Source: Pyropia yezoensis
Taxonomy: Eukaryota > Rhodophyta > Bangiophyceae > Bangiales > Bangiaceae
DNA length: 64,000 bases
Direction of reading: 5' to 3'
NCBI GenBank assembly: GCA_009829735.1
Contig: CM020618.1
Span: forward strand, 28,806,894 to 28,870,893
The notes under the pieces are model-generated. The model had not been told where the DNA came from and did no database searches. It saw only the letters and a program-made list of their open reading frames with translations. Each line of letters starts with the position of its first letter. Within the stretch, counting starts at the first letter, position 1. The position numbers were made by a program, and so were the translations under genes. Of this stretch, positions 1-64,000 are shown piece by piece.

Positions 1-2
1 GC

Positions 3-650
3 CATGAGGAGGGGTTTGGAACACCCGCGTGGCTAAACCATCCGAGTCGGCGTATTCGCTTTGGAGGGCTGCAAGTGACAGACACCTCCCGCCTGCCGGC
101 CAACGATCGGGCGCACAAGTCGGGTTCCACCACCCCCAACAACAAGAGCCTGATCAACGTTGCAGAGCTTCGGTTGGTCGAGATGGCTCTTACGGATCTA
201 CTGCGGGCGTGGGCGACGTCCAGCGGGGCTACCAAGCTCAAGGTGATGCTCATCACCCCGTACACTGCGCAGCGGAACAAGCTGAAGGAAGTGGTGCAGT
301 CGATGAGAGACAGCGGGCGGCTGCCCCGCAGACCATGTGCCGACGTCAGGGTGTCCACCGTGGATGGCTGCCAAGGCGCTTCTGTGGACTGTGTCATACT
401 CTCCCTCGTGCGGTCAGAGCCTGGGGCGCCACCCGGCGGGAGCACCGACTTTTTGTCCGACGAGCGGCGCGTGAACGTCATGATGTCGCGGGCACAGAGC
501 CATCTCCACGTGATTGGTGACATGGACTACCTTTCAAGCTCTGGGGGTGTGTGGAAGAGCTGGTGGGACAACGTCCGCCGTAGGTGGAGCCGTCCAGATC
601 GACGGGACCGCGAGCACATCAACATTGTGGCTCCCGACAGGGTGTACTAG
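3..650 (+). CDS. UPF1-like SF1 RNA/DNA helicase, C-terminal part (5' end outside window)
   Basis: The frame is open from the left edge to TAG at 648-650, so only the last ~215 residues are present. The sequence shows superfamily 1 (UPF1/NAM7-type, AAA_12) helicase motifs in order: an ITPYTAQ block (motif IV), a STVDGCQGASVDCVI block followed by LVRS (motif V) and DERRVNVMMSRA followed by HVIGD (motif VI). The motif VI arginines contact the ATP phosphate in this family. Known relatives unwind RNA or DNA in mRNA decay, RNA processing or silencing. Which subfamily this is cannot be decided without the N-terminal half. The C-terminal tail after motif VI is short and basic. It could be a host gene or cargo of a large mobile element; nothing in the flank decides. 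Confidence 0.85.
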   Translation, partial: HEEGFGTPAWLNHPSRRIRFGGLQVTDTSRLPANDRAHKSGSTTPNNKSLINVAELRLVEMALTDLLRAWATSSGATKLKVMLITPYTAQRNKLKEVVQSMRDSGRLPRRPCADVRVSTVDGCQGASVDCVILSLVRSEPGAPPGGSTDFLSDERRVNVMMSRAQSHLHVIGDMDYLSSSGGVWKSWWDNVRRRWSRPDRRDREHINIVAPDRVY

Positions 651-932
651 TCGGGAGTATCTTTTGTTTCTGGGGGGGAAAGTGGGGGGGGGGGGGGGGG
701 GGGGGGGGGCTGTACGGCACCCCCTCTTTTTTATGCTTTGAAGGTGTCGCTTTTCATGTGGTGGTCGGTTGTTCCCCAGTGTTGTTCCCAACTGCTGTCG
801 TTGATGTTTTGAGTTGCGTGACCAGTTGGACAAAGGCTCATATGGCAAGGTCGCGCCCAAGTGCCACAGCACCGTCCGTGTATGTGGGCCCACAGCTCAG
901 CGCCCAGGACTCCGCCGTGGTCGGCAGGCACG
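651..932. other. Intergenic, with 26-G homopolymer
   Basis: This is the 3' flank of the helicase gene. An uninterrupted G run covers about 684-709. No coding signal is seen. Similar runs recur through the window and are candidate G-quadruplex or polymerase-slippage sites. Confidence 0.6.
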
Positions 933-1422
933 ATGGCGGGCTCATCGCGTCGCTCTCTGTCCGACGGTGAGCGCGCGGGGTCATCACTGGCCTCCTCCAA
1001 CACCACAGGTCCTTCCGGGGCCATCGGTACGGATTTGGGGCGCTCCAAGAGCACCATCGCCTACGCAGCTATGGGACATCCGCACAGAGTCCGCCCGCGC
1101 CAGGGTGGACAAGCGGCGTCGCCCTAGGGTTTTGACGGACCGTGAGCTCTGTAACCTCAAGCGGGCGCTTGACACCAACGGGTTTTCCTCTGTGGCATCC
1201 CTGAAGGAGATGGTGAATAACACGCGCAACCACCCAAGCGACCAGAGGGCCCGAGAAGGGACCAGTGTCCGTCTCCGCTGTCTGCAGGGCCGTCTGGAGC
1301 TTGGGTTTTCACTCCAGGGGGAAGCGGCCAAGAAACCCTTCCTGTCTGCCAAGAACGTCGCCAAGCGCCTTGTGTGGGCCACAGCGGTGGGGGGTGTGAT
1401 AGCCGCTGCGCAGCGGATCTAA
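933..1422 (+). pseudogene. Tc1/mariner-like transposase relic, N-terminal helix-turn-helix region
   Basis: From ATG 933 the frame reads LSDGERAG and, 20 residues on, LGRSKSTI, the pattern of the first HTH of Tc1/mariner transposases (ls..Er..i..l...g.s...ia...grskstI). After about 1070 the match moves to another frame: VLTDRELCNLKRAL, then KKPFLSAKNVAKRLVWA, matching the second HTH and the KKPLLS.kN...RL.WA segment that precedes the catalytic domain. It ends at a TAA (1420-1422). No DDE/D catalytic block is seen downstream, where an inverted-repeat element begins. The copy is therefore truncated and frameshifted. The family call rests on motif order only. Confidence 0.6.
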
Positions 1423-2073
1423 AACCGTGTAACTTATTTTCCGTGCATCGGGCCCAAACAGGCGGGCAGTGGATTGCAGGGGGGCGCCCAGGGGCCCCGT
1501 AAAGCCCGATTTCCGCGTGCAAGAGCGCACACCGCCGCGTTGTGACCGTGCTTCCTACTCTTTTTTTTTTTTTTTTCTCCTCGACGACCGTCATCAGGAC
1601 GGCAAGGCCTACATTCCCACGGCCTGTGTCCGTCTCGCCGAAGGGGCGTGCCGCGGGGCGCACAACAAGGCGACCGTGACACGAGAGTACGTGTCTATGC
1701 AGCAGCAATATCCACGTTTCATGACGTGCCCGAATGGTGTCAGTCGCTGGTGCTGCACTGCTGCACTGCTTTGCAGGCTTCCTCACGTGACCGCGCAATG
1801 CAATGCATGCGACGGGCACGGCATTCACGTGTTTGTGAATGTTGCTGCAGGCACGGTGTTTTGCGCGACCAGGGCCGCACTTCAAATTGTGCATGCCCTG
1901 CAGCGTTTTACATGATGCCAAGGCGTGCACCGCTGACACTGTGAAATTTTACGGCTTTGCAAAAGCGGCGACGGCCGTACGCCCGGGCCCGCGGGGCCTG
2001 CAAACAGGCATTCGACAGTGCGCGCCCGTGCCGGCACGGAAAATAAGATACACGGTTTAAGACCCGCTACGCT
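1407..2073. mobile_element. Inverted-repeat (MITE-like) element of about 0.67 kb
   Basis: The left end (about 1408-1446) and the reverse complement of the right end (about 2033-2072) match over about 38 bp with roughly four mismatches. The shared core is AACTTATTTTCCGTGC versus ATCTTATTTTCCGTGC, preceded by AAACCGTGT in both. No long ORF with known motifs lies between; a 17-T run sits at 1560-1576. No convincing target-site duplication was found, so superfamily is unassigned. Its left end coincides with the point where the Tc1/mariner relic loses similarity, which suggests insertion into or capture of that relic. Confidence 0.55.
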
Positions 2074-3769
2074 GGGGGTGCTAGCACGAGGTATTGTCCA
2101 GCCCAGGGCCTGGATTTGATGGGTGGCCTGTTGTCAAATCGATCCGTACGGATCTCGTTTTTCGCCGTACGGATAATATTGGGATAATATTGGGTACCGA
2201 CTGTACGTAACGCTCTTCGGATCTTTGTAGACATTGTTCGCCAGAGCTGACGTCTCGCGTTTGGTGCATAACGGAACGAGCTGGGCGGTCACATAGTTGT
2301 TCTTTTGTGTGGGCGCGTGAATTAGTGTCTTCCGATTGCGTCATGGTGGGGGGGGAAACCATAAAGAGAGGGCGACGGGCGGGGGAGGGGGGGCGAATTG
2401 AATTTCGATATCTGAGATCCCCGACCACCGGCTGACACCGACGCGGATCAAACGGGAGGGGAGGGGATTTGGGCGGCGGCGCGAGATGCTGTTGAATTGG
2501 ACAGTGACGGGGGTGTCCGGGGATGGGTGCTCTCATCCGTCGGCCGCACGTTCAGCCACAGGCAGGTCTGGTCAGTCGCTTCCCTCGGCGCCCCCCGGGT
2601 CGGACGAGAGCCGTAGGTCCACGCGGCCCGCGCGGTGTCGTGTGCTGGTGACAGGCCATTTGGAGGCACCGCGCGGTGAGCTCGCAGCATGGCAATGCCG
2701 TCTGTGGCGGTGGGTTTGAGGTACACGACTGCCCCCCCTCCCCCCCCACCAAGACGTCCAGGATGACATTTTTCCCAAAGGGTGCTCGTAGTGCATTGCA
2801 AACGGACGGGGCCTGCCGGAAGCACCAAAAGGCTGGGTGCCCGCGTCCCAACACGCCGCCCCACATGCACCGTGGCGAGCAGGCAGTGCCGAGGGTGGGT
2901 TCAATTGCAGTGTTGTTATTGTCCCGCAGCACGGTGGCGGTCACTCTCCCAATACGTGCCGTCGGGGGGGGGGGGGGGGGGGGGGGGGCGCTCGCTCGCC
3001 ATGGTTGGGCGAGCCGCACGGATGCTGGCGTGTCAGTCGGCTCCAGTGCCGCAGTGCGTGCGGTGCACTCCGTCCCGCACCCACCGTCGTGCTACTGGCG
3101 GCTGCCATGAGCACAGCGTCTGTGCGCGGTCTGCAATTGGGCCGCCAACCCCATCACCACCACCGCCGCCGCCACACCACCACCGCCAGCCCCACCACCT
3201 CCACCGCGAGCCCCTCCACCACCACCGCCGCCGCGCCACAGGACACTCTCACGGCAGCCACCGTCGGCCACGGGTGCCTCGGCGATGAGAAGGATCTTTC
3301 ATTTCCGGGGCGGCGAGCCAAGGCCACGCGACAGCCCACAGGGGCACGTGGCGGTGCGAGCATCCTCCGCTCTGCCCCCTGCCCGAGAGGTAGCGTCGGT
3401 TTGGGGGTGGCGGGGGGCGGGCGGCGGGGGGGAGAGGAGGGGGGCGGGGGGGGGGGGCGGGGGGGGGGCGGGGGGGGGGGCGGGGAAGGGTTGGGAGGAC
3501 CTGGACCGCCGGCATCCTGACGGCCCGTGTAGCCCATCGCCAGCGTCTACAGCACGCGTACGGCAGCGAGTGAGGACCCCGGCCCGGATGGTGCCTTGCC
3601 AGACGATAAATAGGGCGGTAGGTGGTGCCCTGTGGTTCCCCATCTTTGCCGACCCCATCGGCCACGGTCGACAATCCCCCCCACCCACCCCCCCCCCACC
3701 CGCTCCCCCCCCCACCCCCCCCCCCTCCTCCTCCACCCCCCCCCCCCCCCCCCCCGCCCCGGATTCACG
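2074..3769. other. GC-rich upstream region of the Fanzor gene
   Basis: No supported gene. It contains a run of about 25 G near 2965-2988, CCACC/CCGCC triplet repeats at 3150-3240, G-rich tracts at 3410-3480 and a run of about 23 C at 3736-3758. A TATA-like GATAAATAGG at about 3604-3613 lies 160 bp before the chosen Fanzor start and is a candidate promoter element. Confidence 0.4.
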
Positions 3770-6700
3770 ATGAACGATGATGACGACGGCAGCGACCAAG
3801 ACGTTGGCGTCGACGGGCTGGACGGCGACACCACCTCGGACGAGGAGTGGGACCCGGAACAAGAGCAGGCGTACGTTCAAGACGGACGCAACGTGGTGAC
3901 GCTCAAGCGGGCGGTGCTCGCCGCCAACCTGAGCCGCCTGCGGGGCGTGTCTGCACCCCCAGGGGGCGACGCGGCCTCGTCGGCCGACTGGTCTGCCGCC
4001 GTCGCGCAGTTGCAGCAGGCGGCCAAGGATGAGGAGGCGGCGGGCCCCCTCGACGGCGCCGGCGAGGACCTCGTCGCGGCCATCACAGGCGCGGCCCAGG
4101 CGGTCAGCGTGTACTGTGGTGGTCGGGCGGCGGCAAGCGAGGCCGAGGTGGAGCTCGCCGCACGCGCCAAGACGGCCGCTGGGCTGATTGGCGTGGCCGC
4201 CGCGGGCTTGCCCCGGCGCGAGGCTGCCACGGACGCACCGCCCGCCCGCAAGGGGCGGAAGCAAAAGTGTGGCGGATGTGGCGAGCCGGGGCACAAGGTC
4301 AGCTCTTGCAAGGCCCCGGCTGGTGCAGGGCCGGCGGCAGCAGCTGCCGCCGCTGCCGCTGCCGCCGCCGTCCCGGCGGCGGCGGCGGCGGCCGCGTCCA
4401 AGTGTCGCGACTGCCTGGGAGGGGGCCACAGCAGCGGGGACGCCGCCTGCCCGGTGCAGCGGCACTGTGGGGGCGTGCCAGCGGCCTACGACCGCGGCGT
4501 CGACCCCGACTGCAAGGACCCGCTTCAGAGCACTGGACGGCAGACGCGGGCGTGTACCGTGCCGGTGGGCGTCCTCGCGAGGGCGGTGTTTGGGGACGAC
4601 AAGGACGACGCCGACACGCGCGCGGCGGTGGAGACGGCGCTGCAAGCAGAGCTGGAGGACCTCTCTGGGGCGGCTACCAAGCTCCGCTTCCTCATGCTCC
4701 GCGTCCTCGACGTGGCATTGCGCCGCCTGGTGTCGACCGTCGCGGACGCAGCCGCCGACGACGCCGACTGGGCGGAGGCCGTGCCCGCAAACTGGGCGCC
4801 CGTCTGGCTGTGGTTGGCCTACGCCTGCGGCTGCGAGGGTGTGTATGGCAGTCCGCTGCAGGCGGGCACCATGTGTGCGGGGTGTGGCAAGGGGCGGACC
4901 AACACGCGGATGGCGCGCGCCCGCTCTGTGGTGACGACGAGCCACCCGCTGCTGGCAGAGGCGCTCTCCTACGCCCTGACGCAGGTGATGGCCGTCACGG
5001 CAGCTGCGTGCGACCGGTATCTTCCGGTGAGCAACAACACGGCACGATGGGAGCCCGTCGCCACCATCGTGGCCACCCACGCCGGGCGGTGTGTGGACGC
5101 GGCGTGTCGCAAGCTGGGCGCGAAGGCGGCCAAGGACGCGCTGGCCACCTCCCCCGCTGCCACGGCTGCTCCAGCGGGCGGCTCTGCCTGGGACACGGAG
5201 CGGCGGCTGACGCGGTGGGCGGCCGCGCGCTTCCGCGCGGGTACCGCGGACAAGGCAACGCCGGGCCGGCGGGGCCTCGACGGCGTCCCCCAGCACCTGG
5301 TCCAGGCGCTGGCGCAACGGGTGGCCGTCATGCGGGCGGCCATGCCACCCTCTGTGGCGGGCCTCTTTCCAGCAACGCCTGTGAAGAAGCGCCGCTGGTG
5401 GGCGTACGTGCCGTTTCTGCTCCACGTCCTGAATGTGGGTGTGGGGAGCCCGTACGCCCTCATCCCTGGCGCCCGAGCGGTGCTCCACGGTCACGGCACG
5501 CTGGTGCCGGACAGGATGCTCCCTCTGTTGCGGGCAATTTCGGTCGCCACTGGCGTGGGGGTGCGTGGCCACCCCAGTCTTCGGGCATGGCCAGAGCTGC
5601 GAACGGGCGGTGCAGCGGTGCTGGCCGCCATGGCTGGTGTCGGTGGCCGCGCCAACCGGGCCGCCTCCCAGCTGTCTACCGACGGCGTGGCGGTAACGTT
5701 TTTTCTGTCTCGACCCGACACGGCCGCAGAGGCCGAGGCGCGGGCGGTGGCCTGGGCCAAGAAGCTGGACGGCGGTGGACGTGCGCGGGACCGCGGCGGC
5801 AAAGGCTTTGCGTCCCGGGCGGGGGTACTGACGCAGCTCGAGCGGGCTGGCCTGCCGTTGGCGCGCGTCCGGTGGCTCCAGATGGTCGGCGGAGACCCGG
5901 GACGGTCTGCCGTACTGTCGGCAGCACCGGGTGAGCGCGTGGCGACGGCAGACCTCCCCGCCCGCCCCGTTGTAGCCGCGATGCGCGCCGCGTGGTCCCG
6001 CCACATGGGCTTGGACGCGCTCAACCGGGCGGCCGTGGCGCTCCTGCGTGGGGCGGGCGTCCAAGAGGGGGTGGCGGCAGCCGCAACCACGCCCGAGGGC
6101 CACCCACCGGGGGGGTCAAGGAAGCGGGCGGCGGCGGGCGCCCCGGCTGCAGGGGCGGGGACAGGGGGGAGCCGTTCCAAGCGACAAGCGCGGCGGTCGT
6201 CACCCGAGGGCAGCGACGATGATGCGGCGGCGGTGGCCCCGGCGGCGGCGGGTGCGACGACGCCCCCCGAGGCAAAGACCTACCAGACGGCGAGCCCCGG
6301 CGGTGGCCACGGGCGCGTGCGGCGTGGGCCGCAGGCGTCCATCCGACGGGCCCGCCGCACCCAGCTCGCCACCTCGGTGCGGCGTGTGCTGCGTCGCACG
6401 CGCCTGTCCCGGTGGACTGTGCCCCGTCACGAGGCGGAAAAGGTGGCACGGTGGCTGGTGGACCCCACTGCCGCGGCGGGCAACAGTGCCAGCGGCACCA
6501 CCCCAGACGCGCCGCTGCAGAACCGGGTGGACGCGCTGCCCCGGCGCAAGGGGTGTCGTCGACTGGCACCCGTCCCCGGCCTTCGCTACAGCCTGAGTGC
6601 CGCCCACTTTCGGGAGGCCAGCGGCGGTAACTTTTTGGCCCGTGCATGGAAGCAGTGGCGGGCACGCAGCGGTACTGAGGCGGGACCGGTGGCGGCGGCG

Positions 6701-7966
6701 GCGGTGGCGGGACTTGTGGCGGCGGCGGCGGGTGACGGAGGCGGCGTCGCTGGCCACCTACCACCCGTCGACCTGGCAGCAGCACACGGCACGATGCGTA
6801 CCGGCGACGACGGCAAGCACCTGCAGGCAACGCTCGAGTGGGCCGCCCGTCGCGACACGGCCGCGTACGGCCAGCGATTTGGCGCGCAAGCCACGCGACA
6901 CCTGCGGGTTGCGCGTGTGCGCAAGGCCATCCAACGCGGCCGCTTTGCTGCCTCGGTGGCGCGGGACCTGACCGGCGGCCTCCTTCGCCAGGTCCGTGGC
7001 GGCGGCGCGGGCGTCGTGGCCATGGGCACCGCGCGCGTGCGCGGGGGGGACGCCTGGCTCCGCCGCCACCTCCGACGGCTGTGCTGGCTTGTCGACCAGG
7101 ACGAGTTCAACACCAGCCAGGCGTGCTCCGAGTGTCACGACAAGATGGTGCTCATCTACTCGACGGGCAACTCCCCCCCCAAGATTCCAAGAGAGCTGAA
7201 TGGGCCGCCGGCCGGCCCTCTGCCGTCAACACGGCGTGTGCGGATGGCGGCGGGCTCGCGTCGGGGGCGGCCAAAGCGGGCCCTCCCCTCTGCTACCCAC
7301 GTGACCCGCCGAGGGCCAGACCCCGACGCCTACCGGGCGGCCGTCCGAGCCACTGCCCGTGCTGCTGCTGTGGCGCGGCGCGCGGCCGCGCTGGCCGCCT
7401 GTGCCGTCGAGGACCGCGCCGTCTATGCCGACCCGAGGCGGCTGAGCGAGTGGGCGGCCAAGGGCTGCTACACGTGCTCTCTCGCGGCCCCGCAAGGACC
7501 CGGTCACCCAGCGCCACACCCGCCCGTGATTCGCAATCGGGACGACGTTGCGGCCCGCAACATGGCGTGGGTGGCCGCTCGTCGTCTTACGGGTACCAAC
7601 GTGTGGCCTTTCAAGCGCCCGTTTGGTATGAGGTGGGCCTGGACGACCAAGCGTCCTCCAAGTGGTGTTCCCGTCCCGCCTGTACGTCGCACCCGTGCGA
7701 TCACGCGGGTCGATGTATGGCCCGTACTGGCTGCAGTGGACACTGTCGGCGACGGTGGTGGTGGTGGTGGCGGTGGTGGTGGTGGTGGTGGTGGCGGTAG
7801 GGAGGTTGTCGACGGCGACGCGACGGCGGCGTCCTGTACGACGCGACGCAGTGCTCCTGGTGGGGAACGGGTGGCGGCGGCCGGCAGTACCATGGACGGG
7901 GTACGTCGGGCGGAGACGGGGGCGACAGACGCGCCCCGTGGTCTGGTGGACACTGCAAGACGCTAA
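3770..7966 (+). CDS. Fanzor (eukaryotic TnpB-like RNA-guided nuclease family) with N-terminal zinc knuckles
   Basis: The ORF is 1,398 residues from ATG 3770; the frame is open upstream but that part is poly-proline from a C run. Residues 1-30 are acidic. Two zinc knuckles follow: C167-x2-C-x4-H-x4-C180 and a second starting at C212, separated by an alanine run. The core carries Fanzor/TnpB signatures: STDG at about 636-639, GGDPGR with the RuvC-I aspartate D709, DEFNTSQACSEC with E1112 and C1119/C1122, a second CYTC pair at C1233/C1236, and NRDDVAARN with the RuvC-III aspartate D1258. In Fanzors the second acidic residue is relocated next to the TS(K/Q) motif, which fits E1112. Family members are RNA-guided DNA endonucleases carried by transposons. 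Oddities are an insertion of about 110 residues between the two CxxC pairs (usually tens at most) and a poly-glycine tail after about 1320. Catalytic activity is inferred, not shown. Confidence 0.87.
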   Translation: MNDDDDGSDQDVGVDGLDGDTTSDEEWDPEQEQAYVQDGRNVVTLKRAVLAANLSRLRGVSAPPGGDAASSADWSAAVAQLQQAAKDEEAAGPLDGAGEDLVAAITGAAQAVSVYCGGRAAASEAEVELAARAKTAAGLIGVAAAGLPRREAATDAPPARKGRKQKCGGCGEPGHKVSSCKAPAGAGPAAAAAAAAAAAAVPAAAAAAASKCRDCLGGGHSSGDAACPVQRHCGGVPAAYDRGVDPDCKDPLQSTGRQTRACTVPVGVLARAVFGDDKDDADTRAAVETALQAELEDLSGAATKLRFLMLRVLDVALRRLVSTVADAAADDADWAEAVPANWAPVWLWLAYACGCEGVYGSPLQAGTMCAGCGKGRTNTRMARARSVVTTSHPLLAEALSYALTQVMAVTAAACDRYLPVSNNTARWEPVATIVATHAGRCVDAACRKLGAKAAKDALATSPAATAAPAGGSAWDTERRLTRWAAARFRAGTADKATPGRRGLDGVPQHLVQALAQRVAVMRAAMPPSVAGLFPATPVKKRRWWAYVPFLLHVLNVGVGSPYALIPGARAVLHGHGTLVPDRMLPLLRAISVATGVGVRGHPSLRAWPELRTGGAAVLAAMAGVGGRANRAASQLSTDGVAVTFFLSRPDTAAEAEARAVAWAKKLDGGGRARDRGGKGFASRAGVLTQLERAGLPLARVRWLQMVGGDPGRSAVLSAAPGERVATADLPARPVVAAMRAAWSRHMGLDALNRAAVALLRGAGVQEGVAAAATTPEGHPPGGSRKRAAAGAPAAGAGTGGSRSKRQARRSSPEGSDDDAAAVAPAAAGATTPPEAKTYQTASPGGGHGRVRRGPQASIRRARRTQLATSVRRVLRRTRLSRWTVPRHEAEKVARWLVDPTAAAGNSASGTTPDAPLQNRVDALPRRKGCRRLAPVPGLRYSLSAAHFREASGGNFLARAWKQWRARSGTEAGPVAAAAVAGLVAAAAGDGGGVAGHLPPVDLAAAHGTMRTGDDGKHLQATLEWAARRDTAAYGQRFGAQATRHLRVARVRKAIQRGRFAASVARDLTGGLLRQVRGGGAGVVAMGTARVRGGDAWLRRHLRRLCWLVDQDEFNTSQACSECHDKMVLIYSTGNSPPKIPRELNGPPAGPLPSTRRVRMAAGSRRGRPKRALPSATHVTRRGPDPDAYRAAVRATARAAAVARRAAALAACAVEDRAVYADPRRLSEWAAKGCYTCSLAAPQGPGHPAPHPPVIRNRDDVAARNMAWVAARRLTGTNVWPFKRPFGMRWAWTTKRPPSGVPVPPVRRTRAITRVDVWPVLAAVDTVGDGGGGGGGGGGGGGGGREVVDGDATAASCTTRRSAPGGERVAAAGSTMDGVRRAETGATDAPRGLVDTARR

Positions 7967-9281
7967 GACAGCGCACATCTTGCCCGTGACCCTCACCTAC
8001 CACGGGGTGCGTCAGCCGCCCCCTTTTTCGCCGACGAGCCAATTATGGGTAATTGTCGGCCGTTCACTAGCAGGTTAGACGCCGGCTTTTCCCGGGGACC
8101 TTTCCCAGGATGAGCCGGATGTTTCCCAGAGGGGTTTAACCGATAGTTCGCTCCCGTACTGAAAAAATGTGCACAGTTTTTGAGAGAACGGCTGTAGGGT
8201 TTTTTTTTTTAAAACGAACTCTCGGCGTTCCGTGTTGCCGATCCTCACGTGATCACGCGCGCACCCAGGGTCCACAACACCTCGGCTGTGGTGCACGCAC
8301 ATACGTAGCCTGTGTGCCATGTATGTCCGTGTGCATGCGGCCCAGGCTGTCTAGTAACTGCCGAGGCATCGGCGTACGTATCCATGACATGAATGGGGGA
8401 AATGCCCACCCTCAGGTCGGGGCCCCTGGCACAGGTGGGTGGCCCACGACGTTGCATTCGCGGCCGCCTCGGGGGCGCCCCATCTCCACTCGACTGGCGG
8501 TACGCAGCTGTGATGGCACCGCGGTACTGTATCCCTGGTCCGGCCGCCCCGGACCACAGGAACTGTACAGTACATCACCACGGGCGCTATCATGTACATA
8601 CTGTATGTACAGTGCATGCATACGTCCCCTCCCGACAGGGGCCACGAACCCGGGCCACTGTTTTCTCGCGCGCACAGAGGGGGGGGCGAGGCGGCCGCAC
8701 CCCCATTGGGCAAAGCGCTCACCGCTACAGCGGCGGGGCTCGCACAGGCGGCGGCGGGGAGGGGGGCGTAAGAGCCCCCGCCAATTTCGACTCTCGCGGC
8801 CCCGCCCGGGGGGGAGGTGGAGAATGGACGCGGAGAGGCGCCCCTGTTTCGACGCACCCCCCGCGTGGGACCCGTGTCGGCGTGGCAGCGGTGGGGGGCA
8901 CGCCGTATGTTTGTAGCGGCCACCCTACAGGCGCGGCTCGGCGCGCGTGGGCCCACCGAAGGGGGGAGGCGTGGCGCGGCAGGTGGGGAACAACGGAGGA
9001 GAAACCGTTTCCGCGTAGCGGTCTACCGCCGCGGCGGGGTCGGGCCGTGGTTCTTTAAGAGCGGGCGTCGCAGCGCCCGCGGGGAGAAGAAGAGCTCGTA
9101 GGTGGGCTCAGCGACAACGCACACACCCTCCCTCCTGCCCCCCCGCCCAAGACGACCGGCCCTCCCTCCCGCCCCCTACCTGTGGTGCCAGCGCCGGCAG
9201 GGCTGGCCCCTTACCCCCCTCCCCCCCCCCTCCTCGCACCCCTCCCGCCTTGCCCCAGCCGCTGCACTCCCGCTCTCCGCC
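7967..9281. other. Region downstream of Fanzor; no supported gene
   Basis: The guide RNA of TnpB/Fanzor systems is usually encoded at or just after the 3' end of the CDS, so about 7700-8250 is where it would be sought. Small self-complementary stretches are present (for example around 8040-8060), but no conserved RNA can be identified by eye. From 8250 to 9280 only GC-rich, low-information frames are seen. A pyrimidine-rich stretch at 9130-9280 precedes the next gene. Confidence 0.35.
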
Positions 9282-9857
9282 ATGGGACGGTGTGGCGCCG
9301 CCATGATGGGCGCGGTGACGCTGCTCTCCCTTGCGGCTGCCGTGGTGGCGGCCGCCCCCCCCGGCACCCTGCCGACGGCACGGGCGGCCGCCGTGGCGGC
9401 TTCTGGCGCAACACCATCCACCGCCACCACCGCCGCCGCCGCCCCAGTGCCACACGCGCTGCAGGTGGTCATGGACAGGCTTAAGACGGAGCCGCCCAGC
9501 GCGGTGCCGACCGTCCCGTGCAGCTACCGGGTGGTCTACTACGTGTCGACGCGGGCGGCGGACGGGCTCACCGGCCCCTACCGGGTGTACAGCGCGGTGA
9601 CCCTGCGCAAGGGCCCCTGGCGGGGGGTCAAGGTGGAGCTCAGCTACCGCTGCGAGGGGGGGGACGCCCCCGCCACGCCAGTGACGTGTACGTACGTGCC
9701 GTACCGGCCCAGCGTGCTGTGCGGCTACCTCCCGTCGTTGCCCCAGTGCACCTCCTACCCCGTCGTGGAGCCGCGCGCGACAGCGGTGCTGGCAGCGGTG
9801 CCGACGTACGCGGGCTTTTGCGATAGCCACCCGGCCTACCCCCCGGGGAAGGCGTAA
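9282..9857 (+). CDS. Secreted protein of unknown function (191 aa, six cysteines after signal peptide)
   Basis: From ATG 9282 the protein begins MGRCGAAMMGAVTLLSLAAA, a typical signal peptide: short n-region, hydrophobic alanine/leucine core and small residues before a likely cleavage near residues 22-26. An alanine/threonine-rich linker (about 27-60) follows. The remainder is compositionally normal and has six cysteines, tyrosine-rich stretches (SYRVVYYVS, CTYVPYRPSVLCGYLP) and a C-terminal FCDSHPAYPPGKA. This spacing suggests a small disulphide-bonded extracellular or wall-associated domain. The frame is open upstream but lacks such features, and the pyrimidine-rich leader supports ATG 9282. 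I do not recognise the family. Confidence 0.55.
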   Translation: MGRCGAAMMGAVTLLSLAAAVVAAAPPGTLPTARAAAVAASGATPSTATTAAAAPVPHALQVVMDRLKTEPPSAVPTVPCSYRVVYYVSTRAADGLTGPYRVYSAVTLRKGPWRGVKVELSYRCEGGDAPATPVTCTYVPYRPSVLCGYLPSLPQCTSYPVVEPRATAVLAAVPTYAGFCDSHPAYPPGKA

Positions 9858-12035
9858 GCACGGGGTGGCCACTCAGCGCACCTTCCCCCTCCCCGCCCCT
9901 GCGACCTGTCACGACGGGCAAGGGGGGTGCCCGGCAGTCGTGATTGATTGACGTGTGTGTGGTGGGTGTGTGAGCAGGGGGCAGTCCCTCCTGGCAGGTG
10001 TAGCGACGCCACTGGTGGGCATTTGTTGGTACCTGCCTTGAGTGGCGTCGGGCGTTTTGGATGATAGTCGACCGGGGCTGGGGCGTGGGCGCCCACTGCC
10101 TGGGCCGTCCACAGCGACCCCAAGGTCAAGGGCTTAGCAACGAAAAATTTCTTCGCAACACACCACAAAGGACACGACGAAAAAAAAAACAAAAAAAAAA
10201 CAGGGGCGCGCCAGCTGCAGCCCTGCCCATGTCCGATGTGACGGTGACCGTCTCTACCGCCCCGCCGTCACTGGCCGCGGCCCCCTGTCCTTCCTCTGAC
10301 CGACCCACTCCTTCTCCCCCAGGATCCGCCCTCGCGCCGTCCCCGCGGATCACCAGAGATCCTCCTCCGGGCGGCGTGTGTTTGGGTGTGTGGAGGGCGG
10401 CCGCCACGTGCAGAGGCACCCCTGGCAGGTGTGGCGCGTGGGGCGCTGGCCGCCAGTCCACTACCTGCGGGTGGGCGGGAGCCCCCAGACCAACACGAAA
10501 GCGGGGGGCCTGACGACGTTCCCGAAACGGCCATTGCACCACCAGTGCCGCGGCGGGCGCCCGGCCGCGCCGGCCGCGCTGCCGCGCAATGGACCGGTGG
10601 TGGAAGGGCGCTGGCGGCTGCGCGCGCCGTCCGCCATCACTGGGGCACCGCCGGTGGGTGTGGCACCTCGCGTGGGCGGCTGGCCGTGCGTGCACCCCCG
10701 TGGCTGGCCAGAGGGGGGGAAGGGGGGTCCGCAAGTGCGGGCGTTGGGAGCGCTGCTCCATACGACGATGTGTGAGCAGCCGGCGCGGCTATAGTAGCGG
10801 CATGCATGCCGCTACGAGTCATACGCGCCTCGTCCCTGCCCGCCCGTGAGAGCGCCAGGGGCGAGTGGGTGGGACAAAGGTGGGGGGGGGGGGGGGGGAA
10901 CGTTTCCACCGAGTCCAGGAGGGCCTCCCTGTCTTGAGTGCCCACGACATCCGTCGCCGCTTGCCCACCTTTTACAGCGCAGTGGTGCTTAAACCGTGGT
11001 TCAGGAAAAGGGCCCGCAACCGCCTTCACGTTTTGGGATCCGATTGCGGACCCCTCTCACGGTGCCATACGCCCAGCTTTTGCCCTCTTTTTTTGCCCGC
11101 CAGCTGTGGCCATGTCCTCGGGCGACATCCGCGATGCGTACAACGACCACGAGAAGCGTCACGCCCTGCGCTACAAGACCATGTAAAGCAGCTGCCGGGG
11201 AGGGCAGAGTGTCGGATGCGTGACGTCCCACGACCATGACTGGACGACCATGGACCAACACCCACTCTTGTGTTCAGTTTCAAACAGATTCTCGTAGGGG
11301 GGGGAGCAACTGTAAACCCATCCCGCTGCCCACTCCCGACCCTGCCCTCCCCCTCCCCCTCCGATTGCCTCCCCTTCTCCCCCCACTCCCTCGCCCCCCC
11401 CTTCCCCTCTGTCCCCCCCCCGCCCGGTCGGCGCGCCGACGCATGACGCCCTCCCGCGCACCGCCTTGCCACTGACACTGCCGCCGCCGCGGCCGCGGCA
11501 AGCACAAGGCCACCACCACCGCCGCCGCGGCGCTCTGAGTGGGCGTCCACGAGGGGCTTCACAACGCGGCAACTGGCGTCGCCGTTGCGCTGTTGGGGAC
11601 GTTGACAATGCTACCTGTCAAAAGTGGCAGTATGGCCGCGACCGGCGCCGCTGCCGGCGCCGGCGCCGCTGCCAGCGCGGCGGCGGCTGCGTCCCCTCCC
11701 CCCTGGGGGTGGGCGCGCGGCCGCCGGGGCATTGGGCACCCGGACGACAACCACAGCAGCTACACCGACATGGACGGAGACAGGCGCCATGGCAGGGTGT
11801 GGATGGACGTGGGCAGCGACCGCGGCGGCGGCGGCACGGAGGAGGCGGCGGTGGTGGCAGCGGAGCGGATGACCGCTCTGCCAGTCCCCTTATCCCCCCC
11901 CCCTTTCCGCCCTTGACGGCGTGGCACACTTGCGACGACCGCCCGCTCCCTTCTCACGCTGACGCGCCCGTGGCGGGTCGGCGTGAGAAGTCTTTGTGAC
12001 ACGGCCATCACAGAACATAGTGCTAGAGACCCTCG
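9858..12035. other. Intergenic or unresolved region with a possible small exon
   Basis: No gene is confidently supported. A short frame at 11112-11186 (begins MSSGDIRDAYNDHEK) is preceded by a pyrimidine tract ending in CCGCCAG (about 11085-11102) and ends at an ATGTAAAG that could be a splice donor, so it may be one exon of a gene I cannot assemble. A possible short frame starts at 10229 (MSDVTVTV). The rest is G/C-rich repeat sequence, including a G run at about 10880-10898. Confidence 0.25.
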
Positions 12036-12870
12036 TCAGTCGGTCACTTCCGAGGCGTTGAACTGGCTACGCAAGTAAGCCTCGACCAGAGCCAGCCCGT
12101 CCCAGTCCGTCGCCTTTGCGCAAACCTGTGGGAATGAGGCGCGGTGCCTCGGACGCGGGCCACGCTGGCCTGCGCCCGTTCCCGTGCAATAATGTGCCCT
12201 GCCGCCACGTGATCGCGACCGTTCCCCAAGGGCGGTGCGGCCACCACGTGCGGCCACGAGGGCACGAGTGAGGAGGGACGGGGAATGGTGCTATCACGGG
12301 TTAGCGGGAACGGGCGCCACTGGGGGGGGCGCCAACGAGAGGCGCGCGCAGCGCGCGTGTGCGAGGGACGACGCTCCCCCCCGGTCTTGGGGGAGCCTCT
12401 GGGTATATGGGCAGTGGAGGAGAGACGGGGGGATAGCGGAGGGACGAGGGTAGCAAGAAGACAAGTCTTTTCTCACAACCTGGGCCCCGTTTTCCCAGTC
12501 CGGCGTTGTTCCCTTCTTCCGCCTTTCGCCGGGCTGGCATGAGTCAAAGTCGATGAGCTTGGCTTTGTCATCTTTGGTGACGACAATATTGCATGGGGTG
12601 ACGTCGCTGTGACAGAGCTCCAACGCCGACGCAACCTGGGAGACGCACGGGTCCGCGCCAAAGGGTGCTGGGGATTCGCCACTGCAACGAGCCTCCAGAT
12701 TCTGCCTACCCCGCTCAAGCACAAGGTCGGTGATGGGGCCGTCTCCACGCAGCAGCCGTAGTAGATGATAATGTTGTCGTGCTTGTGGTTCTCAAGCAGC
12801 TCTTACACCTTTGAGCTCCCTCAACAAGCACTCCTTACGCTGATGGCGTAACGCAGGGTTCGACCACGAC
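12036..12870 (-). pseudogene. Protein kinase-like gene, frameshifted, two exons visible
   Basis: On the minus strand, from about 12860 downward, kinase segments occur in order in more than one frame: KECLLREL, ELLENHKHDNIIIYYGCC, DGPITDLVLER, VASALELCHSDVTPCNIVV (catalytic-loop region with HSD in place of HRD), KAKLIDFDSC (DFG region as DFD) and GTTPDW. Two one-base shifts, near 12810 and 12740, break the frame. A GT donor after 12480 and the acceptor TTCCCACAG (12126-12134) join a last exon, 12036-12125, reading AKATDWDGLALVEAYL and a stop. That exon resembles the Dw.aL..ie.yL end of this kinase type. The protein kinase fold is well supported; activity is unlikely in this copy. Confidence 0.65.
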
Positions 12871-13100
12871 GAGGAAGGGGTCGTTCAGAACACGAACGCT
12901 AGCGACGCACGACTACGCAAGAGACGAGGAGCAGCTGACGCAAGACGGACTTGAAGAATCCAGGCAGCGTTAAAGCAGGAATGTGTGGCCGAATAACGAA
13001 ATATTTCGCTCTCTTCGGGTGGTTTATGAACGCCACGTGTCTTTATAAAAAACTTAGCAGCAGCTGTTCCGAAGCCACCCCCCTCATTAACTCTTTGAGA
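12871..13100. other. Short intergenic gap
   Basis: No coding signal is seen. Base composition changes to AT-rich towards the hAT-like element that starts at 13101. The last eight bases (13093-13100, CTTTGAGA) form that element's target-site duplication. Confidence 0.4.
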
Positions 13101-13929
13101 CAGGGTTGTTACAAGATTTACTTAATTATTGTACTTTATTAATGTATCAATTAAAGAATACATTAATGAAAGGGTCTCAGAGACCCATAATTCATTGATT
13201 GTCTACTTAAGTGACCACTTATACTAAAAACCATGGACAATTTAAACTTGATCGTAGTTGTTTCGGCAGGCTCTCCGCGCGCTTTCCATGCCGGCGGCTG
13301 CGCCAACCCCTTTCCCCTTCACCGCAATCTTTGAGAGTCCATCCGTCGAGACTGCGCGAGGGCCCGGCGAAAAGGCTGAGCCGGCGCCCCCCCCCTCCTC
13401 AAGGGGCGCAGCGACACTCGTCGCAGTTCAAGAGCACTTGCCAGCCGATTCCCGTTCAGCTGCTTCTTTTTCACGAGCTTGTTTGAAAGTCGACAAAAAG
13501 CCTTGACTCCAGGCGGCGAATTAAACTCCAACATCGTGTTACTCGCCCTGCGGCCCGAGCCGATGCTGGGGCGCGAGGCCGGGGGCCCTGAGCCTCCTGC
13601 ACCTTCATCCGCAGCCTGTCTGACTCCCGACGTACATTCTTCTCCAGCCACAGCCCTCGCTGACGTGTAGATCCAACCGCTACCCCCAGAACCGCTCGAA
13701 CCTCGTGCGCCGGCTCCGACCTCAGCAGCTGTGCGAGAGTCCATCATACGTCACTACACGAACTAAAACGCAGGGGCAAGTACGAAGGAGACCGCGCGGG
13801 GCGTTATGGGGAACGGGCGGGCCGAGTCGCAACCAGCTCCACAGGCACGAAGCAGATGTCACCCACGGGGTGCGAGAGAGCATGCTCGGCCACGCGCCAT
13901 GAACAGCAATCAGCGGCAGAACAGCACCC

Positions 13930-14776
13930 TGTAAGGATTTCCCCCCGAATCCCATGCCTAATACTTATGGGATAATATCTGGGACCTCTCCTTACAGATC
14001 CTGCCGAATCAACTCCTGGCAACATGGATCAACTCCTTGTATTGTGGGGCATGACGCGGTGTACCTTCCAGACGCAAGATGAGTCAGCCGCTGTCTCACG
14101 GTGTCTGCCGGCCGCACGACAGCAGCCATCGACAGCCCATCATGGCCTGTCGAAAGGCGCCACCGTCAGCACCCATGACGAGCCACATCTGCCACAGCTG
14201 GCGAGTCCGTTAAAATGTCCTCGCTGCAGCATTGCAGCGATGTGACTGGCTAGCCGGCTGGCCGATTCGGCCGACTCGATCGAATCGTGCTTACACGCCT
14301 CTCGGACCTTCGGGCAGACTGGCGTCTGGAGCCGGCTGGGGCGGCGCCCTAGGCGCCGCACGCCGGACCCCTTCGTTTGGGGCAAACTGGGGCTGCACTC
14401 CTTTAGTGCGAACGCCCGCCCATGCTTTGTTCTGAGAGCCTTGCTTTGTTTTTGGGCCGTTTTGTGCCTACCGGTGGAGCGACGGGGAAACGCATGCTTT
14501 GGGGCACCTCGGGTGCCCCGACGCGAGTATATAGTGCGTGAGTGTCGGCGCCACCGGGGGAGACGGGAAGGGCAACCACAGACACAGACCAAAGACGACC
14601 TTCACCCTTTGAACCCTCTCGATCACCACCGACGTCGCGCCGTCCTCTTCCCCAGACCCACCACCGTCACCACCTCCATCCTCTTCCCCGCACCCTGTCG
14701 CCCTATTGGCTGGCACGGGTCGCTGACACCATCACGAGTACGTTGAGGGCTGCCCAAGTGTGGGTGGTTCCTCACA
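13930..14776 (+). repeat. 5' LTR of chromovirus 1
   Basis: It starts TGTAAGGATTTCC and ends GGTTCCTCACA. A TATA box (GAGTATATAG, about 14525-14534) lies about 600 bp in and should mark the U3/R border. Single-base differences from the 3' LTR were seen near the start (CCGAATC versus CCTAATC), in CTTATGGG versus CTTAAGGG and at four further sites. Confidence 0.93.
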
Positions 14777-15009
14777 TGTGGTAGCTTCAGATAGTTTGGC
14801 TTTTCTACCTGGCGGTGACTTGCGATTCCGTTTTTGATTTGGCTCTCCCTGCGATTGTGCAGTCGTGCTGCCCCCTACGTTCGGCCTGCCACGGGCATTG
14901 TAATACGAACGTAGCGGGTTCCACGAATCACACCGAACGAACAATTTCCTGACACAACCCTTGTGGTTTTTTTTTCACGGAATTTTTCTTTTGGTCAACC
15001 GATTGTTGA
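14777..15009 (+). other. Leader with primer-binding site of chromovirus 1
   Basis: Two bases after the LTR, TGGTAGCTTCAG (14779-14790) begins with the TGG expected to pair with a tRNA CCA end; the exact tRNA is not resolved. A pyrimidine-rich tract (about 14965-15005) ending in GAATCCCAG (to 15015) resembles a 3' splice site just before the zinc-finger ORF. Confidence 0.5.
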
Positions 15010-15795
15010 ATCCCAGTGAGATCCACATCAGATTCGGAATACTCTTCCTCAGCACTGGCGGCCGGCCCGACATCCTCGGCGGCCTCGGCGCGCGATACCG
15101 GGTCCACGTCCCGTGGCACCCCCCCGGTACGCACACCCTCGACGATCCGCGCACCCCCGACGGTCCGCGCACCCCCGACGACCCGTGGCGCCTTCACGGC
15201 CCACGGTCCGTCGGCACGCGGCCCCCCGTCGGCACGCGGCCCCCCGTCGGCACGCGGCTCCCCGCAGGCACACGCCCGCCCGAGGGCACACAACCCCCCG
15301 GCGGGCGCCCACTCGATTCCTACCCCGGCGGTCCCAGTCCGCCTCGCCTCGGCGGGCCGGGCCGCACCCAAGCCCCCCCTCTCGGGCAAGGGCAAGGGCC
15401 CTGCCACCAAGGACACGGCAGCCCGCGTCAACCGTCGCCTGTTACTGCCCCCCCAAGAATCGGGGCGCCGTTACACCCCCCCGCCGCCACCGGTGATTGG
15501 TCACATCAAGCCAACCACCGCGCGCGCGGTTGAGCAGCGTGAGCAACGCCGAATTGCCAAGAGCCACCGTGGGGCGCAACGGAAATTCCTTTGCAATCCG
15601 TGCGGTGTGCGGTGCAACAGCCTCACTGTGCTGCGTGATCACCGCGGATCCCGTCGCCACCGATACGTAATTAACCGCCCGGACACCCTTCCCCGTTGCG
15701 AACCCTGCGGTCGCGAATTTGAGTCGGTGGAACATTTCGAGCGGCACACACGTGGCAAGGATCATCACCGCACGCTGGCGCGCCGCACCGATTGA
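15010..15795 (+). CDS. C2H2 zinc-finger accessory ORF of chromovirus 1, upstream of gag
   Basis: The frame is open from just after TGA 15007-15009 to TGA 15793-15795. The N-terminal ~130 residues are low complexity, with a proline/arginine/serine repeat (for example ARGPPSARGPPSARG). The C-terminal part holds two C2H2 fingers of the U1/matrin spacing, CNPC...H-x5-H and CEPC...H-x5-H, at about residues 195-255. This class often binds double-stranded or structured RNA. The region contains no ATG in frame, so it would need a spliced upstream exon (possible acceptor at about 15015) or a non-AUG start. It lies inside the element, on the same strand as gag-pol. I do not know this ORF in described chromoviruses; function is open. 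Confidence 0.6.
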   Translation: MPVRSTSDSEYSSSALAAGPTSSAASARDTGSTSRGTPPVRTPSTIRAPPTVRAPPTTRGAFTAHGPSARGPPSARGPPSARGSPQAHARPRAHNPPAGAHSIPTPAVPVRLASAGRAAPKPPLSGKGKGPATKDTAARVNRRLLLPPQESGRRYTPPPPPVIGHIKPTTARAVEQREQRRIAKSHRGAQRKFLCNPCGVRCNSLTVLRDHRGSRRHRYVINRPDTLPRCEPCGREFESVEHFERHTRGKDHHRTLARRTD

Positions 15796-16141
15796 CACCT
15801 AATGACACGCCCCTGGATCTGGCCTAGGAGCCCGATTTTCCCCCATTGATCCCCCCGCTTGGAAATCCGACACGACCCGACTCGGGCCTGTGCACGGACG
15901 CTTCTGAATAATCCGTTTGTGTGATTTCAACCGAATTTCTTGTGCTTCTCGAAGTAGTGCTGTACATCATTTGGAACGTTGCAGCAACTAGCGCAGCACT
16001 TATCCAAATCGTGTACACCACTACTGCTGCAGACAAACTCCTATCCCACATCTCCGAGATCTTCCTTGGGGTCCTCCCCAAGCAAGTCTTGTGAAATCTG
16101 GGTTGTAAGTTTGTTTGCCTCGGACTTGAACCCAAGACACC

Positions 16142-17011
16142 ATGGATGCACCAATCCCAGGGGGTGTCAACCCGGCCAATCCGGGCTCGGGCTCGAACGC
16201 ACCGACCATGGAAGCCTGGACCCAGCTTACAGCGTTTGTCGCGCAAATGAGCGAACAACTCGAGGCTCATAAGATGGAACTAGCCGACGCTAAGCAGCAA
16301 CTGTTCGAAGCCAAGGCCAGGGCCACTACTAGTGGCATGAAATCCGCGAGGCCGAACAAACCCGTGGCTTTCTCCGGTAAACCTGGGACGGTTGAAGCGT
16401 GGTGCTCGCATATGGATTTCTATGTGCGACTGAGTGACCCCGACGATGCGTGCAGTATTGCTTGCACCTTCCTCGACGGCGAAGCGTTCGACTGGTGGAA
16501 GGTCTACAGTCAGACTACAGCTGTCCCGAACTGGGAATCCTTCCGTTCTGCTCTAATTCGCCGCTTCAGTCCACTGAACAAGACACAAGCGGCACGAGAC
16601 AAGCTGCACTCGTGGCGCCAAATCAAAGACGTCGGAACGTTCAACAGGACGTTTCTGAGCGTCCTCTTGGACATCCCTGACATCACGGAAGCCGAGAAGA
16701 TTGACCGCTACACCCGAGGCTTGAAGCGGGACATCTGGCAGGCTCTTTGTCTCAAGACCTACTCGGATCTTGAATCTGTCATGACTGACGCTCTGCGCGT
16801 GGAGGCTGCGAAGGCTGGTGCCTCGACGCACCTCGGCGGCACATCTGCGAGGCCATCCACGACGGGTGTCATTCCCATGGAAATCTCCAGCATCAAAGTC
16901 GAGAAACTCACGCCTGAAGAGCGTCAGCGCTGCATGCGTGAAGGCCTCTGCCTCCGCTGCCGTGAGAAAGGACATATGGCCAAGGACTGCCCAAAAGGCC
17001 AGCGGAACTGA
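16142..17011 (+). CDS. gag: Gag polyprotein, chromovirus 1
   Basis: This is a 289-residue capsid/nucleocapsid precursor. A coiled-coil-like stretch is at about residues 30-65. A retrotransposon gag core follows (KPVAFSGKPGTVEAW, FDWWKVY, FRSALIRRFSP). A C-terminal zinc knuckle CLRCREKGHMAKDC (C-x2-C-x4-H-x4-C) binds nucleic acid. ATG 16142 is the first in frame, in the context ACACCATGG. The stop (17009-17011) lies 13 nt after a CCCAAAA heptamer that is in the right phase for a -1 shift into pol. Confidence 0.93.
   Translation: MDAPIPGGVNPANPGSGSNAPTMEAWTQLTAFVAQMSEQLEAHKMELADAKQQLFEAKARATTSGMKSARPNKPVAFSGKPGTVEAWCSHMDFYVRLSDPDDACSIACTFLDGEAFDWWKVYSQTTAVPNWESFRSALIRRFSPLNKTQAARDKLHSWRQIKDVGTFNRTFLSVLLDIPDITEAEKIDRYTRGLKRDIWQALCLKTYSDLESVMTDALRVEAAKAGASTHLGGTSARPSTTGVIPMEISSIKVEKLTPEERQRCMREGLCLRCREKGHMAKDCPKGQRN
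16990..16996 (+). promoter_or_regulatory. Putative -1 ribosomal frameshift heptamer (gag/pol), chromovirus 1
   Basis: The gag codons are tgC CCA AAA, so CCCAAAA fits X XXY YYZ exactly. A -1 slip puts ribosomes in the frame of pol, which is open at this point. The site is 13 nt before the gag stop. Confidence 0.55.
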
Positions 17012-20000
17012 AGCAGCAACCGTCATCAAAACCGGTGCCAGACGCTTCTTCGGTTCCTGAAAACATGTCGTCACCATTTGAAGGCCCGCGTCTCGGGCTT
17101 CTGCTTTCTACTGCCTCTGTCAATGGACATCTTGTTAAGGTGCTGTTTGACGACGGATCTCCCATTAACGTCGTATCAAGGCGCCTCGTGAATACCCTGA
17201 ATGTGACCACGAAAGAAACGGACTTCGCGGCTAACATGCCCGATGGTCGCTCCCACGTCCTCGCAGAGACCATTGAACCCTTAGAGATTCACATCGGCCC
17301 ATACCAAGAACGTTTTCGGTTTGCTGTATGCGACCTAAGTGCGTACGACATCATCCTCGGAAAGAAATGGCGTGACGACAAGGACGCCAAAATCAACAAC
17401 AAGAAGAACAAGATCTCCTTCAAGTTTAACCAAAAGAACATCTCCATCACTGCCTCCCTCAAGAAACCCCATGGCCTGATTAGTAGGCAACGCCTCGCCA
17501 AGGACCTTATTCAAAAACTTCCTGTCTTCGCCATTTACCTGCAATCCGAAGATCCTTCCAGCACCTTTGACATCAATGCGATCAAAATGGGAGAAGCTGA
17601 AGACAAGAATGACGTCCAAGAGATTCTCAACGAGTACGCCGACGTCTTCCCGGAAGAGCTTCCCGATGGACTTCCTCCTGAACGCAGTCACAAGTTTAGC
17701 GTCAAGCTTACGGAGGACGCTCAACCACGTCGCAGGGGCATTTATCGCCTATCTGAATGGGAACTCGATGAACTCAAGACACAACTTGCAACCCTCATAC
17801 GAAAGGGGTTCATCCAACCAAGTGCCTCACCGTGGGGCTTTTCTGTACTCTTTGCCGCAAAGAAGGACGGTGGCTGGCGAATGTGCATCGATTATCGAGC
17901 ATTGAACAAAGCCACTATCAAGAACGCATATCCCTTACCAAGAATTGACGACATCTTCGACCAACTGCGAAAGGCCAAGTACTTCACGAAGATCGACCTC
18001 CGATCAGGTTACCACCAGATCCGGCTTGACCCTGATACTATCCCACTGACGGCGTTCCGAACAAAATATGGGTTCTACGAATTTACCGTGCTACCCTTTG
18101 GGCTAACAAATGCCCCCGCGGTCTTCATGAACCTAATGAATGACGTCTTCCGACCCTATCTCTACGAGTTTATCTGCGTCTACCTCGACGACATCCTGGT
18201 CTACAGTGAAGCTTACGAAGATCATCTAAAGCGCCTAAGGCAAGCCCTGGACAAGCTGCGAGAGCATAAGCTCTACGCCAAACTCAGCAAATGCCAATTT
18301 GCGCGAACAACTGTGGACTACCTCGGCCATGTCATTTCCAACGAAGGCTTCTCTATGGAGGACTGCAAGGTCCAAGCCATTCGATCATGGGCAACGCCAC
18401 AGAGCAAAAAAGATGTGCAATCTTTCCTCGGCATGGTCAACTTCTATCGTCGATTTATTAAGGGAATGGCATCCGTGGCTGCACCCCTCACAAGGCTTAC
18501 TGGAAAAGTCGACTTCGAATGGAACTCTGACGCCCAGAAGGCTTTTGAGCAACTACAAACCCTGACGACAAGTGCACCAGTACTGAGGCCATTCGAAAAG
18601 AGGTACCCAATCTTCGTCTCCACAGATGCCAGTGGGTATGCTGTTGGCGCTGTCCTTGAACAAGATGACGGAGAAGGACGACGCCCAGTGGCCTACTTTT
18701 CATTGACGCTGAACATCCACGAACAGCGCTACAGTATCCGTGAGCGCGAACTGCTCGCAGTTGTACAAGCCATTCGACACTGGCGCTGCTACCTCCATGG
18801 AAGGTCGTTCGAGGTGCACACCGACCATGAGTCCCTAAGGTACTTGAAAACCCAAGAGAAGCTCAACGACCGCCAAGTCAAGTGGCTAGAGCTGTTGGAG
18901 CAATTCGATTTCAAGATCATCCCCATCAAGGGCACTTCCAACCCCGTAGCTGATGCTCTTTCAAGGCAACCACAAGACGCCCCCGATAAGCACGCTCCCA
19001 ATCAAGATCTCCTTAGTCGCGTGCTAACCAAGACCATCGAAAGCCTACCCAAGAAAACTGAAATCAACAACCTCATGACCATAAGCCAAAGTGATCAAGA
19101 CCTTGCCACCCTAGGCCAAGAGTACAACGCGGATCCCGAGTTTGCCGACCTAGTCAAAGACCCGGTATCTCCCTACCGGCTTCACATGAGGTTGTTGAAA
19201 CGAGGTGACCGTATGTGCATCCCCGTTGGTACTCTACGCCAAAGACTACTCCATGACTACCACGACATCCCAAGCCAAGGACATATGGGAGTTAAGAAAA
19301 CCACCAACGCTATTGCTTCCAAATACTACTGGAAGACAATGCGGAAGGACATCCAAAGATACGTACAATCATGTGATTTGTGCCAGCGGAACAGAGCTGG
19401 CACCCATTCACCTCTGGGTCACCTCAAACCACTAGATCCACCGAACCAACGATGGGCAAGTGTCTCCATGGACTTTATCACCCCTCTTCCACTGACCCAA
19501 AGGGGCCACAATGGCATTTACGTCATTGTGGACAGACTGTCGAAGATGATTCGACTAGCACCAATGAAGCCCGACTGTACTGCACCAGTCGTAGCGCAAC
19601 TCTACCATGATCACGTCTACCGTCATCACGGTCTACTATCCGACGTCGTCTGCGACCGAGACCGTATCTTCTTCTCCAACTTCTGGCAGTCGCTCACCGA
19701 AATTCTCAAGGTCAAGATCAAGGCATCTTCAGCCTATCATCCCCAGACGGACGGACAAACCGAGATCATGAACAAGAAGATTGAAGAAATCCTGCGAAAC
19801 TTCGTGAACCATCATCAGGGTGATTGGGACCTCTTCCTTGTTGCTGCAGAAGTAGCTTACAACCGGTCACCCAATGCGGTCACGACGTACTCCCCATTCT
19901 TCCTGAACTACGGCTTTGAACCAAGGACAGTACCTGTCGACATCGTCGAGAGCAAGGAATCGAAACTACCAGCAGTCTCAGATTGGCTAAGCAGTCTGCA

Positions 20001-20526
20001 AAAAGCTCAGGAGACTGCCATTACCGCTATTAAGAAGGCCAATGAGACGCGCTCGGCGTACGCTAACCGTCGACGCCGACCATGTACGATCGCTGTCGAC
20101 GACCTCGTGCTCCTGAGCACCAAGAACCTCATGCCGGACGCCTTCCAGGGCGCTCGCAAGTTGATGCCCAAGTTTTCGGGACCATACCGAGTCACTGAAA
20201 ACATCAATGATGTTACGTTCCGTCTGGATCTGCCTCAAGCAGTCCTTGATCGAAAGGTGCACAACGCCTTTCACGCCAGTCTACTCAAGCCGTACAACGC
20301 TGATCCGTATGGTCGACTTCCTCCCGCTCCAGCTCCGGTAGCATTTCCGGACGGATCGGTTGAGTACGAAGTGGACTCCATTATTCGGTCACGAAAACGC
20401 CGTAGACGACTGCAGTACCTGGTCAAGTGGAAAGGCTGCGATGTCAGTGAGAACACCTGGCTAACCACGCAAGACCTCGACAACGCACCTGAGGTTCTCG
20501 ACGCCTTCCTTCGACGCACGTCCTGA
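17012..20526 (+). CDS. pol: Pol polyprotein with chromodomain, chromovirus 1
   Basis: The frame is open through 20526; the first ATG in it is 17065, but translation probably comes from a frameshift. Domains in order are: aspartic protease with FDDGSPINVVS (17140-17175; DDG instead of DSG); reverse transcriptase with CIDYRALNKA, LPFGLTNAP and the catalytic YLDDI at 18181; RNase H with TDASG (about 18625) and HTDHESLRYL; integrase with an HHCC zinc finger (19258-19395), MDFITPLP, CDRDRIFF and AYHPQTDGQTE supplying D, D and E; and a C-terminal chromodomain (EVDSIIRSRKRRRR, YLVKWKGC, ENTW; about 20363-20500). Chromodomains direct integration to marked heterochromatin in this clade. No internal stop or frameshift is seen. 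Confidence 0.95.
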
Positions 20527-20536
20527 GGGGGGGAGG
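20525..20536 (+). promoter_or_regulatory. Polypurine tract of chromovirus 1
   Basis: GAGGGGGGGAGG lies directly before the 3' LTR, the position used to prime plus-strand DNA synthesis. Confidence 0.8.
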
Positions 20537-21383
20537 TGTAAGGATTTCCCCCCTAATCCCATGCCTAATACTTAAGGGATAATATCTGGGACCTCTCCTT
20601 ACAGATCCTGCCGAATCAACTCCTGGCAACATGGATCAACTCCTTGTATTGTGGGGCATGACGCGGTGTACCTTCCAGACGCAAGATGAGTCAGCCGCTG
20701 TCTCACGGTGTCTGCCGGCCGCACGACAGCAGCCATCGACAGCCCATCATGGCCTGTCGAAAGGCGCCACCGTCAGCACCCATGACGAGCCACATCTGCC
20801 ACAGCTGGCGAGTCCGTTAAAATGTCCTCGCTGCAGCATTGCAGCGATGTGACTGGCTAGCCGGCTGGCCGATTCGGCCGACTCGATCGAATCGTGCTTA
20901 CACGCCTCTCGGACCTTCGGGCCGACTGGCGTCTGGAGCCGGCTGGGGCGGCGCCCTAGGCGCCGCACGCCGGACCCCTTCGTTTGGGGCAAACTGGGGC
21001 TGCACTCCTTTAGTGCGAACGCCCGCCCATGCTTTGTTCTGAGAGCCATGCTTTGTTTTTGGGCCGTTTTGTGCCTACCGGTGGAGCGACGGGGAAACGC
21101 ATGCTTTGGGGCACCTCGGGTGCCCCGACGCGAGTATATAGTGCGTGAGTGTCGGCGCCACCGGGGGAGACCGGAAGGGCAACCACAGACACAGACCAAA
21201 GACGACCTTCACCCTTTGAACCCTCTCGATCACCACCGACGTCGCGCCGTCCTCTTCCCAAGACCCACCACCGTCACCACCTCCATCCTCTTCCCCGCAC
21301 CCTGTCGCCCTATTGGCTGGCACGGGTCGCTGACACCATCACGAGTACGTTGAGGGCTGCCCAAGTGTGGGTGGTTCCTCACA
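20537..21383 (+). repeat. 3' LTR of chromovirus 1
   Basis: It is the same length (847 bp) as the 5' LTR and nearly identical. It is followed by the second CACCC copy of the target-site duplication. Confidence 0.93.
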
Positions 21384-21929
21384 CACCCCTCAATACGACT
21401 TGCAATGTGCAATTACTTATCCAATAAACGAATGATTAATCACACAATGAAAAATGAAGGCAATTAATGAATACATTAATGAACGCCGCGACAAAAAAGA
21501 TTCATTTTAAACAACCCTGCTTTTAGAGCGTGGGGCATCCATAAGAGCATGTCTATCGGTGAGACCCAAAACCCATACTTTTATGGGAATGGCGGATAAA
21601 CCCATAGAAAATAGCTCTGAGCTATCCGCTGAGCCAAATCGGGCCTCGGATAGCTCAGAGGATAGCTCAGAGCTATCCTGCTGAGAAGAATAGCCAAGCC
21701 AATCACGTGCGAGCATCTCAAGAATGAGCGGCCGTGACACGATTCCTGCTGGTTAGTTCAGGGTCAGGGACACAATTGCTGCGAGAATGTCCCACACAGC
21801 TCTCACAGTTGCCACACTTGCCTGTCGTTCGCCTTCGTCCAGCCCGTGGCACTAGGTGCGTTCGTCGGTGATGCGAGCATCAACGTCCCCCCTTCCCACA
21901 CCAGCGAAAACGACCACACTCCTGCCGTG

Positions 21930-22370
21930 ATGGCATCGTCACCGGAGAGCCCTAATCCCCCTGACGCGGCTGATCCTATTCCTGCACCTTCCTCTCCCCG
22001 CGCTCGTCTTCCGAGCCCGCCCGAGTCGTTAATGGCGCCCGCGGTGAGCGCGACCACTGCGCGTGGCCCCAACATCACCGCCGAAGAGGACCTGGCTTTG
22101 GCGCGGTCGTGGATCAACGTGTCCGAGTATATTGTGGACATGGACAAGGGCATCTTTTGGGGCAGGGTGGCCGACGTATTTGTCAAACAGCCGGAAGTGT
22201 CGGAGCCGCGCACAGCCGGGAGCCTGAGGTCGCCAGGGGTAGCTCGCGTCCAGCACGTGGTACAGGCGAAGAGGAACCCGGAAAACTCCCCAAAAGTGGG
22301 ACGGAGTATACCTTGGGGAGGACGAAAGGTAGTCAGAAAACCAGGTGGACGCACCCCGACTTATGTTTGA
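21930..22370 (+). pseudogene. Truncated Myb/SANT-like partner protein of Harbinger
   Basis: From ATG 21930 a proline/serine-rich N-terminus leads to NITAEEDLALARSWINVSE and FWGRVADVF (22071-22190). This matches the trihelix/Myb-like domain that Harbinger partner proteins use to bind element ends and bring the transposase to the nucleus. The sequence after about 22200 no longer fits and appears to be fused from the opposite gene by the internal deletion. Confidence 0.65.
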
Positions 22371-22514
22371 GGCTGAACCTACCAGTCGCCCCCGCCAAGT
22401 AGCAGGCACCGACTTGACTGCAGCTCCGCTGGCCGTTGCCGCTGCTACGCACACTTCGACCGCAGCATCCTGCTCTTCATCGTCACTCAGGAGGTGCTCA
22501 AGTAGCTCGTCCAT
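22240..22514 (-). pseudogene. Truncated Harbinger transposase, N-terminal part only
   Basis: From ATG at 22514 (minus) the protein starts MDELLEHLLSDDEEQ. It then has GSASNISR and WFSDYLSSSPRYTPSHFWGV, corresponding to the GR.pN.dR and DYF...P.y....FrrrfRM region before the DDE domain of Harbinger transposases. The catalytic domain is absent because of the internal deletion. Confidence 0.6.
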
Positions 22515-22817
22515 TGCAAAAAAAAAAGGGGGCGGGTCGTAAAGCGTTGGTGGAGGAATGCGCGATGGTCCACGCACTGGTGAGACCGGTGGGGAGGACT
22601 GGAATGATCGCAGAGCAGCGTTTGTTGCATCGCCAGTCTCCTACTCTGTGGATTTCGGGAATGGACATCAACTCCGCTTCAACTATCTAACATTGCGGCA
22701 CCCTTGTGGGCTGGAGAAGCCCATATGGCTCAGGACCGATAGACATGCTCTGAGCTATCGCCAAAAAAAATAGCTGGATGGGTATGGCTTTTAGCTCCAC
22801 CGATAGACATGCTCTAA

Positions 22818-24262
22818 ATAGAATGGATCTCCAAATTCAACAAACGTGATTGACTACTGTAGAATCCTCATTTATGGATATATGCGCGATTTCGAACTAG
22901 CTCCACCACCGAACGCGCGGCACTGAGAGCAATCCCGGCGGTGCCGTTTTTAGGGCGACCCGTCACCTGTAGGGTAGGTTTTAGGGAAAGCGCCTTCCCA
23001 GCGGTGGCTTTTTTAGGTCCACCGCAACCCCAAAAGCTGAGATAGGCAGGTGGCTCGCGCTGTAGTCGGTCTTTATTGGGCGCGTCCGTCCGCTTTGCGG
23101 CACCGTATAGGGCGCACGGACTCCCTCCCGAGCCCGTCTCCAGAGCTTCCGCCAAACAACTATGAGGTGGATTCCACATAGCTAAGCGGATGGAAAAGTC
23201 GACCTGGTGAGGCGTCTGTTGCACACGGCGACCTGTAACTTTGTCGAAGTGTTCCTTGGCGTCTTGCGGGCCGTGCGTGCTGGAGGCGGTTTCTCAAAAG
23301 AGTATGTAGCAGCCGTACGGGTGACGTATTGCGATTTACGTCCTCTCTCACGCGCGCTTCGGACGGCGGACATTCTCTCTCTCTCGGGCATGGCCTCAAA
23401 GTTATTATGTATTGGGGCTACTTTATTGAAACACGATATTGTGTGTGAAAACTTAGCTTTTGAGACTGGCGCCCACCCCAGGAGCGAAGGGCAGTATGGT
23501 CAATGTGACAGCGCTGGCGCGCTACAATGACGGTTCATACCCCTCGTCCCACACGACGCGGTACGGCCTCGTATGCTCTCGCGTCCCGCCGCCCCATGTA
23601 TTGACGTCGCCCCCTCCCGGAGTTCCCTTGCGCGCAACCCCGCTATGTGGGCCGCTGCCTCGTCTGCACCAGCGTCCCGCTGCCTTTTCACACCCCGCCT
23701 CCCGCCCCCCCTCTACTCCCTGCCCTCCAGGAAGCATATTCGCCTTTTCATCTGCCGCACCACGCTGTCGCTCTGCTCTCAACACAACCCCCCCACCTCC
23801 CCGTACCTGTCGCCCCGCCAGGTACTGCTCAGCTCCGCAGCACTCGCCTCCCTCTGGCTGTTCGCCTTCCCCGCGGCCCCTCCCTCCACGCCGAACTTTC
23901 CGTTCACCAGGACGCTTTGCCACCACGTCTGCTGCCTTGCCGCTGTCGGCGATCCCCGCCGTTGCCCCGGCTATCCCCTCGCTTAGAGCTCCGCCTTCTT
24001 CCGCCTCCCCCGACATCCCACCCTCCTGGACTCTGTGCTTCCTCGTCTTTTCCCGCTTTCCTCTCTCCCTACTCTTGCCGCTCCACCCCACCCCACGTTG
24101 CCTGGCCCAGGCCACCAAATCGCTGGGTCGCTTCGTCTACTCGCGCAGAGCTACGCTCGCTGGTCGCTCCTCCCCACTTCTTCCCCACGTACAGTATGCC
24201 ACGCCACACGATCCATGCTGGATCACGGTGGAATCAGGGCCAGAGGGCAATGCACGAATCAC
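22818..24262. other. No recognised gene
   Basis: Moderate-GC sequence with pyrimidine-rich stretches at 23600-24150. Long frames here are proline/serine/arginine-rich with no recognisable domain. A short hydrophobic frame around 23200-23400 has no support. Confidence 0.35.
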
Positions 24263-24267
24263 AGGTC

Positions 24268-24806
24268 TGTGGGAGATTGGGCCGGAATTCGGTATCAATA
24301 CTTTGGAGATTCGGGTCAAGTGGACCTGACCGGAAGTCGAAATTCACCCGACCCACGATGGTGGAACTTCTGACTTCTGGACGGAAATTCGACTAGGACT
24401 TCCGACATACTAGAGCAGGGTAATGCTGCTGGTATTTGTTTCTTGGGATTTTTGCACGGGAGCCAGACGGATTTCTACGCTTTGAGTGCTTTGCATGTGG
24501 AGTGATATGATTGGTTTGTTTGAGGGTTCATTTTCTGAGTGTTTTGAGGGGTTGCGTGAGCGTGTGAGGAGGGTTGATAAGGAGGAACAGCAAGGCGGGG
24601 AGGGCCCACCTTGGCTGGCCAAGCAAGTAAACACCGTCTGGCTCCGACACATCTTGTTCGTGCCTTGGTGAGCTGACCCGTTCACCACACGCAAGTTCCG
24701 TGTTCGGCTGTGTGGAGGTGCTTGCTTCCGGTGTCCCAAGTTGGGATATCGGCAGTACTCCTCTTCCTTCCCTGACTCGGGGTTGATGGTTGGGAGTACT
24801 GCTACA
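24268..24806 (+). repeat. 5' LTR of chromovirus 2
   Basis: It begins TGTGGGAGATTGGG and ends GTACTGCTACA. The following TTGGTGGATCAGC (24808-24820) is the candidate primer-binding site. A nearly identical motif, TTGGTGGAGCAGC, follows the LTR of the truncated element at 57519, which supports both boundaries. Confidence 0.92.
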
Positions 24807-25123
24807 GTTGGTGGATCAGCGGGGGAGAGGATATCGACTTTGGTACCTCCCTTGACCGGAGACGGGACCAAGTTGGCCCCTCTCCCCCTTCGGCACCGAG
24901 ACTTCCGGTGACACGATCGACTCGCCTACGTTCCGAGCGTTCGCTGGGTGACGAGGTTGGCCACCGTGAGTCTTGGTGGGAGACCCGGAGTTTCCGGAAA
25001 CCTCACCGCCTTCCTTGAGGTAGGTGGAGGGGTGGAACGTGCTCTAGGAACTCCCTAGCTGACGATCCCCGACTCTGGACACCGTTTGGTCGTTTTGGTT
25101 GACTCCACGTGACTCTTGTGGAG

Positions 25124-26887
25124 ATGGCTGGTGAGGGAGACCCCCCCATTGCGCCTAGTGTACCTCGGGAGGGGGAGCGTAGTCCTCCCCCGACGGGCGG
25201 AGTACCACCCAGGCCGGGCAGTGCGGATGTGGTGGGTCCAGAGGTTGGACCCCGACGGCGGTCGGCCAGGTTCCTTCCCAGGCCGTCCCCGGAAGAGACG
25301 GGCGGAGTTCGCCCTTCTCCGGTGGGAGCGCCGAGCCAGCGTCAGGTTCCGGCAACCTCTTCGGGGAGTGACGACACTCACTTCGGCATGGGACCGCCGA
25401 CCGGCAGAGGTGACGGGACGGGGAGTTCCGTACCCCGGGTTGGTGGGTCCGCGCCACGACTGGTGTCGGAAGGACCGGGTGGGAGCTCGAGTTAAGCTCC
25501 ACCTGGCTCATCCGGTATCGTGGATGACTCGGTGATGACTGCCATCGCACAAGTCGTGCGAGAGGAGGTGGGGAAGGCGTTGAAGGGGAACACCCCTCCG
25601 CCTGAGCAGGCCTCGAGGCGTCAGAAGCGACGGGAGATTCAACGTACTCTCCGTCGTGAGGTGGACTCAGAGTCTGAGTCCTCTGCAAGTGGCAAGTCGG
25701 GTGAAGAGGATCTTACCCGACGTGGTCGTGTGACTCACACGGACCGTCTTGGGACTAGAGTCGTCCCAGGAAGGATAGTGGTGAATAATCCATTGTTCAA
25801 GGATGTCTTCGACTGTGGGACATATGGGTTGGTCAACAAGTCGTTGACCTACTCGAATAGTCAGGCCCGTACCCTGGGCCGGCGCAAGAAACACGTTGCG
25901 CAATCCTTCGGGGTTCGTTCAGAATGGGACGGGACACCACCCCTGAAGGTCTTCCAGTTTTTGCGGAAGTTCGCAAAAGCCTGCGATGACAATGATGTCT
26001 CTGAAGCTGAAGCGTTTTTCATGCTTCAGGTCTTCACCAAGGAGCCACTCCGCTCCGAGGTGATGAACGTCATGCCAAGTCGGCATGGTGGGAACCCGGG
26101 TGAGGTGACCTCCTACCTGGAGTTGGTTAATTGGATCCTTCGTCTTCACGCAGACGAGGCTTCCTTGGCTGCGCAGGTTGAAGAGTTCAACCGCGCCACC
26201 CAGAGTAAGGGTGAAGAGGAACGGGAGTTCGCTGAACGACTCCGTCAGCTGAACGTCCTCTGTGGATTCCTATATCCCCAAGGAGTCATTAAGGGACGCT
26301 TTGTGGAGGGTGTCCACCGAGCAGCTCGAGCGACTGTGCGAGAGCGTAATACTCCGACCATGACTCTGGCGGAGTTGGCACGCATCGCCCAGACTAAGGG
26401 TGATGAGTACCGCTGGCTCGTGTCTGAGCAGCGGAAGGAACGAGAGAAAGAAGTTAAGGGAGTGGAAGCAAGTCGCTTCCGCAGAGCTGCAAGGGTGCCT
26501 TCCTACACGCGGACGTACCCTGCAGTACCTTCGTCCTCAACTCGAGAGACGGAAGGTATGGTGGCCGCTATCCCTGATAAGTCACAGGGAAGAGCGGGGC
26601 CATCGGCGACAATGAGTGATCGGCCGTGTTGGCAGTGTTCCAAGTCGGGACACTGGGCAGCCCAATGCCCCACTCTGGACGTTCGACTGAGAGCCCTGTT
26701 GGCTCGTATTGGGAAGCTCGGTATCCCGAGGACTGATTCGGATACCCGGCCGCGCACCACACGGGTGACGGCCATGACTCAACCTCAGTCAGAGAATGAG
26801 TCCACGCTTGAGAAGGGGGAAACCTCTTCCCCCAGCTCAAGTGGCAAGGATACTCCATCATCCGAGTCGGATGAGGGAAACGCCTAG
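25124..26887 (+). pseudogene. gag: Gag of chromovirus 2 with a nonsense codon
   Basis: The frame from ATG 25124 (MAGEGDPPIAPSVP) is interrupted by TAA at 25493-25495 and then continues to TAG 26885-26887. The downstream part alone can start at ATG 25535. The central gag block contains FLRKFAKACDDNDVSEAEAF, shared with the truncated element at 58.5 kb, and a zinc knuckle CWQCSKSGHWAAQC at about 26629-26670. The N-terminus is proline/serine-rich. GGGAAAC (26875-26881) precedes the stop. Confidence 0.85.
26875..26881 (+). promoter_or_regulatory. Putative -1 frameshift heptamer (gag/pol), chromovirus 2
   Basis: The gag codons are gaG GGA AAC gcc TAG, so GGGAAAC is a textbook X XXY YYZ site three bases before the stop. 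A -1 slip continues in the pol frame (CGC CTA GCC ...). Confidence 0.6.
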
Positions 26888-29800
26888 CCGCTGGGACTAA
26901 GACTGACCCAAAGGCTCCAGCGGTAATGAAGCGGGTTGCTTCACACTCACCGACCCATGGGAGAGTGAAGGTCCTGACTCGACCTTGAGGGGTGAGGCCT
27001 AGAGACAAGGTCCCTCCTCAGAAGCACGACCCGAGTCGGATTGTGTTAGTGCTGGTAGGGCGTAACTACCAGGTCGCAGCTCGACTCTGGCTGCAGGATG
27101 GATATGAGTTTACCTCTCGTGTCATAGTCGACACAGGCTCTGCTGCCTCTCTCATTAGGCAAGACTTATTGCCAGAGGGGACGGATGTGAGTCCCGCCGG
27201 CTCACCCGAGTGGCGTATGTTTGATGTCAATGGGGGACTCCTCCCCATTGTTGGGTCTATTGCATTGACTGTTTGCATTGGGTTCTACCAGACGCAGGTG
27301 AACTTTGGAGTAGTCTCCAATATGTCAGTCCCCGTACTCCTGGGAACTGACTATCTGGACCTCCATGTCCCGGCCGTCTGTGGACCGGAAGGGGTAATCC
27401 GAATGCGTAGTGGAGAGACTGTCCCCATATTGCGTAAAGGGAGGACTGTTTCCCCTACGACTCATCAACCTAGGGAAAACTCTCCCAAGGGTGGAGGCTC
27501 TACGACCCATGTACGAGTATGTAAGGGTACGGTAGTCCCGCCCCGATCAAGGACCTTTGTGCGAGTACGCACACGGTTTCGAGGGAATGGACTTGTTTCC
27601 CCCGTGGACCGAGTCTATCATACTCACCAAGTGCAAGTTGCATGGGGCCCCATGACTTGTGGGGATGACCAAACTTGGTGGGTGGAGGTCCTCAACACGT
27701 CGGAGGAACCTCGACGACTCCCCGGAGGAATGAAGATTGCGTCGATCTCTACCTTTGAGGGGAATGTAGTTGCTGTGACTCAACAGCAATGGAAGGATAT
27801 TGGAACGGCAGGCTCTGCCGACCAATCGAGTTCATCGACGGCTAAGTCGCCGACGGTACATCGGGAGAACATCCCGGAGTGTTTACATGGACGACTGGAT
27901 GAGTTAATCCAGAAGCATCACAAGTTGTGGAATGGTGACCTTGGGCTCATCAAGGCCACCGAACACAGAATCGTGTTGAAGCCAGGGGCTAGGCCAGTTC
28001 GCCTGAGTCCCTACCGTATGGTACCAGACTCACGGGAACTCACCCGAGAGCAGGTCCAACGGATGCAAGACATGGGTGTCATTGAGCCTTGCTCAAGTGA
28101 GTGGGCCAGTCCCATAGTCTTGGTGCCCAAGTCAGACGGCACGATGCGGTTCTGCATCGGTTGTCGTAAGCTAAACGAGCGGACGGTAAGGGATAGCTAC
28201 CCCTTACCCCGTATGGACGATTGCCTCGACTCACTCGGTGAGGCACAGTACTTTTCCACGTTGGACTGCAACGCGGGGTACTGGCAGATACCCATCCGCA
28301 AGGAGGACAGACACTTGACCACCTTCACGTGTCACTGTGGAGTTTATCAGTGTACACGGCTCCCTTTCGGGCTTTGCAATGCACCTGCGACTTTCCAGCG
28401 TGCTATTGACTTGATACTTGCCGGAGTCAAGTGGCAGATCGCCCTGGTGTATCTGGACGATATCATTGTGTTCTCCGGGACTGCCGAAGAACACCTGTCC
28501 CACTTGGACAGAGTGTTTACCCTGATGGGTGAAGCAGGAGTAACACTCAAACCTGTGAAGTGTCACCTCTTTAGTAATGAGGTGGAGTACCTCGGCCATA
28601 TAGTCCGGCCAGGTCGCATCCTGGTCAATGAGAAGAACCTCATGGCCATTCGTCGGGCGAAGTTCCCCCAGACGCAGACACAACTCAGGAGCTTCCTGGG
28701 TATGTGTGACGTATACAGACGCTTTGTGGCGAACTATGCCAAAGTGTCTGCACCGTTGAACCACTTGGTAAGTTCCAAGATGCCCAAGCGCTTGGATGCT
28801 CCCAAACCCCCGGAGCAAGAAGCGTTTGATAGGTTGCGAGAACTCCTCTGCAACCCACCGGTGTGAGCGATCCCCAGACCGGGGGCTCACTACATTGTTG
28901 ATGTGGACGCAAGTCACGACCAACTCGGTTGTTGCTTACTCCAACAACAGCCTTTGGGGGAGTATTTACCCGTTGGGTATTTTAGCAAAGGACTCTCACC
29001 GGCCCAGAAGAACTATTCTGTGACGGAGGTAGAGGGCCTTGGCGTAATATGGGCAGTCTCAATGCTACGGCCATACATCGAAGGAAGGAAGTTCCTCATT
29101 CGATGTGACCACAAGGCTCTGAAGTGGATACTCACCACTACAGCCTGTACGAATAACCGACTCAATCGATGGCGACTCTGCCTCGCTGAGTTCGATTACG
29201 ACGTTGAGTATCGGCCAGGCCCGAAGCATGCGGTTGCGGACGCGTTGTCTCGCATACCGACGGATGGGAAAGACTCTTCCCCCATCCCTGAGGAACTCCC
29301 TCATGTGGCAGTGACCACTCGCTCCGGAACTGTCCTCGACCCGAGGATGCCTGGCATGGCCAAGCTATTACCCGTGTCTCTGGATGAGTTTGTCCAGGCA
29401 CAGGAGAGCGACAAACTTTGTCGACGACTCAGGTAGGAGCTCGACCAGGCTCAACCGACTCGGTTCTTCCTGAATGACAACGGCATACTCTGCCGTAAGG
29501 GATATACCCAGGGGGACAAGCAAGTCGTCGTCCCCAAGGAGTTACGCAAGTGTATCCTCCAACGGGAGCACTCCTTACCGTTGGGTGGACACCCAGGGTC
29601 TACGAGGATGTATCAGACCCTACGCAAGAAGTACTATTGGCCATCACTGGTGGCTGATGTGTACGGGTATGTAGCCGCATGCGCGACTTGCGCAAAGAAT
29701 AGACTCATGGAGTCCCGGCAGACTTCTTCCATGAGACTCTTTCCTGCAACAGAGCCGTTTGCAGCGATAGCAGTGGACTTACTCGGTCCACTACCACGAA

Positions 29801-30915
29801 CACCAGAGGGATATGAGTACCTTCTGGTGATGTGTGATCGCTTTACTAAGCTCACGCGGGTATCCCCACTCAAGGATATCACAGCCGTGGACGTTCTGAG
29901 TGAGTTACTCGACGTTTGGGTTGCCAGTTATGGCATCCCCGACTCTATCCTTTCAGATAACGGACCACAGTTTGCGTCCGTCCTGTATCAGGGAGTCATG
30001 AAGATGTTGGGGGTGCAGACGAATTTCGCAACCCCTTACCACCCCCAGACTAATGGGCAGGTGGAACGATTCAACAGGACTCTAGTGCGCCAGTTGCGTC
30101 ACTATGTCCATGACCATGTAGTCACATGGGCTCGCTATGCGTCACTACTCGTGACAGCATACAACTCCCAGGTACACAGTAGTACGGGAGAGGCACTGTT
30201 TGCCTTCGTCTGCCCCCGACGACTTCCGTCAGTAGCTGTGGAGCGTCTCACCCAGACAGAGGGTAAGACTTCGACTCAAACACCGAGTCAGGCGAAAGCC
30301 TCCCTACTCCAGAGACTGGAGGAGATGATACCCCTTGTCCGGGCTACTATGGAGAAGGCCCAAGCTCGTTACAAGAGGTACTTCGATGTCCGAGTCAGAC
30401 ATCGTCGCGATCCGCTCCGAGTTGGAGATTGGATTTATGTCAACTCCCACGACAATAAGGGAGGGAAATTGGTCTTCAAAACTCTGGGACCATATCACAT
30501 CCTTAAGACGGATGGACGGCGGTTAACCATCGAGAGTGATGATGGTATCCGGACGATAAATGGGAATCACGCGACTCGCGCACCCGAACCCCCAGAGGGA
30601 GATCCCGCTTGGGAAAGGGCCTTGCAAGCATGGAAAGTCCCATCCTTGCCGACCTCCTCCAGTAAACCGTTGGAGGCGGTGTTCGACAAGTTTGTCGGAC
30701 ACGGATACGATAAGTCGGGGCGACTCATGCTCCGAGTCAGGTGGTTCGGGTATGGACCAACTTCCGACACATGGGAGTTTGTAGAGGACCTACCAGTAGA
30801 GAAGGTCCGTAGATACTGCCAGGCTGCGGGCATATCTATACGCCGACGTAGCACTCGTACGTCGGGAAATGAAGCCCATGCTCCAAGCCAGAGCAGAGCG
30901 GCAAGCCAACCATGA
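26882..30915 (+). pseudogene. pol: Pol of chromovirus 2 with three in-frame stops
   Basis: One frame carries all domains but has TGA at 26986-26988, TGA at 28864-28866 and TAG at 29434-29436. Protease: VDTGSAASLI (27130). RT: LPFGLCNAP and YLDDI (28450). The usual CIDYRKLN block reads FCIGCRKLN (28150-28176). RNase H: VDVDASHDQL and RCDHKALKW. Integrase: zinc finger ending CATCAKNR, AVDLLGPLP, SDNGPQFAS and PYHPQTNGQVE. A C-terminal chromodomain (VRWFGYGPTSDTWEF) lies near 30735-30785. All stops are explicable as C-to-T changes (CGA or CAG codons). Confidence 0.93.
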
Positions 30916-31039
30916 GTACAAACACATACCATGGTTCTTCAAAGATTCTATACTAACAACGCCGACTATGGTACAATACAAAACGAGAAGAACACACACC
31001 GCTCTCCTCACAAAAGAACAAGTCGTTCAAACGCTGACT

Positions 31040-32955
31040 CTAGCGTTCCATACGCCCATCCCCACAACTATAGGGACCGCCCGACCACGAACCCTCAGGG
31101 TCGTAGGCCGGTAGCGGAGGGGCGTAACCCACTCGGGAGGGCCCCGGAGTGGAAGCACTGGGAGGGGCCCGCCGACTCGCGGACCCATCCCCGTCGTAAG
31201 AAAGATGTCCGGAGGTACTCCCTCCGTGACGCGGAAGCTGCTGCTGAGTCGACAGCAGCCGTTGGACAAACTCGTGTCCAACCGCGAGGCGAGTGACCTC
31301 AGCTGCCAATGACTGTCGCGCCGTGGCTGAGTCGCCCGACGCGAGGAAGTGACTGACACGCCGGGTGACCCATGCCAGCATGTCAAGGGAGGCCACGAGT
31401 GAGGCCTCCACCGTGGCGTCATACATGATGGCTCCCAAGTTGGGAAGCATCTCGCCGACGCCACGCGCAATCGGCATCGGGACCGGAGTTCGGACCCGTA
31501 GCGAGCCCAACGCCACGTAGGGTAAGGGTTCGAGGAACTGGAAGGGTGGAGCCTGAGTCGGCTCCACACCCCCCGAGGTCGAGTCGCGACCCGCGGGGAA
31601 GACGTCGGCACAGCTCGCCCGCGGCTTCGAGGGGCTCCTCGATGAGCACCACGACGAGTCGTCGCCGATGACGTCGCCCACCTAGAGCCAGGGGGCGACG
31701 TAGAGGGAGTAACCCCCTCCGCGTAGGGAAGGGAAGGGTCCCCCAACCCCTCCCGCAGGAGCAGCTGCCCCTGCACCAGAGTATGGGTGACATGGACGAA
31801 CTCCCGGGGTGGCTCACTCTCCAACCCCGGCTCTGAACGCTTGTTGCGGCGGAGGAAGGGGTCCAGCTGCGCCCAATCGAGTCGATTGTGCAGGGTGACC
31901 ATACCCTTGAGGAGGAACGGAGCCAGGTCCCCCGCGCCCAAGGCTAACCAGTGGAAGCCAAGGGTTTCCATACCCTCCACCAGAGCCGGTGGGAGGTGCC
32001 ACAGATAACCCCGATGGACTACATCGGAGTACCAGCCCCGAGCCACCACGACCACCCAGTGCGTGGCGAGGTAGGCGAAGACCCGGTTGCACTCCGAGCT
32101 GGAGCGTAGCACGGAGCCAAAGTAGGCAACGAGGAGGGGGATCCGAGCCGGAAACCCACAAGGTACCTCCACTGACTCCCACCACCCTGGGAGAAGAGGG
32201 TACTGGTGCTCACGCTCCTCCAGAGGTACGTGGGTGAACTCCACCCGCGACCCGTGGATGAGGAAGCCCAAGGAGCCCCGGAGTCGGAACTCCTCTCGCA
32301 CCACACCGTGTTGGGCGTGGGCGTCCTCTCCGCCCAGGTAGGGACGGGGAAGGGCACACCACTCGGTAGACACCACCGCGTGGGTGTCGTCGATCTCCAC
32401 GTCGCCCGACCCCATGGCGAGGGAGGCTGACAACGCCTGGACTTCAGGCGCGTCCGCCAGGCAGAGTAGCGCTGGTAGGTCGCAGTCCACCCCATCAGGT
32501 AGAGTCACCTGGTTGGGATACCGACGAGTTCGGCGGTACCATACGTCGGTCCGCCGTGGCTCGGGGATGATCAAGTAGACATCCTTGAGCTTGCAGTCGG
32601 GAAGCTCCCCGACTGACTTGGGAGGCGCCCAGGCTCGGGGCCCCATAGGAGGACGGGGCCGCGGCGGGAGTAGCAGCCGCGACTCAGGAAGGCGGGGGAT
32701 GGGAGTCACATCCCCTTCCGCCACCGGGTTGGAAGACCCATTCCCCGGTGGGACCACAGCCGAGGGGGCAGTAGGAGGTGATGGGGCGGGGACGGTTGCG
32801 GCGGCCGCCTCCGACCCTCGCCCGGGACGAGTCGTCTCCATGGCCGACCCCCGGCTGAGAGACTCCTCAGTCCCGAGGGCCTCCTCTCCCGCCCGTCGCT
32901 TGTCCGACAGAGACGTCGGGGACGGGGACAAAGGCCGACTCGGCTCACCGGCCAT
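31040..32955 (-). pseudogene. Antisense accessory protein of chromovirus 2 (frameshifted copy)
   Basis: On the minus strand ATG 32955 opens a frame that matches the protein encoded at 61828-63771 over its middle. Shared blocks are EH.YP..P.WW..VEVP.GFPA, then FGSV, LAT.W, RG.LWHLP and LREGLG with PYA.GV. After about 31690 the similarity moves to another frame (PNLGA, then a W....R..S.FLA block), ending at the stop 31040-31042. A one-base shift therefore splits it, while the first frame runs on to 31027. The N-terminus (about 110 residues) is proline/serine-rich. No known domain is recognised. It lies between integrase and 3' LTR, opposite to gag-pol. Confidence 0.7.
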
Positions 32956-33950
32956 CTTGAATAACCTTGACCAACTCGGTGAGGTTGAGCACGGGGGGGG
33001 GATACGACCCGCTCCCCCTCCTTGACCGCCACCAGGTTAACTCAACCTGGGCCTTGAACAACAGGGGGGGGACACGACCCACACCCACCAACGACAACAA
33101 AGAAGCCCGACACAAGGGGCAGCGCGGGGAAAACACAACCCCGCCGACGAAGAGCAACAAGGGGGGGACACAACCCACGCCCCCACCGACAACGAAGACG
33201 CCCGACACAGGGGCAGGGAGGGGGAAGACACCACCCCAAGCGGCGACACAAACCGCACGGCGGGAAGAGACAGACCCGCCGACGCGAGGGAGCAGCGGCG
33301 GGAAGACACACACCCGCCCGATCACACGAAGGGGAGAGAAGACCCCGCACCGGCGGCCGAGTACCACCGCTGGCGACCGAGTGCAACACCCCCAACTCGG
33401 GGTGCGCACACCCCTCAGCCCTGACTAGAAGGGGGGGGGAAAGGAGTGAGGAACACCCCGCAGAGAGCCAGCTGGGGGTGGATCGAGCTCTAAGGGGGGG
33501 ACACAACCCGACCCCCCGAGAGCAACCGTACCCCAACTGAAGGGGCAGGTGCAGGTCGACGTTCCGAGTGAGAACGTCGACGCCCTACTCCTCCAGTTGA
33601 GGGGCAGGGGGTGTGGCGGAGGAACGCCGACACCCAGGTTAGGGGGCCCACCCACACGGGAGTCCACCCGTGGAGCACCCTGACCAGGTGGGGGACGACT
33701 TCCCCCCACACCTGTTTCGCGTGGAGAAGGCTCCTCTACCCGAGTTAGGGCAGAGAGCGCACCCCACGGAGAGGGACTGCCTCTCCCGGAGGGCCCCGCC
33801 GGACACGAGTGCAACCCCGGCGTAACCCTGGTGCACGCTAGACGCCAGCGATGCACCGTACTTTGCATCCCGACTCGGGAATTGCACCCTCCTCTCCCGG
33901 TCACTGCGACTCGCAGCTGATTGGACGTCCACCGGGACGGCTGGACTTTT
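32956..33950. repeat. Imperfect direct repeats upstream of the accessory gene
   Basis: A unit of about 98 bp containing GGGGGGGACAC and CGACAAC and GCCCGACACA occurs at about 33063 and 33161, with related GGGGGGACACAACCC at about 33496. This stretch would hold the promoter of the antisense accessory gene. Confidence 0.5.
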
Positions 33951-33963
33951 AAGAAGGGGGAAA

Positions 33964-34502
33964 TGTGGGAGATTGGGCCGGAATTCGGTACCAATACTTT
34001 GGAGATTCGGGTCAAGTGGACCTGACCGGAAGTCGAAATTCACCCGACCCACGATGGTGAAACTTCTGACTTCTGGACGGAAATTCGACTAGGACTTCCG
34101 ACATACTAGAGCAGGGTAATGCTGCTGGTATTTGTTTCTTGGGATTTTTGCACGGGAGCCAGACGGATTTCTACGCTTTGAGTGCTTTGCATGTGGAGTG
34201 ATATGATTGGTTTGTTTGAGGGTTCATTTTCTGAGTGTTTTGAGGGGTTGCGTGAGCGTGTGAGGAGGGTTGATAAGGAGGAACAGCAAGGCGGGGAGAG
34301 CCCACCTTGGCTGGCCAAGCAAGTAAACACCATCTGGCTCCGACACATCTTGTTCGTGCCTTGGTGAGCTGACCCGTTCACCACACGCAAGTTCCGTGTT
34401 CGGCTGTGTGGAGGTGCTTGCTTCCGGTGTCCCAAGTTGGGATATCGGCAATACTCCTCTTCCTTCCCTGACTCGGGGTTGGTGGTTGGGAGTACTGCTA
34501 CA
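33964..34502 (+). repeat. 3' LTR of chromovirus 2
   Basis: It is 539 bp, like the 5' LTR. Differences seen are GGTACC versus GGTATC, GTGAAAC versus GTGGAAC, GAGAGCCC versus GAGGGCCC, CACCATC versus CACCGTC, GCAATAC versus GCAGTAC and TTGGTGG versus TTGATGG. Confidence 0.92.
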
Positions 34503-36117
34503 AGGTCGACCCCATGAAATGGACTTTTCAACGGTTTTCAACTCTCAGGATATCTGTAGCGCTGGCACGCAGATATACGCTGTTTGCGCTTCACCTCCTG
34601 CATCATACAAGCCATGGGAGACCCTTTCAAAGGCACCAACAGGTGCCTATGCGTGTCTATACGTGTTTTGCAATGACGCCACGTCGATTCCGCAGTCAAT
34701 GAGCTCATGGCACCCTCACATGTGTGCAAAAGTGTCCGATTTTGCGAGCCTGATCGCGCGGATACTTTTGCTGTACAAGCGTCGCGGCAATATAGGAAAC
34801 AGAAAGCACTCAAAACGAGACACCCTGAGCTGCCATAGCCATGCGAGAAGGCAGATTGCAGAACGTTTGCGTAACAGCGAAGCTACTGCCGGTCAAAAAA
34901 GGGTTGTGCTCAGCCGCCGAGCTATATGGAATCCACATTTATGTATTTTCATTGCAATGCTATACGAGAGGCTCGACATTTCTTACGGCTACAGTGCCCT
35001 CCCAATTCTCAGGTGGGGCCTTCTGTTGACGACGCCGGCAGCAGATCGTCAGCCCCTCGGACGAGTTTGTCACGGTCCGTTGGACCCTCCCTTACGCAAT
35101 CGATCCCTGCCACCGTCTCTGTCTCTTGTGTCTCTTTCTTTGGCGTTAGTTGCAATGGCTTCCGCCCATTCCCCTTCTGCATCCCCCCCGTTGCGTCTTG
35201 GACCCGCGGTCCTCCTTCCTGGCTACGACAGTACCCCCAAGAGAACTAGCAAGAATCTAGAATGGTCCCAGGTGTGACGGTGGAAGGGTCGGGGGGGGGG
35301 GCGAGGGGGAGGGGGAGGCTGCGACGACGAGTAGCGCAAGGCAGGCAACGCTGAGGGGCAGACATCCGTAGCGGCGTTGTGGAAGGACTGCTGTTGGCTG
35401 AAACAAAGTTGTTGGAATGGCTCAAGTACAGCACAACTCCTTCTGACCGCATGTTTCAGGGTCATGTACCGCTGGTGGGGGTCGCCTTTAAGGTCGATTC
35501 TATGGTTTGGAGCTTGTCCACTCATCGTCCAGTACGTGTGCGTGGGGCTGTCCTAAAAGTGCCGTTGGAGTCGCACCGCTGGGATTGCACTGAGAGCTGT
35601 CCACCTCACCGATGTCATCCCAAAACGAGGCACTTTTAACATGACTTACATGACATTACGAAATCGATATGACTTTACGAAATTACTTGCGGGTACTTCT
35701 GGCTAAGCTTGCCCGAGAAGGAAGAGCTCGTCAAGACGCAAGTGGTGGCGCGAAGCAGTGACCTTGCCGGACAAATTTTTTTTCGTCAAACACTTTCTAA
35801 AGCAGGCTATCCTTGTTCCACCCGTCTTATAGGGAACGCGAATTATAAAGTAATGAGCAGCATTGATGTTAAAACACGTTTGAGATTCATAAATACATAC
35901 TATGTTCATACATTGATTCAAAGCCACTTGATACATATGGCAGCGATACATATATTTCGTGACTGAACATGCTTCCTCTATTTACATAATAAGAATAGAT
36001 TAGTTAGGGCCCTTTGAAGACCAATCTATTAATCCGTTTCACCCCCTGGAACATTTAAAGTGAACGCGGTTTGGAGACGAATGCATGCGGTCTCGGATTG
36101 GTCCGGATGGAAGTCTC

Positions 36118-36195
36118 GGATGGAGGCCCCGGATGGAGGCCCCGGATGGAGGCCCCGGATGGAGGCCCCGGATGGAGGCCTCGGATGGAGGCCTC
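36118..36195. repeat. 13-bp minisatellite
   Basis: GGATGGAGGCCCC is repeated about six times; the last two units have CCTC or CCTCC. Confidence 0.85.
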
Positions 36196-36319
36196 CACGT
36201 TTGATGTCAAGCCGCCTCGGTGTGGGCCGCATTGACACTCCGACATTCTACGTTGTCGTGTCCGGGTACAGTTTTGGGCTCAACGTAGAGCCGCCAGCGT
36301 CATGTTGCAATGTCATCAC

Positions 36320-36400
36320 AGGGCCACGTGGCGTTGAACCTTGGATCTTTATGTTGAAAAGAGGTCGCCGAAATCCGCTAGGCTACGGACCAATCTTGAC
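36320..36400 (-). repeat. tRNA-derived SINE-like sequence, copy A
   Basis: On the minus strand a perfect A box TAGCCTAGCGG (36375-36385) is followed by a perfect B box GGTTCAACGCC (36330-36340) at tRNA-like spacing. A preceding TGTCAAGATT is shared with copies B and C. Stem pairing is poor, so it is not a functional tRNA. Confidence 0.55.
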
Positions 36401-36509
36401 AGGAGTGGTTATCGGCTGAGATTTCATGCGCCGGTCCATAGATAATTTTGAGCGAGTCACAGGAGAGATTGCGCTGTAGGGACTTAGGTCTTACAGAGAG
36501 CAGAACTGT

Positions 36510-37725
36510 CGGTGAACGACGACATGGCGGTGCTGTCCACGAGGCAGGCTCTTTGGCCCGAGTGCCGTCTTGCGCTTGACTTGGGCTTGGTCGTTGGCGC
36601 GCCATATCTGAACTGCATGCTGGCTTTTGGCTTCAAACGGAGCACGGAGTCCGCCACTTTTCACGAGGTGTGTGCTTCATGGCTAGTGGGAGGAGAGGAC
36701 TAAGAAAGTGGGTGTGGAGTCGGGTTTGCCGAACGCTTTGGGGAGCCCGCTTGTGCTGCGCGAATCTTCGTTCACCTGGATCACAATCGTACGCATCACT
36801 GCATCTTCCTTGCAGCTTTCTCTTCCGCACATCGTGGATGTGCTTGACCGGACCTCTGCATGAAAGATCAATGTACTTCCCAGCACTCCTCTTGCGATTG
36901 AGCGGCAGAGCGTCCTCCTTTCGCGCGGCGGGCGCCGCCCGCTGCTGGGCTTCGTGTCGGCGATCGAATGCGTTACTGTGAGAATTCGGCGCTCGACAGT
37001 CGATGATGTGTCTGTAGTGCAAGACCGAACCGCGATCGGACAATGCGAACGTCGGATCCCGATTCGGACCTGCGCCATGACACACATCTGTAAGCCAGGT
37101 TATAGCCCACTATGCTACAGGTTGATTCTTGACATCCATGGCCAGATTTGGGGTTTTAATCCCAATCATTCTGACATCCTACATCCGGAGCTCCGAGCAT
37201 AGGGGTCTGACTTCCGCTTCAGTGCCCAACCCCATGTCGTGCTTCAACCGTTAGGGGTTCTTTGCTCTCGAAGTGCAGGCGGCCGTGGGGGCGGACTTCA
37301 AGGCGCAATTCATTTCTGTGGTGGCCACATGCTCTTGGCACGAAAAGATAGGGATCTCGACGCGCGGTCTAACCCAGCACCTGGCGTCTGACGAGTCGCT
37401 GCCTGACGGCTTCTGAATGTCTGCGGGTGATGCGTACATGGCGGGCATACGCGTTGTGACCCCATGGCCTGGGAGGAACCTGCTCTGGGAGAAGATCTCG
37501 TTTTACGACTACCAGTCGTCTTCTCGTTCTTCGTGGAGCAGACCTTTGGCCAGTTGATGCCTCGGTGGGGCGTTGTGTGGCGGCCGCTTCGCGTTTCTTT
37601 GACTGTGGCGACGCGCGTCGTCGGTGTGTGTGCCAAGCTCAATACCTTTTGTCACATGACGGTAGCTCTGATGTGCTCGAGATGCTCTTGCACGACACTG
37701 CGGGTGGATTGCGCAAAGAGCACTT
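36510..37725 (+). pseudogene. PIF/Harbinger transposase relic, split by a SINE
   Basis: Segments line up with the intact transposase at 50.4-51.5 kb, in order and in several frames. They are an N-terminal HTH-like part (ALWPECRLALDLGLVVGAPY, about 36545), the first catalytic block with IEC in place of LDG (FVSAIECVTVRI, about 36955), VQAAVGADFKAQF then SWHEK (about 37270-37340; HD has become HE), GDAYMAGIRVVTPWPG (about 37425-37475), and FVEQTFGQLMPRWGVVWRPL (about 37527-37590) with the last catalytic glutamate. Stops and frameshifts show long decay. The sequence between about 37035 and 37250 is not transposase and holds a tRNA-derived SINE. Confidence 0.65.
37045..37190 (-). repeat. tRNA-derived SINE, copy B, inside the Harbinger relic
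   Basis: On the minus strand there is an A box TAGCATAGTGG (37107-37117) and a B-box-like AGGTCCGAATC (37061-37071). The flanking sequence (TGACATC..TGGCCAGAT.TGGGGTTTT.A.CCC in plus orientation, about 37130-37165) is shared with copy C at 53918-53955. Confidence 0.6.
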
Positions 37726-37879
37726 AAAGGACCAGTGCGTGCGGGACCAGCGGCAGAGCTATCGGCACAGCGACGCAGAGCCGTGTATATCGCGTGTGGA
37801 GATGACTCGCGCATTCAAGCTCAACCAGCGGCACCTGATGGCTGGCCAACGCGTCCACCCCCCGCAAGCCTTCATCAAG

Positions 37880-38050
37880 GTCGTCGTCCGACCTCCCTCC
37901 GGTCCCTTCTCACCGTCTTCTTCCGCAGATCCACCACCGTCTCCACTCCCTTCCTCTTCTCCGCACCCTGCAACCCTTTTGGGTGGCACGGGTAGCTAAC
38001 ACTCATCATGAGTACGTTGAGGGCTGCGCAAGTGCGGGTTGCTTCTTACA
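37880..38050 (+). repeat. Remnant of a chromovirus 1-type LTR (3' end)
   Basis: The sequence matches the last ~160 bp of the chromovirus 1 LTRs, with GAGTACGTTGAGGGCTGC and GGTGGCACGGGTAGCTAACA versus GGCTGGCACGGGTCGCTGACA, ending TTCTTACA. It is clearly more diverged than the intact pair. The motif GTCCACCCCCCGCAAG occurs on both sides (about 37853 and 38115). Confidence 0.6.
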
Positions 38051-41000
38051 GGTCCCTTGATCCATCTGCGAGCTCCCCCCCCCCACCATTGGAACATGCT
38101 GGCTGAGGTACACGTCCACCCCCCGCAAGAAGTCATAGAGGTCGTCCGTCACGCCTGATCCTGTGCGTGCTTGGCGACTTGGGACTCGTCGCCAGCGCCG
38201 CGGTACGTACCTTACGCTGAACGCCGACTACGCCGTCGCAAACTACATAAAACGCGGTGGGGGGGGGGCGGGGAGGGAGAGGGATCGGCGGGCGTCTATT
38301 ACATGGCGGGACGTGAAGAGCAGGTGTGTGCGTGGGGGGGGGGGCGATTTGGTCTGCAGGGGTGAGTGAGAAGAGGGAGCGGACTTGGAGAAAGTGGACG
38401 GGTACGATGGAGGAAGGGATTTGGAATGGAGGCCGGGGGCCTAGGGAAGCCGAGTGGCGGAAGGGGGCGGCGGGGCCGGGGATTTGCTCGACCGCGGCGG
38501 GGCGTGGCCGAGAGTTTCGACATGCTCCATGAGCCAGGGCCCAGAAAGTCGATACACATGCAACAGTCGTGGGATAAAAGAAGGAATAAAAAGACCAACG
38601 AGTTGAACACTCTATACCTCAAGCCACCAAGTGGGCCAGTTGTTTCCAGATGAACGACACGACGGCCTCAATCGTAACGTCGCCTGGACTGTCCTTTAGA
38701 GTGATTCGGGCCACCGTATGCTGTTTTAGTACGGCACCGATTGCCTCCGCATTGTAGAAGACATCAGCCGCTCTACCTGTCGTTGCCTCCCCCTGCCTTG
38801 GCGACGCTGGCCAGCGCACTTTTCAGACCGTCCATGCTCACAATAACCACGTGTGACACCTTGGCCCTCTTGCGAGTCCCCCTGAGCCCGGGTTCGTGGC
38901 CCTGCCGACTTGAGAGCTGCCAGGGAGACCCTGCTTGCTTTGAGTGCCGTGAGCGATGGTGCGCAGCACAGTACAGAGCATTGCTGCCATGCAGCAGGCA
39001 GTGGATGTACAAAAGACGAGGGTCCCCATTGATGTGGTCTTTGTGCATCGGCTTGCTCCTCTGGGACTACTCGTGTTTAGAAATCGCGACAGTGTACGTG
39101 GCGCGCATCGTGCAGTACAAGGTCTCAAGCTAAGAGGGATCTCGGGGCCCAGTGTGCCGGTTGGCATCCATTCCCCATAGATCCACCCCCAAAAAGCCAC
39201 CGATGAGCTTGAAGCTCGCAGGAAGATCGGCTGGGATCATTGAACGCGAAGTCCAAGAGACCCACAGACCAGTCTGCTCCTTGTCGACAAGCGTTTTGGG
39301 AGAATGGTCATATGCATGATACTATAGCGTAAATTTTGCCCGTTAGAGTGCGCGTATGCGAAAGAGGCAAGTATGACTATTTTGCAGAGCGTGCAGGTTG
39401 TATGCAAAGAGGTAATGCGCGTGAAACGCTTTTGTGAGGACGCTTGGCATTCTTGGGTATGCACAAACACCGAGTTAGATATGAATTCATTCCTTAATGA
39501 AGTCAAACAGTACCAATGGCTCAGGGCAGAAAGTGCTATCTGTACAGACAAAGAAGCACAACGGGGCTTTCATTCTTGACTGAACCAAAGGTTCTTGGTG
39601 GAGTCATACATAGGCAATGCCGCTTGCCAGCGAGAACTGCACGGAGTCCGCTGTTGCAGTCTCGCATGTACTTTCAAATATGTATTGAGGGTCGATGGAA
39701 CTAGGAGACGGCTGGCAAGCTAGTTGGCGGGCGGGTGTAGAACTGTGGAAGGCACGTCTTCCGACAGGGGAGCGGCCGATAAATGAGGGGGTTATATAGC
39801 TGTACTCACAACACTGCGAGCCCCCGATTGAGCGTTCTGCTGAGTGTGTCATGGCCCTCAGAATCAGGTACACTTCGTCGTAGTCGCTTGCGGCTCCTGA
39901 TAGCGTTTTATTCCACCCCGCGACCATTGTTAACACCAATCAAGCCGGATCATTATATCATATTGAATGAATTATGCTTGTATGAGTTAGAAACTAATTA
40001 ATTGGCGCTTTCCCTTGTATTTATGTTCTTCAAAAAAGTGCTGCGTGAGCCCCTCTCCCCGCACCCCCCCTTCTCTCCACTGCGCCCTTGTCGTGTTCGA
40101 TGTCTCATAATTCACCCCCGCCATGCCACGGAGCAGTCACAGCAGGACTAGCGCTGCATGACAGTCCGTCGCTCACGTGGACTTTGCCACTTGTGCTTCC
40201 ACTGCTGTTCTTGACACCGCATACTACCTCGCCGCCACCCTGGCCGCTGACCCTACCCATCTAATGCTAGCAAGCGCGAAGTACAATGGGGGATGGCTGC
40301 GGCGCTGAAGAACACTTCAGCCGCGACTGCTACGGTCGGCCCTGTCTCTTCTGCCGCCACGCGGATGGTCGCAGCGAAGGCATTCATGCCTTCGGCTCCG
40401 TTCTGGCCGGCAAAAAAGGTCAGCAATCAGATGCCGAGGATCCAGTAGGTGTCGTGCGTAGTTTCTGGGCGATAAAAGGAGGGGCGCACTCCACGGCACC
40501 GCCGAAGCGGGGACAAGCCAAGTTCAGCAAGGTACAGTAGATGAATTTGATAATCGATTTGTAACATATTTATCCATAGGTTGATCGCTGCCAGACGTTC
40601 TTGCAATCCAAAAGGCTTAATTGGTAGCACTGCACGAGCGGATGCTCACATTATCTACTAGAACACGAGAGGCACAGAAAGTGTTTCTGTACACTTGTAT
40701 TGCTGATACTTTGTGCCACTTTTTGAGATTCTGCACTACTTAGCGGGGTTATTGCAGCACATTGATAGACATCGGTCTGCATACGCCCGAAGAAAATGCT
40801 TTGGCGTCGCAGGAAACGACGAGATCTTCTCTGGTGGCTACTTGCTTTGTTCAAGATAAATGCTGATAGTCTTACTGTAGCAGCAGTCGTCGCTCCAGGG
40901 CTTATTCTTTACCGAGGTGCTCACGTAGCTACGAATTGCGATCAAGATGTCCTTGGCCCAGTGCTCTTGAAGCAGCGTGAAACTGTGTCCTTGAGCCATA

Positions 41001-43628
41001 GAGGATTGGGGGCAAGAGTTGTGTCCCCAACTGTGTCTCCACGCCACTGTGCTCACCAGAGGGGGTGGGCGCAGCGGCGCTTTGCACTCCCTGACGCACT
41101 GCAGCCAGCAGCCTGTGCGCCCAGTGAGGCACTTGGGCAGGGAAGCTGCATCCTCCCAAGCTCCAGGTCCCCTCCGCTGTCCTCTCCAGTATCAGCAGCG
41201 GGTAGGGGACCGTCATCGACTGAGTATATGTAAAGGAGCCTATGCGGTGCAAAAGTTGCTGTGACCCTCCTCAGAGTTGAGTGAGTTGAGCGAGCCAGGA
41301 GAGCCGGCGGCCCGTGAATCACCTAATGAACAGAGATCGCCTTGTTAACGAGGTTTGAGTGATGATCGTCTTTCTTCTCGCGATCTCGAACGGCGTTGAC
41401 GCCTCTGTCGACATTAGAGCGCTATCAATCTGCTTGTGGCTCAAGAAGCAGGTTGATATACGCCATGCGTTCTACCCTGAAGAGCGCGTTTTTCGTTCAT
41501 GCCAACTGGTCGTGCTTTCTGTCAGCTGTTGTGGGTCAAGACGACATTAGCTGACGGCATGCCAGCCTGCACCTGAGGGCTGAGATTGAAAAAGAAATAG
41601 TGGACCCGCGCCGTGTCGTAAGCATAGTGCCGTTCAGAGACTTCTCATGCAGAAGGTAAAATAGAAAGCACTGGGATGGGAGTTTGATGCTGACGTTCTT
41701 TGTCCCGTGCGGTTTGAGAATAGCCATGCAAGAACACATCTTCTGTCGGTGTTCTTGCCCACCTGCAACATTTCCCACACAGGGGAAAACGCTTCATTGA
41801 GTCGTGAGGGAACACTTGCAGCCTGCATACGAGCCGCCATAAGTGCTTCATGCTGCTCTGATCCCGTAGAGACCGGTGCGAATGTGTCACTACCTCGTGC
41901 GCCGAGGGATTGAAGCTACTATGCGCTCGCTGTCTCTCGTTTGATGCGGAAGAAGAACACTCTCTTGTGGAGACGCAACCACGCTACACTATTGTCTGCA
42001 GTAAGCTCGCGAGAGGTCCAAGAAGCGCAGCGTGAGTCGGCCAAGAGTGCGGTGTCGGATTCAATCTTCTAGCTACAGTGGTCGGTGCTGCAGTACACGA
42101 AGCCCAAGGCAGCCATGATGTTTCGCTACTCCCGGTATTGTTTTTGTGCCTTTGTTTCTTCTCGAGAGTCTCTCAGCTCACAAGCCATTCTATAAACGAG
42201 CGCCAATGAACTTAGCGAGTAGCCTCTTTGGACTCTGGTGCCTCTTGCACCAATGTTCCTGGTCTCAGTCGTGCTGCCTTGCTTTTAGAGAGCGGAAATG
42301 GTTGCTGCGGGAGCGCAATGGCGAAGGGGAGGTGCAAGGACCCCAGCGGGGGAAGAGGGCACGCTTTGTACGTAACAAAAAAGACACGCGAATGGTGAAT
42401 TATCCATCGCAGATGGCGGGAGACATGGTTGTTCGTGTGGATGCAAGCTACCTGTAAAGAGCTGTTGCGTGCCGGAGACGTACCCCCTCGAGCGTCGATA
42501 CTGCAGGCGCGGTTTTCACGCCCTGTTTTCTTGGCAGGCTCGGAAAGAGAACTTGGGCGGGGGCTGTCGCTCGGGACACGAAATACAGAGAACGCGCAAG
42601 TGTGCCAGCACAATACGTCTCCACCATGTGCTCTCGGCCACCCGCCAAACCCGCAGGGTCACCAATTGGCCGCCCGGAGCTCTCGGGCGGGGCTACCTAT
42701 TTCATGCTTCTCCCTTTTCTCGCCGCGGTTCTCTGTCGCGATACTGTAGGAGCGCACGTGTCCGCTCTTGTACGAGTTGAGGAGAACAGGTTGTGGCGCG
42801 GTGCCCCATCAGACACAGCGCCGTCTGCCAGTACCGTCCTCACGCTCTCGCAGACCTGTCGCGGGTTCCCCCCACGACAGGCCACCGCCCAGTGCGAATA
42901 TTTGCTGGAGGCGCAGGGGAAAGGAGCATCCTGGACCGCTAAGAACCCAATGGGTGGCTCTCCCAAACCCACGTGTGCTCTCTTCGCCACCATCCCGACG
43001 TGTCCGGTCAGGCCCCTGCCACGCATCCCCCCGGCCCCCTCTCACGCGCGGATGGGTGCCCCGCAGCGGCCCGCCGCTTGTGAAGCCTCTCGTTTGGGCC
43101 GTTGGGTGACCCTCACGCGCGCACGCATGCGTGCAGGCTCGGGCTGTGCCCACCATCCCCCCAAGAATCGCCTTTCTGAAGCCCCCCCTCCGCCGCCCCC
43201 CCCGGCCGCTCCGCGAACGCCACGTGGCGTTGAGCGGGCACCCACAGGCGCTGTCCCGTCCAATTGATGGCGCGTCCTCGGATTAATGGGGTCGCCGCTG
43301 TTGGCGCGAAACGAGGGGCGGCCCGCTCCTTCCGCCCCCCGACCACACCCCCCGGCGGACTCCGGTCACCAGCGGCGCCTCCCCGCCTGCCTGCCGCGTC
43401 CCGCCCCTCTTCCCCTCCGCTTCCCTGCTCCCCACCCCACCACCACCACCTCCACCCCCTCGCCCCACCATTGCCACCTCCCCTCTGTCCCCCCGTCGCT
43501 CTGCCTTGCCGCCCACCGCCTCGCTGCCCGCCCCCGTCGCTGTTGGCACGCCACCTCCGCCGGCTGGCCTACGACCTGAGCCGCCGCCACCGCTGCCGCC
43601 GCCCCCTTCCCCACCTCCCCCAGCGGCC
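38051..43628. other. Long region without recognised genes
   Basis: Only short frames with unremarkable composition are present. Base composition is more balanced than in the genic parts, which fits decayed transposon or intergenic DNA. One minus-strand stretch around 38780-39050 (LLYIHCLLHGSNALYC) is weakly reminiscent of transposase sequence but cannot be assigned. From about 43160 the sequence becomes pyrimidine-rich and leads into the BAH-domain gene. Confidence 0.35.
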
Positions 43629-45114
43629 ATGATCCACTTTGCAAGCCTGCCGCGGTCAAGTACAGCACAGGGGATCGCCGAAGCTGCCTCCGCCGCCGCT
43701 ACCGCCGCCGCCGACGCCGCCGCCGCCTCGGAAGCCGCCATCCTCGCTGCCGGGTCGACAGTCGGTTCGGGTGGTGCCCCTCCCGCCGCCGCCCACCCCC
43801 TTTCCCCCGTTGCCGCCGCGTCGACCGCTGCCGCCACCACCGCGGCGGTCCACCCAGCCGCACCCGCCACCTGCCATGCTGCCGCCGCCGCCACCCCCGC
43901 TGCCGCCACCACCTCTCCCCGGAGACCCCCCACCGGTGCCGATGCTGCGACCGTCACTTCCTCCCCTCCCCCCTCCGCCGCCGCTGGCGCCGCTGGTGCC
44001 GCTGGCGCCGCGGGCGCCGCCGCCTCTCCCACCACCACCGCTCGCCGCCGCTCGTCCCCGACGCGGCGCCGGTCGTCGGCGGTGTCCCCCTCAGAGGTCG
44101 CTGCCGCCGACCTTCACGCCCGCCTCGACGCGGTGCGCCTGCGGCTGCCGGCGGGCGTCACCGCCGCGGCCGCCACCGCCGCCGCCGAGGCCGCCGCGGC
44201 AGCTTCGTGTGGGCCAGCCGCTGCCCGTTCACCCCGGCGGCACGAGAGTGGCAGCGTCGGCGGCGGCGGCGGCGGCGGGCGCGGTGACACGCCCCCGCCA
44301 CCGCCGGTGCTGACTGGACCGTTTGTGTTGCCCGGCGAGCGGGTGATGGTGTGGGCGCCCTACCCGGCGGTAGGGGAGGATGGCGCCGTTGCTGGGGGAC
44401 GCCACCGGGGCAAGGTGACCAATGGGGGGGGGGGCGGGGACGGGGCTGGGTCGGCCCCCTTTAGGGGAGGAGGGGGAGGGGCTGCTGCCCACCGCCGCGG
44501 TGCGACCGCCCGTGATGGGAGTGGCGGCGGCGGCGGCGGTGGTGGTGGTGGTGGGGCTGGCGGCGGCGGCACGTCGCGCATCCCAGTTGCGTCTATCCGG
44601 GGGGCGTCAGTGGTGGAGCCCGGCAGCGTCCATGCGGTCTCCCGCGGCGACGCGGTGCTGCTACGCCCAACGTATGACGTTTTGCAGCCGTATGTGGCGG
44701 TTGTGGTGGACCTCTACGTCGACGCGGCGCAGCCGTCGACGCCGCTCGCCGACGTCTGCTGGCTCTACCGACGGGAGGACTTGGCGTCGAGTGCCCTGGG
44801 TGGGGGTGGTGGCGGTGGCGGCGGCGGCAGCGGTGGTGGCGGGGGTGGTGGCGGCGGCGGGTCGGGCGGAGGTCCCGGTGGGGCCGCGGGTACGGATGCC
44901 GCCGCTGCCGCGCGCGACGATGAGCTCTACTGGACGGACCACGTGGACAAGCGGCAGCCAGCGGCGGCGATTGTTGGCAAGGCAACGGTGGTGGCCCCCG
45001 CCGTCTATCGGGCGGCCTCGCTGGCGTTGGGCCGCGGCTCCCACGCAGCCGTCGGCGCGTCAGCCGCTGTGGGCGGCAGCCGCCGTGTCAGCAAGCAGCC
45101 ACCGCGTGGCGCAC

Positions 45115-45145
<31 letters not shown>

Positions 45146-47875
45146 CCGAGGGGGAAAGGGGTTTGGGGGTCGGGACGGCCCACCCGCGCCGTCTCTGCCA
45201 CCCTCCCTGCGCGCCCCGTGGCGCATGTTGGCGGCCGCCCACCTACCGTCGCTGCTCTACTTTGTCTCCCGAGCGTACGACCCGGTGGCACACAAGCTCC
45301 TCCCCCTCCCGCGCCTGCCGTGGCTGGCGGGCGGTGGGGGAGGGGCGGTCGGCGGAGGGGGGGGCGCCCCGCCCGACGCGGGCGGCGCGCTCCCACGGCG
45401 GCCTGGCGCCGCGGCGACCGCCGCCGGGGGAGGGCGCAAGCGCGCGACCGCCGCGGGCGCGGCCGCCATGGGGGGGGGGGGGGCAGCAAGCGGGCGCGCA
45501 CCGCGCCGCCGCGGCGGTCTCGGTCCCCAACGGAAGCGCTGACGGCGGCTCCCCCTTCCGCCCCACCTGTGGCCCCGTCGACCGTATCGGCGGCGGCGGC
45601 GGCGGCGGCGGCGGTGGGGGCAGCAGCTGCGGCGGTGGCTCCCCCCCCCCCCCCGCCATGGGTGGTGGTCACCCCGTCCGACCCGACCGCCGAAGCCGAG
45701 GCGGCGTTGGTGGTGGCGCTGCACGACGCCGCCGGCATAGGCTCCATTGCTGGCCTGCGCACGTGGCTCTTTTGGCGGGGCCGGGAACCCAAGACGCGCG
45801 AGGCTGTGGTGGGCGGCGGCGGCGGCTTGGCGAGCATGCTCGCCCGGGTGGCGTTCCGGGGTGCCACGGGGGGGGGGGGGTCGTCGGGCGACGGCACTGT
45901 GCGGCCACCGCCGCGCGTTATCCAGATTGATGGGCTGTGGGCCGACGCGGTGACGCTGGGCCTGCCGGGCGGGGGCAAGGGCGGGGAGGGGGGCGGGGGA
46001 GGCGGCACGCTCGCCGACGGAGCGCCCGCCGGCGGGCTCCCAGCCTTCCTGGCACAGCCGCCGCCGCCGCAGCCGCCACGGCAGGAGGGCGCCCCCCCGG
46101 TGCCCCTCATCGAGACGGTCGTCATCCTCACCAACCCGGACGCGCAGCCCGGCCTGCAGGCGCGCCTCCGCGCGACGCTCGACGCGGCGGCGCCCGTCCC
46201 GGACGGCATGCCACGAAGCGCCTGGTGGGCGGGCTTTTCCCTCATCATGGTTTTGGCGCACTTCCTCCGGCCGCCGCCGATGGGCTCTGGGCGGGCGGGG
46301 GTGGACGCAGCTCGGGCGCGGCTCCGTGCCGGCGTGGGTGGGTATTCGCGTGGTTGGTGGGGGGAGCTACCTGCCCCGGGAGCAGACGCCAGCAACAGCA
46401 GCGGAGGCGTGCGCGGCGGCGGCGGCAGCGGCGGCGGCGGCAGCGGCGGCAGCGGTGGCGACGGCAGCGGCGACGCCAGCGTCGCCACCCCCCGCCGCTT
46501 GAAGTTTACGTTTAACCTGGCAATAACTTTTGACACGCCCACGCCCGACAAGCTGACCGCCGCCCTACGGCTGCGGCTCCCCCCAACCCCCCGGTGGTCC
46601 CCCGAGGCGCTGGCCGCGCTCGTCGAAACGGCGCGCACGTGGCACCGGGCACTGCCACTGGCGGCGGCTGCGACCGCCGCCGCGCGGCGCGCCGCCGCCG
46701 CCGACGCGGCGGCGTCGGCGGCCGCCGCTGCCGCCGCCCACGCTGCTGCCGTGGCCGACGTGCGGGCGGCCAACGCGGCGGCGGCGGCGCGGGCGGCGGC
46801 CGCCCGGGAGGCGCTCACCGCCGCGCGGACCGCCCACGGCCGGTCGGCGGCGGCGGCGGCGGCGGTGGCGGCCGACACGGCGACGGCCGCGCGGCTCGCC
46901 GCGGCGGCGGCCGACGCGACCGCCGCCGCCGCAGCGGGGCCCGCCCCCACCCCGGCACTGCCGGCCATTGCCGCCGCCGCCGCCGCCGTGGCGGCCGACG
47001 CGGCGGCGGGCGCCGCCGCCGCGGGGCAGGCGGCCGCGGCGATTGCCGCGGCTCGGCCGCCCAGCCCGCCGCCGCCAGTGGTGCTGCAAGAGCCGCCGCC
47101 GCCGCCGCCGCCGCCGCCGCAGGGCGTGCCCCCGCCCGACGCGCTCGTGACGGTGGGCGTGCCCGCCGTGGCGGCGGCGGCCGCGGCGGTTGCCGTCGAC
47201 ATTGCCGAGCCGTCAGAGGCCGTGTCGCTCCGCCGGCTGAACGCGGGCGAGCGCCTCGCGCTGGGCGTCATCAACATTTGGGCCCAGCGGCAGCCCGTCG
47301 TCGTGGGCGGTCCCCAGCTGGAAGAGTGGCGTGCCGACGGGGATGGCGGCGGTGCTGGGCCGGCGCGGGCCGACGCAGGGGCGGGGCAAGGTGTCGAGGG
47401 GTCTAGCGCATCTGGCGCCGGCGCCGGCGGCAGTGCCGGCACGGGCGGCGTCGCCGCCGGCGCCGCCGGGAGCAGCGCTGCCGGCAATAGTGGGGGCGCG
47501 GCCACAGATGGTGGCCACGACCCCCCCCGGGGACCCCCGCAGGCCCCCCCCATGCTGCGCGTCTCGGCATTGTTGAAGGAGATGCGGGACCTGCTGCCCA
47601 CCGAGCTCGACGCCGCCACCACCGCCAACTACTGCCGCAGCTGGCTGCTGTCGCTGGTCGCCCGCGGGGTGCTGACCATCGTGCCGTCTGTGTGGGCGCC
47701 GGGCATCAGCGACGCGGCGCTGGCGCTCAACGTGAGCCCCGCGGCGCTGCGGGCGCCGCTGGCGGTCAAGCCGCCGCCGGCGGCGGCCAGTGGGGGGGCA
47801 GCGGAGATGGACACGGGGGGGGGGGCGGGGGTCCGGGACCCACCGCCCCCCCCCAATGCCCGCGCCCCCATGTAG
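43629..47875 (+). CDS. Large BAH-domain protein, frame broken only at a 14-G run
   Basis: From ATG 43629 one frame runs to 45542. A second, offset by one base, covers the rest to TAG 47873-47875. At the 14-G run 45470-45483 the two join smoothly (GGG then SKRARTAPPRRSRSPTEALT), and one extra G would give a single protein of about 1,415 residues. A BAH (bromo-adjacent homology) domain lies at about residues 325-456: RGDAVLLRPTYDVLQPYVAV, WLYRREDLAS, DELYWTDHVD and IVGKATVV. BAH domains read chromatin or mediate silencing contacts. The flanks are alanine- and glycine-rich. The C-terminal half has an unassigned region (KFTFNLAITF, then LRLPPTPRWS) and a long alanine-rich coiled-coil-like segment. 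The break is more likely a sequencing or slippage event than true loss. Confidence 0.6.
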
Positions 47876-48205
47876 AGAGGCCGCCCCGAGTCGTTTTTTG
47901 CCCCCTCCTCTCTGTACCACTGACTGCCCACCGTGGAGCATTGCTATCGTCAATGTGGCGCAATGCCGTCGTCAACGTGGGTGTCACTCGCCCGCGTGCC
48001 TGCCCATCTGCCTGCCCACCCGCCCGTCCGCTACCCGGCCCGTCTGCATGCATGGCCATCCGCCTGTGTCAACGCGGCTGACGGCGTCGCCGCCTCCTTT
48101 CGAGCTTCCCACCTGCCGTCGGCAGTCGCAGCACGCGACCAGCCCCGGCGGTGCCCCCCCGCCCGCGGTGCGTGCCAGGCCTGTCTATCATTCGCAGCGG
48201 GTGCG
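47876..48205. other. Spacer
   Basis: No feature recognised between the BAH gene and the next putative start. Confidence 0.4.
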
Positions 48206-48781
48206 ATGGCAACACGCTGGGCGGTGGTGGCAGCGGTGGTGGTGGTTGTGGTGGCGGCGGTGGCGGTGGTGGGGTCGGCGACAGTCATGGCCGCTGCTGT
48301 GAACCCGCAGACGGATTTTATGGCTTTTGTCACTGCTCCCGTCTGCACGACCGACGCCCTGACGTTGGGCCCTGCCGCAGCCCCCAGAGCGCGATGGCCA
48401 ATTTTTGCACGGCGAAAGCCCACCCCGTGGGCGAATACGTCCGCGACGTCACGGGCGGTCGTTGTGGCAGAGGTTACGGAGGTGTGGTTAGGCGCCGCGG
48501 ACGCCGCGCGGTCACCTAGGCTTCAGGCGGCGGCCCTGCGCGGCTGGCGCGAAGGCGGTGCGGGGGGCTGGCCGCCCACGACACGGTGCACCGTTCCCGC
48601 CACGGGAGCGCCCGCACGTTCCGTTTGGCGCCCTGCGCACCACTTGTGTGTACTGTTTGGCGAGCGGGGGGGAGTCGCTGTCCGTGCTGGGCCGGGAGGG
48701 GGATGCGGCTTGGGTAGACGCGGAAAGGGTGACGTCAAGAAAAGAAGAGGATTGATGCAGGACAGACGTGATGTGAGGTGA
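48206..48781 (+). CDS. Putative secreted or membrane protein, unknown
   Basis: From ATG 48206 the protein starts MATRWAVVAAVVVVVVAAVA and continues VVGSATVMAAAVNPQ, a strong hydrophobic signal peptide or signal anchor. The following ~70 residues look ordinary (FMAFVTAPVCTTDALTLG). The C-terminal part is rich in arginine and glycine and may be out of the true frame or spliced. No family is recognised, and the GC-rich context makes long chance frames likely. Confidence 0.3.
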   Translation: MATRWAVVAAVVVVVVAAVAVVGSATVMAAAVNPQTDFMAFVTAPVCTTDALTLGPAAAPRARWPIFARRKPTPWANTSATSRAVVVAEVTEVWLGAADAARSPRLQAAALRGWREGGAGGWPPTTRCTVPATGAPARSVWRPAHHLCVLFGERGGVAVRAGPGGGCGLGRRGKGDVKKRRGLMQDRRDVR

Positions 48782-49483
48782 CTCGCTGCGCGCCAGGAAA
48801 GAGCCCACGACCCCTGCCTGCTGTGGGCGTGCTGTCGGCCCGGCGCCCCTGTGAGTCGGCCAATGCGTCAGGTTGCCCACCCTCGTGGCAGAGGAAAATT
48901 GCTTTTCCCATCTAATGGCCATGCCCCAATGTCCCCACTCACTCACACTCACGCTCTTGCCAACCCCCTTCACGCCCACACTCAACCGCATACCCCCATC
49001 ACTCACACTCCATCGATGCACCCACTCCGGCTTCCCTCGACCAACCAGAACAACACACACTCACACTCCCACGCAATTCAATACACGCATCACCAACACA
49101 TACCCGCCCACACCCCACCGCAACAACAGCACTTCTCCAAGGGCGCGGCAGTATGGTCATCCGACCCGTGCCTACGCGGGAGCACCCAAGGCAGGGGGGT
49201 GAGGAACCCGCACAACAGTTCGGGTGTCGCCCAGCGCACGCCCACCAGAGCCCCCCCCCCTCCCCCCACTCCTGCCCCGTCAGCCCGTCTGCCACCCCTC
49301 GATGTGTAACGGGGGGGGGGGAAGGCGGTGAGGGCGACGCGCAGGCAGGGGTGGGGGCTAGGCGGCACGCTCGCGTCGCGGCCAACCTCGAAGCCGGGGG
49401 TGGCCCCGCCGCCTCCGCCATCACAGACTGAGGATCACGTGGTCCAGCTACGGGCGGCGTCCCCCGCCGCCCCCCACCCCCCC
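48782..49483. other. Repeat-rich spacer
   Basis: A CACTCACAC/CACACTC-rich stretch (48930-49100) and G/C homopolymers (49308-49321, 49480-49512) are present. No gene is supported. Confidence 0.4.
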
Positions 49484-50133
49484 CTACCCCCCCCCCTCCC
49501 CCCCCCCCCCCCGGCTCGAGCGCCCGCGATGGCGCCACCCCCCCCCCCCCACTGCAGGCACGACGGCGTCACGGCGCGTACGCCATGGATCGCCGCCACC
49601 AGGCGCACACGCGCAAGTCGCCCGCGCGGAGGAGGCGCGTGCGTTGCTGCAGCTGTGGCACCACCGCAGCTGGCTGACCCGCAATGTCGCCGAAGCTCGC
49701 TGCCAGCGCCTGTCGCCGGCGCCACCATCGACGCCGTCGACTTCGCCGCAATCCAGCACGATGCTGGACCCTCCCGCATCTGTCCCAAAGTTGAGATCGC
49801 CGCGGCTACGCTTCTTCCCTGTCAGCCGGGGAGGACTCGACGAATCCACCGAGGCATCGCTCGTATCGCCACCAGCAGGACCAGCTGGCGTGCGTATGTT
49901 GACCCCCGGGCGCTCCGTGAAGACGTCGTCGACAGCTTCACTGCGCAGTTCTAGGAGACCCTTGTGAGCCGCGTACAAACTCTGGACAAAAACGCTTGGT
50001 TAAGCAGACCCATGTCGCACTCCTCGCTGGCCGCGGCCAACCAGCATTGCCAGCGCTCCTCGTCCGCGCTGCAAAAGTACAGTCAGTATTGGGCAATGTC
50101 CCGGGCTGTGGCACGGCTGACAAAACTGTATGA
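49484..50133 (-). pseudogene. Protein-coding remnant interrupted by the Harbinger insertion, unknown family
   Basis: On the minus strand several coding-like segments follow one another: VSRATARDIAQY (about 50090-50120), LYFCSADEERWQCWLAAASE (about 50020-50080), CDMGLLNQAFLS, then in another frame LYAAHKGLLELRSEAVDDVF and GKKRSRGDLNFGTDAGG (to about 49740). A TGA and a frame change interrupt them. Across the Harbinger element (right flank, minus strand, 53500-53540) a related YSSVSRATV occurs. At 53630-53765, EMALNKQRLSQNVRKAVAVH and LDECMVETLDYGLY look coding and may be its upstream part. The family is not recognised. Confidence 0.35.
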
Positions 50134-50363
50134 GGCCCGTTCGCAGTTCGCGTACCGTCTCATGTGACGACGGTATATACCTGCGAAAGGAACGGGAGAG
50201 GGGAGTCCGGTCGGTATACCAAATACATAAGTTTTGAACAACTCATCATGACTCTTTTTGAAGTATCACAAACACTGGAGTGTGACTTGAAGAGTGGGGT
50301 GTGCAGATGGTCCGCCCTGCTCGAGCGCCACCAAAGCCCGTTCATATCGCCGCCTACAGCATC

Positions 50364-51551
50364 ATGGACCCCACTCCTATCTGGCGGGCGGGTGCGTTCA
50401 TGACGTCTGTGGCTGGAGCCTTGCATGCCCACCGTGGTTTGTTCTCTGACCCCTTTCAATACACATCTGTTTCTGTACCCTTTTCCGACGTCCGGGCACG
50501 CTACGGCGCCCTATTCCCTCGCGCTATGCGCATGTCCGATGGCGCCTTTGATGGCCTGGTGGCACTCTTGCGCCCTCTCTTGCCCCGTCGTGGCCTCTCT
50601 GCGGAGACGCGTACTGCTTTGGCGCTGCGCTATTTGGGAGGCGGTAGCTACGTGGACATTTGCGCGGCGTTTGGGGTACACCCGGCCTCATTGTACCGCG
50701 CAGTGTGGGAGGTCGTGGACGCTGTTAACTCTACCTCTGCACTGGCTCTGGACTTCCAGGTAGGGAACAGTACTCGTCGACTCGCGTACGCTGCTGGCTT
50801 CCAAGCGGGGCGGAATTCCCCGTTCTCCAACGTCATCGGAGCGCTCGATGGCGTGGCGATTGAGCAGGAGCAGCCCCTACCATCGGATGTTACGTGCGTG
50901 GCCGACTACTACTCTCGGAAGGGCTTCTACGCTTTCAATGTGCAGGCCATTTGTGACGCTTCGTACAAGTTTCGATGGATGTCCTGCATGAGTCCTGGGT
51001 CTTCTCACGACTCGACGGCGTTTTCTTGTACATTGCTCGGGCAGGCGCTCCTGAGGCCGGAGGACCCCATAACAGCGGCGCTGATTAGGGATGGCCACTG
51101 TATTGCGGCAGACGATGCGTACGCTGCAAGCGAGGCATTGGCCGTCCCGTGGCCAGGTGGTGGCAGGGGTGATCGCTGGCGGGACTCTTACAACTTCCAT
51201 CTCTCATCCCTCCGTATTCAGATTGAGCAGGCTTTTGGGATGCTTGTGTGGCGGTGGGGGGTCTTCTGGCGACCTCTTCGTGTGCCCTTTTCGAAGCGGC
51301 CAGCTTTGATTCGAGCGTGCTTTCGTCTGCATAACTATTGCTGTGACGAGTCCGAGAGCGGTACGGACCGCTTGGCACCGTTCGCCAACGACCGCGCTGG
51401 AGGGAATGTTTACTTGGCGCCGAATGACACCGTGAGTGCCGACCAGCGTGGTCGACGTCGCGACCGCGAGCGCTCCTTGTTGAGGGTGAAAATGACTCGT
51501 CGGGTGGAAGAGCTTGGATTGCTGCGCCCGGGGGTACCTCCCATGTACTGA
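50364..51551 (+). CDS. PIF/Harbinger (HARBI1-like) DDE transposase
   Basis: The protein is 395 residues from ATG 50364; an in-frame ATG at 50307 is an alternative. The N-terminal half has a helix-turn-helix-like segment (LALRYLGGGSYVDICAAFGV, about 85-105). The DDE domain keeps all three acidic residues: D162 in GALDGVAIE, D216 in SPGSSHDSTAF, and E288 in RIQIEQAFGMLVWRWG. YYSRKGFYAFNVQAICD lies between, as in all HARBI transposases. The C-terminal LHNYCCDE closes the fold. Length and motifs match active family members, and no frame damage is seen. Its partner protein is encoded convergently 156 bp downstream. Confidence 0.93.
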   Translation: MDPTPIWRAGAFMTSVAGALHAHRGLFSDPFQYTSVSVPFSDVRARYGALFPRAMRMSDGAFDGLVALLRPLLPRRGLSAETRTALALRYLGGGSYVDICAAFGVHPASLYRAVWEVVDAVNSTSALALDFQVGNSTRRLAYAAGFQAGRNSPFSNVIGALDGVAIEQEQPLPSDVTCVADYYSRKGFYAFNVQAICDASYKFRWMSCMSPGSSHDSTAFSCTLLGQALLRPEDPITAALIRDGHCIAADDAYAASEALAVPWPGGGRGDRWRDSYNFHLSSLRIQIEQAFGMLVWRWGVFWRPLRVPFSKRPALIRACFRLHNYCCDESESGTDRLAPFANDRAGGNVYLAPNDTVSADQRGRRRDRERSLLRVKMTRRVEELGLLRPGVPPMY

Positions 51552-51707
51552 ATCAAGTGTGTGCACAAGACATTGTTTTTCCTACGTGCGCCATGTGCAC
51601 CGCCCACCGCGTTCAAGAAGCCCATGTGTACCGTGGTGCCCTCGCATTACAATCGGACGCAGAATGAACAGCTCTCTAAACGACACAGGCAATCCCTTGA
51701 AAAACCC

Positions 51708-53079
51708 TCACGCCTCCTCCTCGTCCACGGATGGGTCAACCGGACGGGGCTGAGAGGAGCCAGCCACGGGGCCGGCAGTATCATCTTGACCACGCCCGCC
51801 GCCGCCGACCGCTGCGACCGGCTCTGGTTCCGCTGCAGTCTCGAGAGGCTCTTGGCCGACGGAGGACTGCAGAGCACTTTCCAATCGCGTCGTGAGGGCC
51901 AGCACAATCCCAGACGGTAGGCCAGCGTCCTGCGCATTCTTGAGGGTAGTGGACAGAGCAACGAGCTCTGCCAGGCGCGCTTGCTTTGCGGCCGACGCTG
52001 CGATGCTGGCAGAGCTGTCGATCAGCGACTGAATTCCGGCCTCCACCGGACGCCTACGCTTGGCTCGAGAGGTCGCGGCTCCCACCGTGGTCAGCCCAGG
52101 CACGTCGCCCTCTACGCCCGCGGGCCCCACTTCAGGGTTCATGAGCTCCAGAACAATCTCCTTGTCTTTCAGCAACACGAACAAATAGTCCAACAGCGTG
52201 TCCCCTTGCGAGAAGTTTGACCACAAGTTCGGATCGTTCTGGCCTGAGCTGGAGTAGCGCTTATGCACGCGCCAAAAACCAGAAGCAATCTGCACACAGA
52301 GAGTGATACACACGAATGAAATGATGCCGGGGCGTCAGACAACCGCTACGGCGGCGGAGAAGCGCAGAAAGATCCCTCCAATACAACCCTCACCGCAGCA
52401 CTTAAGCGGGCCCGATAAATAGATCGCGCTGAGAACATACCTCTGTCCACTTTGCACGCAAGAACTGACCCGTGCGCCGAACTGTGTGAAGGTTGGGGTC
52501 TATTGCTGCGTCTGCGCACGCGGCGGGAACAGTGAAGACCTCTGGGCCGTTGAACACCTCCGCCACGACCACTGGCCAGACCTCCGTACGACTCGACCTC
52601 GAGTCCACCTGTTGGCGGGACATCGGGCCGCGAGACACGATGACACCAGCAGCGACCTCGCCATGGCACATCACATGCGCGAGACGCGCTCTCTCGTGCT
52701 TGGTAAACGGAGGCTGTCGGTCTGGGCTCGGTTGGATGGCTGCCGTGCCACCGCTCTCGGCAGACACTTGTCCAGGGGTTGCCGCAGCAGGGACGGTCGC
52801 GTCAGGATCGCTTGGCGCTTCGCTCTGTCCTGCGGGTGTGCGCCGAGGAGGGGAGGGGCGAGGCTCGTCGGGCGCAGGGGAACCAGGATTCGACGGGGGA
52901 GGGAGAGCGCCCGACCGAGCACCCGAGGTAGATCCATCCGTCCCGGTGATAGCCGGCCCAGCACACGAGACCCCATTCTGTCGGCACCGGTCCGCGAGCA
53001 TCTGCTTCGTCCCGTGAATGGGGAGCCCCCGACGCTTCAGTTCGGCTCGCATCTGCTTAACAGTTACACGGGAAGCCAT
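51708..53079 (-). CDS. Harbinger partner protein with N-terminal SAP domain and Myb-like region; one intron
   Basis: Exon 1 is 53079-52441 (213 codons) and exon 2 is 52289-51708, joined in phase 0. The donor is GAG/GTATGT, and the acceptor is TCTGTGTGCAG just before ATTGCTTCTGG. The 406-residue product starts MASRVTVKQMRAELKRRGLP followed by GTKQMLADRC, a SAP DNA-binding helix pair. After a proline-rich linker comes the Myb/trihelix-like region of Harbinger partner proteins (SRQQVDSRSSRTEVWPVVVA, then RTGQFLRAKWTE), continued over the splice by SGQNDPNLWSNF and GDTLLDYLFVLL. An acidic tail ends DPSVDEEEA. Such partners bind subterminal repeats and carry the transposase into the nucleus. The N-terminal SAP domain is unusual for this role. 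Confidence 0.85.
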
Positions 53080-53361
53080 ACTGGTCCGATCCGACGCAAC
53101 AACAGGTAGGAAGAAGGCGTGAGGCTCTGGTCCGGAAGCGTGTGTGTGGATGTGCGGGTTGGCGTCTCGAGTGGTTCCGGGGGCGGGGTCGCTTTTGCAT
53201 TGCCGCCAGTGCGTGTCCAATGTTGTGGGTCTTCTTCCCGGCGCCTCTGCCCGCCAATGGACTTTGTCCAACGACACCCCTCGAACCTGTGAGTTGTCTC
53301 TGGCAACTCCAAACTTGGTCTCAATTCGATCGTCAAGTCTTGATCTCTGCAGTGTACGCCG

Positions 53362-53422
53362 CGGTATACCGCGGTATAGACATACGCGGGCGCCCCGCGT
53401 ATGTCTATACCGCGGTATACCG
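53362..53422. repeat. Perfect 28-bp palindrome with 5-bp loop near the right end of the Harbinger element
   Basis: The arms 53362-53389 and 53395-53422 are exact reverse complements, with loop GCGCC. CGGTATACC is repeated within the arms and also occurs near the left end of the element (50212-50220). It lies between the partner-gene start and the TIR, and is a candidate transposase/partner binding array or promoter. Confidence 0.85.
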
Positions 53423-53839
53423 TCGGGATGGGCACAGCCAATCAGATCGGCGTTACGCGTATATACCGTCACGCCGATTGCAACTGCGAACGGGCCTGAC
53501 TGTGGCACGGCTGACAGAACTGTATGACTTGCCGCGGCCTCTGCTAATATTAGCAACGATCGTTGGTGTAGATGCATGTGTAAGACCATGATAGTCGATC
53601 GATCGTGACTGAGTATTGTCACGGACGTGACAATATCCAGTCAGACAATACCCAATACAGACCGTAGTCCAATGTTTCCACCATACACTCATCCAGCGCA
53701 TGGACCGCGACAGCCTTGCGCACATTCTGGGACAGCCGCTGCTTGTTGAGCGCCATTTCTGCTTGACCTTCCAACGCTGCGCCCAATGCTGGGGCACCCC
53801 GTCACAGGCGTAGCCTTGAAGTCGCCGGAAAAATCGATG

Positions 53840-53975
53840 TTGGATGCCCGGAATCGAACCCACGCCATAAAATATTTGTTAACCAGGCGTTGTCGACCGC
53901 GCCACGGGTTGAATCCTTGACATCTTGGGCCAGATATGGGTTTTCACCCCAAATCCTTACAGCACCGACCGCTGG
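53840..53975 (-). repeat. tRNA-derived SINE, copy C
   Basis: On the minus strand there is an A-box-like TGGCGCGGTCG (53894-53904) and a perfect B box GGTTCGATTCC (53850-53860). The tract shared with copy B at 37.13 kb (TGACATC..GGGCCAGAT.TGGGTTTTCACCCC) lies at 53918-53955. T-arm pairing is poor, so it is not a tRNA gene. It adjoins, and may lie in an intron of, the kinase-like gene. Confidence 0.6.
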
Positions 53976-54440
53976 GTCCGTTGTACGTGGCGGTCGCGAT
54001 ACTGCCACAACAGGAAAAGAACGCCGTCTCCCAGTCAATCTCCTTGATGTCAACGCAACCTTCATCGGCGGACAACCGCCACATGACGTTGCTAAAGTAC
54101 AAATCTCCATGGATGATCCCAGCCCCATGGATCTCACGCAGAGCTGAGCCCAGGGCCGCCACGTATTGTGCGTCCCGTAAAAAGTGGACGTGCACAGGTC
54201 GTGCAGTGTGGGTTTGATTGGTCCAGTGGCCGATATTTGACATGATCACGACACGTGCACGTCGACTTTTTACGGGACGCACTATACAGGCGGGCGTGGT
54301 GGATCTTGTCCGGCAGACAGCACCGAAAGCCAGCCGACTCGAGGTTTGGAAACAGCAATGCCGAAGCGCCGCCAGGGCCAGCCGTGGCACTCTTAATGCC
54401 CGCAGCGAAGCAAAAGGGGAAGCACATATACGGCGACGCG
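53953..54440 (-). pseudogene. Kinase-like gene fragment interrupted by a TA-target MITE
   Basis: On the minus strand, LLFPNLESAGFRCCLPDK then IHHARLY (54287-54420) and VAALGSALREIHGAGIIHGD then LYFSNVMW and IKEIDWETAF (54163 down to about 53990) form the catalytic-loop and metal-binding region of a protein kinase/phosphotransferase-like domain, with HGD..N and IDW. Removing the insertion 54166-54284 with one TA joins HHARLY and VAALGS in frame. A GT donor (TGCT/GTAAGG) follows near 53955, so further exons are expected. The upstream part may be the coding block at 55478-56030. Confidence 0.6.
54166..54284. mobile_element. 119-bp foldback MITE flanked by TA
   Basis: The arms start TTGTGCGTCCCGTAAAAAGT and, on the other strand, TAGTGCGTCCCGTAAAAAGT. 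Similarity continues to about 38 bp on each side. TA flanks it at 54164-54165 and 54285-54286. It sits inside a kinase-like reading frame. Confidence 0.75.
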
Positions 54441-54463
54441 CAGCTAGAGTAGAGTGCTTCTTA

Positions 54464-55398
54464 TTGTGCATTCCCCAAAAAGTAGCTCATGCATGTTAAG
54501 ATGCGCAACGTGCATCGTAACATGTTTCGTGCACCATTACAGCATGACCCGAGCACAACCAATCGAGCAATTCACTTCCATCTGTTCCGAGGTGTAAGGA
54601 TGCGGGACATGGATGCGAAGTTTGGTGGAAAGATTCGGTCATCGCCCCCAATAAAAAGCAACCCCCCGCCTGCTGTATTTAGCTGCGTCGTCCACCATCC
54701 ACCCGGCCATCGTCGTCCCCCACCTCCGTCGTCGCCGCCCCCGTCGTCGTCGCCCCCCCCCATCGTCGTCGCCCCCCCCTGTCGTCGTCGCTTCCCCCGT
54801 CGTCGTTGCCGCCCCCGTCGTCGTCGCTTCCCCCGTCGTCGTCGCCGCCCCCGTCGTCGTCGCCGCCCCCGTCGTCGTCGCCTCCCCCGTCGTCGTCGCC
54901 GCCCCCGCCGTTGTCACCTCCCTCGCCGTTGTCGCCCCCCCCGTTGCCGTCGTCGCCCCTGCCGGCACCGTCGTCGCTCCTCCCGTGGACAGCGTTGCTT
55001 ACCTCTTGTCCTCCAGCAGTACCCATCGTCGTCGTCGCTCCCGCCGTCGTTGCTGCCCCCCCCCCCGTCGTCCTCGCTCTTCCCCCCGGTGGCCGTCGTC
55101 CCCCCCTCCTGTTATGCATCGTCTGCCTTTTGCCGTTCCCCCCCTTCCCCGTTGGTGTACCCCCTCGCTCTCACTTTCTGCCTCTCTGTGCCCCCCGTTT
55201 ATTCCCTCTGCCCCCGTCGCGTCTCTCCACATGCTCCGCATCCCCGATAGATACTGGGCAGCCCATGAGAGTCATCCGGTGTGCGCGACTGATCAAGAAT
55301 TGCTTTCAGAATTGCATGCTTGCTTCACGATCCTGCGTGTCATGGACACAAATTGCACATTCACGACTGCTTCACGTCTCTTTTTTGGGGGATGCACA
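54464..55398. mobile_element. About 0.94-kb element related to the foldback MITE
   Basis: The left end TTGTGCATTCCCCAAAAAG and the complement of the right end, CTGTGCATCCCCCAAAAAAG, are preceded by TA, like the 119-bp MITE. The interior is dominated by CGTCGTCGCC-type triplet repeats (about 54715-54990) and holds no transposase. It lies between two parts of the kinase-like gene. Confidence 0.5.
54715..54990. repeat. CCGTCGTCGTCGCC-type repeat tract
   Basis: Imperfect tandem units of about 15-18 bp, mainly CCCCCGTCGTCGTCGCC, run through this stretch inside the larger MITE-like element. Confidence 0.75.
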
Positions 55399-55477
55399 GT
55401 ACGCCTGGTACATATAGAAGACGTAGGCGTCAAGGCCATCCGGCGCACTGGCCGAAACGACGCCTTACTTGGCCCAG

Positions 55478-56030
55478 ATGGCGCTCTCGGAGAATGCTGG
55501 ACAAAAACTGGGCAAGGCCGAAACTCGTCCATGATCAGGGTACAGCTGCTTGTTGAGGTTGATAAACGCAGGTGACGCGGCAGCGCCACGCACCAGTTCA
55601 ACCAACCGCTTCACCTGCTCCGCTGCCGTCAGCCGGTACAAGTGAGTGACAGCCGCGCCGTTCTTGGAGGTGAGGTCGACGGTAGCGCTCTTGACAACAG
55701 TGGCAAGAAGAAGGTGGTCCGCCATATACGCAGAAACGTGCAGCTCCAGGACACCAGTGAACGCCATCAGCGGCACTACGACATGATCGCAGGGTACACC
55801 ACCTTGACGCAACCCAGCCGCTGCTGCGCATGCGTACTTAGCGGTTTGGCGGAAAGCGAGACCCAGTGCGATTACAAGGACCTCGAACTCTTGCACCGCG
55901 ATAACTCGCCGCACGTTCTCCACCTCGACGTAGTACGCCGTGTCTACCTCGCACGAGTCGGTGCAGTAGACAGCAGGCAGGTGTACAAGCCTGAGCTTCA
56001 GACGGGATTCCACCTTATAATGGTACCAAC
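55478..56030 (-). CDS. Coding block of unknown family, possibly the N-terminal part of the kinase-like gene
   Basis: The minus-strand frame has normal amino-acid composition: YCTDSCEVDTAYYVEVENVR, QEFEVLVIALGLAFRQTAKY, GVLELHVSAYMADHLLLATV and AAEQVKRLVELVR. It ends at a TAA near 55465, just where AAG/GTAAGG could be a splice donor. Upstream (above 56030) the frame runs into repeats. A region with an alternating hydrophobic pattern and a Q..Y..A segment upstream of a kinase domain is known from CRN-type and fungal kinase proteins, but that link is inference. The start codon is unresolved. Confidence 0.4.
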
Positions 56031-56660
56031 CAGCGGCGCGGAGGAGGCAGCCCGACGGCGGGGACCAAGCGGCGGCCGGCAAGAACGAAAGCGGGGAGGA
56101 ATCAGCGACCAGCTCGCGGCGGAGGGGGTGGCGGTCAGTTGGCTGCGGGGGTGGCGGTCGGCTGGCAGCGGGGGTGGCGGTCGACCCACCAGCACCGGAA
56201 ATTGCAGCTGCGACGGTGGCGGCGGCGGCGGCGGCGGCGGCGACCGTAGTCGCGGCCGCGACGGCGGAGGGAGGAAGTCGATCAGTGAGCGGGGGTGGCA
56301 GCCGTGGCGGCAGAACTGGAAGTGACGACCAGGGGACGGCGCCCATCCAGCGGCGCGGAGACGGTAGCCCGACGGCAAAGACCGAGCGGCGGCCGGAACG
56401 GGAGCGGGGAGGGATCAGCGATCAGTTTGTGGCGGAGGGGGTGGCGGTCAGCTGGCTGCGGGGGCAGCGGTCAGCTGGCTGCGGGCGTGGCGGTCAGGCG
56501 GCCTCGGGGGTGGGGGTCAAGTGGCCGCGGGGGTGGCGGTCGGCCAGCCAGCACTGGAAATCGCAGCTGCGAAGGCGGCGGCGGCGGCGACGGCGGCGGC
56601 GTCCGCAGCGGCGGCCGGAGCGGCGGAGGGAGGAAGTCGATCAGCGGGCAAAAGGTCCTT
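56030..56660. repeat. Tandem duplication, period about 317 bp
   Basis: CCAGCGGCGCGG starts unit 1 at 56030 and unit 2 at 56347. Both continue with GCCCGACGGC, GCGGCGGCCGG, GCGGAGGGGGTGGCGGTCAG and end with GAGGGAGGAAGTCGATCAG. Internal GGGGGTGGCGGTCGG repeats are also present. Confidence 0.75.
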
Positions 56661-56692
56661 TTGGGTCGGTGGACCCCCCCAGAAATATCATA

Positions 56693-57519
56693 TGTGGGGC
56701 TTTGTCAACGTAGTGGGAGATGCATTTAGTAAATGCCGGCAGTGATTGTGCTTCGAGTGTTATAGAGTCGAATGTAAGCAAGATGAAGCGGGAGCCACGG
56801 CCTTCGAACCGACCGGGCAATCGCACACAAGATGGCCGTCGTCCGAGCGCACCGAAGCACGAGTGTATCCAAAGAGTCCTTCTTGTCTTATCCTTCCGAC
56901 TTTCTCCTCGCTACTTGATGCGAGGGAGCATATATATAGGCGCGCGTAGCATCCCTGGCCCTGACTTGGCCCCGACCCGGGATGGCGACCAGGGGACACA
57001 ACGTGCCAGGACACGCCCACCGTGTGGGGATGGTTGGCGGCCGTGGCCCGTGCCTGGCACTGGGATGCTGTGGACTACACTACCCACACGTGAGAGAGGG
57101 ACTTCTGATGGGGTTTTGCACATTTGTGAGGGACTTGATTTGAGGGAAATTGAGTGTGAGATTGGTGAGGGAGAATAGAACTAGTAGTGATAGTGCCCCC
57201 CAACCTGACGAGGCTAGACTCGGGTCGGGGCCACTCCGGGGTAGGGGGGGGGGCTACCTGGCCAGAGTGCCGAGGCTCCCCCAGATGCACGTTAAGAGGG
57301 ACAGCGAGGCGCCCATGGCCCGCGCCCTCAAAGAAGAAGACAAGTGCGCGTTTGCTTTTCTCTTCCCCGTGTGCACCACCGTGCATATCTGTCGGCCCTG
57401 CCGGCAGGCACGTGAGGCAACAGGCATACCATCCTCGTAGTTCCCCGTTCTGTGTGACGTGTCCCTTTTCCCCCGAGGGATACTGAAACGTGTCCGATTG
57501 GATCGAGTATTATACCACA
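56693..57519 (+). repeat. LTR of a truncated chromovirus (start tentative)
   Basis: The right boundary is well supported: TATACCACA is followed by TTTGGTGGAGCAGCAGGGG, nearly the same primer-binding region as chromovirus 2. A TATA box CATATATATAGG is at about 56928-56939. The left end is placed at the first suitable TGTGG (56693) and is uncertain. Confidence 0.45.
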
Positions 57520-57733
57520 TGTTTGGTGGAGCAGCAGGGGAGTGTTCTGGAGTGTTTGAGGCGAGACATTTGGGAGCAGCGGTTGGGTTGTTCCTGTTCT
57601 GTCCTCTTCTGTGGTTTGGGAATTATTTGCACCCGTTCACGGGAATCCCATTCCTGGCTCCCCAACCCCTCTCTTGTGGTCTGGCGATCTTTGGACACGC
57701 AGGCAACTGGACTGTGGCTGTCAAGAGACCAAC

Positions 57734-58732
57734 ATGGCTACTCTCCCTGGCACGACGGTGCCCGAAGGGGTAGACCCCGCGTCCCTTGTCGCATCCCTGG
57801 TCACCGCGGGGAACGGTGTCCAACACGGCGTCGTCCCTACGGGCGAAGCAGACCTGGGTGCGACACCCAGTAGCGTGCTTGAGTCTACAGGCGGCCAAGT
57901 ACCTCCTGCTCCCGTTCCTCAGGCTTTCCCTCCTGTGGAAGCCACCCCGGGGTCAACGGTGTTCGAGTCCGCTCGAAGCAGACGACTCCCTCCTGTCGGA
58001 TCTATTCCTGAACTTCCAGGAATACCCCCTGGTGTGTTTACTCCTGGATTTACACAGGGCAGCTGGGTGCGTACACCTCTTCCTGTGAGCGCTAGCAGTG
58101 CCAGAGGCACCGCTGTGACTGGTTTTACGGGCCCCCCTGAGACCTCGACTCCTGGAACCGGTCAAGCTTTTCCTCCCCTGGCCTCCTGTGGGGCGGGAAG
58201 CTCCAAGACCCGCAACCGGAGCAGCCGGAGGCAGTGGCATCGTCGTCGTCACTCTAGAACCAGCGAGACCAGTTCCTCCAGCTCTGAGGAGAAATACGAC
58301 TGGGACGCGACCCCTGGTCCCACCCAGCGCAGGCTGGTCGAGTTTGACTTTCCTGCTCACCAAGTGGGGGACGCCTCCCTGAACAAGGTCACGTACTGGG
58401 GCAACTACCGGCTGGAGAACCAATACTTAGGTTACACCCAGAAGATGGCCAAGAAGATGGCATCCCTGAACCGGCGTATGCAGCCGAGTTTCGTGGGACA
58501 TCCTAAGTTTTCTGGGAAGAAGTCAGCGCTTATCATTGCCTTCATGCGCCAGTTCGTCAAGGCATGTAACGACAACGATATGTCGGAGGGCAAGGCACTC
58601 TACGTTCTAGTTAACTTCATGACCGGAGAAGCGGAACAGCGGTTCGCACAAGTTCTTCCAGACTCAGCCGGACACATCGTCGGGCGCACCGTTGGGAGCT
58701 ACCCGGAAGCGGTCAATCTTCATCTACTTTGA
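57734..58732 (+). pseudogene. gag: Gag of the truncated chromovirus (3' truncated)
   Basis: ATG 57734 (CAACATGG) opens a 332-residue frame. The N-terminal ~200 residues are proline/serine-rich with an RSSRRQWHRRRHSR basic patch and a serine run. The C-terminal FMRQFVKACNDNDMSEGKAL corresponds to the gag core of chromovirus 2 (FLRKFAKACDDNDVSEAEAF). The frame stops shortly after that core with no zinc knuckle, and no pol follows, so the element is truncated or internally deleted at about 58730. Confidence 0.65.
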
Positions 58733-59115
58733 CTACGTGGGAGCCATGAAGATCCCACCAGGCGCGACCTCCCCAACCGCAACAATCCCCCCCCCCCCCC
58801 CCCCCCCCCGCGGTGAGGAGCCCCTGTCCCAATTGACTGCGTCGCACAAGTGTCATTTGCCTCTGCGCCCGTGCTCGTGCCCCTTGATGACGGGCAATTG
58901 AGGGCTATGGTCGCGGACCCGGCTCACCAGCGCACTCAAGTTCCTCCCTCACAGAACGAATTGGGCGGTCTAGATCACTTCCGGCGCTTTATATGGTGGC
59001 CAGCTTGATCACTTCCGATTCCTTACGTCATAGCACGGGAGTTGCTCCTTTCCAGGTCCAGCCATATCGGACCCGAGGCTTGTTGACTTTTCCTGTTGTT
59101 GCTTTCTTCCTTTGA
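58733..59115. other. Spacer with poly-C run
   Basis: A run of about 22 C lies at 58788-58809. The left end of the third Harbinger element should lie in or before this stretch, but no TIR could be recognised. Confidence 0.35.
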
Positions 59116-60096
59116 ATTAACGCATCCTTACCCTTCCTCACGTTTCTCGAAGCCGAATTTGAGGACTACGACAAAGGGCACGCTATTTGGGGCACGACCG
59201 CGGAGGTGGAGCGTCAGATTGTTCTAGAATCTGGCTTGCCGACCCCTCCCCACTCCCCTGCGCGTTCCGGCGCCGTACCCTCCCCTGCGCGCTCCGGGGC
59301 CCGTGCCGTCGAAGGGGATCAGGGAGTGATGGAACAGGCTCGCCGCGTCGGGGACACCATCGGACGCGACGCTGCCTCCAGCCGGGCTGGAGGTCTCCCG
59401 CCCCCCTCACCCTCAGATCCCCAAGCACCTCGTGGGTCACCTGCGCGCCCGTCTCCCCCTGCCGCCGGTGGTGGCTTGCGGGGCAACTCGGCCTCGCCCC
59501 GCACATCTCCTCCTGGCTCACCTGGGCCTCCTGGCTTTGCGCGCGTAGTGCCCCCGGGCGCGTTGAATAGCAAGCGGCCTTCCGCACCTGCCAAGATGGC
59601 AGTGCTGTACCGCATCGCTGATGCGATGACCAGCGCCGAGTCCAGCCGCGCGGAGCGCTTTCAGGCAATTCACATGCAGGCCCAATGGACAAAGGAATAT
59701 CAAGACGGGCGGCTGGCACTCGCTGAGCGTATAGTCTCTGTGAAGGAGCCAAAGGCAGCCCTCGTGCAGCAAAAAAACGACGCAGACAAGCGCCGCAAGA
59801 CAAGCGAAAGCATCACGGCGCGCATGCTTCAGTTTGCGACCGCCAACGTCACTGTGCAGCAGATGCTTGCTATGCATCGTGAGTGGATTGCGGGTTGTGG
59901 TGATGAGCTAGCCGGCCTTGCCTGCGGCGGCAGCGCGGCGCGGGACGCCGGACTGGCGGGCAGTGAGGCGTCTGTGGGAGGAGGCGGGGCGGCCAGGGGT
60001 GGCGGGGCATCCGAGAGTAGCGAGGCGGCAGGAGGGGGGGGGGCGGGTGGTGTCGGGGCAACTGGGGGAGAGTGGGCTGCGGGAGGGTCGGTGTAG
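59116..60096 (+). CDS. Partner protein of Harbinger element 3 (3' exon)
   Basis: The frame is open from 59116 to TAG 60094-60096; the first ATG in frame is 59329, so an upstream exon is expected (pyrimidine-rich TTGCTTTCTTCC at about 59098-59111). LEAEFEDYDKGHAIWGTTAE resembles the segment after the splice in the complete partner protein (NFSQGDTLLDYLF). A proline/serine-rich linker, a coiled-coil-like charged helix (about 59590-59900; VLYRIADAMTSAESS, then QKNDADKRRKTSESI) and a glycine/alanine tail follow. Its position, convergent to a Harbinger transposase, supports the call. Confidence 0.5.
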   Translation: MNASLPFLTFLEAEFEDYDKGHAIWGTTAEVERQIVLESGLPTPPHSPARSGAVPSPARSGARAVEGDQGVMEQARRVGDTIGRDAASSRAGGLPPPSPSDPQAPRGSPARPSPPAAGGGLRGNSASPRTSPPGSPGPPGFARVVPPGALNSKRPSAPAKMAVLYRIADAMTSAESSRAERFQAIHMQAQWTKEYQDGRLALAERIVSVKEPKAALVQQKNDADKRRKTSESITARMLQFATANVTVQQMLAMHREWIAGCGDELAGLACGGSAARDAGLAGSEASVGGGGAARGGGASESSEAAGGGGAGGVGATGGEWAAGGSV

Positions 60097-60385
60097 ACGA
60101 CCGAGGTCCATCCACGAGTGTCCTCGTGCCGGGGTGGGTCAGTGCGCCGGCGCCTGGCGTCGGGCACGGACTGCCGGAGTAGTTTTGGCCCTAGCGCACT
60201 GCAATTGGAAGAGACCTCAAGTTCTTGCAGAGCTCACTCTGTGTTTTGTAATCGTTGTAACGATGCATTGAATTGTTCTCCTCCACGGACAGGCTGGGGG
60301 CCGCCATGCTAACTGCTCCTGCTGGTCGCGAGCTCAATGAGACCTCGACTGGCTCATTTTGTATGTCACAAGATTCATAAAAGTC

Positions 60386-61020
60386 TTACTCATGATACAG
60401 ATCCCACAGAGCATCTGCTAAGTCATCACGCATTAGAACAGCTCGCTCGTAATTGTCACTGTCTTGGGCGTCAGCTGCTGTCGTCGAATCGTCTTGTTCC
60501 CGCGCGTCCACCGTGTCGTCCCAGGTGTCCCCTAGCTCAAGGAGGAAGTTGTGCAAGCGTACACAGCACTCAATAATGCTGGGGACAAACTCCGTTTCAG
60601 CCGAGACGCTCTGGTGTAGGACGCGCCTCCGTCCCTTCAAAAGCTCAAGGGCGTTCTCAACGACAGCTTGAGATGAGCATTCAAACCGGTTAAACATCCG
60701 CCGCCGCTCGGTGGTCAGTTGGTCCTTTAAGTACGGCTTGACAAGCCACGTCTCCAGGGCGAACCCCCCTTCAGCCGAAAGAAGATATCCCAGGTGAAGC
60801 ACCGGTGTGCTGCTCACTTGCCGTTCGTACCATGCGCTTTCTTTGAAGGCGCGGCTGTCGGCCATCGAGCCACAGAGGCCTGATATGGTCATCAGAAACC
60901 GCTTGTCGGCGCCGACGATGGCCAATAAGATGACCCCATAGAAGCCCTTCCTCGTGTTGAACGCCGCCTTAAACTTCGCGGGGGGGGTGCAGATTGGCAC
61001 CAGGCAGCCGTCGATGGCAC
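60386..61020 (-). pseudogene. Harbinger transposase of element 3, 5' part removed by an LTR insertion at 61021
   Basis: The minus-strand frame ends at TGA/TAA 60386-60388 and has HSAIDGCLVPI (first Asp), FNTRKGFYGVILLAIVGADK, GSMADSRAF (second Asp), QLTTERRRMFNRFECSSQAV, VENALELLKGRRRVL (Glu) and CCVRLHNFL. All three catalytic residues are kept. Similarity stops exactly at the LTR edge: the reading past 61021 is LTR sequence. The missing N-terminal part should lie beyond the right end of the window, on the far side of the inserted element. Confidence 0.8.
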
Positions 61021-61489
61021 TGTGGCAAAAACCACTTACACACACGGCACCCAAGTTGGGGCGGTGTACAAGGGCTGCCTCCCGTGTCGGGGGAACCGGA
61101 AGAAGTGCAAGTCGCACACACTCTATCCCTGTTGTGGGGCAATCCCCCCACTGACAAACAAGAAGATGGTGTGTGGTCCAACAGTTTCTTGGTCGGGACG
61201 GGGACGCAGGGCCAAGCCCCGCTGTCCCTCCCCTTATCCCCCCAGGGTCCCCTCAGAATCTCGCCACTCAGAATCTCCCACCCCAGCACCTGCCCACCGG
61301 GCCACACGAAAATTCAAGACGATAAATGCAGAAAACCCTCAAATCCAAGTTGGATTTACTACTAAGCTAACTATCTTAAACTTAGGGAATACGGACCCAA
61401 ATGCAGGGGGAGGAACGGATCAGGCTAGTGGCCTGCCGCCCCTTTCATGGCACGTGTTGCCCCCCTACTTGGGGGTCAATACTGCCACA
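61021..61489 (-). repeat. LTR of chromovirus 3 (element in reverse orientation)
   Basis: It begins TGTGGCA and ends TGCCACA, a 7-bp inverted terminus. CTCCCCTCTCG (61490-61500) reads on the minus strand as the polypurine tract CGAGAGGGGAG directly before the LTR, so this is the 3' LTR of an element running right to left. The first base interrupts a Harbinger transposase; the TSD would be GGCAC (61016-61020). A TATA-like signal is not obvious. Confidence 0.75.
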
Positions 61490-61827
61490 CTCCCCTCTCG
61501 TCAGTTCCGACCGACCCGGTCGGCCCTGTGAGGGGGTGCGTAATCGCACGTCTCGGCGTTGGGGGCGCGACTTGCTGTCCCCCCTTGAGTACGTAACGCG
61601 GATGTGGAGGCGGTCACGTTGACCGCTCCTCTCCTCAAGCTTGCCCACTCGGCAGCTTCCTCTCCCCGGTTCGCACTTCACCATCACCACCACCTCCCCT
61701 TCACCTTCCACTGGGCCGCCCCACGCTGGAGAGGCCACCCGTCTACCCACGATTCGAGTCCCCCTCAACTCGAAGCGGGTCTCGTGCCGCTGTAGCCAGG
61801 GCGTCTCTCCCCAACTTGGGGAGAGCC

Positions 61828-63771
61828 ATGGCGACCCCGGGGGTGGAGACGGACTCTCTCGACGAACGTATGGAGGACACCTTCTACGGTGCAGCGCCCG
61901 CCGGGACTTCCGGCGGGGGCTCCGCGATCGCTCCTGGGGATGGGACTCCCGCGTCACCCGGCTTTGGGTTGACGGCGGGATCTCCCCCGGAGGCGGGACA
62001 AGTTGTCCCGCGTGAGGCCTTGGGGCGGTGGTTTTACCCCGCTTGGCCTCTGTATGAGGAGGGGCTGACTGTTCTTCGATGTGGCCGACTTGGCGCAGCG
62101 ATGGGTCGGGTATGGGACCGCCTACGGGAGAAGTATCCCCGTAGGGTCGGGTTCCCTGCCGGCTTCAGGACGGACCAGTTTGCCTTCCTGGACGACGAGG
62201 AGGTCGAAAACGTACAGCGGGCCAAGGCCATGGTGGACCGCGGGGGAACTATCCCGGGTCCCGGCGATTTGCCGACCTTTACTTGGGACGCGGTGGCAAC
62301 TCGCCCCCCGTACCTTCACGAGGCCGATCCGCGCACTCATCACTTTGATGTGCGGATGGAGAAGGACTTCCGGCGAGGTCCCTACTTGGTGACCTCGGCT
62401 CAACTTGAGTTTCTTCAGCAGTCTGCTGCCAGTAAGGAGCATCACTATCCGAAGAAGCCCGAGTGGTGGCCTCAAGTTGAGGTCCCCTACGGGTTCCCGG
62501 CGTTACTGCCACGGTTGCTTGACCACTTCGGCTCCGTCATGTTGACGGCTGGCCCTGATCACCTGGTGTGGGCCATGTTGGCCACCCAGTGGCTCTTCGA
62601 GGTCATGTCGACCTGGGTGTCTTGTGTTCAGCGGCGGGGGATGCTCTGGCATCTCCCCCTCCGGCTTATCCAAGGTTTGGAACAGCTCACCCCTCAGCTA
62701 GTTGCTGAGGGGTGCTCATCAGGACAACTCACTCTACTTGAGGAGATGCTCCGCCTCCACAAGTTTATCGAGTGGGAGAGCATCGAGCACAAGTTGCGCC
62801 GCCCCACTCGTAGGCCCAAGGACGATGGCGCACTTCGCCAATTCGTATGGGTCGCTCGTGAACCTCACGACGGCCGTGAGGTCCTACGAGAGGGGTTGGG
62901 CATCGGGGACTACCCGTATGCCCCGGGGGTGAATCGCCACACTGCGCCACCCCCGGACAAGGCCATAGTTATGGCCGTGCCCTCATATGATGACCATATG
63001 ACTCAACCCACTGCGGGGGCCCCAAGTCGGGGTCGCAGTTACACCCGGATCCCGCCACCTCGGCGTGCCCCTCCGCTTCCTCCTGTCCCCTACCAGCCGC
63101 ACGGGGACATCCCGATTAGCGTGGCCGTTGAGTCGTCCACCCCGGTGTCCCCCAACTTGGGGGCCACCCTCCTGACGGTATACCCCAAGTTGGTGTTACC
63201 GCCCACGCCTCTAACCTCAGAGATGATGATCACCACGTTGGTGCGCACCATTTCCTGGTTGGCCGCGTCGACCGCAACCCTTCAAACTTCCGAGACTCCT
63301 CAACTTGAGGAGCGCGTTCGTACTGCAGTGGCGACCGCGAGTTGCGAGTCGGTGGCGGAGTTTATGACGGCCGAGTTGGCTCGCATTGGGGCTATAAAGC
63401 CCCAGCCTGCCCCTCTTGGGCGTGGCAAACGTCGTGCGAGCCGGGCTTACTCGCCTCCTCGCCGTCGTCGCCGACGCTCGCGGCGCACTCCCTCCGTGTC
63501 GGAAGACGAGTTGTCTTACTCCGTCTCGGAGTCCTCGACTCCGTCAGAGTCGGAGTCGGTCCGGCGTCTGCGTCGCCAATTTGCGCGCAAGACTAAGCAA
63601 AAGAGCAGCCGCGGTCGTCGCCCCTTGCGCGACCGTGAGGGGCGCGACGGGTCCGACTTGGAGCCGCCGGCCCCTCCTACTGGTGGGGAGCGTTATCGCC
63701 GGGGGTCTCGCCGCTCGCCTCCACGTGAGGGCGAGGGCCGTGGGGTTGGAGAGTCTAGCATGCATGCCTAG
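61828..63771 (+). CDS. Antisense accessory protein of chromovirus 3 (intact, 647 aa)
   Basis: ATG 61828 (GAGCCATGGCG) opens an uninterrupted frame to TAG 63769-63771. Residues ~1-70 are acidic/glycine-rich. The middle (about 75-370) is a conserved globular part with EHHYPKKPEWWPQVEVPYGF, FGSV, LATQWLFEVM, RRGMLWHLPLRLIQGLE, LRLHKFIEWESIEHKLRR and VLREGLGIGDYPYAPGV. A proline-rich linker follows, then a helical part (SEMMITTLVRTISWLAAS). The C-terminus is strongly basic and serine/arginine-rich (RAYSPPRRRRRRSRRTPS), like SR-type or nuclear proteins. It is homologous to the minus-strand gene of chromovirus 2. No known domain is recognised. It lies between pol end and 3' LTR, antisense to the element. 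Confidence 0.75.
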   Translation: MATPGVETDSLDERMEDTFYGAAPAGTSGGGSAIAPGDGTPASPGFGLTAGSPPEAGQVVPREALGRWFYPAWPLYEEGLTVLRCGRLGAAMGRVWDRLREKYPRRVGFPAGFRTDQFAFLDDEEVENVQRAKAMVDRGGTIPGPGDLPTFTWDAVATRPPYLHEADPRTHHFDVRMEKDFRRGPYLVTSAQLEFLQQSAASKEHHYPKKPEWWPQVEVPYGFPALLPRLLDHFGSVMLTAGPDHLVWAMLATQWLFEVMSTWVSCVQRRGMLWHLPLRLIQGLEQLTPQLVAEGCSSGQLTLLEEMLRLHKFIEWESIEHKLRRPTRRPKDDGALRQFVWVAREPHDGREVLREGLGIGDYPYAPGVNRHTAPPPDKAIVMAVPSYDDHMTQPTAGAPSRGRSYTRIPPPRRAPPLPPVPYQPHGDIPISVAVESSTPVSPNLGATLLTVYPKLVLPPTPLTSEMMITTLVRTISWLAASTATLQTSETPQLEERVRTAVATASCESVAEFMTAELARIGAIKPQPAPLGRGKRRASRAYSPPRRRRRRSRRTPSVSEDELSYSVSESSTPSESESVRRLRRQFARKTKQKSSRGRRPLRDREGRDGSDLEPPAPPTGGERYRRGSRRSPPREGEGRGVGESSMHA

Positions 63772-63882
63772 TTGGCAGCTGCCTTTGATGTGAGAGTGTG
63801 AGGGTTAGGGCTGTAGTTAAAAGCCACTCTGCGTACCACTTCGACTTGAAGAACTCTCTTGGCACTGTTACTCAGCCTTCCC

Positions 63883-64000
63883 TCACGTTGAGAGAGGGCT
63901 GTTAGGGTCTATCTCATTCCGGGCACAGTATGCCCGGACCTTCTCAGCGGGAAGGTCCTCTACATATTCCCACGTATCATCCTTGGCTTCGTAGCCGAAC
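63883..64000 (-). CDS. pol: Pol C-terminus (chromodomain end) of chromovirus 3, cut by window edge
   Basis: The minus-strand frame ending at TGA 63883-63885 reads FGYEAKDDTWEYVEDLPAEK then VRAYCARNEIDP. This matches the end of the chromovirus 2 chromodomain (FGYGPTSDTWEFVEDLPVEK). The rest of the element lies outside the window. Confidence 0.8.
   Translation of the reverse strand, partial: FGYEAKDDTWEYVEDLPAEKVRAYCARNEIDPNSPLST

Follow-up and report, generated by a model that had tools for sequence, protein, structure and literature searches.

Chromodomain Ty3/gypsy retrotransposons of four families in Pyropia yezoensis, here termed A, B, C and E, carry a gene beyond the end of pol that is read opposite to gag-pol, and this gene is almost certainly a selected accessory protein gene. 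Long-term selection, which an earlier note on this DNA had proposed, is supported at the level of sequence comparison, because the codon positions are unequally conserved, omega is clearly below 1 in the annotated frame, unlike in the two other frames of the antisense strand, distant homologues exist in families C and E, and the trees of reverse transcriptase (RT) and antisense protein share a split. The case for the gene rests on homology, codon-position conservation and omega. The length of the open reading frame alone proves little in a GC-rich genome, where overlapping frames of up to 885 aa are found at 43-48 kb of the window, i.e. the whole 64,000-nt stretch of DNA analysed.

Two elements with the gene lie in the window. 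Element A is on the plus strand and is bounded by a 539-nt direct repeat, the 5' LTR (24268-24806) and the 3' LTR (33964-34502), which are 98.9% identical. Its gag (25520-26887, plus strand) was recognized as an open reading frame with likeness to the gag of B and with a zinc knuckle close to the threshold (PF00098, E=4.6e-4, 20.6 bits with the cut-off at 20.8). Pol spans 26992-30915 on the plus strand in three open frames (26992-28866, 28903-29436 and 29581-30915) and matches RVT_1 (5e-34), Integrase_H2C2 and rve, as well as Chromo (PF00385) below the cut-off (E=5.8e-4, 20.2 bits, cut-off 25.1). The antisense gene, delimited by its open frame and by genome-wide copies, occupies 31040-32955 on the minus strand. 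It is separated from the polypurine tract (33951-33963, plus strand, 13 purines immediately 5' of the TG of the 3' LTR) by a leader at 32956-33950 (minus strand), which by its position is a candidate place for an antisense promoter. Element B is on the minus strand. Its 3' LTR (61021-61489) is a 469-nt repeat, 95.1% identical to a partner outside the window (C1:28884281-28884749, window-equivalent 77388-77856). The antisense leader of 338 bp from the 3' LTR to the ATG (61490-61827, plus strand) is followed by the antisense gene at 61828-63771 (plus strand), an open frame with homology to that of A, and by the 3' end of pol (63883-64000, minus strand) with its stop at 63883. The gag-pol of B carries on past the window (locus L017), and a nested copy of chromovirus 1 (L019, 98% pol identity) is found within the 5' part of the element. 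Thus, each gene occupies the interval from the end of pol to the 3' LTR in opposite orientation to gag-pol, as the earlier note had described. The gene is intact in B (uninterrupted, 647 aa) and disrupted in the copy of A in the window. There, the 642-aa frame departs from that of the family before it ends, and the protein's C-terminal portion is found in a different frame at 31043-31681. Uninterrupted copies of 638 aa are present elsewhere in the genome, which holds at least 40 copies of this gene, the number of best matches listed. Among eight A copies compared, six are uninterrupted, one has a stop and the window copy alone has a length change. A chromodomain-like stretch closes the pol of A, B and C, with a Pfam score for A alone, below the cut-off, and a judgement by eye for B, C and E. 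Chromovirus 1 itself (13930-20836, plus strand) served as a comparison element without the antisense gene. Its pol ends at 20526, the repeated stretch of its 3' LTR begins at 20537, and its Chromo match (PF00385) reaches 53.2 bits, above the cut-off of 25.1.

The antisense proteins of A and B are clearly related (36% identity over 287 aa, E=1e-42), while their LTRs differ, without above-chance similarity (best E=0.11). Identity between A and B is 61% in pol, 50% in gag (316 columns) and 36% in the antisense protein, which is hence less conserved than gag and pol. The pair described before is real, but it does not stand alone, as a distant homologue, likewise antisense to gag-pol, is present in families C (L026, L027) and E (L031) of this genome. 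A profile built without C recovered family C with E=6.5e-8 and family E with E=5e-6, with the next unrelated open frame at 0.061; after inclusion of C the E family was found at 1.1e-8 and the next unrelated frame at 0.047 (1244 open frames searched), and reversed open frames gave 0.28 at best. In A and B the gene is placed between pol and the 3' LTR, in C and E its position is given as beyond the pol end, and the gap to pol is 125 bp in A, 111 bp in B, 146 bp in C and about 480 bp in E. The RT stretches of the families are 58-71% identical, and both the RT tree and the antisense tree separate A and B from C and E. The RT tree places family F (L034) inside this group with a support of 71, and the stretch of F has no antisense-gene homologue, indicating that the gene is dispensable in some lineages. 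A protein search revealed homologues of the antisense protein in Pyropia vietnamensis.

Conservation of the A-B core follows the codon. Identity at the three positions is.516/.541/.356 compared to.290/.252/.309 expected from composition, so that positions 1 and 2 are conserved and position 3 is near background. The pattern is less clean for A-C (.393/.456/.404, expected.274/.254/.336) and for B-C (.361/.420/.353). Within families, purifying selection acts on the protein in B and C, with a strength close to that on pol in the two families for which pol values were obtained (A, B). Omega of the antisense gene is 0.42 among nine copies of B (synonymous changes at 89 of 180 sites against 52.7 expected, p=1e-8) and 0.53 in the C pair (53 of 124 sites against 35.0, p=4e-4). 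A ratio near 1, named in the earlier note as evidence against selection, is thus not found in B and C; the eight copies of A give 0.78, not significant alone (p=0.13), and five of them alone 0.63. The corresponding values for pol are 0.51 in B (eight copies) and 0.84 in A, similar to those of the antisense gene in both families. The two other antisense-strand frames have an omega of 0.96 to 2.19 over all sites. One sense-strand frame reaches 0.58-0.64 but contains 11-25 stops, and its low omega is therefore read as a shadow of the antisense third positions. Each of the gene's five other frames contains 5-25 stops (five copies), and in the antisense frame 2 stops were gained where 13.1 are expected (P=2e-4). 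In four scans the matched stretch was free of stops in 59/64, 59/68, 44/62 and 95/99 scored copies, counts that are biased towards intact copies because the best-scoring copies only were scored.

As the earlier note had remarked, the protein has no recognizable domain. Two antisense proteins match no Pfam family at E up to 5, the two C proteins nothing at E up to 0.01, and 43 family members together gave only four single-member matches, each with an E of 0.051 or more. Searches against PDB and BFVD (viral folds) returned no clear match, and AF2 models are of low confidence (mean pLDDT 50.8 and 52.3). The two models come from different subfamilies and show the same layout: a core that is largely helical and closes with a beta hairpin, a disordered linker and a helical C-terminal module. 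Among six proteins, the tail is arginine-rich in B alone, and a basic signal of the nuclear type is thus not a common feature. A profile comparison of 32 family members with five of the elements' own Gag proteins gave no relation (hhalign Prob 0.1, E=0.54), which makes a Gag duplicate improbable.

The explanation that we favour, and hold to be moderately probable, is that the four families inherited the gene from a common ancestor and that its product is an element-encoded regulator made from an antisense transcript. This ancestor would already have carried the extra coding gene past the end of pol, in the orientation opposite to gag-pol. A separate antisense transcript is likely; it would be an mRNA whose promoter lies in the 3' LTR or within the leader of 0.3-1.0 kb and which converges on pol. 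The product may be an adaptor without enzymatic activity, in which a disordered linker connects two predicted helical modules. It would influence the cycle of its own element in trans, most likely from within the nucleus, regulating element expression or silencing. A nuclear or regulatory role is proposed on the model of the plant Grande and Retand antisense proteins and of HTLV HBZ, and it appears only slightly less probable than its opposite.

Where the antisense RNA itself mattered, convergent transcription would yield double-stranded RNA that limits copy number, and the long frame would be incidental. The gene indeed faces pol across gaps of about 0.11-0.48 kb, and passages of a review consider what antisense RNA may do in plant elements (PMC7264820), but the codon-level selection (positions 1 and 2 conserved between A and B, omega of 0.42-0.53 in B and C, fewer stops than expected) makes this very improbable as the sole explanation. 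An RNA effect can be an addition to the protein function. Slightly less probable still is an ordinary host gene that entered the elements a single time and then multiplied through recent copying. The missing known domain would suit such an origin, and plant elements are described to capture genes (PMC7264820, in part), yet homologues occur in families with RT stretches as divergent as 58-71% identity, the antisense and RT tree splits agree, and the protein matches with a named source (4 of 11 in one search, 2 of 36 in another) are hypothetical proteins of P. vietnamensis. The antisense gene diverges in parallel with pol and gag, and A and B have unrelated LTRs; both findings argue against a single recent capture multiplied by duplication, the alternative raised in the earlier note. 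A very old capture of a host gene, before the families split, may have taken place.

The least credible reading is a protein for cell-to-cell movement or of envelope type, which has been proposed for plant sense frames in the identical interval from pol to the 3' LTR, given the opposite orientation and the lack of a clear membrane helix by hydropathy (highest 19-residue means of 1.17-1.71 on a simple scale in six proteins). More weight, within what is still unlikely, is due to a structural assembly factor outside the nucleus, whose helical modules and disordered tails would bind Gag or RNA in particle assembly. The helical, apparently non-enzymatic layout of the models and the arginine-rich tail in B are in line with this function, and the missing profile relation to Gag argues against a Gag duplicate, not against binding.

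Antisense accessory genes of retrotransposons are conserved in plant lineages. Their place and orientation are already known in flowering plants (Retand, Grande); the protein family described here has no detected relatives and belongs to chromodomain elements of a red alga. Retand, a non-chromovirus lineage in Eudicotyledons and Liliopsida, has an antisense ORF with the TRP28 domain (PF04195) in nearly all recently active elements, with a role left unexplained in the passages concerned (PMC11963269). Like the gene of A and B, it lies between pol and the 3' LTR antisense to gag-pol. TRP28 has no match at HMMER level in the whole genome or in the 43 family members; the previously noted likeness to plant Ty3/gypsy antisense ORFs hence extends to place and orientation and not to this domain. 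Grande gene23, RIRE2, PvRetro13 and the fungal Boty are described with antisense ORFs at the corresponding place and orientation, a likeness drawn from description and not from sequence comparison; the Grande protein localizes to the nucleus and its region has a promoter of its own that drives transcription, and by the review's account these proteins do not clearly resemble any others (PMC7264820, in part). Antisense genes of HTLV are cited as analogues in passages of both sources (PMC7264820, PMC11963269). With plant and algal chromoviruses the elements share RT, integrase and the C-terminal chromodomain-like stretch. The passages describing chromoviruses in PMC3350952 and PMC2864245 mention no antisense gene, and for Porphyra yezoensis the former, where it treats this alga, reports no retrotransposon chromodomain (ESTs negative, genome data NA).

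The bZIP domain is absent from the Pfam matches of the 43 scanned members. In this they are unlike HBZ, a bZIP protein that regulates element expression, with which they share the organization of a retroelement antisense gene near the 3' LTR. A second protein family at the same place and orientation, without detected similarity to the plant one, would suggest that the arrangement has arisen more than once, so that position and direction themselves call for a reason. We tentatively suggest that the gene defines a Bangiales chromodomain-element lineage, has no known protein relatives, was fixed in the ancestor of at least four families independently of the Retand genes and encodes a trans-acting controller of element expression or silencing, a combination that is possible but somewhat less probable than not. 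If true, retrotransposons would have evolved, on more than one occasion, a second transcription unit facing gag-pol that controls their own expression or silencing in trans, and element families abundant in this genome would rely on it. Pyropia yezoensis is a seaweed grown in culture, and the 99 scored copies of family E are recent and near-identical (98-100% protein identity), which makes the antisense gene experimentally accessible.

The antisense accessory gene, which lies between the pol end and the 3' LTR and opposite to gag-pol, is real and is selected as a protein. Two Ty3/gypsy elements with such a gene and a chromodomain-like pol end, A and B, are found in the window, whose contig is the largest of 11 in the 107.5-Mb genome. 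Element A (+) has LTRs of 98.9% identity at 24268-24806 and 33964-34502, a polypurine tract directly 5' of its 3' LTR, a gag, a pol split over three frames and, on the minus strand, the antisense gene (32955-31040), whose frame is disrupted in this copy. Element B has the opposite orientation (-), with its 3' LTR at 61021-61489, the antisense gene at 61828-63771 and the pol stop at 63883; its gag-pol extends past the window edge, and its second LTR is 16.4 kb off, with a chromovirus-1 copy nested in the interval. This copy (571-6081 of the stretch L019) is 98% identical in pol to chromovirus 1 of the window (13930-20836, +), and both carry a 259-aa ORF with zinc-finger-like cysteines upstream of gag. 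The antisense frame is uninterrupted in 6 of 8 A copies and 8 of 9 B copies compared. In direct comparison the LTRs of A and B are alike only at chance level and their antisense proteins share 36% identity over 287 residues, confirming the different LTRs and the clear protein similarity described in the earlier note.

Long-term selection, also claimed there, is supported by the conservation of codon positions 1 and 2 between A and B. Over the 281 codons aligned in their core, identity at positions 1, 2 and 3 is.516,.541 and.356, compared to a composition expectation of.290,.252 and.309. The pattern is less clean in the distant pairs with family C, A-C (.393,.456 and.404; expected.274,.254 and.336) and B-C (.361,.420 and.353; expected.269,.255 and.319). 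Within families, synonymous and other changes were set against expected numbers that take base change and CpG context into account, using copies picked via DNA similarity or position irrespective of an open frame. In B (n = 9 copies) 89 of 180 sites are synonymous, compared to 52.7 expected (omega 0.42; p = 1e-8); by region, omega is 0.35 in the core, 0.59 in the N-terminus and 0.60 in the tail, the latter two not significant. The C pair gives 53 of 124 (expected 35.0, omega 0.53, p = 4e-4). An omega near 1, named earlier as speaking against selection, is not found in B and C, but A taken alone (n = 8 copies; 39 of 111, expected 33.1) gives 0.78 and does not depart significantly from it (p = 0.13). 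At shared sites omega is 0.27 in A (n = 11, p = 0.03) and 0.67 in B (n = 21, without the copy L024; p = 0.25), and for pol it is 0.84 in A (p = 0.16) and 0.51 in B (8 copies). In the two antisense-strand frames shifted from that of the gene, omega for all sites taken together is 0.96-1.60, and a separate comparison gave 1.10-2.19. A mirror of the signal is seen in one sense frame (0.58-0.64), yet that frame contains 11-25 stops. Gained stops number 2, compared to 13.1 expected.

Further families were searched in nineteen 10-kb stretches at ~2-Mb spacing on the same contig, L024 being a B copy among them. A homologue was found in 4 of the 19, and in several others pol is truncated by the stretch end. 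In family C (L026 and L027) a distant homologue lies past the end of a pol that terminates in a chromodomain-like stretch, on the strand opposite to pol; a fourth family, E, is found in L031. No LTR pair was located for C or E. A profile built without the two families recovers C at 6.5e-8 and E at 5e-6 (next unrelated, 0.061); with C included, E is at 1.1e-8, the next unrelated ORF at 0.047 and the best reversed ORF at 0.28. The sequence common to both C copies stops at ~7670 of L026, ~0.7 kb past the antisense gene start, as an element end there would predict. Long ORFs adjoin the 5' side of the C gene (L026:7409-9979, 856 aa; L027:4956-6743, 595 aa) and, since they lie mostly beyond the common sequence, are probably flanking DNA. 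No homologue was found in chromovirus 1 or in the L034 stretch of family F, and in family D (L023) the element is cut. In F the pol frame (L034:2560-4146) runs past the chromodomain-like stretch into a C-terminal extension, which we take to resemble the methylase-like domain of DIRS elements.

A first look gave 136 unscored candidates with A DNA and 1521 with B DNA. Among the best-scored copies the match is stop-free in 59 of 64 (A-like), 59 of 68 (B), 44 of 62 (C) and 95 of 99 (E), and 78 of the 99 scored E copies have an open frame of at least 836 aa around it. L031 is a shorter E variant of 437 aa; a frame of exactly this length recurs in 5 other scored E copies, and the variant may therefore be inherited. 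Two pieces of the E gene (L031:908-1909 and 4132-5442) are separated by a masked run.

As far as trees can tell, the gene was inherited together with its elements. The RT tree, calculated from RT stretches taken out of single open frames, has the branching order (((A,B),(C,D)),F),E, and chromovirus 1 falls outside this group (support 97 for A+B, 92 for C+D, 90 for A-D, 71 with F). In the antisense tree C and E split off from all others, A and B among these, with a support of 98. Both trees agree on A,B versus C,E, the sole testable split for four families. The antisense gene evolves faster than gag or pol: identity between A and B is 36% in its protein, 50% in gag and 61% in pol. Four named proteins of Pyropia vietnamensis (Bangiales) are A-like relatives (55-60%), and of the 36 proteins that a search with the alignment returned, 27 are 69-88% identical to the homologue P0012.

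That the protein has no recognizable domain, as noted earlier, still stands: no Pfam family matched, no solved-structure relative was found, and a fold search with predicted structures of low confidence gave no match. AlphaFold models of two subfamilies (B and the homologue P0005; mean pLDDT 50.8 and 52.3) have the same layout: a mostly helical core (residues ~80-325 and 125-370, respectively) leads into a beta hairpin, and past a disordered linker the C-terminus forms a second helical module, ~80-95 residues long (block pLDDT 70-90 in B, ~50-80 in P0005). None of the six proteins examined has a clear membrane segment, and one, B, has an arginine-rich tail. These features are easier to reconcile with a role as adaptor or regulator than with an enzyme or an envelope protein. 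The likeness to plant Ty3/gypsy antisense ORFs holds for the arrangement, which is of the same kind in Retand/Grande; no relation of the protein was found, a search for the TRP28 domain (PF04195) of Retand giving no match, and the hosts here are elements of a red alga with a chromodomain-like pol end. By analogy with plant elements (PMC7264820, PMC11963269), antisense transcription, a promoter and a nuclear site might be expected.

Elsewhere in the window, 57611-60096 holds a gag-like fragment (+), 28% identical to the gag of A, and after it a 296-aa ORF, a remnant of another element; no pol ORF is found beside it among the listed ORFs. Overlapping long ORFs in several frames at 43283-47875 lie in GC-rich low-complexity DNA, where ORF length is a poor criterion, and are likely spurious. 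ORFs at 50301-51551 and 60386-61117 resemble Harbinger-type transposases, judged by eye, and the latter overlaps the start of the 61021-61489 LTR of element B, as though this element had inserted into it.
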